Source of the DNA: Mytilus galloprovincialis
Lineage: Eukaryota > Mollusca > Bivalvia > Mytilida > Mytilidae
DNA: 64,000 nucleotides
Direction: 5' to 3'
NCBI RefSeq assembly: GCF_965363235.1
Contig: NC_134846.1
Span: 55,789,121-55,853,120, forward strand
Part shown: in pieces, positions 1 through 64,000 of the stretch
How the letters are laid out: every line of letters begins with the position of its first letter
Position numbering within the stretch: position 1 is the first letter of the stretch
Program-made: the position numbers and the translations under genes
Notes under the pieces: generated by a model
The model's database searches: none
The model's input: the letters and a program-made list of their open reading frames with translations, nothing else
What the model was told of the DNA's origin: nothing

Positions 1-130
1 GTTGATTATATAGGGAATCACTAAAGCATGACTGGAGCGGCCCCCTTTTGAAAAGTTCTGGATTCGCCACTGAATCATACCACATCTTCTTTTTTACATT
101 CATTGATGACCAAAGTCCATAGTATAATGG
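1..130. repeat. debris of two dispersed repeats
   Basis: Positions 58-72 end in GGATTCGCCACTG, the terminal motif of a hAT-like MITE family that recurs at 2768-2785, 5676-5830 and 57670-57830. Directly after it, 73-97 has the 'ataccacatcttctttttta' word that also ends the dispersed repeat at 44640-44775. Both are fragments. Calling them mussel-type repeats is from memory. Confidence 0.45.
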
Positions 131-1685
131 GCCCAGACATTACAAAATGTAAGATAACCTAATGGGAAAACCAACAGCCCAATTTAAACAATATCAGAAG
201 GATATGACAGTCACCGCTGTTCATGTTTTGAGTAGGTACAAGCATAATAATTGTGGTGGGATTATAAAACTGTTTGTGTGGCTCTTGATTAACAGAAGTG
301 ACAAATAGGAAATATACCACAAGAGTTGACAAACTAATATATACTTACCCTACTTTAATATTTGAATGATTTAAAAAAGGCAATGAACTTGACACTTGGG
401 TCAAGTTCTTATATTTGTCAGATGCAAAAACACTACATGTACTTATTTCAAATTCCTCTAAGAATTATCATTTACCTCTCTACAGAATTTTTTTAAGATA
501 CACATGACTGGCATTCTACCATAATTTAAGGTCAAGGCTATATAAAAATATGTAGGATGAAATATATTTGACAAAAAATATGTAGTGTTAAAAAATGATC
601 AAGGTCACTTGACATGTCAGACAGACATAAAGTTGTTACAATGAATTCACATACAAAATATAGTTAAACTGCCAAATATAGAACAAACCTGAACCACAAA
701 CATCACAACTGATTTAATGTTTTGTCCTATATTCTATTTTGGGTATTCATAATAATTAGGGTTGTCCTATTTATTATTCAAGGAAGTTTGGTAGTAAAGT
801 ATATATATATATACTTAATTTACTGTATTTTTCAGAATTTTCATTTGATGTTTTTTTTCAATGTTAGGAAGGGACATATTTTATTTAGTTGAGTTTATCA
901 ACAATACATAATACAACCAGGGATGACAGTTTTGTGATTATTTATTTTCTGTTGTTATTTTTTTGTATGACAACACTAGTTTTGTCAACTATTTCTGTTA
1001 TTATACAAAAAGAACTTCTCTTTTCAGTGTGAACAGATTGACTTCTATATAGTGATTTGGGGGAAATACAGATTGATGTTTGCTTAATGTCCTGTTCAGT
1101 GGCAAATATTTCATGCAAATTTAGGATGAATTGCAGCAGGTCACATACAGGCCTATAAATGAGTTGTAAGGAATCTTTTAGTCAAAAACTGAAAGAGCAT
1201 GGCACTTTCCATACATGTGGCTTCAGATTCAATGTTCAAATTCTAACTGTAGATAATAAAATAAAGAAATAAATGTATACCTTTTACATAGTATGTCAGC
1301 CTGCTGAAATGTAGCTTCTTCTTGAACTATATAATAACACTGATTCCTGAATTTAAGCCAGCCTACAAATATCATATAGTTACAGAAATTTCTAACCTTT
1401 TCTTATAAATAATATTTTTACTTCTCGGTTCTGTGTAATTGTAAACATGAAAATGGATAAAACAAATGGATTTGAAAATGGTAAAAGTAAGAGGAAAAAG
1501 TATGGCTATAAAAGTGTTCAGATGAAGAAATCTTAAAAATCAAAAGTTTGGCAGTTTATCATAGACTCCAATCACATACAGATAATTAATTTTATTACCA
1601 AATTCATATTAGAACTGAATGATGAAATACTTATTTATTGCAGATTTCCTTCTGTATGAAGTATTTGTGATAGTGATGAAAAATT
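131..1685. other. AT-rich stretch, nothing recognisable
   Basis: No credible coding exon, RNA gene or intact element was found here on either strand. It may be intron or 3' flank of the minus-strand gene whose exons are called at 2248-2314 and 8079-8162. A weak exon-like stretch around 482-545 on the minus strand was considered and not adopted. Confidence 0.4.
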
Positions 1686-1948
1686 ACATTTGAGATACAT
1701 GTACTTTAAATTGTATTAAAATTCAATAACAAGCCCAGTTTGAATTTTTAAATTATCTTGTTTGCTTTTAAAAAGAATACTGGAATTATTTCACAAGTAA
1801 TGAAATTAATTAGTTTGATAGCATTTGAGATAAATGTACATTTAATTGTTTTAAAACTCAATAATAATCCCAGTTTGAATGCTTGAAATAATCTGGTTTG
1901 ATTTTAAAAAGAATACTTAGATTATTTCATAAGTAATGAAATTTATTA
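1686..1948. repeat. tandem duplication, about 135-bp unit, two copies
   Basis: The block beginning 'catttgagatacatgtac' (about 1687) is repeated from 1822 as 'catttgagataaatgtac'. Both copies carry 'cccagtttgaat', 'tttaaaaagaatact' and 'aagtaatgaaatt' in the same order. The copies differ by scattered substitutions, so this is an old local duplication of non-coding DNA. Confidence 0.75.
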
Positions 1949-2247
1949 TTATTATCAAATTCACAAATGGTAAATTTTAAGAGGGGGGTAGGACCGTTTT
2001 CGGGAAGTCATGATTGGGTGTTTTTAAGCTTGGGATTTCAGGATTCATCCTTCCTGGATGCAGGAATTCTTCTTTATCGAATTTCGGGATGTCTGGATTT
2101 AAATTTCTATAAATTCAGGACCTCAGGATTTCATGTTTTTAAGCCTAGGATTTGGGATTTGGGATCAGGACCCCTCAAACCCCCTCTTTTAAGTGTTTTT
2201 TTCCCCCAAGTTGATGGAGACCTTTCTTTTTTGTTTTTGTTTCTCAC

Positions 2248-2314
2248 CTGTTGGACATTCTAACAAAGTTTCATCCACCTGGTAAAGCTGAAGGTCAAAT
2301 TCATATGTTGGAGC
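2248..2314 (-). CDS. putative second exon of the signal-peptide gene
   Basis: A 67-nt exon with a clean acceptor (TCTTATTTCAG) and donor (CAACAG|GTGAGA) on the minus strand. The frame starting in phase 0 is open and reads APTYEFDLQLYQVDETLLEC then PT; it ends in phase 1. Amino-acid composition looks like real protein. No family was recognised. Confidence 0.5.
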
Positions 2315-5300
2315 CTGAAATAAGATTTAGTAACATTAGCTTATTCATCACATTGGAGAAATTAAAAAAAAAACAATCAAATGAAATTCATATTAAATTT
2401 CTGTTATCCCCTCTTCTGTTGACCACAGACTATGAATACTCGAAAGAATTAACTAGTATTTCCATATGTTATACATCATATACATGTAATTTTGTTTTTC
2501 TTTTTTACAACAGCTTACAGATCTTATCGAGTTCTGCTGATCTTGATAAAGTTATACGAAGAAAAAAAAAAACCGGAAACAATAAAACTAAAACACAAAC
2601 CAATTACCGTGTATCTCGAACTCAATTCGTTATCTTAATGGCTTAGATTTTTTCAAAGTTGTGCCTTTCATGACATCCTTTCCATGACATTATTTAAATG
2701 CAAATGCCTTAAAAGCAGGATAAAAGAAATTAATCTCATCTTTTCTGAAAAAGTTCACATTTTAAAATGGCTGGATCCGCCACTGTGACTAAACTAAATA
2801 GCTACATATTTCGCGTGATGGCCATAATAGAGAATAGGTAACCGTTTTGTCTCTTTTTGCGTTATATCTTACGGTAGAAGTTTATTTCAGTAAATAAGTT
2901 TCTGGTTGAAGAATAGAAGTGATAAGGGGTGGAATTTGAACAGAATACTCAGCTTGGAAATTAAAATGGTCAATGGTGGTGTAGTTCACTTCAAACAATA
3001 TGGATGATGTGACACGAGGATGAACATTTCAAGGCCGTAACTACCATTGAGGCAAGTGAGGCACTAAAATTTCGACACTATTTTTTTTATACAATAGTCA
3101 TTTGTTGTTCTGTGTCAACCTTAATTTCTATAACTTGTCATCATTCCTTTTAAACTTTTCTTCCTGGATATAACTCAGCATCTCAACGGGTGATGTTTCT
3201 CGATCATATTAACATAGAAACGATAATCATCAGGGATCTCTATAGTTAAAAACAGGCTCTTGCAGAAAAAGGAAAAGCGACACTGAAGGTAAAGAAGGAA
3301 TAATTCTAGTAAAATAGTTTGTTTTTTTGTGTGAACAGAGTCTGAGTATTGCATATAACTTCATTAGAACAATCCAAAAAAGATAAGTAGACTGCCAAAT
3401 CAAGTACTGGTCTTCGAAAGGGGGCAGTCCCGTCTGCGTATTCATTTCTCCGTTTCACCAACTTTTGACAAATCAAGTACTGGGCATCGCAAGGGTGCAG
3501 TCCTGTCTGCGTATTCATTTCATGAACTTTAATCTTTCTCTTTACAGAAAATAAAATATAAATGATATGAAACATGCATGGATTAGTTTTTATCCATGTT
3601 TCTTTAACCTTAAAAATTGAAAGAATATCCCATATTCCAATTTGATATTATTGAGGAATGGTAGAACTTTTAACACAGAGTTTTGTCTTTATTTATTCGA
3701 GACTACGGAATTTTGTTTCTTTATATTGGGGGTTTCGGAATCGGACACCCCCAACCACTAACCCCTAAATTTATAGATTCTGGAACTAAAATACCACCAA
3801 CTATTTCCAGAAATAATTTGAAATTACGGACTTAAATGTAAACGTCAAAAACTCCATTCCAATTCCCCTGTACCCATATCATATATACTAACTCTATAGA
3901 TAGAATCATATACATGTATCTTATCTCATTCTATCCCTAGTTTGTCTACTTTTTGTCAGCATAAAAGCGAGTTTAATATTTTGTAACTGCGACTGTATGA
4001 TGGTGCTTACATGCAGGAAAGCTTAATTCCCTTTTGCCAAAAAAAAACTGTTACTACCGATGCTGCTACCGAATTGCTGATGGAGAAGGAATTGGAAGAA
4101 GACATTGATCATTATGTTGATGATAATGTGCTACCTTTCTGAAACGATTTGACTGAACCGGCCATAGAAAAATTTGGCAAACTCTACTGAATCGATGTTT
4201 GTTCTATGTTCTGGCAGCAGACTCAAATCAATGACATTTGGATGATTATCTTACATATAGATTTAAATAAAGTTGTTAAAAAGTCTTAAAATATGAAAAT
4301 TTTAAATAAAAAGTATCTAAATTCAAAACATTATCAAACTCTCTAAAAATGCCTAGAATGCAGGATTTTGCACCATTCATTTCATACTCTCCAAAAAAAA
4401 TGTTCGCCTCGCTTCGCTCGGCTCAATTATTTTGCCTCACTAAAATAGGATGCCTAGTTACGGCCTTGCCATTTCCCAATCAAGCCTTTGTTGTATTGTT
4501 ATCCCCGCTTCCACTTGTTTTCCTTCTATTTCCAAAGTCTCACTTTTTTGCATGTGCCTTTTATCACATGAAATACATGTATTGTGTTGGGTTTTTTAAA
4601 GTTTTGTAGAGAGATATATTGGTAATACCCGACGAGCAGAAAATGGGAAACATTCTACGTTCAGATTTCACACAAGGGTGTTTCCAGCACTTGTTTTTTT
4701 GTTTCAGATTGAAGACTTAACGATGTCAATATAAAAAGACGGATTGTGTTGGGAAACGTTTAATTCGTTCCTTGGTACCATTGGGAAATTGTAATTCCTA
4801 TTGTTATGTGGGCTGGGGTCAAGTGATTTCAAATAAACTTTGCAACGTGTCATTATATTTCAGTGTTTTGCCATATGAAAAATGTATAAAAAAAAATCTA
4901 GAATTTTTTTAAAACAATAAACCTATTACTCCGTAATCCATTGTGAAATTGTACTGGAAGAGTCTAATTTTATACTTCAATTTATTTTTGTTTATAAATT
5001 AAATTTTCATTTTTTCAAAGTGAAGTTTGTAAATAGCCATCCGTTTTAAACGGCACGTCTTGTATGTTTTACCACTTAAGAGAAAGGAAAATATTGTAGA
5101 TATGAACAATGTATCTTTATCAATTGGTTTTTTCCTGAAGTACATAACTAGTTGGTTACACCCTCAGATAACCATCAAGTTCTCCAGTCAAACATCTCTC
5201 ACGTCTTATTCTTCAAATAGAATATTTTGTCTCCTCGTTTCTCTTTACCGATCCTTGTTTCTGATAATTTGAATCATGCAAATACGATACAGATGATTTT

Positions 5301-8162
5301 ACCAAATAAATTCTATACTTATAATTTTAGATGAGAAATCTTTAAAAAGAAAAGTTTCGACGGATAACGGAGCTCATGTGTTGGGAAAAGTTCCTAAATT
5401 CAATATTCAATTATAACATCCAGACACCTTTTTCCGCAATCATGTCACTCCATCGTAAATTCAATATTCAATTACTGTTGCCAGACACCTTGCAATCATT
5501 GCAATCCATTGATAGAAGAGGCAAAAAAAGGTAATAGACCCATATACTTTATTTGTAGTGTCAGAGCCTATTGCAGCATGAGCACAGCTAGGGTTTGGAG
5601 GTGAACGTCAGCAATACGATGTGGTTAAACTAGCATTTATGAATTTATGAACAATTCCATGAGCTTTTACTTAATCATTGGTGGATTCGGGGTTCGAGGT
5701 GGAAGAGGGGGTCTTCATTGAAAATAAACCCAACCTTTTCATAGCATAAAAACGTCGAGACAAAATCGTCTCGTTCCGCTACAGTTTCCTCGAATTACGC
5801 CTCCTTTCCAAACTCCTGAATCCACCACTGTCCCCTTTTTGTCACATGTGTAATCCTGGTGAAATTATGTGAAGATAGAAATCAGGCCGTTTGATAAGTA
5901 ATCCGGTATTGATAATAACTCGTGTGGCCTGTTTTTATATTAATTGTCGAAACTACAAGAACTATATTATGATTGTTGCTTCCATTGCATTACATGCCAT
6001 GCACCATTCGAATAACGGCGAAGAAATCCGTTAATTGTGTACATGTACTTATCACCCCTAGTTTTTTGGTGGGGTTCGTGTTGTTTATTCTTTAGTTTTC
6101 TATGTTGTGTCGTGTGTGCTGTTGTTTGTTTGTCTTTTTCATTTTTAGCCATGGCGTTGTCAGTTTGTTTTAGATTTATGAGTTTGACTGTCCCTTTGTT
6201 ATCTTCCGTCCCTCTTTTAGAGTAAAATATATTTTTATCGGACTGAAAAAAATATTATAAAAGCTTGTTATATTTGAATGTGCAAAAAAAATATCTTCTC
6301 ATTACAGATCGTCGCATTATTTGTATAACACATAAAGTATGCACAAACAATAACTTGGAGAACGTAAATCTTAACTTGAAACCAAAATAACAGTTTGATA
6401 ACCAACTTACTTTAAATGGTGAGTTCTGTTAATTAAACATAAAACTTCAAAAAAAAAATATTTCTTTGTAAGTTCGGTCTCTTAAACTGCACATAGCAGT
6501 GTCACGATAAAAAAAAGGGCATCCTATTCTCTTAGACATATTACGAGAGTTTCATTCTGTGCACGTATTTTTTTTTTTTAATATGAGATGTTGTTTACTT
6601 TTAGGAAGTTAACTATTTTATCTTTATAATGCTAGGTTTACAGCATAATCGGAATTATTTGAATTATTATTTTAAAAACAAAATCAATGACATCCCGCCC
6701 TAGAAAATCGTTTTGTGTAATCAGCAAAAGTGGGATTATAAGAAATTTGAGATAAATCCCTGTTATTCGTCATTTCCAGGAAAACGATTTGAAATTGAAA
6801 TTTAAATATTGATACAAAACGTGTTTTGTGCTTAACTTTCCCGAGCAATTGATATGACTCAACATTTTGATGGACATTCGAACTAGTATACGCATAGCCA
6901 TTAAGCTTTATAATAAGTTGTAGGTGACTGGTCGTTGCTTTTTTTTTTCTATGTCCGTAAGCCCGTTTTCGTTGCTTTTAATTTTAACGTCGAATTCTTA
7001 TATTTGGTTTATTTACTTCTGAATTTCGATATATCTGTTTCTCACTGGCTGAAACAACATATTGCATCTGTAATATTCCTTCGTTGTAATAGCCTTAATT
7101 TTTATTTCCTCTTTAAATTTTCTACGTATATTTTGTTTATTCATTACAGTTTTAAAATGCAATTCATAATGCTACTTGGGGACTGATTTTTCAGTCTAGT
7201 ATATAATGCATATATATCCGTTGTTTTATTGTGCGTTTGTATTTGTCTGTTTTCAGTTATCGTTGTTAACCTCTCACAGGCACTTGTCTGATTTTTTTTT
7301 ATCTATATATACAATAGATGCATTTTTTCAACAAGTACCTGTGCTCTAGTGATGTGATGCTTTTATTTGTGTATACATGGACTAGTATACGAACTTGATC
7401 TCAAGGAATAAGCTTGAAATGATAGACTCCGCGTAAAAAGTTAATGTCATATTGCCTAGGTTCAATAATTTTTACAACCTTAACCTAGCTTGCTTGAAAG
7501 TATATATCAAAAATCATCTCCCTCTCTCTCTTTATTTTTGTGTGAATATTATATATACTACTGGGTTTTTTTTTTGTGTGGCCATACGAAGAAAAAGTAA
7601 CTGGAAATTTCATTTTTTTTTTTCATATTCAGACTGTACACTTAACGAGAATGTTTAATTTGCAGATGTTGAAAACGCACCTCTACGGTTGATATCGTGA
7701 TACATCGGGGATACATCAGCCTCCAAGGTCAATAACCTCTTAAAATTACACGCTTAATTTGTGTGTAATCCATGTCTTCAATTCTATATTTACTTCAGTG
7801 ATACTCTTTATATTTAGCTGATTGCCCCCACCAATTATATTTACTGAAAAGCAACAAGATCTTAATTCTAGGATGTATAATTTTTGGGGGTAGAAAGCTA
7901 GCTGATAATATCGAAATATTTTTGATTTTTGGGGTAAATTCAGTTAAAGAGCTGGGGAAATAAACAAAAGCATATAGCAATCGAAACTACAAAAATTATA
8001 TAATCTCATAGTTATAAAATTGTAATTAAAATGGTTAAATCTGACATAAAAGCACGTGTTACATATTTAAGTACCAACCTTGACACAAGATGTAAATATA
8101 AGAAATCCAATTGACCATAAAATCAGAAAAATCAATTTCCAAACGGACATCAGCCCGACCAT
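2248..8162 (-). CDS. unidentified gene with signal peptide, 5' two exons only (partial)
   Basis: Two minus-strand exons join in frame: 8162-8079, then 2314-2248. The joined start reads a short N-region, then a hydrophobic stretch containing WKLIFLILWSIGFLIF, then CVK, followed in the second exon by APTYEFDLQLYQVDETLLEC and PT. This has the shape of a signal peptide or signal anchor followed by an extracellular or lumenal chain. Exon 1 ends in phase 0 and exon 2 starts in phase 0, so no exon between them is needed. The 3' part would lie left of position 2248, mostly outside the window. I do not recognise the family. Exon 2 has good splice signals, but the exon 1 donor (GTTGGT) is weak. The protein sequence and the joining of these exons are inference. 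Confidence 0.45.
3031..4467 (+). mobile_element. hAT-like DNA element with 13-bp TIRs
   Basis: The left end AAGGCCGTAACTA (3031-3043) is matched by an exact inverted copy at 4455-4467. Flanking 8-mers aacatttc (3023-3030) and gccatttc (4468-4475) agree at 6 of 8 positions, as expected of an aged hAT target duplication. Inside are a subterminal palindrome-like stretch (GCCTCGCTTCGCTCGGC, about 4409), a roughly 70-bp direct duplication around 3397-3526, and a short coding-like run at about 4058-4141 (DAATELLMEKELEEDIDHYV and on to a stop), probably a protein remnant. Non-autonomous. Family assignment is inference. Confidence 0.6.
4476..5389. other. AT-rich stretch, nothing recognisable
   Basis: No gene, intact element or tandem array was found. 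The short open frames have no splice context or family resemblance. Confidence 0.4.
5395..5512. repeat. short direct duplication, about 60-bp unit
   Basis: 'ttcaatattcaatta' followed by 'ccagacacctt' and 'gcaatcat' occurs twice in succession (from about 5399 and from about 5459). Non-coding. Confidence 0.6.
5676..5830. mobile_element. small MITE-like element
   Basis: The left end CATTGGTGGATTCGGG and the inverted right end CCTGAATCCACCACTG bound 155 bp with no coding capacity. The terminal motif belongs to the TGGATYCRCCACTG family of repeat ends seen elsewhere in the window. I could not see a convincing target-site duplication. Confidence 0.5.
6045..6232 (+). mobile_element. 3' tail of a retroelement (fragment)
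   Basis: The stretch from 'cacccctagttttttggtgg' through 'gttcgtgttgtttattcttt' to 'ccctcttttagagtaaaa' is a sequence I remember as the common untranslated tail downstream of a reverse-transcriptase gene in mussel genomes. A diverged form ('ggggagttcgtgttgtttcc') follows the reverse-transcriptase C-terminal fragment at 51840-52100, which supports the link. Only the tail is present here. Confidence 0.45.
6233..8078. other. AT-rich stretch, putative intron
   Basis: No exon, array or intact element was recognised. If the two-exon gene model is right, this lies within its first intron (2315-8078). Confidence 0.35.
8079..8162 (-). CDS. putative first coding exon, signal peptide
   Basis: The start ATG is at 8162-8160 (minus). 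It encodes 28 residues, MVGLMSVWK followed by a strongly hydrophobic run ending FTSCVK, and stops at an AAG|GTTGGT donor. The 5' side (8163-8240) is distinctly GC- and CpG-richer than its surroundings, as expected near a transcription start. If it is not spliced, the frame ends four codons later, giving only a 31-residue peptide. Confidence 0.4.
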
Positions 8163-8262
8163 CTGACTGCACAGAAAAGTCGTTCCCCACCCCGGGGCGA
8201 CATCGGGTCGTCTCGGAAACCAAACGTCTCCAGAATCCTTTTTTGAAATCAGTATTTAGCAA

Positions 8263-10465
8263 TCAATATTAATTTGTATTAAATCCAGTTTCGGTTAGAC
8301 TGTATTAAAAATCCCAAAACAAAGCGTGATTTGATTTAATCCGGCTGAATGTCATTATTTGTAATTATCAATGACATGGTCAGCATCCTAGATACACATT
8401 GTCATTTTGTAGTGTATTCCGTCATGCCGGCATGTATGTATGTATAGTAAAGCGACATATCAGTAGAAATATGATCCAATACACATAGCCGGGGGAAATA
8501 CAGGTTCCTATTATAGCTCAATCAATAAATAGATTTGTTGTGTATGTTTATATCACATAACGTGTTCTGTTCAAAGTACTATAGTCACTTTATAACATAA
8601 GATAAGATCACAATATTTTTAAAACGATCACAAAATTAATGTTCCCCTAAACCAGTAGCCTCAGGAATATTTACTGGGCGCAAACAAAGACTAACCAATG
8701 AAATATCAACACTGCACTCATTCATAGTTAAAGTAATATACTGCTGTAAAATAATGCATGTGTTTGTTTGTTAAATGACAGTCTCTCGTATTTAGAAGTA
8801 TCAATATCCATAAAAATACTAAAGCCAACACCATTTAAATCCATCCATTGTCCCTGCGAGAATAATTATCAGCGTGATAGTGTAGAATATAACATGAACT
8901 TAAGTACACTTCGTTGTTGAAGTTCATATTGATATACTTGGGTGTGGTTCACATTTACCCTATCAATTTGCAAATAAATTAGTTAAATTATACGGTATTT
9001 GCATTCCTCAGAGACAAAGCAAGAGAAATGTACCAAATTTGTTATTGTCAGCACATTAATGAATATAAAATTTCGTCTTTGAAATTGAACATATATTTTT
9101 CATTTATTGCGGCATTTCCAAAGCATTGATGTACGTGCTAAAAACAAGTTGTGTTTAAAATGCATTAACATGCAAACAACATTAATTTCAAAACTAACCG
9201 AGAATATGTAATAAAGCTCTGTTTTTGTGAAAATATTAGAAAAGGGAAAATCTTACAACTAAGTGCACATGCACTTAAAGGAAGGTCACAAAATCAATAT
9301 ACGAATTCTACATATGAGTGAACTTTGTCGTTTGTTTCTCATTTGCGTTTAAAATGCAAATTGAATTTTCTTTTTTTAGACAGTGGTTTAACAATACAGT
9401 CTTTTCCTAAAACATCTTTCTAGCTTTTGATAAAATGATTTCTTCAATTTTTTATGAGATGATCTGAATGTTTGTTTCTATTGTTTCCTAAAATATGTAG
9501 AAGCATCTTAAATTCAAAAGACGTGAATATTTTGTTTCAACACAAAACATAAAATCTGTGAATCCGAAATCATTTATCGTTCAAAACTTTTACTTGTTTG
9601 GTATGAGTCTACAGCGCACTTGTACAGAATATCATGAAAACTATACTCAACAACCAAAGTAAGAAAGCAAGATAATGAGTTGTCTTTTGTACTTTTTGTT
9701 ATTTTTTTTTTTTTAGATACACTTATCGACAAATGTTTTTTTTGTAAAATTGCTGTATTTGCCTGTTAGGGAAACATGCTTTATTTGCAAATAAATCACT
9801 TTAAAAAAAATATTTACGGCGAATAAGAAATAACTGTTCCCAGTTTTTCTGTCTAAGTTGCACCCCCTACACTACTTTTTCACAGAGCGTACATCGGTGT
9901 GGCGATATATGTCAAATACGCACGCCCGCATGGTGTTGGGTGAATGCTGCAGTATCTGCAATTACTTTTAGATAGCTAAATAATTGCTAGTATCATGGTT
10001 CCTCTAAGCAAAATTTCTGACCCTATCAAACGGTTTATCCTCTTTTCTAGTGGCAGTCTGGCTCCCCCTCTCCATAGCGGTCGACTTTGCTGTATCTTTA
10101 TACTTATTTGACCTAATGTTTAACTTGTTTGTGATTTGAAATGTACGAAATATTTGCCACTGAACGTTTAAACAGACAATAACCAATCAATCAACCAATT
10201 ATTCTGTATTCTAGTATCTTTTTTCTTTAAAAATTTACTACATGCTCTTTAAACATATTAAAGTGACGTTCACGGTTTTCTTTTTAAGCTTTGTGTTTGA
10301 TCTCTTGGGATAACAAATTTATCTATTTGGTAGTTTGTTGCTTCGTGTCCAATGGCAAATAGTTCACACATATTCAAGACGAGATACCAAATTGAAATAG
10401 TTTTTTTTCTGGTTTGAATTCCACTGATAGATTAATAAAATGAACATTCATATTCTATCGTCGTC
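8263..10465. other. AT-rich intergenic stretch, nothing recognisable
   Basis: Read on both strands. No coding exon, RNA gene or repeat with definable ends was found. Confidence 0.4.
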
Positions 10466-10528
10466 CTATCGTCCGGAACATGCATGAAATATTTGCCACG
10501 AACAAAAAAAAAATCTGAAGCGGGACTG

Positions 10529-10562
10529 ACGGACGAACGAACGAACGAACGAACGGACGGAG
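10529..10562. repeat. simple repeat (CGAA)n and variants
   Basis: Tandem 'cgaa' units with 'cggacgg' at the right edge, embedded in repeat debris whose neighbour reads 'gaaatatttgccacgaac'. Confidence 0.7.
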
Positions 10563-10799
10563 AACGAACATTGACTGTTTGTAAGGGGTGTGGCTAATTT
10601 ATGAAGACCGTACTGCGAGCTGCAGTTGCTTAAATCCAATTCATTTTGGACTATCGGACAGATGTCACATTGGTATTTATACCGAGAAACATATACCACG
10701 TCTCCCTATAGTTTAGATTGAAACAGATGCTATATTTTGATAGGTTTCTCTGTTTAAAATAATAATAATAATAAAACTAAATGGAGAATGTGTGTATTG

Positions 10800-11395
10800 G
10801 CAACAGATGCCCCCGCTTGTAAATATGCACGAGTCAACTTACACACACAAATGCAGGATTTAATTAGTTAAGACCGTTTTGTGATCTAAAACAAATTGTG
10901 TATAAGTTTCATAGATTTGGTTGAGGCAAACTATATATTTAGCCATTTTTCCATTTATAAAAGGGCATAACTGAAAAACGGTAGAAGAGACATCTGTGTT
11001 TTGTGGTAATGAGCATTGTATAAAAGTTTTTTACATCATTTAGTTGAGGCAAACTAATGAAAGAGAACGTAAACGAAAAATAAATCATTTTGTTTATGTT
11101 TTAAAGGGGCATAACTTATATACGGTAAATTGACGCCACACAATTTTGGGTTTGATTTGTGGTAATAAGCACTGTGAACAAGTTAACATTAGATTGAGGT
11201 AAACTTAAATGAGAGAACGGATTCAACAATTTAAGGGATTTACGCGCCGGACATGACATACAGGAAGTACGGGATAGACAAGGGAAATACTTTAAACCCC
11301 ATCCGCTACTGCAAGGGCATAAACATACGATCTCACCAGCAAAATAAATGCTTCCTGATGAGGGTAGCTGGCTGCGCCCCACACTCTTGCCTTGC
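10800..11395. repeat. 'ggggcataac' dispersed repeat, about 2-3 tandem modules
   Basis: Modules of about 130-150 bp share 'agggcataact', 'acggtag/acggtaa', 'ttttgtggtaatgagcattg', 'agttgaggcaaact' and 'gagaacg'. The same module order occurs at 19320-19735. It starts near 'gatgcccccgcttgt', a motif that also closes the second copy in inverted form ('gacgggggcataa'). This suggests an element with GGGGGCAT-type ends. Confidence 0.6.
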
Positions 11396-12475
11396 TAAAA
11401 TCATAAAACTACGCATTTGACATATATTGACTCGATAAAAAAAAAATGTGCAGATTGCGTCATAAGATGGAATTCTTGAAATTCAACATCATTTGAATCA
11501 CCATGACAGTTTTGTCATAGCTTAATTCGTCTCAGTTGTTCACAAGAGAAAGTACTTTTAGTGTGTCATACAGTATGTCACTTTGTGAGTATAAATACAG
11601 TAGATAGTCAGTGGTAAAAAAGTTGAATACCCTTTTATTGTATCATTTACACTTTTTTATATTGATTTCAACCATATTAGTAAGTTAGTATTTAAAGTCG
11701 GCATATATATAGACATAACAAAAAGTAACTTGAGCTTTGATGAACTCATATACAACCGTCTAAATAAAACATCAGCCTATTATATATAAAACAGCTTTTT
11801 CCTTTTCTCTGTATATATACTTGATTATTTTTTTTCGGATCCTAAATGTCTAAATATTGTATCATGCTCTTTATCATATTATGGTAATACAATATCTTCT
11901 TCTATATACACACACACACACGTTCCTGCATTAATAACCAAAAACATAAAATCATATACAGCACAGAAGAACGAATATAGACACAAAGGAAAATACATAA
12001 CAAAGCATAAAACATATATGCCATACAAACAAGCCGCTAAATTATAGAAAAGAACAGCATAATACTAGTTACCATAAACGATAAGCACACTGGCCAGAAA
12101 ATAAGCATTACAAAATACAAAAAAAAAGTTTACTGTAGCTGGAAGTAAGAACCAAGTAAGCAAAATAGTTACATTTTGTCCCCACACCAGCTATTTATAT
12201 AACTTTTAAATGTTTTAAAGGGAGCTATGACTCGAGCTTCATTTCAAAGTGAATTTCATGTTGTCTTTAATCTGAATGATTTCAAAGACAGAACATCGTA
12301 GTTGAGTTATGGGTTGGGATACATCTTGATTTTTTTTAAAATTTCTAACAACAACCAAAATCTTGAATAAACATAGGAAATATATCTTTTTATCATGTTA
12401 AAGGCCTAGAATGCAATTGTGCACATCTGGCGTGTTTCAAGAGACGGCTATTTTTATATATTTATCATACTTTAC

Positions 12476-12532
12476 TACCCGATTTGCAGCTGTGATAACG
12501 TGCTGAAAATTAGTAAGAGAAAGACGTAAAAA
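12476..12532 (+). repeat. partial duplicate of the H1 gene 5'UTR/promoter
   Basis: 'tacccgatttgc' followed by 'tgataacgtgctgaaaatta' and 'gtaagagaaagacgtaaaaa' is nearly identical to 13424-13481, directly upstream of the histone H1 start codon. A TATA-like 'ttttatatattt' (12452) precedes it at comparable spacing. Similarity stops at the position of the ATG (here CTG), so no coding sequence was copied. Confidence 0.85.
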
Positions 12533-13407
12533 CTGTAATAACAAACGTCACAAAAACTGTAATAACTCTAAAAATGATGACTTTGCTGACCGATAAATTA
12601 TAAATTTTAATAATAGAAAATCCCGATTAAAGCAATCTCTTCAATCACACGTTACGAAAAAGACGGACATCCAAATCATGACCTAAAATTTAGAAGTAAA
12701 GTAAGAATTACAGATTTTCTAAAATATTCAAATAAAATGATTAAAAACAGTTTGGAAGTAGAGGGAGGGGGACATTTACTTGCCTTTCTCCAGATCACTA
12801 TTGTTCCTATGGACAGATGCTTTTGGGGCTAACTTTATACGGTCTGGGAAGTTTGATGAAATGGTGAAATTCACCAGATTCAAAGGGGTTGACAGAATTT
12901 TTTGTCATGGTAATATTCCCGTTTTCTAACTAATTATTCGTCCATCTGAGAGAAAAAAAAAAGATTATTATGTACATGTATGATGGGATGATTATCTTTA
13001 ATGAAAAAAAAAATCACCATCTTTCTGATAGCCTTTGATTTTACAAGCTTATACTACAGAAAAGTCATTATATAGGACTTTAAAATATCTCGATTAAGTG
13101 GATGTTTTTAGTGCTTTATTTTACATTGCAAGTCTAGCAAAAGTCGTGATCTGTCTCTTTTAAACCTTTACAAGGCAAAAGGTATGTTCCGTGAGTATTG
13201 CCAGAGACATATATACACTTAATTATTAAGAACATTTTTCTCTATTCTCAATTATTTTTACTCATTATTCTCTACTCTTCAAACCCCTTCCAGACCCTCT
13301 TAAAATGAAGAGTTTACGGTTAACCTAAATGTTTAAGTAACGTTGTTTTTGATTGGATCGACATTTGAACACTTGTTCCATCCACGCTTTCGACGACGTC
13401 CGCACTA

Positions 13408-13419
13408 GTTTTATATAAA
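13408..13419 (+). promoter_or_regulatory. TATA box of the histone H1 gene
   Basis: 'agttttatataaag' ends at 13420, about 60 bp before the start codon. With a usual TATA-to-start distance of about 30 bp, transcription would begin near 13440-13450, giving a 5'UTR of roughly 30-40 nt. Confidence 0.65.
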
Positions 13420-13480
13420 GGTTTACCCGATTTGCCAGCAGTGATAACGTGCTGAAAATTAGTAAGAGAAAGACGTAAAA

Positions 13481-14005
13481 ATGGCATCTACTTCTCCCGC
13501 CAAAAATGGACCAAAGAAAGCGGCTAAACCTCCACCTAGCCATCCACCAACAATTGAAATGGTAAAAGATGCTCTAGAAGCAATAAGTGAACCTAAGGGT
13601 GTACCTGCTTCTGCTATCAAAAACTATATTTGTGAAAAATACAAAGACATTAATCCAAATTCGTTAAAACCCAGGCTTCGTCAAGCACTCACCAAAGGTT
13701 TAGAGAAAGGCATCATTGTCCAAACAAAAGCAACATTAGAAAAGCCCGTATTAATGAGTAGATTCAAGCTGGTCAAAGAGAAAACTAAAAAGGTGAAGAA
13801 AACTACGGAAGAAACCGTCAAGAAAACCACCAAAGTTAAAACTTCAACAGAAAAGAAAACCACAACGAAAAAGGCCACAGAAAAAGTGAAGACAACAAAA
13901 TCGCCCAAAAAGACGACAACCAAAGAAAAAAAGGAAGCTAAACCAAAGAAGGCCAAATCACCAGCAAAGACGAAAAAGACAAAAGCAGCTAAACCAGTCA
14001 AAGCA
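13481..14005 (+). CDS. H1-type gene, exon 1 (175 codons)
   Basis: Contains the head, the winged-helix domain and most of the Lys/Thr tail. The frame would run on to a stop at 14012-14014, but GTAAGT at 14006-14011 is a strong donor, and the exon at 15000 continues the same kind of basic tail. An unspliced reading would end AVS. Confidence 0.88.
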
Positions 14006-15062
14006 GTAAGTTGATCTTTAAGAAAATATCTAATTGAACCAATAAGCAATCGGAGATGTTTTGTCCACAGGTATTTGGGGCATGGACCCCCTTTTTTATG
14101 GGCCCCGCTGTTTTTTTTCCATATTTAATAATTTTGTAAAATGTATAGACCTATAAAAAGTCTCAACAATCCATTACTAGTTGATTGCAATACCTTTTTT
14201 TACTATCCACACGAGCCCCAAATACCTGTGGTTTTGTCTGTTTTCTTATAAACCATGGCAACATAGAAAATATGACTGCAAAAATGTTCACTGTTTAGTC
14301 CTGGGTGTTTCACCTTTGAGAAATTTCCTGATTTCATATGAATTTCAGAATTTTTTTTGAAAAAAATTGAGATATTTCTAGTGGAAACTGAATAAAAAAA
14401 ACATTGAATACAAACAAAGCATTTTCTTGGAACAATTATGAATTGTATTAATGATTTATTTTATAAGGAAATTTCTATTGGTTAAATATAGGAAAAAATA
14501 TTTGTATAGAAATTGACATTATTTTATTTTACCAATCATACAAATATTGATTTCTCAGAAATGATGCATAAAAAAACTGAATGTCCACTGACAGTTCCAA
14601 TTTTTGAACAGGAAACTTTATTTTGATTTTTTCTTGGACATAAATTGTAATCCTGCTTTTTTTTTTTTACAAAGTTGCTCATCCAGTTCAAGTTTTTGTA
14701 TCAATTTTTATTACTAAAAAAGGAAGCCTTATTGGACTTATTAAGCACAACTAAATGAGACCGAACTTAACAACTATAGGTCACAATATGGCCTTTAACA
14801 ATGAGCAAAGCCCATACCGCATAGTAAGCTATAAAAGGCTCTGAAGTGATTGTGTTGCCCTATTAAATAGCACATTAAAATTTTGGCTCTGCAATTTGAT
14901 CTAGTACAAAACAGGATCAATATCTTGTTATTAACATGTTTTCATCCAGAATATGTATTTTATTTTCCTATAATAAATTGTTCTTGTTTTTCTTTGAAGG
15001 TTCCAAAGACCCCAAAGACACCTAAAACACCAAAGACTTCAAAGAAAACTGCCAAGAAATAG
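13481..15062 (+). CDS. linker histone H1-type protein, two exons, 195 aa
   Basis: Binds linker DNA at the nucleosome and compacts chromatin. Exon 1 is 13481-14005, donor A|GTAAGT; exon 2 is 15000-15062, acceptor TTGAAG|G; the join is phase 0. Residues 1-20 are a short Ser/Pro/Lys-rich head. Residues 21-97 match the linker-histone winged helix (HPPTIEMVKDAL, ASAIKNYI, LKPRLRQALTKGLEKG). Residues 98-195 are a very basic tail dominated by Lys and Thr, with SPKK and SPAK sites of the kind phosphorylated by CDKs. Exon 2 encodes the last 20 residues, VPKTPKTPKTPK then TSKKTAKK. The intron and the Thr-rich tail are unlike typical replication-dependent H1 genes, which are intronless. No histone 3' stem-loop was seen, so a polyadenylated replacement or tissue-specific variant is likely. 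The exact paralogue (somatic, H1.0-like, or sperm H1/protamine-like) cannot be fixed from sequence alone. Confidence 0.9.
14006..14999 (+). other. intron of the H1-type gene
   Basis: 994 bp, GTAAGT...TTGAAG. It is AT-rich and holds, at about 14764-14845, a fragment of the dispersed repeat with 'aacaactataggtcac' and 'aatgagcaaagcccatacc', also seen at 43985-44110 and, in inverse orientation, at 44640-44775. Confidence 0.8.
15000..15062 (+). CDS. H1-type gene, exon 2 (20 codons plus stop)
   Basis: Encodes four consecutive TPK/SK-type steps (VPKTPKTPKTPKTSKK) and ends TAKK, then TAG at 15060-15062. The polypyrimidine stretch 'ttcttgtttttctttgaag' precedes it. Confidence 0.85.
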   Translation, partial: VPKTPKTPKTPKTSKKTAKK

Positions 15063-15480
15063 TGAGAGCCTGGGACAACCAATTTGGTGCAATGCGTTGA
15101 ATGTTTTATGAATTTTTAACATTAACTATTTTTAATTTGTCTGAATGGATTAACATGTGCTGATGGATAAATGTGCTTCATATTCGTTTTTTAAAACAAA
15201 AATATCAATTTTAATATTAAAATGTATAAACTAAATATCAATTTGTTTACAGCCTCTTTTATTGAGACAGCTGCCTAAAATTTATAAACAGTGTTGAAAT
15301 CTTGTGTTAATGCATTGGAAGATCATCAGCCAATTCACTCGCAAGGAATATTTGCTCTAATCAGCTTCAACAAAGCCTATGGTTATATGACCTGTTATAA
15401 ACCCTAGTATAAATTTATATGAAAAAGCACTTGCAATAGTCTTTTCATTGTTTAAGGATTTTTAAATCTAGTTTGTGGTG
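15063..15480 (+). other. H1 3'UTR and flank
   Basis: An ATTAAA hexamer near 15215 is a possible polyadenylation signal. No purine-tract-backed histone stem-loop was seen. The rest is AT-rich. Confidence 0.4.
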
Positions 15481-16170
15481 AACCACAAATTACAAGTCAA
15501 TGATATTTGGTATAAAGTTGTATAGCAATTGCACATCTCATTTCATGGAGATTACTTGGCCATGACCCCTCATTCATGTCCTATAGACATGAAACTTTAG
15601 CTTATATTACATGTATTTAGTTTTTCATTCGGTCAGTTTATTAGGAACCATTAGTGGTAGGACAATATTTGGTATGCAGTTGTATAAGCATTGGCATATC
15701 TCATTTCCATGGAGATTATTTGGCTCAGCCCCCTTGAAATGATCTATTGAATTCGAAAAGTTTGCTTAGTTAACATGTATTAGTATGCGAGTAGGTCAGT
15801 TCAAGGGGAACCATAAGTGGTAGGTCAATGTCAATGGTTATTCAGTTGTATAAGCATTAGCACATCTCATTTCAATTGAGAATATTTGGCCCTGTCCCCT
15901 CCGTCCTGATCTATTGACTTGAAAACTGCTCAACTTACATGTATTAATTTGAGATTAGATCAGTTTAAGATGAACTGCTAATGTCAAGTCAATGATATTT
16001 GGTATGCAAATATATTACGTCAGTCTTGAGGTTTGTTTAAAGACTTAAATAAGTCAATGAAATTTGGTATGCAGTTGAATTGGCATTGGCACATCTCATT
16101 TACATGAAGATGGTTTAGTCGTGGTTCATTGACTGAATATTAGCTCAACTTTATTATGTATTACAAATTT
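15481..16170. repeat. dispersed repeat array, about 165-bp period, about 4-5 diverged modules
   Basis: Each module carries 'caatgatatttggtat', 'gttgtataagcattggc', 'acatctcattt', 'atggagatta' and 'tttggc'. Copies start near 15499, 15663, 15825, 15988 and 16055 and are strongly diverged. Similar arrays are, from memory, widespread in bivalves. Non-coding. Confidence 0.7.
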
Positions 16171-16439
16171 AATTTCAATCAAAATTACAATAAAGCTCTA
16201 CCTGTGGGGTACCCTTCAAGGTCATTTCATGGATCCAAGATAAAGAATGCAGTTAACAAAAGGACAACCAAAGTCTGACCACTGTGGAATTGGAATTTTA
16301 TGAAACTTTGAAGGAAATATTTTCAAAAACAAGAAATAGTATCTGAAGTAAGATATTGTTTGGTAAGTCAACATTACACTTGTGTATACAATCTAAAAGC
16401 AATAGGTGAGACTCTAGAAACCCTGCAATTTCTATTCAA

Positions 16440-17170
16440 ATGGAGGGGGCAAAGTATTACCCTTGTCCGTCTGTTTGCATGTCTCGAAATGTTTTCCGTT
16501 CTCTAAAAATTAGTTGGCCTAGACCAATTTTCATGAAACTTGCCACAATGTCTATTGCAACATAAGAGTGGACATGTAATGTCTAGTTTTACTGACCTTA
16601 AATTTATGTTCAGTTCTAAATATAAAGCTTCACCAAAAGCTCTTTATATTAAACAAGATTCACAAAATTGACAAGCCATGAAAACCTTAATTGACTTATT
16701 GCTTATAGTATCTTAGAAACAAACTTAACCATAAAAATGAGATCAGGGTTTGATGATACCTGCAAGACATATATGCACCTTACAATCATTCAGTTCACCA
16801 AATATAGTACCACAGGCACTTGTCTCTGAAAAGAAATTTTGTAAAGACCTTTTCTGAGACGAGTGTCTGCCTCTGGGTTACATACACCAAATAAAGTTGA
16901 CCATTTGACATCTGTTTATTAGAACAAAAAGACCAAAACACAATAACTTGAACCACTGAACCATGAAAAAAGTCCTGATCAAATGACATCTGCCAGTTTG
17001 ACATGTACACCTTACAATCCTTCAAAACACCAATTATGGACCTATTGCTTGTAGTATCTGAGATAATGACTACCAAAAATCTTGTATACTGATCCATGGA
17101 ATGAGGTAGAGGGGTCAGATGAAATCTCTTGACAGACAGGTAGACCTTGAAAGGTATGCACACACATAAC
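16440..17170. repeat. dispersed repeats: 'ccttgtccgtctgtttgcat' block and 'gtacaccttacaatc' modules
   Basis: 16440-16620 is a block with 'ccgtctgtttgcatgtctcg' and 'accaattttcatgaaacttg'. From 16640, modules of about 150-160 bp carry 'acatgtacaccttacaatc', 'cctattgcttgtagtatct' and 'aaccatgaaaa'. They are the same family as 30850-31640. Non-coding. Confidence 0.65.
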
Positions 17171-17175
17171 ATACT

Positions 17176-17370
17176 TACTGTGGACTCAATATTTTTTGTT
17201 GGATACCAATATTAGTGAATTTCGTGGGTACAGGTGAACCACCAAATTAAATGTTCAACAAATTACAAATTTTCTAAAGGCTTGTATGCAGACTAAGACA
17301 AAACCACAAAATTAATAAATATCAATGCTTTCCTTAATCCACGAAAATTGGTTACAATGAATCCACAGTA
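17176..17370. mobile_element. MITE with palindromic ends TACTGTGGA..TCCACAGTA
   Basis: 195 bp beginning TACTGTGGACTCAAT and ending ATGAATCCACAGTA, so the ends are inverted repeats flanked by TA. It has inner words 'cgtgggtacaggtgaaccac', 'aggcttgtatgcagac' and 'atccacgaaaattgg'. A fragment at about 34965-35075 and a diverged copy at about 43290-43505 share these words. Confidence 0.75.
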
Positions 17371-17607
17371 TCCTATTACTCATGTAAAGAGAGAAATTAA
17401 CATTACAAAAAAAATCTTATCCTTTTTTCAAGTAGTAGCTTAACCATAAAAATGAGGTCAAGGACAATTAATATATGAGAGACAGAAACTTCATAACATA
17501 CAGCATCTATATACATATTATAGTCCAATATAAAAAATAATGTAAAGTACATTGTTAGAATCAGCATATAAAAGAACCCTAATAATTCAATTTTTGATGC
17601 AATATTC

Positions 17608-17826
17608 AATTATCAAACCATTTCTGTTCAAAGGGAAATAACTGGAAATATTTAATTATCAAACCATTTCTGTTCAAAGGGAAATAACTGGAAATATTTA
17701 ATTATGAAACCATTTCTGTTCAAAGGGAAATAACTGGAAATATTTAATTATCAAACCATTTCTGTTCAAAGGGAAATAACTGGAAATATTTAATTATCAA
17801 ACCATTTCTGTTTAAAGGGAAATAAC
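17608..17826. repeat. 46-bp tandem repeat, about 5 copies
   Basis: The unit contains 'tatcaaaccatttctgttca', 'aagggaaataactgg' and 'aaatatttaat', with very few differences between copies, so it is young. On the minus strand each unit offers an ATTAAA hexamer, downstream of the CCDC137 stop codon at 18351. Confidence 0.9.
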
Positions 17827-17935
17827 AATTCAAACGAGAAAACTAACAACCAGTTAGATTGATTCTCTAAACAAAAGTGCAAATGGATCGTATAACTAAG
17901 TTTTACATAGTGTCTTAATCTCAGAGTTAAATTCA

Positions 17936-17988
17936 AATAAATTTAAATATGAACAAATTCAAATAAATTTAAATATGAACAGAGTAAA
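17936..17988. repeat. 26-bp direct duplication
   Basis: 'aattcaaataaatttaaata' plus 'tgaac' occurs twice head to tail. Non-coding, in the 3' flank of CCDC137. Confidence 0.85.
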
Positions 17989-18350
17989 GTGTCTTCCAAA
18001 TTTTCTTGCGCAACAGAGCTTCATTGTACAATAAATTAAATCAGTAGTTTTTTGCAAAGTTATCTCCCTTCTACTATTGATTAGATACCGGTAATTGACA
18101 ACCTTTTCTACTGCAACAATATTTTCTTTAAACAATCAATGACAACAAATGAGTTAAGCAAACAATTAAATAGTTTAAAAATAATTTTAAAAACAGCAAA
18201 TGCTATGGCTTGAAAAACATTTCCAAAATATAAGAAATGTCTAAAGGGGAGGCTACCCTATCAATTAATTTCAACTCTTTTGTTTCAGGTCTGATTATAC
18301 TTTACATGGTTTTGGACATTTGGAAGTAACAAGAATATAACATATATAAA

Positions 18351-18563
18351 TTATGAGACTTTTACTGTTTTATTTTTCATCAATCTATACATATCAATAG
18401 CTTTCTGTCTTTCAGCGTCCATAACTTGCTGTTTAGCCATGGAAAGATTTTTCCTTTTTGTAGTTTGTCCTATTTCTCTTTTACTTGAGCGTAAGCTACT
18501 ATTTGGACTAGAAGCAGAATTTGCCAAAATGATTTCTTTTAGAAGCAGTGATCTTTTTCCAGG
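18351..18563 (-). CDS. CCDC137: CCDC137 exon 7 with stop codon
   Basis: 213 nt. Acceptor TTATTCTTTCAG. Encodes PGKRSLLLKEIILANSAS, a Ser-rich linker, then MAKQQVMDAERQKAIDMYRL and a short tail ending VKVS, TAA at 18353-18351. PGKRS..L.. and ERQKAIDMYR.MK match human PGRRSQMLR.. and ERERAVQAYRALK. Confidence 0.92.
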   Translation of the reverse strand, partial: PGKRSLLLKEIILANSASSPNSSLRSSKREIGQTTKRKNLSMAKQQVMDAERQKAIDMYRLMKNKTVKVS

Positions 18564-21500
18564 CTGAAAGAATAATAAAATAAAATGTCAATTCGTCATG
18601 AGAATTAAATTTCAATAATTAATTGTCAGCTGTTTTTATATTGGAACATAAACTAAGAAAATCAATACATGCAGTTTATGTAGAAAACATATGAAAATAT
18701 TTTCAAAGTAAAAAAACAATCAGTTCTATTGTATTTTAAACATTTAGTTGATTTTAACCAAACCTACAGATAAACTGGAGGGAAAACAGATCACTCTCAC
18801 TTCATGCCTCATTTGGAGACACATGTGAAATTATGCAGATGTCTAATATAAAATATGAATCCAGCAGAAAATCCTTCTTTGTAAATTTATTATCTGATAA
18901 ATAACAGAACAAAAGAATGTAAAATAGCTGTTAAATGAAAAGGGCATTACATGAGGGTCTGTAGGGGTTCTACATTTCTTTATTTTTAATTTTTAAAACC
19001 ATTTTTTTATGACCTTTATATATTTTGCTTATTATTCTCTATTCTTTACAATATTGAACACAATTATTCTCTTTTCTTCACTTTATTGTCAATTTGTCTC
19101 TCTGCATTTTTTTTCTGCCCTTCATTTTGCACTTTTTGCTTATTATTCTTTAAACTGTAAACACCATCCAGACCCTAATGCTTTGAGTTTGTTTCAAGAC
19201 ATTTGTGTATTGGGATGTATAGTTGATAGTTTTGTATAATATGTAAGACTGAGGCTGATAAGTAATGTGGTCAATTTGATTGACAGTTTAGGAGGTGGGG
19301 CATTGTTATTAAAGTTCCAATCTTTCCAAAAACAAATATTTTAGCAATTTTTCCTATTGTTAAGGGGCATGACTTTAGAATGGTAAAAGTGATGCCACCA
19401 ACATGCAAACTTGATCTGTTTTTTTCATGGTAATAAGCATTGTTGATAAGTTTTATTACATTTGGTTGAGGCAATCTAAAGTTGGAGAATAAAAAAAAAA
19501 ATTCAGCAATTTTTACATTTGAAAAGAGCATAACTCTAGAATGGTAAAAGTGACGCTACCAAAATTCAAACATGATGTGTGTTTTGTGGTAAAAAGTATA
19601 GTCGAAAAGTTTCATAATATTTGGTAGAGGCAAACTAAAGTAAGTGAAGGGTACCCAATTTTGGGATGTACATACAAAAGGACACAAGTAAAAATTAATG
19701 CCCCCTCCGCTATGACGGGGGCATAAAAATCATTACATGTACATAAATTTTTTGGCAAGGAAAAGAGACTTGAATATTTATCTTAACATACATATTCCAT
19801 TGCTATTGGTCCATATTGATTAATACACAGTTTATATATTTAATCCCCATCAAAATTTGTGTTGTAAATCAATAAAATCTGTTCAGAGGAAGATATACAT
19901 CACCTGCTTTGCAACAAAATCAAAATACTTTAAAATTTTCACAATGTTTTTATAAGTGAGAAAATTGTGATGGGATAGATTTCACCCCAAAAAAATTATT
20001 TGTATGTAAATTGGATTACCTCCCTTTTAACATGTTGGATGAATTATTTTTTTCAAGAAGAGTCAATTTCTAATGGGAAATATACAAGTTATGTACCATT
20101 CATCCATGAAACATGGAAGTTTACAAACATATTCAATCCACATTACCTTAGAAAACTGTTCATCTCTTACTGCCTTTCTTGGTTTAGATGTCAATATTGG
20201 GGGTGCAGAAACTACTTCACCAAATTGTATGTCATCTACAAAATAGAAAGTTTGTAATGAATATAAAGATATCTGGTTTAAAACAATAGTTAACTTCTAT
20301 ATGTAAAATTAACTTTACTCAGCTAGCCTTACACAATGTTTTGACTCAAGGCCAACAAGTCTTTGTTCTTAAACCTAAATGCAGCAAATACAAATCATCA
20401 AGTCTTTCGTTTGCCCTGGCTGTGAAGCAAACCCATATCCTCCCACACTTGAGGCGTTCAAGCTTTATGAAAAGAACACAGATAAAAGATATTTGAAATA
20501 TAGATAAATAAAACTATATTTAAGTAACAGTACTTTGGTAAAAAAAAAATTGATAGAAGCATCAAAAGTAACATGGTGAATGAAAATACAGGCTTGATAG
20601 GTTCTGGTAGGTGTATATATAATTAATGTAGAGAAAACAAGTGAAACTGCTAGCTACTGCTCACTGATGATACCCCCGTTGCAAGTGGATAACTTTAAGA
20701 GTGTAAAAATATGCAAGTGTTTGGTAAACAGGAAAATGTTGAGTGATGAATCTGAAAATGCATCACACGGTACAGCTGACTTATATAAACCCTGAAACCA
20801 AATTTCAGAAATCCTTGTATTGTAATTCCTGAGAAAACTGTGACAAAAATTTTAAACTTGGCTATCATGTGAAAAATCATACAAGTGTTCGGTAAACAGG
20901 AAGTTGTTGAGTGAAGAATCTGAAGACACATCACACGGTATAGCAGACTTATATAAACCTTGAAACCAAATTTCAGAAATCCTTGTATTGTAGTTCCTGA
21001 GAAAAATGTGATGAAAAATATTCATGAGAATGACGGACAGACAGAGGTAAAACAGTATACACCGCCTTTTTGAAAGCGGGGGTATAATGATCAAAATGTG
21101 TGTACACTTTTATTATATATACAGTAATGACAACCATGTTAGTATCCAGAATAATGATATAAAGCTGTACTTTCTATGAGTGATTGTACCCAAGTTGAGC
21201 TTAAATTAGCCCATTCATTTCACAGAATAACTTTAATCAAAGAGCAGATTGCTCTGAGGGATACGATTGCCATTGTTTTCATTGACACATGTATACATGT
21301 AGCTGGATATTATTTTCAAAACTAATTCAACTGCACATGTAAAATATACGTAATCTAAATAGTTACAATATAGCCAATCCCGGATAAAAGTATGTGAACA
21401 ATATACTTAGGCCTATTGTGTTTTAGTTTTGTACTATCAATTCTAAGTTTACTTTCCTCAGCGGTCACTGAGACACAGACTCTCACAGAGTGAGAGAAGG

Positions 21501-24500
21501 TATTTCACTTCGTATCTTACATGTATCACTATTTTCCTACGCTAATTCTAAGAGGAACCCCATTTCTAGCTCTTTAAATATTTAATTTCCTTTGGGTCAG
21601 TGATCATGACTTCTTTCCTTACATATTCATCGGTTTAAATTTCAATCGTTTTTAATATAATACGACGTTTATCGACAGAACAAGTTTATTTTTCTGAAGG
21701 TGTTGTTTTGATTAGAATTCACGGAAGTTACTTCCGGAAGGGAGACAACACTAAACCATAATATGGAAGACTCCATTTTGCTTGAAGGGGTGTTGTAGTT
21801 ACTTTTTCGATTTGGAATACATTTATTTTAATTTAAATGATGCATATGATTTAAAATTATGCAACAACAATAACCCTCAATAGGAGACATACATAGAAAG
21901 GATCCCATGAGTTATAAATTAATCAATTGAGTGGGGAATCCAGAGCAACCATTCAATCTAATACCCCTTGAAGTCAAGAAAACTATACGCATGCGCATAA
22001 TTACCTAAACAAACCCTGAAGCAAGAAGGTACATTAATTAAACGACCTAGATGGTTCTCTATTTTTTTATTGAAGTGAATTATCAAATATCAGTTTCATA
22101 ACAGTGACATATAAGAAAAACCCCACTTCAGTTCTTATATTACAGAAATAGATTTATCGGAATTCAGAGAACTTTCGCATTTTTATCCCGACTGGGGAAT
22201 TCCCTCTGACGTGTTTCTAAATTTATAAAAACACTAAATATAAACACTGGTTAATTCTGATTATCCGTGTTGTTAAAAACACGCACATAAGTCAAGGGAA
22301 ATATGAAACATGAAGATTATGAAAAGAACATTATGGGAAAGTTGTTTAAGTTCAATCCATTTGTTTGTTTTTACTTGTTAAACCAAGACAATGATAAGAA
22401 TCCGAGATATTCCTTAATGTTTAGAATAAAACAATTGACGTGAGGGCATGACACCCTGAGCCAATCCCATAAGTCTACAGATTGCTTGAAAGCAATCGTA
22501 TCCCAAAAATATATGATAACATATGCTGAGTGTTGATGAAAAAAGGCAACATGATGCCATAAAAATCTCTTTGACACATTCATTATTTCAATATTCAAAT
22601 CTTAAACTCCAATTGTTTAGACAAATTACAATATGAAACCAAGCCTTATATGATCTTATACAAAACCTTTTAAAAATTCTGTTTCTTTGTTATCGATATC
22701 TCTTTCATGTTTCTTATGTTTCATTTTCTCTTTCTTGTGTTTTAGTTTCCTGAAATCATATGTAAATAAGTTAATAAATAACCATCATTTAAACAGCTTA
22801 ATAACATCAGCATAAAATGGATTCATTATTACATATCACTTTCCATAAGATTGATATCTCTATAGCAATTTAACTAGTTTTTCAAATTTCAGAACTGTCT
22901 GAGGTTTCCACAATATCTTGAGCATGTACCTCAAGTGGAAACATATCACATTGGATGTAGTGGTTGTAATCCCATCTTAATAAGACATTTTCTGGAGATA
23001 GAGTTACATGTGTGTTTAAAAACTGATGTATTTGGAGAACTATAAATATGCATGACTGTAAACAGTCGGTTTACTAAAGTTGGTTTTATCTGAGAGAAAA
23101 AACCAACAGAAATCTTGAGTTTGAGAAGATGTACCATTGTAAACGCTTATATTTTTTCTGAGTTTGTAAGTAGTTTAATCATATTTATTTAAAGTGGATT
23201 GGGAAACAAGTTATTACAACTTATATTAATCTCTTTCCACTTTGCAGGTGCTAGTGCTGCCTTGTAGCGGCATTAGCAGGCTTTTTTTCGAAATCTACAA
23301 GGGCGCCTTTTACTTGCAAGAGATATGGCTCTCTCTTAACACGGATCAGCCGTTTATCATCCCCTTCCGACCGACTATCATCATTTCCTAAAGACCATAC
23401 TCGCAGATGGTGTTAAAGGAGAGCCGAAAATTCAATTTGTACTTATGGATAGTATTGCTGATGATTGTGATATATATGACTGCTAACCATCTCTGTTCTA
23501 GCATTTATTTTTTATATTCAACAGTCCTTTTCAAAAGTTGAAACAATTGTTCAATAAAGACTTTCAGGGCCTTTTATAGCAGACTATACGATATGGGTTT
23601 TTTCATTGTTGAATGCTGAACGGTTGCTTATAATTGCTTACAACCTAAGTAGATGGTCGTCTCATAGAGAGTCAAACCTCATCTCCTTATTATTATATCA
23701 AACAATCATCATTTGAACAGATAATATTTACTCTTTTCTACTTTTGCTCATTGACTTTTTCTTCTTCGTTAAATCTCCTTCATCTATGTCTTCAATGTTC
23801 AGCTGCAAAAAATATTAATCTATTAATATTATACAATGTTCAAAAGGGGCTTTTAAATGCACCTCTTCAACCAAAAGATTGAATTTTAGAGAATGATATT
23901 ATTCTTCTTGGTTAAAAATCTTAATCAATAGTAGAATATTTTAAAAGATCTATAAATTTTTTGACTAGAACTGCAAGTGAATCAGTTCTGTATAAATCAG
24001 GTCAATCCTAGTCTCAATTTAAGTATCATGTCTATTATTGTATCAATTTGGCAATCAACAAGGTCATGATTTTTTTCCCCAACAAATAGTATTTTTCAAT
24101 AGTATAAACAGAATTCTAATTATGCTTAACAATCTATCCAATTTAAGAATTTTGATAAATAATTATTAATATAAAATAAATACATATCTTGTTATCATAT
24201 ATCAATTTCAATGTCTATTTACATATACATACAGTTATACTGAAACAAATATAAAAGTAAAAGTACAGCTGAAATGAAACAACCAAAAGACTGATCAAAT
24301 CATATTTATGTATGTTTAATTGAGACTTTTTGTTAAAATATATGTACATGTATTCATAACATAAACTAACCCCATAGTGATCCGATAATTTAGACTGTAG
24401 TAAAACTTTTTGTGTGGTATTATCAACACGATTCAGAAAATCTCTTTCCTTTTCTTTTTTCTTCTGAATAAAAACTGGAGGTGGATCAAGAGGTCTTGTC

Positions 24501-27500
24501 TGTCCTGGGACCAGCTTTTGAAAGGTATCTACAATAAAAAAAAAAGAAGATTATTTGCAAATTATATAAGCAGTTGTGAATGAATTAGATGATTTGTGTC
24601 TAACAGCACATCTTCTGAAACTAACTCAACGTAGAACACCTAATAGGAATGTGTAATAATCGTTTCTACATCAGGATTAAGAACTTTGAACTTACTTCAG
24701 CGACTGCAAGCATTTTTTTACTAAATCATTTACAAAGTGTGCAAAAAATACCGTATCTACTTTTTCTGAACTGGTCTTAATTGTATGTTTTACTATGTAC
24801 AATAGTTTTATCTATTGATGAAGATTCAAAATGGGTAGAGTTGAGTATGAAAATCTAGTTCAACCTTGCTATATTATTTGTGTGCCTGTTCCAACTCAAA
24901 ATTTTAAGTGATTGTCTTGTTGAATAAGATTATACATGAATCTTAAATGTTTTGTTTGTTTACTCTCTAATTTGATGTTCATTAGAGATCATTGATAGTT
25001 TCTGTAAAACTTAAACTCATCTTAATAATATAACTGAGTAATTTATAGCCTGCTGACATTTTTTTCTATTGTTGAAGACAACACTGATCGCCAAATGTCT
25101 TTTGATTTTTTCTATTGTTGAAGACAACACTGATCGCCAAATGTCTTTTGATTTTTCTATTGTTGAAGACAACACTGATCGCCAAATGTCTTTAGATTTT
25201 TCTATTGTTGAAGACAACACTGATCGCCAAATGTCTTTTGCTTTTTCTATTGTTGAAGACAACACTGATCGCCAAATGTCTTTTGATTTTTCTATTGTTG
25301 AAGATAACACTGATCGCCAAATGTCTTTTGATTTTTCTATTGTTGAAGACAACACTGATCGCCAAATGTCTTTTGATTTTTCTATTGTTGAAGACAACAC
25401 TGATCGCCAAATGTCTTTAGATTTTTCTATTGTTGAAGACAACACTGATCGCCAAATGTCTTTTGATTTTTCTATTGTTGAAGACAACACTGATCGCCAA
25501 ATGTCTTTTGATTTTTCTATTGTTGAAGACAACACTGATCGCCAAATGTCTTTTGATTTTTCTATTGTTGAAGACAACACTGATCGCCAAATGTCTTTTG
25601 ATTTTTCTATTGTTGAAGACAACACTGATCGCCAAATGTCTTTTGATTTTTCTATTGTTGAAGACAACACTGATCGCCAAATGTCTTTTGATTTTTTCTA
25701 TTGTTGAAGACAACACTGATCGCCAAATGTCTTTTGATTTTTCTATTGATGAAGACAACACTGATCGCCAAATGTCTTTTGATTTTTCTATTGTTGAAGA
25801 CAACACTGATCGCCAAATGTCTTTTGATTTTTCTATTGTTGAAGATAACACTGATCGCCAAATGTCTTTTGATTTTTCTATTGTTGAAGACAACACTGAT
25901 CGCCAAATGTCTTTTGATTTTTCTATTGTTGAAGACAACACTGATCGCCAAATGTCTTTTGATTTTTCTATTGTTGAAGACAACAATGATCGCCAAATGT
26001 CTTTTGATTTTTTCTATTGTTGAAGACAACACTGATCGCCAAATGTCTTTTGATTTTTCTATTGATGAAGACAACACTGATCGCCAAATGTCTTTTGATT
26101 TTTCATTGTTGATGAGTTGCTGTATACTTTTTGTAGATTTTTGTAGATACACATGTACATTGTGTAGCCTTCCAGGCAGATACCAAGTTGAAATAAACCA
26201 AAGAAATGGAACTCTTTATTAGAGAAGAGTAAAAAGGCCAAATATGTATATTTGAATTGTTTGCATCCCTTTTTATTGATTCAAATTTTAAGTTTAGTGA
26301 AGGTGCATAATTTAAGATTTTATGTGCCTTATATACCTGTTTTTTCTTAAAGTATAGAATGAATTATTTGTAAACTTTTCGATTATTAGACAAATCAACA
26401 TAAAACAGTAGCTTGTTGTATATACGAATACACATAACTTGATCTTTATTGTGTACAAGCATAAATTCTGCTGAAAAAAAAACCACAGAAATAAAACAGA
26501 TTGGTCTGTTTAAATCAACAATTTGCATCTACATTGTATGAGCAATTTTAATCAAAAGAGAAATTGAAGAACACCTTTTTCTGTTTTGATGTGTTTCAGT
26601 TCACTATTCGGTCTTGAAATGTACAAAGCAAACATATTTGGTACATCATCTTGATTCACATTCTATTATTTTTATATTTTAAGGCTTTCAAGAGCTAAAC
26701 TGAGATTGTCATCCCTACAATGGCTTCCATTCTAATAATGATAAAAATTACAGTTCTGGCATAATAAGGAGATAATTTTGACGAAAAAAAAGTTCTGACT
26801 GCTTCTTCTTTTATTTATTCTGGACAAGCATGGGAACCAGTTTCAATAATATCTCAATACTGGGAGCCTAGCTTATCAAAGCAACGTTTCAATCAATTAG
26901 TGTTTTTTTTTCAGTAGTTGGTCTTTTGTTCCTCATCTGCCTGGAAGAAAACTTACATTTCCATTTTTCAACCAGGTGCTCCACAGGGCACAGCTTTATA
27001 CGACCGCAGAGGTCAAATCCTGAACAGTTGGGGCAAGTATTGACCCAACATTCAAGATTGATACAGCTCTGAATTTGGATTGTGATCAAATTTTTGACAT
27101 AATATGGGTGTGAGACATAAAACAAATGTCAAGATCTTACAAATCTATTGCGAAATATGGTGTAATTAAAGATTCCTTTTTCAAACTTTTCAAAAATTTG
27201 GAAAAAAAAAATTGAAAACTACTACCACCCCTCTTTCTTTGGCAATTAGTCCAAAACTTGACATTTTATTATACATAATTTACAAGTAGTGTAAGGGAGG
27301 TAAATCGGAACATACCTAACATTGTATGTTAAATATTCTGAGTTACCTCCCTTACACTGCTTTTAAATTGTCTTAATTGTCCATTGACCAGAAAAACATA
27401 ATTTTCCCCTTTTTTCGCCCCTAATTCCAAAACATTTTGAGCCATAACACCCCAAAGTCAATACTAACCATCCCTTCATAGTATGGAAACTTTTGGCACA

Positions 27501-30500
27501 ATTTCAGAGAGATTCATACACTTAAGCACAAGTTATTGTTTGAAAACTACAAAAATGCTTATTTTGGGCCCCCTTTTTGGTCCCTAATTCCTAAACTATT
27601 GGGACCATAACCCCCAAAATAAATCTAAACCTTCTACCTGTGGTATAAAACATTGTGGTACAATTTCAAAGCAATTGAAATACTTACGGGGTATACACCA
27701 GATAATAGCCTGAAAGTAGAAAAATGCTTGTTTTCTGCCCCTTTTGGGTCCCTAATTCCAAAACGGTTGGAACCATCATCCCCAACCTTCCTTTAGTGGT
27801 ATTGAACCATCATGTAAATTTCATAGAGATCGATTCATTAAATTAATGTTATTGTCTGGACACCAAATGTGTCTTTGGACGATGCCGACATCATACCATT
27901 ATACGAACGCATATAAAAATACATTAACTGGAGAATATGTGATGTATTTGACCACAATAATTAATGATGTAGATTTATTTTTTAGCAATTCATTAATGGT
28001 TATAATCAAAGACAATAAAACAATACCTTTTGCTTTGTTTTTCTTGAATTTTTGCTTTTTTCCTTGTTTAAACTTTTCTTTATTGTCCATGAAATATTGC
28101 ACTTTTCGGGGAATTTCTTGTGTGTCATCATTTTTTGGAGCCTCATCTTGACGAGTTTTTTGATGGCTGAAATGCAAATAAAAAATTAACATGCATCTAA
28201 GACATACAGTCAGTGGACAAAAGTGAGTTCCCACTAACTAAAACTTTTGTCCACTGACTGTACATGTACATTCTAAAACATAACTGTAGTTGTTATCAGG
28301 ACTCTCTACATTCTAAAACATTGTACAATGTATTAAGGCTTAAATGTCAATAGTTAATAAATTTCAATAAATTTGTAAAGTAAAAAGTAATAAAATGCCT
28401 TGTAGAGCTATTGCCCAATACTGTGCAATGGAAGATTTCGTACTCACGGGGGGATGTCACTTCCCATATGATGGTTTATACATATGTGCTGCTGGAATGG
28501 GTCCCTATTTTGATACGTCTTATATATCAATAGGGTGCATTTTACCAACGAAATATATCAATAGGTAGTAACTGACCAATTGTGATATAATCAATGAGTT
28601 ATAATTTTTCAGTTTGTTGTGCAACGATCTTCATTGAATTTCCCAAACTCTTTGTCACTAAAATTGTCATCATAAATATATGAATGGGTTATGATTTCGC
28701 TGTGAAATAGATGTATAGGTTGGGATTTCACAATTATTCAATGTATGAATGGGGGGTGTTTTGGAAATCCCAGCTGCACAACTGTACCCAAAATCCCATG
28801 TTGTGGTGTGGTACCATGCAAAAATGCTTGTTTTTTGGCCCTTAACAATTACCCCCAAAATTCAATCCCAGCCTTCCCTTTGTGGTATGGTATCTTCCAT
28901 TACAATTTCAGAGAGATCTGTACACATAAACAAAAGTTATTAGCTGGAAACTAAAAACATGCTTGTTTTGGCCCCTTGGAGGCCCCTTATTCCTGAATAT
29001 TTATGGCAATTACCCCCAAACTCAATCCCAGCCTTCCCTTTGTGATATGGAACCTTGTGGTACAATTTCAGAAAGATCCATACACTTATGGTACATACAA
29101 GTTATTGTCTGGAATCTACAAAAATGCCTATGTGGGCCCCTTTTTGGGCCCTTATTACTTAACAGTTGGAGTCATAACCTCCAAAATCAATCCAAACCTT
29201 CCTCTTGAGGTTTCAAACCTTGTGATAGATTTCTATCTACCTATACTAAAGTTATTTTCCGGAATTCAACTGTTTTCATATGACGCAGATGATGACGATG
29301 ACAAAGTGATACCAATATACAACCACAAAATTTGTGTCTGCCTCTGACATGTCGGATTGAATTGTCACTTATTTCATATTTCTAAGGGAAATTTTTGGAA
29401 ATTCTTTGCACTTACAAACACATAAAAGGTAAGCAATTGAAGAACAATACGGTACCTCAATGACTGAATGACACTGTAAAATTGTAATTTTAGCAAATAT
29501 TTGTGACTTTTCAACGTTGGTTAATAAATAATATTACATTATAAGTGTGTTATAACTCAAACAAGAGTGCACATGCTGAATTGTCTAGCCTTCTTTACTA
29601 CTGGTAAATCATACATGTGAACCTCCCGACGGGAGTACAATAATCCCGTTTTCAGGGGTCTCCTCCCGTCCTCCAGTTTAGGAGAAAAAACTCCCGTGTA
29701 TGAAATATTTTATGAATGAAAATTTTCAGCTGCCATATTTGATAATTGCTTACTACCGTACAGGTGTAATTGACACCTGTGTTAAATTTTACCTGTAAAT
29801 CAAAGAAGAAGTATAATTATATGGCTTCACTTGACAGCTTGGGTGTCAAACATACTGGTAATCAACGATGTTTACCTCTGGCTAACTGCCGTTGTGTTAT
29901 AAAAACTTTGTGTATTTGGTTACCTTTGATTTTTCCTGTTTTAAGTTATTTTGGTTTTAAAAATGTAAATTGTAAAAAGACTAAATGAATAATATTTTAA
30001 TCAAATAATCATAAAAGAATGCTTATTAAATGAATTTAAATGTTTTGGGACAAATGAAAAATAATAAATTTATAAGTTATTTTAGCAATCTAGACTTCTT
30101 TTCAAGGATTAAATTGAAGTTTATGTAGTAAGTCTGTCTGTCAAGTTGGTGACTGGGATACACAATATGAACATTTTACTTTCTTAGACTGAATAATATT
30201 CCTCAATTCTAACAAAACCTGGAGATTGAGAATTGTTTAAGTCAGTATATAAGACTTTAGATAGCTAAACATTTCTACAAATATGACTTTCATAATGCTT
30301 CAAAACCATGCAATACTATTAATAGTGTTCGTTATTTTTCTTATTAATTTATCATGTTACAAATATACATGTATAGCATATTTCTTTCTTATTTGTCTAT
30401 ACATGCAGTTACCAATGAGAAGGAGTTGGAGATATAAATACAAATCTATACAGATAAGATAAATAAATATAATGACAGCGTACACTCAATTATCAAAACC

Positions 30501-33282
30501 AAAACAAAAAAAGAAACAGATTCTTCTTAATATTTTATTTTCATTCAAATAGAAAGGCAATAAGGGTACTACATATATAAGCATATAACAATTTGATGGA
30601 AATTTGAAGAAAAAACACACTTTCTACATCATACGGTTACATTTACGACACAATTTATGTCGTTAAAAATCTCCTGATCTGAGTCCTAATCTCCTATCCA
30701 AAATTTCCAAATCCCCTGATCTGAGTTTCATAGTCCATCACATGTATGGTAAATCATTGTTATTATGTTTATAGTCCTATTAAATATAAAGCTTTACAAC
30801 AACTACATTATATCAAATAAACTTAACATGATCCAAGAAAAGGAAGTCAAGGTAATATAAATCAAACAAGAAATACATGTACACCTTACAATAATTCAAA
30901 ACACTAATTATAGTTGACCAATTGCTTATAGTTTCTAAGAAACAGACTTAACCAAGAAAACTAAACATTGACCAATGAACCATGAAAATGAGGTCAAGGT
31001 CAGATGAACTATGCAGACATGTACAGCTTTCAATACTTCTTACAACAAATATAGTTGCTCTATTTCTTGTAGTTAAAAAAAAAAACCAGACAAAAACACA
31101 AAAACTTTTAAGTTAAAACACTGAGCAATGAACCATGAAAATGAGATCAAGGTCTAATTATACCTGTGAGACTGACATGTACACCATAAAATATTACCAT
31201 GCACCAAATATAATTGACCTATTGCAAATATATAGTATTAGAAAAAAAAAGATCAAAGCTCAAAAACTTAAAACTTTGATTTCTGAGCCATAAAAATTAG
31301 GTCAAGGTCAGATGACACCTACCAACTAGACATGTACACCTTACAATCATTCCATCCACCAAATATAGTAGACTTATTGCATACAGTATAAGAAAAACAG
31401 ACCAAAACACAAAAACTTAACTGTAACGACTGAACCATGAAAATGGTGTCAAGGTCAGAAGACACCTGCCAGTTAAACATGTACACCTTACAGTCCTTCC
31501 ATACACCAGATATACTAGACCTATAACTTATATTATCTAAAATATGGACTTGACCATCAAACTTAACTTTGTTCACAGTTTCATGAAAGGAGGTAGAGGT
31601 CAAGCGAAAACTGTCTGATGTATGCATATACCAAATATAGTTATCCTATTACTCATAAGAGAAAACAAATCCATACCTGTCAACTCACCCGTTTTTTGCG
31701 GGTGACACCCGTTATTTTCACCTCTCACCCGGGAGTTTTTCTTTACCCGGCGGGTCCCGGGAATTTCTAACATTACCCGTTTCACCCGGATTTCTGACCG
31801 GAATTGTTTCCGGTATTTAGAAGTAATACGACCTTCGGTTTTATCGGTCTTTTTCAATGTAACCAAAAGTCAAAATGTAGGACTGTTGTTTACCTGAGCT
31901 ACGTAACGATATGAAGAGACAACAAAGCTACAAGATGAGTTCAGTGACTATCAGTTGACCCCATTAGATGAACTTCCACTTTGCACTTCCCCTGAAACTG
32001 ACATTGGTACATTTTGGGGAGAAATGTCCAAGTTGCATGACATTTTTATTAACAAGCCAAAATTTTTTGTTTTGTCAAAACTTGCTAAAACATTACTGGT
32101 TTTGCCAAACAGCAATGCAGACAGTGAGAGGGCATTTTCTTTAGTAAAGAAAATAGCTACAGAGTTTAGGGCTGATCTTAATAAGGATACACTGTGTGCT
32201 CTTCTTTCTTGTGAAATGAATACACATTTGCATTGCTATGAACTGAAACAAAGTGCAGTTCTTTTAAAGAATGCCAAGTCTACTACTATGGAATATAACA
32301 ATAGTCTGAAATAAACTTGTATACATGTTCTAACTGTTTCATATACATATTGACTATATAAATTATATGTAAACATATTTTTGTTCTTCAATTGAGCCTG
32401 CAAAATGTCGTACGCGTTATGACCTGAGATTTTTTTTCTCAATGCAGGTCATGACCTGACTTTTCATTTTCAGAGGTTGACAGGTATGCAAATCTCAACT
32501 TTTTTTTCAAGTAGTCACGTGCACTGAACCATGAAAATAAGGTCAAGGACAAGTGACATATGGACTTTAATAAGGTAGCTAACGCCGCGCCATCAGATCA
32601 CTATGAAGGCTGATGAACATTTATCCAGTGCTTTTCAAATTACTATGATTAAAATATTTTTTATCAAAAATTCATGTGTATGCCCGGGCTTATTGAGCTA
32701 AACCTAGCTACGCACCTGAATATTTATTACCTTTCCTCTCTATTATACTTGTTTGTTTTTTAATGACACTGGCCAACTAAGTGTATATAATTAACCACAG
32801 AATCTGTCCCATTTGAACTATTGATGTCATACAACAATCACTTTTTTATTGTGGCGTCAGATATTTTGTATTGTTGTCAAAATTTTACGGGAACATTTTT
32901 GATGATCAGTAGTGGCGGACAAATTGCGATAAGGTGTATAGGAATGTCTACCTTTAATGTTTAATAGGATACTGTAAGATAGTTCATTGTTAGTCGACCT
33001 TCCCATTGAATTAATATTTATAAAACAGGTGCATGTATAATATACCTATCATATGATATGTGATATGTATTGCATAAACTATCATGATTATGGACAAAAA
33101 TATTGGTCATCAGCTTTCAGTTTATGGCTTTATGGTGGATATTGATAGGAAATAAAATAAAAAGTAACTAACATTTGCTTTCTTTCACCATTGTAAAATG
33201 GGTCTACAAATTTAATCTTCCTGTGCTTTTTACTTTTCTGTGGTTTAGTCATAGGACCATTTTGATGATTAGTTTTACCCAT
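18351..33282 (-). CDS. CCDC137: CCDC137 homologue, complete CDS in seven exons (287 aa)
   Basis: CCDC137 (RaRF) is a basic nuclear protein, reported at nucleoli and the chromosome periphery and as a retinoic-acid-receptor partner; its biochemical role is unsettled. Exons (minus strand): 33282-33173, 28166-28027, 24528-24371, 23802-23732, 22749-22667, 20235-20147, 18563-18351. All use GT-AG and the phases (2,1,0,2,1,0) agree, giving 287 aa; the human protein is 289 by memory. Landmarks matched to human from memory: QEIPRKV with a basic run (residues about 53-83), FIQKKKEKERDFLNRVDN (about 103-120), DDIQFGEVVSAPPILT (about 188-203), PGKRSLLLKEIIL (218-230), and the C-terminal AERQKAIDMYRLMK. 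Lys/Arg-rich throughout, with likely coiled-coil segments and no membrane segment. It lies head-to-head with OXLD1, as in human. Introns are full of repeats. An upstream in-frame ATG exists, but MGKTNH is the likelier start by family length. Confidence 0.92.
19320..19735. repeat. 'ggggcataac' dispersed repeat, second copy
   Basis: Two to three modules with 'catgactttagaatggtaaa', 'gtgacgctaccaaaattcaa', 'tttggttgaggcaatctaaa', closing with 'gctatgacgggggcataaa'. Same family as 10800-11395. Lies in the CCDC137 intron between exons 6 and 7. Confidence 0.65.
20147..20235 (-). CDS. CCDC137: CCDC137 exon 6
   Basis: 89 nt. Acceptor CTATTTTGTAG, donor AAG|GTAATG. Encodes DIQFGEVVSAPPILTSKPRK, then AVRDEQFSK. 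The FGEVV..PP.LT motif is the clearest family signature and matches human KFGEVVLQPPELT. Confidence 0.92.
20667..21087. repeat. dispersed repeat with TACCCCCG..CGGGGGTA ends, two internal modules of about 180 bp
   Basis: Begins 'gatacccccgttgcaagtgg' and ends 'aaagcgggggtataatga', so its edges are inverted. Inside, 'aagtgtttggtaaacaggaa', 'tctgaaaatgcatcacacgg' and 'atttcagaaatccttgtatt' occur twice in the same order. In the CCDC137 intron between exons 5 and 6; non-coding. Confidence 0.7.
21100..22660. other. CCDC137 intron 5 sequence, nothing definite
   Basis: No exon or repeat with clear ends. One ETS-like palindrome (ACTTCCGGAAG at 21730-21740) sits here but is not tied to any start site. 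Confidence 0.4.
22667..22749 (-). CDS. CCDC137: CCDC137 exon 5
   Basis: 83 nt. Acceptor TGATTTCAG, donor AAAAG|GTTTTG (a weaker donor). Encodes KLKHKKEKMKHKKHERDIDN, then KETEFLK, a Lys/His-rich probable nuclear or nucleolar localisation segment equivalent to the basic run of human CCDC137. Confidence 0.85.
23172..23412. repeat. unclassified 240-bp dispersed repeat, copy 1
   Basis: 'ggattgggaaacaagtt', 'tgccttgtagcggcattag', 'gcaagagatatggctctctc' and 'accatactcgcagatg' recur in the same order at 44955-45191 with about 85 percent identity by eye. It could be a short interspersed element or part of a larger one. No A/B box was recognised. Confidence 0.75.
23732..23802 (-). CDS. CCDC137: CCDC137 exon 4
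   Basis: 71 nt. Acceptor TTTTTGCAG, donor AAAAGA|GTAAAT. Encodes LNIEDIDEGDLTKKKKSMSK, then SRK. Confidence 0.85.
24371..24528 (-). CDS. CCDC137: CCDC137 exon 3
   Basis: 158 nt. Acceptor TTATTGTAG, donor GGG|GTTAGT. Encodes TFQKLVPGQTRPLDPPPVFI, then a charged helical segment KKKEKERDFLNRVDNTTQK and LLQSKLSDHYG. This corresponds to the conserved central block of the family. Confidence 0.92.
25060..26104. repeat. 45-bp minisatellite, about 23 copies
   Basis: The unit contains 'attgttgaagacaacactga', then 'tcgccaaatgtcttttgatt'. Copies are almost identical; three units have one extra T. Because 45 is divisible by three and the unit lacks stops in several frames, long open frames arise on both strands; none has coding support. 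It lies in CCDC137 intron 2, 530 bp upstream of exon 3. Confidence 0.95.
26105..26950. other. CCDC137 intron 2, nothing recognisable
   Basis: AT-rich sequence with no exon, array or definable element. Confidence 0.4.
26960..27840 (-). repeat. bivalve-type composite repeat (reverse orientation)
   Basis: From 'tccacagggcacagctttat' and 'acgaccgcagaggtcaaatc', through 'ttggggcaagtattgaccca', to repeated modules 'cctaattccaaaac..ccataac' with 'aatttcagagagattcatac'. It includes a 16-bp perfect hairpin at 27288-27358. Corresponds in inverse order to modules at 35640-35990 and 39240-39390. Confidence 0.7.
27288..27358. repeat. perfect 16-bp inverted repeat with inner stem
   Basis: AGTGTAAGGGAGGTAA at 27288-27303 pairs exactly with 27343-27358. 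The loop contains a second stem, AACATAC (27309-27315) with GTATGTT (27324-27330). The outer stem is kept in a related repeat copy at 35915-35979. Confidence 0.85.
28027..28166 (-). CDS. CCDC137: CCDC137 exon 2
   Basis: 140 nt. Acceptor GCATTTCAG, donor AAAAG|GTATTG. Encodes HQKTRQDEAPKNDDTQEIPR, then a Lys-rich run. TQEIPRKV corresponds to the EQEIPFRL region of the human protein. A 58-bp palindrome sits 38 bp upstream of its acceptor. Confidence 0.9.
28205..28262. mobile_element. mariner-like minimal palindrome (58 bp)
   Basis: TA plus CAGTCAGTGGACAAAAGT, an 18-nt spacer, then the exact inverted copy and TA. A perfect 20-bp stem with TA at both ends and a CAGT terminus is what two abutting Tc1/mariner-type inverted repeats would look like. 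It sits 38 bp upstream of the CCDC137 exon 2 acceptor (minus strand). Confidence 0.7.
28680..29345. repeat. bivalve-type composite repeat, 4-5 diverged modules of about 140 bp
   Basis: 'ccaaaattcaatcccagcct', 'tccctttgtggtatgg', 'acaatttcagagagatc' and 'aaaatgcttgttttt' recur four to five times. Same family as 27540-27840 and 35640-37800. The open frames inside are repeat artefacts. Confidence 0.7.
29611..30747. mobile_element. hAT-type element with exact 8-bp target duplication
   Basis: Inverted ends ATACATGTGA (29611-29620) and TCACATGTAT (30738-30747) are flanked by the identical 8-mer GGTAAATC at 29603-29610 and 30748-30755, the signature of hAT integration. Subterminal 'ctcccgacgggag' and 'ctcccgt' words resemble the 'cacccg' subterminal words of the element at 31673. 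1137 bp. No transposase domain was recognised, so it is non-autonomous. Confidence 0.8.
30850..31645. repeat. 'gtacaccttacaatc' dispersed repeat, about 5 modules of 150-160 bp
   Basis: Modules share 'gacatgtacaccttacaatc', 'accaaatatagt', 'cctattgc', 'aaaacttaa', and 'accatgaaaatgaggtcaag'. Same family as 16640-17170. The hAT element at 31673 appears inserted near its right edge, since 'accatgaaaataaggtcaag' resumes at 32529. Confidence 0.75.
31673..32487 (+). mobile_element. hAT element with 12-bp TIRs and transposase C-terminal remnant
   Basis: ATACCTGTCAAC at 31673-31684 is exactly inverted at 32476-32487. Flanking 8-mers acaaatcc and gcaaatct match at 6 of 8. The interior has 'cacccg'-rich subterminal sequence on the left and the transposase fragment at 31955-32314. 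At 815 bp it is much shorter than an autonomous hAT element (usually over 2.5 kb), so this is an internally deleted derivative. Confidence 0.85.
31955..32314 (+). pseudogene. hAT transposase C-terminal dimerisation domain (fragment)
   Basis: An open frame of 119 codons carries LAKTLLVLPNSNADSERAFS, then LVKKIATEFRADLNKDTL and LLSCEMN, the hAT dimerisation region (LL.LP.S.A..ER.FS....I....R..L). The N-terminal BED finger and the catalytic core are absent. It lies wholly inside the TIR element, so it is the remnant of that element's transposase and is not expected to transpose. Confidence 0.88.
33173..33282 (-). CDS. CCDC137: CCDC137 exon 1 (coding part)
   Basis: Starts MGKTNHQNG with a fair Kozak context (AGCATGG) and ends ..GERKQ plus two bases before GTTAGT. 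It has the basic cluster KPQKSKKHRKIK. The frame stays open 5' of this ATG to 33435, so an N-terminally longer form cannot be excluded. Confidence 0.85.
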
Positions 33283-33521
33283 GCTTGTTTGTTGTTTTTT
33301 GTTATCTCCCCTGTAAGTTTCCTCTTGCACATAAATTGATGACGTTTTCAACAGTTCCGGTAACATTGAAACAAATTTTGAAGTTGATTGAAGTGTCATT
33401 CGTATGTATTTCATAATATCTGTGATCATAACCACGTTTCAAATTAATAATTGAATACTAACATTAAGCAAACCTAAATAGTTGAAATGAAAGGAAATCA
33501 TATGTAATTTAGATTTATTAC

Positions 33522-33550
33522 CTTACTTTACTTTACTTTACTTTACTTTA
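33522..33550. repeat. (CTTTA)n microsatellite
   Basis: Five to six tandem 'cttta' units, between CCDC137 exon 1 and the right arm of the inverted repeat. Confidence 0.9.
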
Positions 33551-34269
33551 GTCTGTACTGTTCCGCCTATATCAGACGACCCACTTTTCAGTGTGAATAT
33601 CATATATATATATTGTCAGTTAATCCAATGCACTAATATTGATTGTTTATACACATTAACCACCACCTCTATTTACACACGAGAATAAATACATCCCATG
33701 AATATATACATGACCGAAACTGGAGCGCAAGTCATTGGACTCAAAATGTTCGTTGCCCCATTACCAAAAAAAAAAATAACACAAAAGATCTTTTTGCTTG
33801 ATTTCAGCTTCACCAAAGATTTGTTTACGGGTTATTCTCAGTTATTCAGCAATTTTTTTTCAGATTTTTTTGGGGGATAACAGAATTGTTATCTTATGGT
33901 CCATTTATGGTATTAAATTTAGACTTAAACAACAGGGGCTTGATATATGAACAAGCCAAGCCCTGTGCTTAAACCTTTATAATTATGATTTTGATAATAA
34001 AAAGATAGTTCAATGTTAAGAAATCATATTAATTGTACCTTTATAACAGCACCCTATGTGTTTTGGATGTTACAATGTATATGAATTTAAAAATACACCT
34101 TAAAACAATTTGTCTGCCAATACTGGACATCTCAAAGGTTCCCGTAAAATGATGACTTCATCATGTTCATAGTACAAAATATCAGACGCCACATTTGGCT
34201 ACTACAATAGAAAAGTGGTTGTTGTATGAAATCAATAGTTCAAGGAGCACAGATTCTCTGGTAAACCAG

Positions 34270-34960
34270 CGCAAAATAGCGATGACGTGTATTATATACA
34301 TGTATCATATTATAGGTAGACAGTAAAAAAGGTAGCCTTTGGTCGATATTTGAATATTTAATTTTCACAAGATGTATATGTGACAAAAATTTGTTTTAAT
34401 ATGTTTATTAAGATTTCAAATATATGAATAAAGTATTAGTTAGATATAAAACATGTAAAATATTTTGATTTAAATCAGTTTATCACTAAAATAATTACAG
34501 ATTATATTAATGCAGTATAAAATAATTATTTTGATGTCAATGGTACCAGCATGATGAGAGAAATATATATAATATAAATGGTATAGAGATGCTGAAATAA
34601 TCTCTGTTGACAAGAATATTAGATGACGCAAAATGAACAATATTACTGTGCAAAAACGGTATAATAAATTATATATTTGAATGAAATTATATTGCGATGA
34701 TTTTGTAGACTCTTTTTTAACTTACTGAATATATTTTGTAGAAGACTTTAGATTTACTTGTGATAAGAATATACTTATCAAAGAATTAGACCAAGATGAT
34801 CTGAAATTAACTCTGCACTCTTTGACTGTGGATTTTATTAACCTAAATTATGTTTTGGCTTTATCATACAATACATATATAAATTTTATTTAGAATGTTA
34901 AAGTATCTGAACGAACATCTGTATTTGGTCTCATTTACCAGAGCTCAGTTCCCAGAGCCG
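34270..34960. other. AT-rich intergenic stretch, nothing recognisable
   Basis: Lies between the divergent CCDC137 and OXLD1 genes. No exon with good splice sites was chosen, although a 5' untranslated exon of OXLD1 is expected somewhere between about 33.3 and 41.1 kb. Confidence 0.35.
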
Positions 34961-34964
34961 TAAC

Positions 34965-35075
34965 ATTGATGAGGCAGACAAGGCCATGAAATCAAATATC
35001 CACGAATGTGCAAGTTTAATTCCCTAATCTACAAAAACTGGTAACCACGAAAATAAATGAATTCACAGTGTTTTA
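34965..35075. mobile_element. fragment of the TACTGTGGA MITE family
   Basis: 'catgaaatcaaatatccacg', 'ggtaaccacgaaaataaatg' and 'aattcacagtg' correspond to the right half of the MITE at 17176-17370. Confidence 0.55.
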
Positions 35076-35429
35076 TTATAGAGACAGATTGCTGTACAGG
35101 GAAGGATTGACGTTAGGCAGATAATAAACTGATCTTATTTACTTTTATTAAACAAAATTTACAGTAATTACACTGTTTTATACCTTTATACCTTAATCTT
35201 CTGATCCTTTAATAAGTCATGATTCTAGTGACTAGAATTATCCTAATGAAATTTGTTATTGCAAAACTGGTAAATCTGACAGGTTATTCCGCTGATCCCC
35301 TAGTCTGATTAAAAAAATATTTAAAATTGTTTATAAACATGTGTTGTATAACACAGTTTCTTTAATAGTTTTAGCTGGAAGCAAGTCATGCAAGTCATCT
35401 CGCCCAACTGCCAAATCGTTCTAGACCAA

Positions 35430-36060
35430 ATCACCCTCTTTTCCACCAACTTGCTCCACTTTTTATACAACAGCAAAAATTTAAAAAATTGTTCGTCATA
35501 TATATATTGCTATCACGTTGTTGTTGTCATATGTCAGCATTGTCCGAAGACGGATGGTTTTGCGATAATAACTTTATTTGATTTGTTAATAGAAATCAAT
35601 AAAATTTTGACACAAGGATTATATAAACCACTAAAGGAAGGTTGTGATTAATTTTGGGGTAAATGGTCCCAACTGATTAGGAATTAGGGGCCAAAAAAGG
35701 GTCCAAAATAAGCATTTTTTGATGTTTCCAGACAATAACTTGTGTTAAAGTGTACGAATCTCTCTGAATTTATACCACAAGTTTCCATACTACAAAGGGA
35801 TGGTCAGTATTGACTTTGGGGGTTTATGGCTAAAGTCATTTCAAAATAAAGGGCAAAAAAGGGGAAAAACAAGGTTGTTTTTTTCTGGTTAAAGGACAAT
35901 TGAGACAATTTAAAGCAGTGTGAGGGAAGTAATTCAAATCAATATGATAAACAATGTTTGATTACCTCCCTTACACTGCTTGTAAATTATGTATTAAGAA
36001 ATGGTGATTGTCTTGAGGTGATTAGCTGTCAACTAATTTTATCAATTTTTTTTTCAATCC
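35430..36060 (+). repeat. bivalve-type composite repeat with conserved hairpin
   Basis: Starts 'tttttatacaacagcaaaaa' (a decayed 'tatacgaccgcaaaa'), then 'tattgctatcacgttg', 'cacaagg', 'ggaattaggggcc', and at 35915-35979 an inverted repeat 'gcagtgtgaggga' / 'tcccttacactgc'. It is the forward counterpart of 26960-27840. Confidence 0.7.
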
Positions 36061-37144
36061 AATTTTTCATTTCATTTTGCGGTCGTATATTGGTATGACA
36101 TTGGCGTCGTCATCGTCCGAAGACAAATTGGTTTTCCCACTTTAACTTTAGTCTCAACAGTTTAGGAATTAGGGGCAAAATAAGCATTTTTCTTGGTTTT
36201 CGCACAATAACATTAGTATAAGTTAATAGAAATCTATGAAATTTAAACACAAGGTTTATGACCACAAAAGGAAGGTTGGGATTGATTTTGGGAGTTTTGG
36301 TCCCAACAGTTTAGGAATTACGGGCAAAAAAAGGGCCCAAATAAGCATTTTTCTTGGTTTTCATACAATAACTTTAATATAAGTAAATAGAAATCTATGA
36401 AATTTAAACACAAGGTTTATCAACACAAAAGGAAGGTTGGGATTGATTTTGGGAGTTTTGGTCTCAACAGTTTAGAAATTAGGGGCCAAAAGGGTCCAAA
36501 ATTAACTTTGTTTGATTTCATCAAAAATTGAATAATTGGGGTTCTTTGATATGCTGAATCAAACCGTTTATGTAGATTCTTAATTTTTGGTCCCGTTTTC
36601 AAATTGGTCAACATTAAGGTCCAAAGGGTCCAAAATTAAACTTAGTTTGATTTTAACAAAAATTGAATTCTTGGGGTTCTTTGATATGCTGAATCTAATC
36701 ATGTACTTAGATTTTTTATTATAGGCCAAGTTTTCAAGTTGGTCCAAATCTGGTTCCAAAATTTAACTTTTTGTTTGAATTTCAACAAAAATTGAATTCT
36801 TGGGGTTCTTTGATATGCTGAATCTAAATATGTACTTAGATTTTTGATTATGGGCCCAGTTTTCGAGTTGGTCCAAATCGGGGTCCAAAATTAACCTTTG
36901 TTTGATTTCAACAAAAATTTAATTCTTGGGGTTCTTTGATATGCTGAATCTAAACATGTACTTAGATTTTTGATTATGGGCCCAGTTTTCAAGTTGGTCC
37001 AAATTGGGGTCCAAAATTAACTTTGTTTGATTTCAAAAAATTGAATATATAGGGTTCTTTATATTCTGAATCTAACCATGTATTTAGATTTTTATACGAC
37101 CGCAAAATTTGAAAAATTTTTCGTCGTATATTGCTATCACGTTG

Positions 37145-37177
<33 letters not shown>

Positions 37178-38360
37178 TCGTCGTCGTCGTCCGGCGTCCG
37201 AATACTTTTAGTTTTCGCACTCTAACTTTAGTAAAAGTGAATGGAAATCTATGAAATTTTAACACAAGGTTTATGACCACAAAAGGAAGGTTGGTATTGA
37301 TTTTGGGAGTTTTGGTCCCAACATTTTAGGAATTAGGGGCCAAAAAGGGCCCAAATAAGCATTTTCTTGGTTTTCGCACTATAACTTTAGTTTAAGTTAA
37401 TAGAAATCTATGAAATTTTGACACAAGGTTTATGACCAAAAAAGAACGGTTGGGATTGATTTTGGTAGTTTAGGTTTCAACAGTTTAGGAATTAGGGGCC
37501 AAAAAAGGGCCCAAATAAGCATTATTCTTGGTTTTCGCACAATAACTTTAGTTTAAGTAAATAGAAATCAATGAAATTTAAACACAATGTTAATGACTAC
37601 AAAAGGAAGGTTGGTATTGATTTTGGGAGTTTAGGTCCCAACAGTTTAGGAATTAGGGGCCAAAAAGGGACCCAAATAAGCATTTTTCTTGGTTTTCGCA
37701 CCATAACGTTAGTATAAGTAAATAGAAATCTATGAAATTTAAACACAAGGTTTATGACCATAAAAGGAAGGTTGGTATTGATTTTGGGAGTTTTGGTCCC
37801 AACAGAATAAGGGGCCCAAAGGGTCCAAAATTAAACTTTGTTTGATTTCATCAAAATTGAATAATTGGGGTTCTTTGATATGCCGAATCTAACTGTCATG
37901 ACTGTGTATGTAGATTTTTAACTTTTGGTCCCGTTTTCAAATTGGTCTACATTAAGGTCCAAAGGGTCCAAAATTAAACTTAGTTTGATTTTGACAAAAA
38001 ATGAATCAGTTAGGTTCTTTGATATGCTGAATCTAAAAATGTACTTAGATTCTTGATTATTGGCCCAGTTTTCAAGTTGGTCCAAATCGGGGTTCAAAAT
38101 TAAACTTTGTTTGATTTCATCAAAAATTGAATAAATGGGGTTCTTTGATATACCAAATCTAACTGTGTATGTAGATTCTTCATTTTTGGTCCTGTTTTCA
38201 AATTGGTCTACACTAAAGTCCAAAGGGTCCAAAATTAAACTTAGTCTGATTTCAACAAAAATTGAAATCTTGGGGTTCTTTGATATGCTGAATCCAAAAA
38301 TGTACTTAGATTTTTTATTATGGGCCCAGTTTTCAAGTTGGTCCAAATCAGGATCTAATA
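36060..38360 (+). repeat. tandem-like modules 'aggaattaggggcc' and 'gggtccaaaattaaac'
   Basis: Two module kinds. The first, about 150-170 bp, has 'ttttcgcacaataactttag', 'aaatctatgaaatttaaaca', 'aaaggaaggttggtattgat' (36130-36480, 37200-37810). The second, about 115-125 bp, has 'tccaaaattaaactttgttt', 'ggggttctttgatatgctga' and 'cccagttttcaagttggtcc' (36490-37090, 37810-38360). A new head, 'tatacgaccgcaaaatttga', appears at 37093. The minus-strand open frames with repeated QLENW peptides come from the repeat and are not genes. Confidence 0.75.
37141..37194 (+). repeat. (GTC)n trinucleotide tract
   Basis: About 16 units of gtc/atc, ending 'gtccggcgtccg', at the head of the composite repeat after 'gctatcacgttggc'. 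This tract is part of the element's head; a short form ('ggcgtcgtcatcgtccg') is at 36103. Confidence 0.85.
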
Positions 38361-38369
38361 TTATTATAT

Positions 38370-38582
38370 TAAGTATTGTGCAATAGCAAGTCTTTTCAAT
38401 TGCACAGTATTGCGCAATGGCAAGAAATATCTAATTGCACAATATTGTGAAATAGCAAATTTTTTTTTAATTAGAGTTATCTTTCTTTGTCCAGAATAGT
38501 AAGCAAGAAATATCTAATTGCAAAATATTGTGCAATAGCAAGATTTTTTTTTAATTGGAGTTATCTTTCTTTGTCCAGAATC
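38370..38582. repeat. direct repeat around 'attgcacaatattgtg'
   Basis: 'caagaaatatctaattgcac' and 'agagttatctttctttgtcc' recur about 95 bp apart (for example 38421 and 38508; 38463 and 38556). The words 'tgcacaatattgtgaaatagca' are near-palindromic. Non-coding. Confidence 0.65.
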
Positions 38583-38870
38583 AACTTAAATCTTTGTTAT
38601 ATACAATATACAATGTATATTCACTTTTTACTACCAACTGATAAATTATAATAAATAACATTCAGTGATAACAAGCAGTTTTTTTTACCTCTTAATATTT
38701 TATGATGTATTTAAATGAGTAGTTATTGTTGCAAACTCCATTAGAAATTTTAATTGAGATTAGTTTTGGAATAAGGGAAAGGGGGATGTGATTAAAAAAA
38801 TTGGGTTCAATTTTTCTCATTTGAAATTTCATAAATAAAAAAGAAAATTTCTTCAAACATTTTTATGCCC

Positions 38871-39160
38871 CACCTACGATAGTAGAGGGGCATTATGTTT
38901 TCTGGTCTGTGCGTCCGTCCGTCTGTCCGTTCGTTCGTCCGTCCGTCTGTCCCGCTTCAGGTTAAAGTTTTTGGTCAAGGTAGTTTTTGATGAAGTTTAA
39001 GTCCAATCGACTTCAAACTTAGTACACATGTCCCCTATGATATGATCTTTCTAATTTTAATGCCAAATTAGAGTTTTTACCCCAATTTCACGGTCCACTG
39101 AACATGGAAAATGATAGTGCGAGTGGGGCATTCGTGTACTGAGGACACATTCTTGTTTTG
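38871..39160 (+). mobile_element. 'ATGCCCCACCTACGATAG' short element
   Basis: From 'tttttatgccccacctacga' and 'tagtagaggggcattatg' through a GTCC/GTCT-rich stretch, to 'gtggggcattcgtgtactga' and 'ggacacattcttgtttt'. About 290 bp, no coding capacity. From memory this short element is very common in molluscs. It is inserted within the repeat mosaic at 38730-39390. Confidence 0.7.
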
Positions 39161-39161
39161 A

Positions 39162-40165
39162 GAGGATTAATATTCAACAGCATAGTGAATTGCTCTAAGA
39201 GAAAACAAAAAATTTAAGTTCATTAGAACACATTCATTCTGTGTCAGAAACCTATGCTGTGTCAACTATTTAATCACAATCCAAATTTAGAGCTGAATCC
39301 AGCTTGAATGTTGTGTCCATACTTGCCCCAACCGTTCAGGGTTCAACCTCTGCGGTCGTATAAAGCTACGCCCTGCGGAGCATCTGGTTGATATTTGGGC
39401 CCAGTTATCAAATTGGTCCACATTGAGGTCTAAAGGGTCCAAAATTGAACTTTATTTGATTTCATCAAAAATTGAATTCTTGGGGTTCTTTGATATGCTG
39501 AATCTAACCATGTATTTAGATTTTGGATATTGGACCATAATAGGTAAATAAATGTCCAATTTAAAATTTTTAAGTTTTTAAATTTAAGTTCTTAGACCAC
39601 ATTCATTCTGTGTCAGAAACCTATGTTGTGTCAACTATTTAATCACAATCTAAATTCAGAGCTGTGTTATGCTTGAATGTTGTGTCTATACTTGCCCCAA
39701 CTTTCAGGATTGACCTCTGCGGTCGTATAAAGCTGCACCCTGCAGAGCATCTGGTTAACATTTGATTGCAAACTCCATTAGAAATTCGAATTGAAAAACT
39801 GACCATATCTTGAGTGAAAGATTTTTTTTTTGGAATAAGGGAAAGGGGAGAGGTGAAAATATTATAGGGGGGGGGGGGGACAATTATTGTCATTTCAGAT
39901 TTCAGAAATTAAAAAAAAAAAAAAAAAATTTGGAAGGGGGGGGGGGGGGTATTATTCAATAGCATAGTGTATTACAACTACATTTATTCTGTGTCAAGTG
40001 TGAATATCATGTGTCCATTTTACCCCAACTGTTCAGGGTTGGACCTCTGCAGTTGTAAATTTAATTACAATCCAAATTCAGACCTGTTTCAAGCACGAAT
40101 AATTGTGTTCATTTTTCCCCAACTGTTCAGGGTCGGACTTCTGCAGCTTACCCAGCTGCGATTGT
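39162..40165. repeat. duplicated 'cattctgtgtcagaaacc' to 'gcggtcgtataaag' modules
   Basis: Modules at about 39235-39392, 39600-39760, 39975-40050 and 40055-40160 share 'cattctgtgtcagaaaccta', 'gtgtcaactatttaatcaca', 'tgccccaac', and 'acctctgcggtcgtataaag'. A side block ('tgcaaactccattagaaatt', then 'ggaataagggaaagg') occurs at 38731 and 39767. Homopolymer G and A tracts lie at 39868-39950. Confidence 0.7.
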
Positions 40166-41178
40166 GAAGTAATTTAATCATAAAACTGGCAAGTTCGTAA
40201 ATCAGACTGTGGCAAGTTTGTAGTTAATGGGGCTATTTGGCATAGGGGCGAGTTGTCATGAATCCTGGTTAGCTCACCTGGTCTAAAGGTCATGTGACTT
40301 TTGGCATACTTTATTGTGGTCCGTCCTACATCTGACTGTTGTGTATATTTTCAAATATCCTCTGAAAATATTAAATAATGTTATGTAAGTCCTTTCAATG
40401 GTGACAGAGCATACTGCTTCATAAGTTTGTTAAATTTCTAAATCTTTCTAGTAAGGACTTGTCCATCTTTGTTTTCTATTATTTTACAACTGATGCGTAA
40501 CTTCTTCTCTTTTCGTTCCTGCTGGTTTAATTTTCTTTTCAAACTTATTTCATGATGAATTTTGTTTTTCATTAATTAGGACATATTTTATTGATTTTTT
40601 CCCCCTTCAAATCATTCAATCTAATATCAATCCATGTCGGCTCTTATTTTAATATATAGGACATGATTTCAATACTACATTTTTATATAAGCAAATACAA
40701 TTCAAGATAAATCAAAATCTTACAGGTGAGAAATAATGGCATCTTGAAGTCTCAAATCTTTATATAATTGACCATGGGTATATAATTTTTACAAGAAACA
40801 GTTACATGTACAAAGACCGATCTGATGTATTTTTGGCTGCCATTTTGTTATTAGATAAAGTTAGTATAACTTTTTATAATCAATGACAAGAAAAGACTAT
40901 TGCTTAGGTTTTTTTTTTAATTAATGTTATTTTGTAAAGGATACATGCCTAGTAATAAAGGGATAATCAATCAGAGAACAAAGGAAAGGTTTTAAAATAC
41001 TTTCTTCTAGTATACAATTATGGTTTAGTACTTTGAAAGGAAATAATTCTTAGAAAATCTCATTAAATTTTCAGATATTCAAATACTATTTATAAAAAGA
41101 TTTATTTGCATAATGTTTTCAAACTCATACATATGTATCTCTTGGCCATGTTGACTATATTTCATTATTTTATTTTAG
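40166..41178. other. OXLD1 upstream intron/flank, nothing recognisable
   Basis: AT-rich. It ends in a polypyrimidine tract and AG at 41177-41178, a plausible acceptor for the OXLD1 coding exon. Confidence 0.45.
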
Positions 41179-41261
41179 ATACCTGTATTGGGATAAAGAA
41201 AACATTACATGTGCACCTGTTTTGGTATGACACCCACAATGAGAAGAAGGTTGATTGAAAA
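41179..41261 (+). other. OXLD1: OXLD1 5'UTR part of the coding exon
   Basis: Follows 'ttattttattttag' and runs to the ATG at 41262. It contains one short upstream reading frame start (ATG at 41227). The acceptor call is inference. Confidence 0.5.
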
Positions 41262-41732
41262 ATGAGTATGTACAGTTTGTCAAAAAACATCCATTTAGTC
41301 TTAACACAGATTTTAAGAAAAAGACTTTTATGTTGTGATATAAACCATATAGTCTATAATATAAGGAATGGATGTAAGTTATGTAAAACAGTGAGACATT
41401 GCAGTTCTCAACCCAATACTCAACCTAAAAGTTCTAACCAGAAAATAAGTGATGATGATAAAGATATAGAACCAAGTTTAAAAACTGTATTAGGAGATAA
41501 TGTAAACAGTGATAAAACCTGCAGCACTGATGTTATACCAGGGAAGGGGAGACCACCAGAACCTCCGGTGGATTGCTGTATGAGTGGATGTGCCAATTGT
41601 GTGTGGATACAGTATGCAGAAGAATTGAAACAATACTATTCTGATGGATCGAAAAGAGCGTTAAAAGAAATCGACACAATAGAAAATGAATCATTAAAAG
41701 CCTTCATAAAGCTGGAATTAGGTTTGCTTTAA
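41262..41732 (+). CDS. OXLD1: OXLD1 homologue (oxidoreductase-like domain protein), 156 aa
   Basis: A small protein of the oxidoreductase-like domain family, thought to be mitochondrial; its activity is unknown. Residues 1-25 (MSMYSLSKNIHLVLTQILRK and on) are Arg/Lys-containing, without acids, and look like a mitochondrial presequence. Residues 40-95 are a low-conservation linker. Residues 96-156 are the family domain: GRPPEPPVDCCMSGCANCVW places Cys at 105, 106, 110 and 113 (CCxxxCxxC), followed by YAEELKQYY and the conserved end ESLKAFIKLELGL. The human protein (147 aa from memory) has PPEPPTDCCMSGCPNCVW. One coding exon; an acceptor at 41177-41178 suggests an upstream untranslated exon. 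Divergently placed relative to CCDC137, 8 kb away, as in human. Confidence 0.93.
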   Translation: MSMYSLSKNIHLVLTQILRKRLLCCDINHIVYNIRNGCKLCKTVRHCSSQPNTQPKSSNQKISDDDKDIEPSLKTVLGDNVNSDKTCSTDVIPGKGRPPEPPVDCCMSGCANCVWIQYAEELKQYYSDGSKRALKEIDTIENESLKAFIKLELGLL

Positions 41733-43270
41733 TAACTACCTCAGAATTACAAATAGTTTTTTTCCAATTTATTTTGCTGGAGCTATCTCGTTATTCTTTA
41801 CTCATTAAGTTGTACAGTTAGTTGTTCTATATTATATAATTAACTTTGTCTCAATGTTTTTTTACACATTCTACAAGACTGCACAATGTACAACTATTAC
41901 AATTTTAACTTATTTTTAGCTTGAGTTATCTCCCATTGCATATTGAATTTTCATTATATTAAAGTACATGTACTATGTCAAATTTATTTTTTGAATGCAC
42001 TTTTAAGAAGAATTTAATTACAAATTTATTTTTAAAAAAAACTTTTAAAGTAAACTTGACATTTTTACTGTTTAATTGGTCTATTAAAAATTTAAATATT
42101 ATTTTGAAGATTTTTTTTATAAAATTACCATTTAAAAAAGGCTTATTCAGTTTCACTTTTGCACTAACTGCTTGAGATATATATGAAGTAAAAAAAAAAA
42201 TCATACCTCTTAATTTTTTGATGTGAGATTAGACATTTTTGCTTTGCTGCTTGATTTTTTGCGTGAGTAAAATCTTGATATAAAAAAAGGTGTTGTACAT
42301 CCTTAGTTTTTTTAAACTTTTAAATTGATTTTTAATTTACATGACTTAGGTGATGATCCCCTGACCTGATTGGCCAGCATAAGTAAATCATGGTCAGTTT
42401 TCATGAACTTGTTCTTTGTCATATGGTTTGTTTGAACAACAAAAAATTGTGCTAAATACATGTATAGTGCAAGATGCACAAAACATGAATTCCAGTTTTG
42501 AAAGGTGCTTACTAAGTACAACCACATGTATTTACTAAAAAAATAATTGTCAAGTACATTTACACGTCACCTTTTGTATAAAAACCTTCAGTATTACATG
42601 TATACAAATACCTCTTTAGTACAGTGACATTAATTTGCATTCTTGCAATGAATTTAAGAGTTATGTTTATTTTAAATGCACAGTTGACAAATTTTATGCA
42701 ATATTTCATTTTTAAAGTGACTAGCATATTGTTTTTGTCCTTAATTTTAGTATGAAATCTTATTCTTAAACTTGACTTTTGCTTGATTATGTTAGCAAAA
42801 AGTCAAAAAGTAAAATTTTAATGTAAATATACATTTACATGTACCTTTTAGTTGTAAATTATTTTATTTTAAAATAATTTTTTTTTTAAACATTCCTTAA
42901 ATGAGAGTTAAATTTTCTGTATTATAAATGACATTACATAATGTGCATATCAGACAGAAAGTTTGTTAATTTGACGAAAATATCAATTTTATTTTTTTCT
43001 CACTTGGTCATATGGCGTCACTCTTCGTTAACTTTTCTAAAATCTGCTGATGATAAATGTTTATTTTTTGAAATTTTGACATTTTGGGAGATATTGTCGA
43101 GAAACAAAAATGTGACCTTCATGGAAAATGTACAAATTAATCACATTACTGAAACTATCAATTTAATACATTTATTGTAGTTCTGGCCCATTTATGAAGA
43201 TTTTTCTTAACTGTTTTTTTTTTCCAATATTTTTAAATTTATAAACAAGGAAATTAAGATCATTTGATAT
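41733..43270 (+). other. OXLD1 3' flank, AT-rich
   Basis: No further exon was recognised. The nearest canonical AATAAA on the plus strand that I noted is at 43691-43696, and an ATTAAA lies near 41957, so the 3' end of the transcript is not fixed. Confidence 0.4.
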
Positions 43271-43289
43271 GGTAATAACTGCATAATGG

Positions 43290-43505
43290 AGGGTCATTGG
43301 ATAGAGGATTCAGGTTTAGCAATTTTCGTGGATGGAGGAAAACTTGCATGTTTATGGATATCTGATTTCATGGTTTGGCCAAATTCTGCAGACAAGCCTA
43401 TAGAAAACTTATTATTCGTTGTACATATAATTTTGTGGTTCACCTGTACCCACGAAATCCACGAAAATTGGTATCCAACGTATAATAATGAATCCAAAGT
43501 ATTCT
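43290..43505. mobile_element. diverged copy of the TACTGTGGA MITE family
   Basis: 'tttcgtggatggaggaaaac', 'gcagacaagcctatagaaaa', 'gtggttcacctgtacccacg' and 'ccacgaaaattggtatccaa', ending 'aatgaatccaaagtatt'. In reverse orientation relative to 17176-17370. Confidence 0.6.
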
Positions 43506-43984
43506 TGTCAGGTGAGAGTTTCAGGCTTTTAGTACTTAGGAGCCACTATAATTACCGGTATTAAGTAACACTGTGATACTGTTGTTTTATATTACTTATT
43601 TATTTGTCTACCTAGTCAGTTATTGTTATACTCAAGGTTTTAAATGCAGTGATTGCTTTTAAATATAATTTGTGAAGATGTTATTTTATCAATAAAATAT
43701 TTTTTTAATTTCTCAAAGATCTGTTTGCATTTTAAGTTCTTACAAATTATATTAACTTGTAGAGTTTGTAAAAGTATTTAGTACAACAGTTCTTAGAAGA
43801 AAGAATTGGTTTGTCAACTCCTTTAAACAGACACAAAAGACTATCTACAGTTTTACCTATTCTTTGAACTGGTTGAAATGACACTGAAGAATATAGTAAT
43901 TTTTTGGTATATTGAAACCAAACCAATGATGCAGTTTTATTTTGAAATAATAAAGAATACATGTATATGAGGATATATAGATAA

Positions 43985-44112
43985 CAAGACATGGTATGAT
44001 TGTCAATGGGACAACAGTCCTGTGAACAAAGACCAAAGGACAAGGATGTGTCAATAAGAACTGCAACCTTCAGCAATGAGCAAAACTAATACTTATAGCC
44101 AATGACAACCAC
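43985..44112. repeat. dispersed repeat ('ggtatgattg..aatgagcaaa..ggctcctgg')
   Basis: 'gacatggtatgattgtcaat', 'gggacaacagtcc', 'aacaaagaccaaaggac', 'caatgagcaaa' and 'gacaaccactggtttacagg'. It is the inverse of the block at 44640-44775 over its shared part and related to 14764-14845, 48755-48900 and 54185-54230. From memory a common mussel repeat. Confidence 0.6.
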
Positions 44113-44639
44113 TGGTTTACAGGCTCCTGGCTCAGAACAGAAAAAAAATGTTAAGGTTGGGTAAACATATTTGTGCATTGCAAGCGCAACACAGCTAACT
44201 CCAACTCTATAATCTTAAATCAACAGTTGACAATAGGGGCAGATCCAGCCATTTGTGCTCATCCAAAGGGATTGATTATCAAAAATAGGTGGTTCAAATC
44301 CCTGTAACCCCCTTGTTCTGCCAATGGACATTGTCAAATCTTGTTAATAAATTTGGTTAAAAAAGACTGGAAATAGATATAAAAAATATATATAATGTCT
44401 TTAAAACTTGTAACCCTTGAGTCCCTGGAGCTGCTAGACATGATTTCCTCACTGGCAATGAGTTGGTTTTGATTTGGTAGCAGAAATTACCATTCTATTT
44501 GAGATAGCAGTGGTAATGCTGATTTTTGGTGGAAATTTTGTTGTCATTTTGTCATGGTAGTGCTAATTAAAAATCTTCATTAGATAAAATATTATGGTTT
44601 GGGACAGAGTCCACTTTGTAACAGAGTCATTTAGGGGCC

Positions 44640-44775
44640 TTTATAGATGACTATGCGGTATGGGCTTTGCTCATTAATGAAGGCCATACGGTGACCTATA
44701 GTTGTTAATTTCTGTGTCATTTTGGTCTCTTGTGGAGAGTTGTCTCATTGGCAATCATTCCACATCTTCTTTTTT
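44640..44775. repeat. same dispersed repeat, opposite strand
   Basis: 'gactatgcggtatgggcttt', 'gctcattaatgaaggccata', 'cggtgacctatagttgttaa', 'ggtctcttgtggagagttgt', 'ctcattggcaatcattccac', 'atcttctttttt'. The right end matches 73-97. Confidence 0.7.
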
Positions 44776-44879
44776 ATATTGTATGATATAGTGTCCTATG
44801 TGATTTTGGCTTACAAAGATGTTCTCTAGCTCAGTGTTTCGTTTGATCTCTGTAATAAAGTCTTCTCTGTAAATGGTTG

Positions 44880-47800
44880 GGTAGAGTTGTTGAATGGTGG
44901 GTAGAGCTGTTGAGTGTTGAATGGTTGGATAGAGTTGTTGAGTGTTGAATGGTTTAGTTTAAACATATTTATTTATAGTGGATTGGGAAACAAGTTTTGC
45001 AACTTATATCAATCCCTTTCCACTTTGTGGGTGCGAGTGCTGCCTTGTAGCGGCATTAGCCTACTCTTTTTCAAAATCTACAAGGGTGTCTTTAACGTGC
45101 AAGAGATATGGCTCTCTCTTAACACGGGTCAGCTATTTATCGTCCCCTTCTGACGGACTATCATCGTTTCCTCAAGACCATACTCGCAGATGTGTTGAAT
45201 GGTTGGATAGAGTTGTTAAGTGTTGAATGGTTGGATAGAGTTGTTGAGTGTTGAATAGTTGGGTAGAGTTGTTGAGTGTTGAATGGTTGGGTAGAGTCTT
45301 AGAGTGATAAATGGTTGGATCAATTGTTGAGAGTTTAATGGTTGGATAGAGTTGTTAAGTGTTGAATTGTTGGGTAGAGTCTTAGAGTGTTGAATAGTTG
45401 GAAAGTGTTGTTGAGTGTTGGATGGTTGGGTAGAATTGTTGAGTTTTGAATAGTTTGGTAGAGTTGTTGAATGGTCGGTTAGAGTTGTTTAGTGTTGGAT
45501 GGTTGGGTAGAAATGTTTAGTGTTGAATGGCTGGGTAGAATCTTAGAGTGTTAAATAGTTGGGTAGTGTTGTTGAGTTTTGAATGGTTAGACAGAGTTGT
45601 TGAGTGTTGGATGGTTGGGTAGAGTCTTAGAGTGTTAAATGGTTGGATCGAGTTGTTGAGTATTGGATAGAGTAGTTGAAGTGTTGAATGGTCGGATAGA
45701 GTTGTTGAGTTCTGAATGCATGGTTGGATAGAGTTGTCGATTGTTGGATGGTTGGATAGAGTTGTTGAGGGTTGCATGGTTGGATAGAGTTGCTTTAGTG
45801 TTGAATTGTTGGGTAGTCATAGAGTGTTGAATAGTTTGGTAGTGTTGTTGAGTGTTGAACAGATGGGTAGTGTTGTTGAGATTTAAATGGTTGGATATAA
45901 GTGTTGAGTGTTGTATGATTGGGTAGAGTTGTCGAGTGTTGAATGATTGGATAGAGGTGTTTAAGTGTTGGATGATCATGTAGAAATGTTGAGTTTTGGA
46001 TGGTTGGAGAGAGTTGTTGAGTGTTGGATGGTTGGATAGAGTTGTTGAGTGTTTAATGGTTGGGTAAAGTTGTTTAGTGTTGAATGGTTGGATAGAGTTG
46101 TTGAGTGTTCAAGTAGTGTTGTTCAGTGTTGGTCGGTTGGATAGAGTTGTTGAGTGTTAAATGGTTTGGTAGAGGTGTTGAATGGTTTGATAGACTTGTT
46201 GAGTGTTGAATGGTTGGGTAGAGTTGTTGAATGGTTGGGTAAAGTTGTTGAGTTTTGAATGGTTGGATAGAGTTGTTGAGTGTTTAATGGTTGGGTAAAG
46301 TTGTTGAGTTTTGAATGGTTGGATAGAGTTGTTGAGTGTTTAATGGTTGGGTAAAGTTGTTGAGTTTTGAATGGTTGGATTGTGTTGTTTAGTGTTGAAT
46401 GGTTGAATAGAGTTGTTGAGTGGTTGAATAGAGTTGTTAAGTGTTGAATTGTTGAGTATAGTCTTAAATGTTGAATGGTTGGGAAGAGTTGTTGAGTGTT
46501 GGATGGTTGGGTAGTGTCTTAGAGTGTTGAATGGCTGGATTGAGTTGTTGAGTGTTGGATGGTTGGGTAGAATCTTAGAGTGTGAAATGGTTGTATCGAG
46601 TTGTTGAGTTTTTGGATGGTTGGGTAGAGTGTGAGAGTGTTAAATGGTTGGATCGAGTTGTTGAGTGTTGAATGGTTGGATCGAGTTGTTGAGTGTTGAA
46701 TGGTTGGATCGAGTTGTTGAGTGTTGAATGGTTGGATAGAGTTGTTAAGTGTTGGATGGTTGAGAAGAAATGTTGAGTGTTGAATGGTTGGGTAGAGTTG
46801 TTGAGTGTTGGGTGGTTGGGTAGAGTCTTAGAGCGTTAAACAGCTGGATAGAGTTGTTAGAGGATAGATAGCTGGGAAGAGTTGTTGATTGTTGAATGGG
46901 TTGGATAGAGTTGTTAAGTGTTGAATTATTAAGTAGAGTCTTAGAGTGTTGAATAGTTGGGTAGTGTTGTTGAGTGTTGGATGGTTGGGTAGAGTTGTTG
47001 AGTTTTGAATGGTTAGGTTGAGTTGTTGTTGAATGTTGGATGGTGGGATAGAGTCTTAGTGTTAAATGGTTGGATTGAGTTGTTAAGTGTTGGATGGTTT
47101 GATAGAGTTGTTGAGTGTTGAATTGTTGGGTAGAGTTGTTGAATTTAAAATGGTTGGGTAAAGTTGTTGAGTGTTGGATGGTTGGGTAGAGTCTTGGAGT
47201 GTTAAATGGTTGGATCGAGTTGTTGAGTGTTGGATGGTTGGATAGAATTGTTGAGTTTTGAATGGTTAGGTAGAGTTGCTGAGTGTTGAATGGTTTGGAA
47301 GAGTTGTTGAGTGTTGAATGGTTGGGTAGAATTGTTGAATTTTGAATGGTTGGGTAGAATTGTTGAGTTTTGAATGGTTGGATAGAGTTGTTGAGTGTTG
47401 AATGGTTGGGTAGAGTTGTTTAGTGTAGATTTGCCGAGTAGAGTCTTCGAGTGTTGATGGTTTTGGTAGAATTGTTCAGTTTTGAATGGTTGGGTAGAGT
47501 TGTTGAGTGTTGTATGATTTGATAGAATTGTTGAGTTTTGAATGGTTGGGTAGAGCTGTTTTGTGTTGGATGTTGTAATAGAGTTGTTGAGTGTTGGTTG
47601 GTTGGTAGAGTTGGGTAGAGTCTCAAGAGTGTTGAATAGTTTGGTATTGTTATATCGTTGGGTAGAGTTGTTGAGTTTTGAATGGTTGGATAGAGTTGTT
47701 GAAGGTTGGAGATGGTTGGATAGAGTTGTTAAGTGTTAAATTGTTTGGTAGAGTCTTAGAGTGTTGAATAGTTGGATGGTGCTTTTGAATGATTAGGTAG

Positions 47801-48345
47801 ACTTGTTGAGTGTTGAATGGTTGGATAGAGTTGTTGAGTGTTGTATGATTGGGTTGAGTTGTTGATTGTTGGATGGTGGGATAGAGTCTTAGAGTGTTAA
47901 ATGGTTGGATCGAGTTGTTAAGTGTTGAATTGTTGGATAGAGTTGTTGAAGGTTGGAGATGATTGGATAGAGTTGTTAAGTGTTGAATTGTTTGGTAGAG
48001 TCTTAGAGTGTTGAATAGTTGGGTAGTGTTTTTGAATGATTAGGTAGAGTTGTTGAGTGTTGAATGGTTGGATTAGAGTTGTTGAGTGTTGTATGATTGG
48101 GTAGAGTCTTAGAGTGTTAAATGGTTTGATAGAGTTGTTGATTGTTGAATGATTGGATAGAGTTGTTAAGTGTTGAATTGTTTGGTAGAGTCTTAGAGTG
48201 TTGGATGGTTGAGTAGTGTTGTTGATATTGAAGGGTTGGGCAGAGTTGTTGAGTGTTGAATGGCTGGATAGAGTTGTTGAGTAATAGATGGTTGGATAGA
48301 GTTGTTGAGTGTTAGATGGTTGGATAGAGTTGTTGAGTGTTGGAT
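44880..48345. repeat. 28-bp degenerate satellite, roughly 110-120 units
   Basis: The consensus unit is 'gttgaatggttggatagagt' plus 'tgttgagt'. A second unit type, 'gagtcttagagtgttaaat', alternates irregularly, and some units are shortened. Copies are 75-95 percent alike by eye. A 240-bp unrelated repeat splits the array at 44955-45191. The open frames rich in HSTTLSNH/QPFN peptides are artefacts of the array. Confidence 0.95.
44955..45191. repeat. unclassified 240-bp dispersed repeat, copy 2, inside the satellite
   Basis: Matches 23172-23412. Satellite units resume immediately on both sides ('gttgaatggttt' / 'gtgttgaatggttgg'), so it looks inserted into, or carried within, the array. Confidence 0.75.
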
Positions 48346-48754
48346 GGTAGATATTCTGTAATAGAATTGATGTGACAGAAATAATTTCCTGTCATATTGA
48401 GTTGACAGTTACGATTTCCTGTCTGTGTTTGAGGTGGCTGTGATTATGTTAGTTCCATTTTGATGTTTTGAATTTTTTTTGAAGATCGAAATTCTGTCTT
48501 TAAAGATGCCTTGAGTCGACAGTAAACATGATTTCTTTGAGTTATTTCTGGAAAAATTATATTTGTAACTTTAGTATATGTGTAAGTATTTTCCCTGAGT
48601 ATGAGATGGTAGAGATCTGTGATGTCTGTGGAATTGACAAGAATGGTTTCATTTTGTGTTTGGCTTAGTTGAATTTCTGTTCTCTCTGTGTTTGGGATTA
48701 TAGAGATTTGTTTTCATCCAAGTTGAGCTGACAGAAATAGTGTTATATCGATAT

Positions 48755-48905
48755 AAGAAGATGTATGAGGTATGAGTGCCAATGAGACAACTCTCCATCC
48801 AAGTCACAATTTATAAAGGTTAACCATTATAGGTCAAAGTACGGTCTTATATATAGCCTTTTTGTGCTCATGCGGCGTAAAGCAACCAACAATCAATCAA
48901 TCAAT
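48755..48905. repeat. dispersed repeat copy with 'aagaagatgtatgaggtatg'
   Basis: 'gtgccaatgagacaactctc', 'aggttaaccattataggtca', 'aagtacggtctt' and 'gcaaccaacaatcaatcaat'. Reverse relative to 44640-44775. Lies between two satellite families. Confidence 0.6.
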
Positions 48906-48949
48906 CTTCAACACGGAGTCTTGACCTTGTTCATTTGTAGTTCTGTAGA

Positions 48950-49935
48950 GGTGTAAACAGTTCTGTCCAGCCTATGTTGAATTGACAGGATAATGTCTTG
49001 TCAGTTTTAAGCTTAGTTGAATTGGTGTTCTCTCTGTCTTGGGGTAGAAGAAATTCGTTCTAGTTTGTAGTATTGAAGACTTAATATTATCTTGGAGATG
49101 GGACGAGATACAGATTCTGTCCTGTTTGTGTTGAATTGACAGGAACGTTCTCGTGGTTGTTTTTGATTTTGTAGAGCTAATATTACCACTAAAATGGGGA
49201 GAAAAATATGCATATGCTTTCCTGTCGGTGTTGAATTGAAAGGAGTTGTTTACTGTCCGGTTTATGGTTGGTAGAGTTGATGTTTAATATCTATGAATTC
49301 GAAAAGGGAAGATGTAGATTATGTCCTGTCCTGTCGATTTTTACATGATATTAATGGTCTCCAGTCTGATTTTGGTTTGGTAGAGTTAATGTTAAATCTG
49401 AGTGAGAACAATATACAGATTCTGTACTGTTGGTGTTGAATGGACAGGAACGGTCTCCTGGTTGCTTTTGATTTCGTAGAGATTATGTTAATTCAGAATT
49501 GAGAAGACACATATATTCTGTATTGTTGGTGTTGAATGTACAAGAACGGTTTCCTGGTTGCTTTTGGTTTGGTAGAGTTAATGTTAAATCAGAGTTAAGA
49601 AGAGACACATATTCTGTTCTGTTGGTGTTGAACGAATAGGAACGATCTCCTGGTTGTTTTCGGTTTGAGAAGAGACACATATTCTTTCCTGTTGGTTTTG
49701 GTGTTTGCAGGAATGGTGTCCTGTCTGCATGATATTGGTTTGATAGGGTTCATGTTAACTCTGAATTGAGATGAGATGTAGATTTTGTCCTGTCTTGTCG
49801 GTGTTGAATTCACAGGACTTATGTCCTGTCTGATTTTAATTTGGTAGAGTTGCTGTTATCTCTGAGTTAAGAAGTACACGGTCAGTCCTGTTGTATTTGA
49901 ATTGACAGGAAATGTGTCCTGTTTGATTATGGTTT
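48950..49935 (+). repeat. longer-period satellite (about 100-115 bp), forward block
   Basis: Units share 'gttggtgttgaattgacagg', 'aacggtctcctggttg', 'tttggtagagttaatgttaa', 'ctgagttgagaagagacaca' and 'attctgtcctg'. About 8-9 diverged units. The words 'tagagtt' and 'gtgttgaat' are shared with the 28-bp satellite to its left. Confidence 0.8.
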
Positions 49936-50194
49936 GGTAGGTTTTCATTCTTAAAAAAAAAATAAAAACAGGGGAAAGACATTAGTCCGTCCAACTCAAC
50001 ACAGATGTAGTAGAATCTCTACTACAATATGTCCCGAGAACGAACATGTTCTACTACACCAAAGACAAAAAAGACATAATTATAGTCAACTCCATACGAA
50101 CAGGATTTTTATTTCACCATCCCAAAATCATAGATTTCATAATTTCTACTAACCCAAACACAGGCTTGGTATAATCCTTGCAAACCAATACAGA

Positions 50195-50702
50195 CAGGAT
50201 ATAATCTGTACTGTTCTCAACTCAGAGATGAAAAACAACCAAATCAAAATCAGACCGACCTCACTGCCTGTCAATTCGACACAAACAGGACAAAATCAGA
50301 CAGACCTCACTGCCTGTCAATTCGACACAAACAGGACAAAATCAGACCGACCTCACTGCCTGTCAATTCGACACAACCAAATCAAAATCAGACCGACCTC
50401 ACTGCCTGTCAATTCGACACAAACAGGACAGAAACTGTCACTTCTCAACTCAGAGATAACCCTACCAAAGCAAAAAACAGACAGAAAACCATTCCTTTCA
50501 ATTCATTACCGAGAGGACAGAAAATGTGTCTCTTCCCAACTCAGAGATAACATTAACTCCACTAAAATAAAATCAGACAGACCTTATTTTCTGTCAATTC
50601 AACACAAACAGGACAGAATCTGTAATAATTCTCAACACGGAGATAACATTAACTCTACCAAACCAAATGCAGACAGAACACCATTACCGTTAATTCCTGG
50701 GT
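50195..50702 (-). repeat. longer-period satellite, inverted block
   Basis: Reverse-complement units: 'aactcagagataacattaac', 'tctaccaaacc', 'caattcaacacaaacaggac'. At 50235-50440 a 46-bp sub-unit ('gacctcactgcctgtcaatt', 'cgacacaaacaggac') is amplified about 4-5 times. Separated from the forward block by about 260 bp of unique sequence. Confidence 0.8.
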
Positions 50703-50814
50703 AGTATAAATTCGTTCTAGTGTATTGTATTGTAGACTTAATATTATCTCAGAGGTAGGAGGAGATACAGATTCTGTTCTACTGGTGTTGAATTGACAGG
50801 AACGTTCTCATGGT

Positions 50815-50880
50815 TGTTGTTTTTTTTTTTTGTTTTTTTTTGTTTTTTTTTTTGTTTTTTTTTTGTTTTTTTTTTTTTTG
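50815..50880. repeat. (T)nG simple repeat
   Basis: T runs of about 8-15 separated by single G, in the left flank of the TIR element at 50896. Confidence 0.9.
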
Positions 50881-50895
50881 GTAGAGTAAATATTA

Positions 50896-52525
50896 GGCCA
50901 ATTAAAATTAATTGATAGATTTTCATCCCCGCCCGCCCCTCTGAAATCTTCCCGCCCCAATTTTTTTTATTTTTGAAAAAATTACGATTTCCGGATTTTG
51001 TTTATTTCCGTTACCGGTAACCGTCGATAATTTCGTTTCATGTAAAACTTCCTGTTTCAAATTTCGGTTTTCGTATTTCTTAGAGTATTCTTACTGAATG
51101 ATTAAGTCGATATATTCTGCTGATCTATGATGACAACATCATTTACCGAGAATATAGATTGATTACGAAAGGGCGTGAAATATTCGTTTTACGAGTAATA
51201 CGCTGTGTCCAAGAACGCAAATCGCCGTATGTCACAAATGACACAATTAATTGTGAGTAAAACACCTTGGATTTATTTTATTTATCACTGACTTTGTGTC
51301 AAGATGTTTGGACTGTGAATGAAACCCAAAAGCATAAGATTCACGGAACACATTTGACTGGAATGAAAAAATTGACCCAAGCCTGATCAGTTCAACTTTT
51401 TAAATTGGTGACCATATATTGAGTTCAGAAAATCGACAAACATGCGCATTTTTAATTTATTAATTTACAGCAAGCTCTTAGATTTAGATTTAGCCATGCC
51501 TTTCGTTCTTTGTAGAAAAACAGCAAAAATCCTCTGTCCCAATACCCATGATAGAGTCATTAAACAACTTTATGTTCTACATTGTAATTATATTTGCATC
51601 TTGCAATAATAAAGACCAACTCTATTATTTCAACATTGTTTGAGTTTTCATTTTATTCTGTACTTATCATACTCATATTGCATACCAATTCATTTGCTTC
51701 ATTTTATTAGAACAACAAAACATTGCTTAGAAAGCAAAACACATTTGATGTAGGTAGTCCAACTGAAGAGAGCATTTCTCCACATTTCTGCTGTTTACTA
51801 TAAAAATAGGTTTCTAAAGCGGCAATTACATGTAGAACAGTGGTTGCCAATCAGAGATATATATTTACAAATTTGAAAAAGAAGTACCAGCATATGGAGT
51901 ATGTGTCTCAATTGATACGTTACTCTACAGCTAGCTCAAAGTACGTTGATTTTGTTGAACGAGGAATACTGCTTTCTCAAAAGTTGCTTAGACAGGGCTT
52001 TGAATCAATCAAATTAAGGTCATCACTCAAGCAATTTTATGGTCGCCATCATGAGCTGATAGGCCAATATGACAAATGTGTGTCAGAAATCATATCTTAG
52101 TGATTTTCTTCCTCAGTCATAACAGCCATTCCATCATTACCGAACTGAACAAAGAAATAACATGACGAGTGCCGTATACGGTGCAGGAAATGCTTTCCCT
52201 TCCGGAGCACCTGATTTCACTCCTGGATTTTAGGGGAGTTCGTGTTGTTTCCTACTTATTATTTGTAATTGTTGATGTAAATGTCTTTTGTAACTGTTGT
52301 TTTTAAGAGTCTTTGGTTACTCCTTGGTTTTAATTGTTATTGTCTTATACACAATAGCTTATGAATGTATTTACATGATATGAGCTTATTATTACACTTG
52401 CATATATCAATAACACGTGACAAGAAGGTTTCATATGAAATAAAATTTAAAAAATAAAATCCTCCCACCCGCCCCATTTTTTTCAAAAATTTGGATGAAA
52501 ATCTACTAATTAATTTTAGTTGGCC
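50896..52525 (+). mobile_element. 1.6-kb TIR element with TTA target sites, carrying a reverse-transcriptase fragment
   Basis: The left end GGCCAATTAAAATTAATT (50896 on) through 'agattttcatcc' is inverted at the right end ('ggatgaaaatct' to AATTAATTTTAGTTGGCC, 52522-52525 last). Both ends are flanked by TTA, as in PIF/Harbinger-type insertions. Subterminal 'cccgcccgcccc' and 'cccacccgcccc' are present at both sides in the same strand sense. No Harbinger transposase was recognised. The interior holds the retroelement fragment at 51840. It interrupts the satellite region. Confidence 0.65.
51840..52245 (+). pseudogene. retroelement reverse-transcriptase C-terminal fragment plus tail
   Basis: The reading frame 51840-52100 contains YVSQLIRYSTASSKYVDFVE, then LLRQGFESIKLRSSLKQFYG and RHHELIGQY. 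I remember this as the region just after the catalytic domain in a reverse-transcriptase family common in bivalves ('..SQLIRY..F..R...L...LL.QG....LK.....FYGRHH.L...Y'). The sequence after it ('ccttccggagcacctgattt') matches the usual continuation and 3' tail, also seen alone at 6045. The catalytic domain is absent. Class (Penelope-like or other non-LTR) is uncertain. Confidence 0.6.
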
Positions 52526-52554
52526 TTATCACTGATCACTGAGGTGGGGGGGGG

Positions 52555-52812
52555 GGGGCATATGCTTTCCTGTCGATGTTGAATTGATAAGAATTGGTTC
52601 CCGTTTGATTTTTGGTTGTTAGAGTTGAAAAAAACAAAAACAGGCAGAACGCATTTCCTTTCAATTCAACACCGACAGGACAGAATATGTGTCACTTCTC
52701 AACTCAGAGATAACAATAACTCTACCAAACCAAAAACAACCAGGAGACCATTCCTGTCGATTCAACTCAAACAGGATAGGACAGAATCTACATCTCTTGA
52801 GGAGGGCACACG
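52555..52812. repeat. longer-period satellite, block right of the TIR element
   Basis: 'tttcctgtcgatgttgaatt' (forward sense, to about 52630), then 'caattcaacaccgacaggac' and 'aactcagagataacaataac' (reverse sense), so the orientation flips again within 260 bp. Ends in unique sequence. Confidence 0.75.
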
Positions 52813-54180
52813 AACATATGGCACAGTTTCACTTCTATTTTGGAGATTCCATCACTTTTAATCTAGATTAAAATGTACTAAACCTCCATTCATAATAACG
52901 ATAAAATAGATAATGATATGTAATGGGCTTCCTTCATTCCTTTATGCTTTAACATTCTACATTTTTTTCTCTCTTTTCTTTATTTATTTTCAACCTTATT
53001 CTCTTTTCTTAACATCCAACCCATTTCTTTTATTCTTTATCCCTATTCTTTATATTTTTGGCTTTTTATGCTTCACTTTTTACTGATTAGTATCTGTTCT
53101 GTAAACTCCATCCAAATCCTTACAGATATCAAAACACAAGTATACAAGCAAAGCAATCATTTAATAAACAAACCGTTTTAAAGATTGTCGCAGTTTCAGA
53201 ATGCAACATACCATATATACAGTTATTGTCTATAAACATGAAAAAATATGTACTTTTATAAAATTCTGATATCATTTTTTTTTCCATTTCATGGTAGAGT
53301 TGAAAAGGTTACGTCATATACAGCTGGCACATTTTTTTTTTACCTCATGCATTGAAGGTCTCTGCGTATATAAACCAAAAGCAATGATTGAGCTACAATA
53401 TTATAAAATTATAACCTTTATCATTAGTTTATTAAGCAAAAAAAAGAAACACTCGAGAAAAATTGACGTAGATGTAAAGTACTGTAAATAATCGTGACGT
53501 ACAAAACAGGTGTAAATTTTTATTTTTTATTTTATAATTACATTGTGTGATCCTACTTTCATTAATAAATTCTATGATAATAATAATAAAAGTGTTGAAC
53601 ACTTTACGATATCTATATCCATGCAGAATATATGTCAGCATTATTTTTTTTTAAATCCAAGTCGTCACTACACAATCTGAGAAATGTGCACTCCATAAGA
53701 ATATATAAGAAAGCCTTCCGGACTTATAAAATTGGAAACATAATTATTTGGCCATATAACGTAATTAGATACCATTCACCCTCTGTCGCATACTTTATAA
53801 AGAAACACTACAATCGATCTGTTCTACAGGTCCAGCATGCAGGATTGGGTTGCTGTCTCATTATGTCTGTGTCCTTTTTCTATACCGGACAAAAGCTGGC
53901 ATCCAAAAAAGTTAAGAATAATTGAAATTTAGTTCTAATCCTAATCATTTTGTATCATGTGACAAAAGTAAACTTTGTGACCCTTTAGTTGTAATCTCTG
54001 TCCTGCCTTTTTATTTTTTACTCTATTCGGTCTTGCCTTTTTTTTTTATTTATCTTGACATTTTTTAACATATATAGTCTTCTTGCCTTTTTTGGCCAAG
54101 TTGCCCATCTTGCCTTTTTTTACTTCATACTCCTGTCCTGCCCTTTTTTTCAAATTTCATCCTAGCCCTACAGAAAATAA
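52813..54180. other. AT-rich stretch, nothing definite
   Basis: Low-complexity T-rich sequence with repeated 'cttgccttttttt' words at 54000-54130. The 97-codon open frame at 53632-53925 has no recognised domain and no codon-use argument. A dispersed-repeat fragment lies at 54185-54230. Confidence 0.4.
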
Positions 54181-54235
54181 GAATATTCAGTATGTTTGCC
54201 AACAAGACAACTATCCACCAGAGACAAAACGACGT

Positions 54236-55463
54236 GGATATAAGTAACTATAGGGTCCGCTCTGGTTTCAAATAAGTAACTATAGGGTCCGCTCGGGTTT
54301 CAAATAAGTAACTATAAGGTCCGCTCTGGTTTCAAATAAGTAACTATAGGGTCCGCTCTGGTTTCAAATAAGTAGCTATAGGGTCCGCTCGGGTTTCAAA
54401 TAAGTAACTATAGGGTCCGCTCGGGTTTCAAATAAGTAACTATAGGGTCCGCTCTGGTTTCAAATAAGTAACTATAGGGTCCGCTCGGGTTTCAAATACC
54501 TTGGTAAGTAACTATAGGGTCCGCTAAGGTTTCAAATAACTTAACTATAGGGTCCGCTAGGGTTTCAAATAAGTAACTATAGGGTCCGCTCGGGTTTCAA
54601 ATAAGTAACTATAGGGTCCGCTCGGGTTTCATATAAGTAACTATAGGGTTCGCTAGGGTTTCATATAAGTAACTATAGGGTCCGCTCGGGTTTCAAATAA
54701 GTAACTATAGGGTCCGCTCGGGTTTCAAATAAGTAACTATAGGGTCCGCTCGGGTTTCAAATAAGTAACTATAGGGTCCGCTCGGGTTTCATATAAGTAA
54801 CTATAGGGTTCGCTAGGGTTTCATATAAGTAACTATAGGGTCCGCTCGGGTTTCAAATAAGTAACTATAGGGTCCGCTCGGGTTTCAAATAAGTAACTAT
54901 AGGGTCCGCTAGGGTTTCAAATAAGTAACTATAGGGTCCGCTCGGGTTTCAAATAAGTAACTATAGGGTCCGCTAGGGTTTAAAATAACTTAACTATAGG
55001 GTCCGCTAGGGTTTCAAATAAGTAACTATAGGGTCCGCTCGGGTTTCAAATAAGTAACTATAGGGTCCGCTCGGGTTTCAAATAAGTAAATATAGGGTCC
55101 GCTAGGGTTTCAAATAAGTAACTGTAGGGTCCGCTCGGGTTTCAAATAAGTAACTATAGGGTCCGCTCGGGTTTCAAATAAGTAACTATAGGGTCCGCTC
55201 GGGTTTCATATAAGTAACTATAGGGTTCGCTAGGGTTTCATATAAGTAACTATAGGGGCCGCTCGGGTTTCAAATAAGTGACTATAGGGGCCGCTCGGGT
55301 TTCAAATAAGTAACTATAGGGTCCGCTCGGGTTTCAAATAAGTAACTATAGTGTCCGCTCGGGTTTCAAATAAGTAACTATAGGGTCCGCTCGGGTTTCA
55401 TATAAGTTACTATAGGGTTCGCTCGGGTTTCATATGAGTAACTATAGGGTCCGCTCGGGTTTC
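54236..55463. repeat. 32-bp satellite, about 38 copies, with variant units
   Basis: The unit is 'taagtaactatagggtccgc' plus 'tcgggtttcaaa'. Variants (ctcGGG/ctaGGG, caaata/catata, gtccgc/ttcgc) recur in fixed order: the 'catataag..ggttcgctagg' pair appears near 54630, 54790 and 55205, 160 and about 416 bp apart (5 and 13 units). This indicates block-wise duplication. No spacers, so not a CRISPR. Confidence 0.95.
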
Positions 55464-55649
55464 AACAATGAACAAACCCAGATACATAAATTCATGAAAG
55501 AACAAAACTGATTGGTGTAAAAAAAAAAAACAAGTGACAGACGGCAACTTACGACAACCACTGAATTACAGGTGCCCGACTTTAAAAAGACTTAAAAAAA
55601 TATAGTGAAATATGTTTGCATGATGACGCATAAATTTAAACGTGTTTTT

Positions 55650-56460
55650 TCTCGGTTTTTTTTACAGCACTGAGTCGATAACTCTGCTGGTGTATCGGGA
55701 TCAGTCCCGCAGGTATCATCAGCTCAGTAGTCAGTTCAAGTTTAGGTATATTGAAATGATTTATAACCGAAATCTTTCTAAAATTGTCCGTTTAAATTTT
55801 ATAAATTTTGGAATTCATGATAAATAACTAACATTTCAACTCCCCGAGGCAAGAGTTGACCAAAGATAGATTTGGCTATTTTCAAGTTCTTTTCGTCATT
55901 ATAGGTATCAAAGGTACCAGGCTTATAATTTAATACGCCAGACGTTTTTTTCGTCTACATAAGACTCATCTGTGACGATCAGATCGAAACAGTTAAAAAG
56001 CCAAACAAGTACAAAGTTGGAGAGTACTGATGACCAAAAATTCCAAACGTTGTGCCATATACGACTATGGTTATCTATGCCTGAGACTTCCTTAGTATTT
56101 CGAATAATTCATACTGTTGAAACAGCAAACTTATAAAAATGACCGTATAATGGATATTCATGTCACTGACACCTACAGCTGAGTTATGGGCTGGTGATTC
56201 CCTCGGGGTTATACATCTTTGGCCCACAAATATTCGGCTTTGATCCGGTTCCCGATGAAGCTAAATAAAAAAAAAGGGCTTCAGACGCATTCAATATACA
56301 ATAACGTACTATTTTCATTTTTACAGCACAAGATCGATACCTCTGCTGGTGGACTATAATCTTACCATCAGCACAGTAGTCAGTATTTCGGTACTTACAT
56401 GATATATAACAAACCTTTATAGCATTGTTCGTTTGTAAGTTTTGAAGTTATGCAGAACTG
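55650..56460. repeat. dispersed repeat around 'cgatacctctgctggtggac'
   Basis: 'cactgagtcgataactctgc' (55666) and 'cacaagatcgatacctctgc' (56328) head two related modules, each followed by 'cagtagtcag'. Between them lies a strand-inverted module with 'tacgccagacgtttttttcg', 'tctacataagactcatctgt' and 'aaagccaaacaagtacaaag'. From memory a very common mussel repeat family. Confidence 0.6.
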
Positions 56461-56930
56461 TAGGTAACCAAGATGGTTGAAATTAGTTCTGTTGTTTCAA
56501 AGGAACATAAAATTTATCTTTCAAAAAGGCTACGAGGACGACGACAGATGACGACGACAAGTGATGGTAATAACAAAACGCAACATAGAAAACTAAAGAC
56601 GTAGTAACATGAACCCAACCAAAATAATAGAGTGATTCCATTTTCACAGAAGTTAAGCTGGACCTGCTCCACATGTGGCACCCGTTGAGTTGCTCATGCA
56701 AGAACAAACCAGTAATAAGCCGAATTCGATAGGTCATATTCGATCCGCCGAAAAGGAAAACCTAATTGTTAGTAAGTTACGTCGGACAATTGAAACATGT
56801 ATATAGCCAGTGTCAATTTTCACAGAAACACTGAGATATTGCGTAACAGTCAACTAACTTGCGATTGTTTATAACTGTACAGATAATTTTAAACTATTAT
56901 ACATAATAAGTTTTACGAGGTGTTTTCTTT

Positions 56931-57004
56931 GACGTCCGCTTTGTGTGCAAAATGTTTTCCTAGACGTCCGCTTTGTGTGCAAAATGTTTTCCAAGACGTC
57001 CGCA
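56931..57004. repeat. 32-bp tandem repeat, 2.3 copies, with GACGTC core
   Basis: 'gacgtccgctttgtgtgcaa' plus 'aatgttttccta' twice, then 'gacgtccgcatttt'. GACGTC occurs at 56931, 56963 and 56995, exactly 32 bp apart. About 1.5 kb upstream of the small Maf start. Confidence 0.85.
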
Positions 57005-57196
57005 TTTTATTATCATTTACAACTAAATCAAGTTTTATTTAAACAGAATATGCATATTTCCTACAGATGGTAAGATTTAAAACTAAGGGGTCAGCCTTAG
57101 TACATGTAACGAATTTGGCTATATCTCTTGCTTCTTAGAGAAAAAACTTTCCAGCTTCTTATCATTATTAGAATGCTAATATTTAAATTGATTTGA

Positions 57197-57236
57197 TATA
57201 TATATATATATCATATATATATATATATATATGTAT
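57197..57236. repeat. (TA)n palindromic microsatellite
   Basis: TA runs interrupted once by 'tca', forming a self-complementary tract. Confidence 0.85.
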
Positions 57237-57669
57237 CATTTTTTTTCCCTACTTTTAATCGTGAGAATATCTGAACACTAGTTATAGTAAACTCAGGAAA
57301 TAACTAAGATAAAAGAAGTGCTGAAATAAATCAATAATTGACATTATAATGAGAATGGTATCCAAAGGTTCAGGAGCTGATATGTAAACAATTGATGTCA
57401 GTAACTATGTTATTTTGACGCTAGTGCACTACCATTTAAATTTCTAAATCAAAATTTAAATTGAAAATAAACAGAAAAGTATTCCCCTTAAAATATCTAT
57501 ACTCCCAGAACTAGAAAATTCAATGATTTCAATTAAAAGTGAAGTATCAACGTTAAAATTTTTAAATATTGTCCTGAAAGCCGCCGGTTGATCTAGATCT
57601 AAACAAGACTATTGGATCACATATCACAGAAGCCTTTGTGAACAAGTTTCTGACTTACCAGAGACATAA

Positions 57670-57830
57670 AACAACAATACATGGCTGGATCCAGCCATTT
57701 CTAACGGTCCAGGATTTAAAAATGGTTCTAACTATATGTCCCCATTCAAATGCAATATTCGTAAAAAAAAAAGGGGGGTTCAAACTCACCCCCCCCCCCC
57801 ACCCGGCCCCTGGATCCGCAACTGATATGT
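57670..57830. mobile_element. MITE-like element with GGATCC ends
   Basis: From 'catggctggatccagccatt' to 'cccctggatccgcaactg'. The interior has homopolymer A, G and C tracts ('ggggggttcaaactcacccc'). It belongs to the same end-family as 58-72, 2768-2785 and 5676-5830, and to a fragment at 44240-44330. Confidence 0.55.
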
Positions 57831-58260
57831 CTCTGACTTAACTTACACTTGCATTGGACACTCCGAGTCTGAACTGTACTTTACTGAGCCAGAGACACAT
57901 ATTCATACATCTATACACTGTAGAATAAATGTCTCTGCAAGTTCATATTAAATTCATATATTACATAATCATTTGGTGTTGAACTCCTCTACCCTTTGTT
58001 CTTCCTTGACTAGTCAAATGTTGTTTAAAAATTATTTTATCTAGGACAAAACAAAATGATCAATAAATCAATAATATATCATATTCAAATAATACATTTA
58101 AATAACGACCAATAGTAACTACAAGTCAATTTTTATATTTAGAAATCCCTAAGTGTACGCAACAAGTCCCAAAACAAAACAATCTGCTGCTGGAGAAACG
58201 GTTCTCCATAGCACTGTTTACATAGTCACTATGGGATTGTGTTATTGTTGTGGTTTTTAC

Positions 58261-58313
58261 TGCTGAATCATCAGAAACGTAGAAGGTTGATTGAGTTCGT
58301 GCTGAGTCATCAG
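58261..58313 (+). promoter_or_regulatory. two MARE/NF-E2-like sites upstream of the small Maf gene
   Basis: TGCTGAATCATCAG (58261-58274) and TGCTGAGTCATCAG (58300-58313), 39 bp apart, lie 217-269 bp before the start codon. The second contains TGCTGAGTCAT, the classic NF-E2 / T-MARE half-plus-core sequence bound by small Maf-CNC heterodimers; the first has one change in the core. Autoregulation or Nrf-type induction is inference from vertebrate small Maf genes. Confidence 0.7.
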
Positions 58314-58529
58314 TTTGAACATTTCACACAGCCAATCAGAATTCTTCCCGAGAGGCGCAAAAATACGCACCGCTCCGAGAATTGCCGAGTCGCAAAATAA
58401 TACGTAGAAACCAAAATAAACGTATTTTACAGAATTTGGAGATTTTATAGTTGGATTAGGTGACCCAGTTATTCCAAAAAGGACAGTTTCATATTATTTA
58501 ACCTGTTTAGTGTTGACAGACAAAGGAGA

Positions 58530-58541
58530 ATGAGTAAAAAG
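58530..58541 (+). CDS. small Maf coding exon 1 (MSKK)
   Basis: ATGAGTAAAAAG followed by GTAAGA. The ATG has A at -3. It sits 0.2 kb downstream of the two MARE-like sites, in a locally CpG-richer promoter-like region (58330-58440). The alternative is a start at the in-frame Met of AMTVKELN in exon 2, which would delete part of the extended homology region. Confidence 0.7.
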
Positions 58542-61500
58542 GTAAGATTGTTTTATAATTTCAACCACGATGTGTAAAGTTGTACTATGGCGTGGCCTTG
58601 TTTATGTTTTGTTTACATCTGGAATACACGTTTCTTGCTTTCTGTGAATCAATTTTACATGTAAAAGAATACATTTTGATGTAAAAATGTTATTGAATCA
58701 GTTTTTGAATACATATATTTGGTTATATTGTTAAATTTGACAGATTTTAGAACTGCTGAGTTGTTTGTTGTTGAAGACCACGTGATATGTTCGTCCCCAT
58801 TGATTATTGCGCAGATCGTCTTTGTGTATTGAGCTTATGCAATTGTAAATTTCATGACATAACCACTGTCCATAGATTTTTGTTATTTACAGATTGAATC
58901 CATAACTTTTAAAGAGAGTATATTAATAAATTATGCCATTCCACCAATTTACATGCCAAATATGATTATTAGAAAACAGTTAACATTGTTGGGGCAATAC
59001 CTGGAATTTGACCTAAATGTCACAAGTGTATAATAAAATGATGAGCTTTCACTTTTATGTCTTATTTGGATATTCATCAGATTTTCAGAATTATAAAATC
59101 ATTAGTATTCTTTAACAAAAAAGGCACATAAGTTTAAAGTTTTAAGTCAAACCTATGATTTATCATCATTTGTACAAAATTGCAAAAAGAGGTACATTTG
59201 CAATATCCTGGAGTAGTAGCCTTGTTGATTGGGTTACATGTTTGTTTAGAATCAGTTAGTTATAAAAAGGATGAATAACTAGAAGACAATTAATATTAAA
59301 ATATTTGACTTTTACAAATGTTATGACTACTGTACTTTGTCATGCCTGTACAATGTATTATAAAGAAAAAGTGTTATATATATATGAGAAAAAAAAATAG
59401 TGAAATTTAAACTGAAAGTTAATGTACATTTATATGGGTAAAAATACTTAACATTTTTCGTTCATAATTGAAATTGAAAAAGGGTAAAGAAAAGATAACT
59501 TTATATTGATTTGTAATATAAATGTTTCAGCTGAATCAGTAAAAAAAAAATTCATTAGTCATCTAAAAGATGAGTGAGTAATACCTATATATTGATTTTA
59601 TTTAATCATTTTTTCTCAGTACACTGTACAGATAACAAAAAAAGGATCTAGCAATTTTAAGTGTTTATAACACTGACTTTACATTTTGTAGTATACTGAG
59701 AAAAAAAAATGTACAAAAGTACTTCATGTTATAGTACATGATCATGTGCTTATTAAAATTTATTTATCAGATTACTTAAGATATATAAAAGATAGCCATT
59801 TTAATCAGTATTGTGTACTACCTGAAATGAAAAATTTAGAAGAGATATGTAGGATTACTTGTTCATTCATTACCATGTGATCAGGTTATTTATAGACACT
59901 GATGTTGTTTTGGCATGTGATCACATTATAGGTAGATTATTTGCATCATGTTCTGGCAATGGAAAATTGACTGCTGTTCAAGAATAAAAAAACAAGGACA
60001 TTCATCTCCCATTGTTTATGTCTTGTCAGTTCTAATGTATAACTTTGGTCAAATCTTTTCATATATTTTATATGATTTGCTTAATTAAGACTCCTTTACC
60101 ATGATTCGTCTCTAGCCCTTCCAGTAGTGAGTTTTATGCGGGTTATTTTTGTTAACAATGTAGCTTGAATTCTTGTTGAAAACATTCAAAACACTTAAAT
60201 TGTAAACATTTTCTTTCTGCAGTACTTGTGTATAAAAAAACAAATATACATTTTGTGTATTTTGTGCATTTTTACGTAGTTAAAGATTCATTAGAATTGC
60301 AAACCTTTTTGTTTGGGTTTAATGATGTTTATAGTGACTGTGTACCGATTCACTTTGACTTTTAATATATTTTTGTGTGAATTGGCCTAGTTTACACATT
60401 TATAAACTCTGGAATAAAAATGCTTAAATCATACTTCAAGAAGATGAGAAAATTTGAGAATTATCTACAAATGTAAGTTTGTAATACATGTACTATAGTT
60501 GTAATCTGATATTAGACACTGCTTTATCTTTGTCTCTATTATGACTTTGCAATTGATATAACGATTTCATGTAATGAAATCACATTAGCATGAAGTTTTG
60601 GGTGTTTTGTGTGAAATTAATTGTAAGTTTCTGAACTGATTAAAATTCATGTGTGAACAAACAATCAAGTAACAAGGAATGCTTTTAAAGAATCTAATCT
60701 TTTTTTATTCATTCCATAAAAAGATCATACAGGTTCTTGGAATATGACATGTTGCAGTTCTACTGGCATTTATGATTAGTGTATACAACTCAAAACCTGC
60801 TTGTTTACAATTTCGTCATTTAAGTGCCTGTAGTTCATGATCTTTAAGTTATACCTACTCTGAGAAAAATTGTATTACCTCATCTTATTTACACCACCGA
60901 AGGGGTATTGATATTAAAGGAATAGTATATCACACCTTATTTACACCTCTGGAAAGTTAACAGAACTGTAACAAAGATACTGTGTGAACTACTGACATAT
61001 ACTATAGTGATAATTGACCATCTATACATGAATAAGGATCTACGTCACATTTACGTACATCACTTTGTTTTCCAACCAAATATAGGCTGGGACTACAAAT
61101 ATAGGCTTGGACTACAAATTAAACATAAGCTGGGACTACAATACATTTGTGTTTGGAATCTGAATTTTCCTTTTCTTTAAATACAGTTGATCGTTATTTG
61201 CCTACTGTAGTTTGTTACTGTTCAGGTGCACTTGCTTGTTCTCTCTTTTGCTTTGTGACAATGGGGTCTTTAGAGATATTAGATTTATATTGACTTAGTC
61301 AGTTGTCTCATTGTTGCTAGAAGGCCATGATATGGGTCCCTTATGAACTACTCAAAATTTACTGGACTTAATATTCAGTGAAACTCAGTAGACCTTTAGA
61401 ATCACTGATAATGTGATGTTACCAAAGAAATTTCCTAATTTACCTGTTAACAGTACAAATGTACTAGTATAAAACATTAAAGTAAATGAAATATGATTTC

Positions 61501-63052
61501 AAGTGCATGGTTGAGTTTTTCTTGGTTTAGTCAGTTTGATGTGATGTCACAGTGTCACTTTGATATTAAGTTCTTTATAACAGAAAACATGAGGGTGAGC
61601 TGTCCGTCAATGCTCACTGTAATGGGCAACATCAGTGTTAAAATATCTATTACCTTTGGCAAAGTAACTTCAAAATTGTATGCTATTAGTTTAAACTCAA
61701 GCACAAAGAAAACTATAAGAACCAACTTGTTTTTTAAGGAACTCTGTACTTTGAGGTATGAGTTTATTTAAGGGTCAGGGTTACTATGAGGTTTGAGTTC
61801 ATTTAAGGGTCAGGGTTACTAACTTACTATGAGGTTTGAGTTCATTTAAGGGTCAGGGTTACTATGAGGTTTGAGTTCAATTAAGGGTCAGGGTTACTAA
61901 CTGACTATGAGGTTTGAGTTCATTTAAAGGTCAGGGTTACTTTGAGGTTTGAGTTCATTTAAAGGTCAGGGTTATGTTAGAGTCTGGGCCTTGATTGCCG
62001 AATGGTAAAAGTAGTTCTTCTATTTAGATCACTTGAAATTCCCTATCAACAATGAGATGAGTTAAATCACTGCTCCCTCAATCTTAATTAACCAATAACC
62101 AGGATTGTAAGTTTTCCTGTAGAAGGTTGTGATTCTCACACGACCAGGACACACTGGCTTTCTCAACCAATATGATTTAGCTCCCTTGATATAACCAATT
62201 GTGTGGAAATGATATTAATGCAAACAATCAATCCATCAATACAATAACATTGCAGTGGTTAGTAATTGTTGGAGCAGAGGTTAGAATTATAATTAAGGGT
62301 AAAGATTGGTTTAGGATTACTGTAATGAAGCTAGCTATATTGCCTTCTCCTGTTTCTGCTATTTGGTTGGGTTGTTGTCGTTTTGACACATTTCCCATTT
62401 CAATTCTCAATTCTATATGGGTTGTGTTCACCTACATGTACATTTTGTACAATGTTAGTAAACAGAGATCTAAATGATATTTTACATCATTGGCACACTA
62501 AGACACTTCAAATACATGTAAGAGGGCTTAGATAAAACTGAATATTTGTATGTTCAATCTAAAAGGTTTTATTATTTTCAGATTTTCTTGTCGCAGTGCA
62601 AGTCAGATGCAGCTGCAGCTTTGCTTGCCTGTAGCCCACCTTCTCGTCCTAGTAGAAGCAGTACACCTACAGCACCCATCTCAGATAATGAGCTGGTAGC
62701 CATGACGGTCAAAGAGCTGAATAAGTTGCTTAAAGGCTTGAACAAAGATGAGATAATCAAGTTGAAGCAGAGACGTAGAACGTTAAAAAACCGTGGGTAT
62801 GCTGCAAATTGTAGAGAAAAGAGGATGACGCAGAAGGAAATACTTGAAGGAGAAAAAGATGGTTTGAGAGCTGAGGTTGAACGTTTACAGCGCGAAAATG
62901 ATGTGGTTAAACTGGAGTTAAATTCACTCAAAAACAAATATGATGCTTTACAGAGATTTGCAGAGGTGAATAGGATCCGTGTTTTATCACCACCCATCAT
63001 GTATTCTACTGGTTTCCCACATATTGTCAAGGCGGAACCGAGTCTTGGGTAA
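58530..63052 (+). CDS. small Maf bZIP transcription factor, two coding exons, 160 aa
   Basis: Small Mafs (MafF/G/K type) have a bZIP but no activation domain; they dimerise with CNC factors such as Nrf2 or with Bach and bind MARE/ARE sites. Exon 1 is 58530-58541 (MSKK, donor AAG|GTAAGA), exon 2 is 62582-63052 (acceptor TTATTTTCAG), phase 0. Extended homology region about 37-63 ([20 protein letters not shown]), basic region about 64-86 with [20 protein letters not shown], including the Maf-specific Tyr (GYAANCR, 76-82), then a leucine zipper to about 131 ([20 protein letters not shown]). The C-terminus ends [13 protein letters not shown] at 153-156 fits a SUMO consensus. Length matches small Mafs (about 150-165 aa), so not a large Maf. 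One-to-one naming as MafK or MafG is not warranted in a mollusc. Confidence 0.93.
58542..62581 (+). other. small Maf intron (4.04 kb)
   Basis: AT-rich, no recognised exon. Contains a three-fold 'ataggctgggactacaa' block near 61080-61142 and the 35-bp tandem repeat at 61753-61975. Confidence 0.7.
61753..61975. repeat. 35-bp tandem repeat, about 6 copies
   Basis: The unit is 'tactatgaggtttgagttca' plus 'tttaagggtcagggt'. Two units carry an extra 'aacttact/aactgact'. TTAAGGGTCAGGGTTA only superficially resembles telomeric repeats. Confidence 0.9.
62582..63052 (+). CDS. small Maf coding exon 2
   Basis: 156 codons plus stop (TAA at 63050-63052), with all recognisable domains. Residues 5-36 are Ser/Pro/Ala-rich ([14 protein letters not shown]) before the extended homology region. 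Confidence 0.93.
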
Positions 63053-64000
63053 CCCAAGTTAAACATTCCTTATCATTCACCTGTATATAACATTTCTGTT
63101 TCATTAATTTATTACAAGTGTTGATATCGACACTAACTTGACAATTTCCAGATTGAAGATTGCTGGTTGCTCATTTCGCCTTACAAGGTTTAAAATGTGT
63201 TCAGATTTTTTGTAATTTTGTATTGTATGTAAATTGTAAGGGTCATTGACTAACGGAGTTATGTAATGATGTTACATAAACTTGGACAAAGTCTTACAAG
63301 AAACTGATCATTCAACTTTTGCATGATACATGTAGTTGACTTTCGACAAATATTTATAAAATATCAGGTGATTACGCAATGTGTGTCACATGAAGCCCTA
63401 GATACATTTGTACTCCCACTTGCTTTAGAGTAAACAAATATTTATTTTTAGTTTTGATTATGCAGCAGCGCTGGAGATAATAAGTGCATTAAGAAATAAA
63501 GTTCATTGACAAGGAAATGGAAAACAAACAAAACATACGTCATTGGCATATTAAAACACAAATCATGCTCTGGTACTTAAAAAATTATTCACGATTTTTT
63601 CAATTTCATTATTACAAGATTTTCTGTAAATACATTAAGGTTAATGATCAGTTTCTGTATTTTGACTGATTTTTATGGTGCTGTAGTATTAGTGGCAAGT
63701 AATGTTTGCACAATTTTGCACATGTCTGGTCATATGGACGATGTTTTATTTATTTATGATGATGTTTCAAAGGTTGTGACTTGTTATAGGTGCAACTAGG
63801 TTACTGATGAAGGAAGAAGATAGGGATATTTTTAGAACAGATGCACACATTTGCGATAGAAATTTTAAGTATGACTAACTGTTCAAAAGAAAATTATTTT
63901 ATCCTTTGAGCATATTTTTGAAATGACTTCTTTAGATCAGTAGGAAGTTGCGCAAAATTTGTTATGACTGAAATTGGATAACATTCATAATGATGTGTGC
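63053..64000 (+). other. small Maf 3'UTR and flank
   Basis: An AATAAA hexamer at 63495-63500 is a plausible polyadenylation signal. The rest is AT-rich with no further gene. Confidence 0.5.

Follow-up and report, generated by a model that had tools for sequence, protein, structure and literature searches.

Bilaterian ancestral linkage groups are a form of macrosynteny, and ancient metazoan microsyntenic pairs and blocks are said to have been described by Irimia and colleagues in 2012. Adjacent pairs that have survived since the bilaterian ancestor are material for asking what holds gene order in place. In the available excerpts of Robert 2022 (PMC8851819), a microsyntenic block is three or more orthologues between which no more than five genes intervene, and part of another source describes P4HB-ARHGDIA, at human 17q25.3, as a conserved pair that is reported to be disrupted in molluscs and annelids (PMC5722932). 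The window (the whole 64 kb stretch of DNA analyzed) contains CCDC137, OXLD1, and a small Maf gene. As in bilaterian ancestral linkage groups, orthologues from one human band lie on one contig (C9, which carries the window) with their order scrambled; here the comparison covers one band and seven further genes, and ANAPC11 is found elsewhere. CCDC137 and OXLD1 are immediate neighbors both here and in human, as in ancient metazoan microsyntenic pairs, and this pair is kept although P4HB-ARHGDIA, from the same human band, is the one that the excerpted source reports as broken. The window trio, in contrast, breaks the excerpted rule of Robert 2022 in human, where more than five genes intervene. 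The head-to-head layout is also like that of the human divergently paired genes in the part of PMC3815023 available, but ~8 kb separates the start codons here and promoter sharing is putative.

The preliminary description had placed CCDC137 on the minus strand and OXLD1 on the plus strand as divergent neighbors, with a small Maf gene 17 kb further on. Orientations and coordinates of the pair were confirmed, and the small Maf gene is present, but its exon was measured at 20.8 kb from the OXLD1 stop. CCDC137 occupies 18351-33282 on the minus strand, and all of its exons have GT/AG edges wherever an intron follows.

18351-18563, minus strand: last coding exon of CCDC137; stop codon at 18351-18353, acceptor TTCTTTCAG; aligns to the hand-entered human C-terminus
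20147-20235, minus strand: CCDC137 coding exon 5; 48% identity over 27 aa to the hand-entered human protein, GT/AG edges
22667-22749, minus strand: CCDC137 coding exon 4; lysine-rich
24371-24474, minus strand: CCDC137 coding exon 3; out of phase where it joins exon 4, E 0.12 when searched alone
28027-28166, minus strand: CCDC137 coding exon 2; similarity to hand-entered human CCDC137, GT/AG edges
33173-33282, minus strand: first coding exon of CCDC137; ATG at 33282, the start being placed by similarity and context
33283-41261: interval between the start codons; 7,979 bp, ~2.4 kb (~30%) of it tandem arrays
40726-41178, plus strand: possible 5' UTR intron of OXLD1 with a plus-strand donor; a weak candidate
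41262-41732, plus strand: single coding exon of OXLD1; ATG at 41262, stop ending at 41732; PF09791, E 2.7e-14
62582-63052, plus strand: last coding exon of the small Maf gene with the entire bZIP and ~32 residues ahead of it; PF03131, E 3.4e-28; acceptor TATTATTTTCAG; exon(s) 5' of it not located

The human order given in the preliminary description, with CCDC137 beside OXLD1 and MAFG in the same band, agrees with excerpts of two published gene lists: the order is OXLD1, CCDC137 ... SIRT7, MAFG, with OXLD1 adjoining CCDC137 and SIRT7 adjoining MAFG, and MAFG stands 14 genes further on in one list, while the second has 12 genes between CCDC137 and MAFG. We favor, at a probability of about 0.72, a reading in which two inherited layers are superposed: retention of the genes on the same chromosome, and CCDC137-OXLD1 kept as divergent neighbors.

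The first layer was assessed with seven further 17q25.3 genes located by family search, two of them identified by Pfam family alone.

ASPSCR1: C9, 52.9 Mb; family search
ARHGDIA: C9, 59.6 Mb; family search
HGS: C9, 62.5 Mb; identified by Pfam family alone
GPS1: C9, 71.6 Mb; family search
NPLOC4: C9, 83.2 Mb; identified by Pfam family alone
MRPL12: C9, 87.2 Mb; family search
ANAPC11 (between CCDC137 and SIRT7 in human): C4; family search; the one of the seven off C9

C9 makes up 6.8% of the assembly, and by share of assembly the probability of finding at least six of the seven on it is 6.7e-7; the orthologues of one human region are enriched on one chromosome, as in the retention of an ancestral linkage group. 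The six are spread over 52.9-87.2 Mb (34 Mb) in an order scrambled relative to human. Beyond 17q25.3, C9 also carries a SIRT1-like gene and two more genes of the sirtuin family. Exchange of pieces between bilaterian chromosomes is rare, which would explain why C9 holds most of the 17q25.3 genes tested, with the order along it shuffled. This layer alone would place the small Maf gene on the chromosome of CCDC137 and OXLD1, with no function needed.

The preliminary description had gone further and proposed an ancient bilaterian block, perhaps held by a shared promoter or regulatory landscape. The linkage in common with human is real and extends beyond the trio, and the CCDC137-OXLD1 adjacency is local; however, since six genes are scattered over 34 Mb and 14 human genes separate CCDC137 from MAFG (12 in the second list, in either case beyond the limit of five intervening genes for metazoan microsynteny), the trio mostly reflects one conserved chromosome and no tight block. 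The small Maf gene is linked to CCDC137 and OXLD1 mainly at the scale of the chromosome and not through a kept local block; overall, the trio is an ordinary case of a familiar sort. The case shows the need to test a same-band linkage against chromosome-scale retention before claiming a regulatory block.

There is nonetheless a local surplus on C9, made up of the CCDC137-OXLD1 adjacency and of SIRT7, at a distance of 245 kb from the small Maf gene. In PDB, a SIRT7 exon at 55.6026 Mb matches sirtuin-7 alone at the level of E 0.001 or below (E 2.6e-29), and more exons as far as 55.607 Mb fit a hand-entered human SIRT7. When nine units were placed uniformly on C9, 0.17% of trials (0.0017) brought three of them within 260 kb, with thresholds picked after the positions were seen; with genes clumped five-fold, 4.2% (0.042) did so. 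Any two fell within 45 kb in 3.4% of uniform trials and in 16% of those clumped five-fold. Three units so close are rare under uniform placement and less so if genes clump. SIRT7 and the small Maf gene, adjacent in human, may be the loosened remnant of another old neighborhood. A true ancient bilaterian regulatory block, in which a shared promoter and regulatory landscape hold CCDC137, OXLD1, SIRT7, and small Maf in place, would draw on this surplus, on SIRT7 and small Maf lying within 250 kb, and on the divergent pair itself, but we consider it unlikely: the other interval genes tested are megabases away or on C4, and H1 and a CUB-domain gene sit within the SIRT7-small Maf stretch, which was read apart from 80 kb lying between the window and SIRT7. 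Possible but doubtful is that CCDC137-OXLD1 might be a bilaterian (or older) bidirectional pair under cis-regulatory constraint and SIRT7/small Maf the remnant of an ancient cluster, so that a neighborhood of ~250 kb would survive amid shuffling over tens of megabases.

The interval between CCDC137 and OXLD1 bears most directly on a shared promoter. The two genes are divergent in orientation, as bidirectional pairs are; in such pairs transcription starts lie within ~1 kb of each other, and the start codons of CCDC137 and OXLD1 are separated by 7,979 bp. A coding scan gave 80 segments, of which the 41 that are not mostly repeated and have at least 22 aa were read, and no coding gene was recognized in the interval; a 45-aa minus-strand frame at 40441-40575 with a mildly coding score matched no Pfam family. 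The CpG profile rests on few CpGs and we draw no conclusion from its values, which are 0.92 at 33401-33800 near the CCDC137 start (an ordinary 0.48 over 1 kb) and 0.00-0.16 between 40801 and 41600 near the OXLD1 start. Splice donors were scored with a hand-entered donor matrix. The window's top minus-strand donor (40277) and a leading plus-strand donor (40726) lie divergently between the genes, 449 bp apart. Shuffling the gap 2000 times gave such a pair (both at least 7.7, within 460 bp) 6 times, and just once when the minus site had to score at least 8.7, which speaks for the regulatory block. Two of 7211 GT sites score at least 7.8 unrounded; the donor at 40726 gets to 7.8 by rounding only and is among five listed at that rounded score. 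A plus donor as good as the OXLD1 candidate's appeared in 567 of the 2000 gap shuffles, so that evidence for the 5' UTR intron is weak. On the minus strand, the donor reads as the reverse of TTAGCTCACCTGG, and two flanking loci (L038 and L052) contain near relatives of this motif followed by similar letters; the donor is therefore probably in the remnant of a dispersed repeat. Although the pair looked like non-coding first exons flanking a single promoter, we did not count it. Two results oppose the repeat reading: blastn gave no longer similarity around the motif, and the 521-base stretch was found once in a genome search, which skips very common words. With start codons ~8 kb apart, ~30% of the gap in tandem repeats, and one of the two donors in a repeat-like motif, the shared promoter of the preliminary description is not established.

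In human, the available part of one source assigns a 656 bp methylation-array region (chr17:79633202-79633857) to both CCDC137 and OXLD1, and an excerpt of a second likewise gives the two genes a smaller region; the published passages at hand that name CCDC137 with OXLD1 or C17orf90 are gene lists or methylation lists. Because one short region is common to both genes, they are likely to have had a start region in common at the outset. Repeats would then have pushed the start codons apart, and given the present gap, tight promoter sharing has probably gone or been reduced here. As the second layer of the favored reading, CCDC137-OXLD1 would be a retained ancestral pair; descent of the adjacency from the ancestor is likely, judged from two species, with gene lists and background knowledge supplying the human half.

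It is decidedly unlikely that same-chromosome chance alone is at work, with shuffling along C9 having brought CCDC137 beside OXLD1 and the small Maf gene nearby. With 45 interval genes assumed and placed uniformly, one would fall within 21 kb of OXLD1 in ~2% of cases and within 250 kb in 21%, and since many windows were looked through, such a match is overall not rare; chance is nevertheless a poor account of immediate CCDC137-OXLD1 adjacency in two phyla and of SIRT7 again near small Maf.

That a paralogue was mistaken for one of the three genes, or that the model of CCDC137 is spurious, is extremely improbable: although the CCDC137 product reached no Pfam or NCBIfam curated cut-off (its first part being scanned for NCBIfam) and the human comparison sequence was entered by hand, its six exons lie in order on one strand, its local score against that human query is 241 (maximum 102 among 1000 shuffles), and OXLD1 and small Maf exceed Pfam curated cut-offs. 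The joined CCDC137 product aligns over most of its length with the hand-entered human protein (95 bits), and the six places listed in a search of the 1.385 Gb assembly were all inside the window; colinear similarity and single copy are thus both found, with one exon junction out of phase. As the junction of exons 3 and 4 is out of phase, an edge or an exon is still missing. The first-exon frame is also open further upstream, as far as 33438.

All three genes look single-copy in the assembly. OXLD1 matches hand-entered human OXLD1 at 36% identity over 108 aligned columns (E 1e-18); its open frame of 157 aa (156 from the ATG) has PF09791 as the sole family listed, and it is a short Oxidored-like domain protein without a reductase domain. 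The bZIP_Maf domain (PF03131) of the small Maf gene scores 98.4 bits, and against PDB the best match is MafG at 116.6 bits, with MafA at 85.6 and MafB at 83, so the gene is nearer MafG than large Maf. Small Maf proteins carry no transactivation domain ahead of the bZIP; the ~32 residues in that position here are those of the last exon. The two other PF03131 places are, by eye, a large Maf on C6 and a CNC/Nrf-type gene on C2. Among the places listed, PF09791 occurs just once more, on C1, close to a stretch that by eye is cytochrome b5 reductase-like and that may be CYB5RL.

Coding features in the window, with their positions and strands where assigned, are as follows.

13466-14014: linker histone H1 gene
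33282 to 18351, minus strand: CCDC137, six coding exons with GT/AG edges at the intron-flanked exon ends
31907-32314: hAT transposase remnant inside the first CCDC137 intron
41262-41732, plus strand: OXLD1, one coding exon (PF09791, E 2.7e-14)
62582-63052, plus strand: small Maf exon (PF03131, 98.4 bits)

The exon model and the PF09791 frame bear out CCDC137 and OXLD1 as divergent neighbours; the small Maf exon is present past them, but at 20.8 kb from the OXLD1 stop and not at the 17 kb claimed in the preliminary description. The joined CCDC137 translation scored 95 bits against human CCDC137 (local score 241; maximum of 1000 shuffles, 102), and the genome search gave six places among the matches listed, all in the window. 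Exons 3 and 4 do not join in phase, which leaves this gene model incomplete. The sole other PF09791 place among the matches listed is on contig C1, near a stretch read by eye as b5 reductase-like. The small Maf exon has MafG as its top PDB match, and of the two further PF03131 places in the genome, the one on C6 looks by eye like a large Maf and the one on C2 like a CNC-type gene. The OXLD1 domain (41262-41729) also has a match in PDB 7zm7 (E 8e-7), to a chain named 'Oxidoreductase-like domain-containing protein'; we take this entry to be a fungal mitochondrial complex I, in which case the match would hint at OXLD1 function. A 12-codon upstream frame (41227-41265) ends in a stop that overlaps the OXLD1 start codon (ATGA).

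In human, we take CCDC137 and OXLD1 to be head-to-head. The available part of one gene list gives the regional order NPLOC4, TSPAN10, PDE6G, OXLD1, CCDC137, followed by 14 genes ending in SIRT7, after which come MAFG and PYCR1 and the series continues to ASPSCR1 (PMC12254877); a second, likewise seen in part, agrees in order and has 12 genes between CCDC137 and MAFG (PMC4074351). Both lists place OXLD1 next to CCDC137 with MAFG nearby, as had been proposed, and SIRT7 next to MAFG. Seven further 17q25.3 genes were placed by family search of the Mytilus galloprovincialis genome, C9 being the contig that carries the window, at 55,789,121-55,853,120.

C9:52.9 Mb: ASPSCR1
C9:59.6 Mb: ARHGDIA
C9:62.5 Mb: HGS, by Pfam match alone
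C9:71.6 Mb: GPS1, distinguished from PSMD6 (C1) by aligning both to human sequences
C9:83.2 Mb: NPLOC4, by Pfam match alone
C9:87.2 Mb: MRPL12
C4: ANAPC11

Six of the seven are therefore on C9, which we treated as a chromosome and which at 94.7 Mb makes up 6.8% of the assembly (1.385 Gb, 331 contigs); were genes to follow length, P would be 6.7e-7. Relatives met in the same searches are mostly off C9, on C1, C2, and C6, and so are 11 of 17 sirtuin places off it. C9 also carries a SIRT1-like gene and two sirtuins without clear human counterpart, so that its contents exceed the 17q25.3 relatives. The six genes are dispersed over 34 Mb, which indicates chromosome-scale retention with scrambled order. 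The trio had been read as an ancient bilaterian block; its linkage with human is real, but can mostly be put down to ancestral chromosomes having been retained in the ordinary way. Plausibly, CCDC137 and OXLD1, adjacent here in one mollusc and in human, are an ancient pair. Two similar sirtuin genes lie 1.5 Mb apart at L020 (C9:73.48 Mb) and L022 (C9:72.00 Mb); no human sirtuin matched their class by eye, and L024 (C1) is a possible relative.

Robert and colleagues, in the part of their paper available, speak of a microsyntenic block where at least three orthologues are separated by no more than five other genes, a definition outside which the trio's human arrangement falls; of the blocks that were new in the bilaterian ancestor, they report 84% as lost in vertebrates (PMC8851819). 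In the same human band, the P4HB-ARHGDIA pair is described, in the text available, as disrupted in molluscs and annelids (PMC5722932). The accessible portions of the literature naming OXLD1 or C17orf90 (the same human gene) with CCDC137 say nothing about a conserved linkage between the two genes.

C9 also carries SIRT7, at 55.603 Mb; its distance to CCDC137 is 200 kb and to small Maf 245 kb. Sirtuin-7 is its exon's sole PDB match at E 0.001 or better, adjoining exons (55.6016 to 55.6071 Mb) agree with human SIRT7, and its start may, by eye, lie in two segments from 55.592 Mb that look coding. When nine units, CCDC137-OXLD1 counting as one, were placed uniformly on C9, three fell inside 260 kb in 0.17% of trials, rising to 4.2% when the genes were confined to a fifth of the length; the distances were picked after the positions were seen, and the local surplus of 17q25.3 units near the window is suggestive, not strong. 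One SIRT7 exon end, 'DRCDIILCLGSSLKVGS', occurs four times in tandem and in frame (L028:1498-1926), a multiplication of the exon's 3' edge and perhaps of the splice donor too. We read 50 kb around SIRT7 and, flanking the window, 90 kb on the left and 30 kb on the right, and found these neighbours.

C9:55.588 Mb (L051), minus strand: 3-mercaptopyruvate/thiosulfate sulfurtransferase-like gene adjoining SIRT7
Neighbourhood of the window and SIRT7: gene with a CUB domain
Past small Maf, minus strand: gene with Ig-like and EF-hand segments, below Pfam's cut-offs

Human relatives of the sulfurtransferase-like gene are presumably at 22q12, on the same arm as MAFF. None of the neighbour genes in these stretches was recognisable as a member of the human lists, as far as these were available (PMC12254877, PMC4074351).

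A common promoter or regulatory landscape had been suggested as what holds the genes together. In the excerpts available, a 656-bp differentially methylated region (chr17:79633202-79633857) is assigned to CCDC137 and OXLD1 (PMC11984428); another, smaller region is assigned to CCDC137 together with C17orf90 (PMC8877984). Such assignments are what one would expect if the two genes had a common start region. In the window the two start codons are 7,979 bp apart, and it would take non-coding first exons spanning the gap to bring both genes under a core bidirectional promoter. Tandem arrays fill about 2.4 kb of this gap (2,470 bp with short inter-array gaps counted), and a coding scan gave weak frames only in it. 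The gap holds divergent strong donor sites 449 bp apart, a pairing reproduced in 6 of 2000 shuffles; as first exons around one promoter they were set aside, one donor lying in a motif with relatives in the flanking loci, although the 521-base stretch, searched as a whole, turned up only once in the genome. Given those relatives, we count a shared CCDC137-OXLD1 promoter as neither established nor refuted. A palindromic AGCTCACCTGGCC...GGCCAAGTGAGCT motif, which we take to be a common bivalve repeat, occurs in one flanking locus (L038:5124-5156), with a diverged relative in the other (L052). Further repeats lie in a CCDC137 intron and in the OXLD1/small Maf interval.

25061-26112: tandem array in a CCDC137 intron, 23 copies of a 45-bp unit, both strands with long open frames
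44872-48348: minisatellite past OXLD1, built of 28-bp units; its longest array is 45192-48348, and its strand asymmetry is very strong (GC skew 0.91 at 46-48 kb)
54240-55465: tandem array past OXLD1, 38 copies of a 32-bp unit
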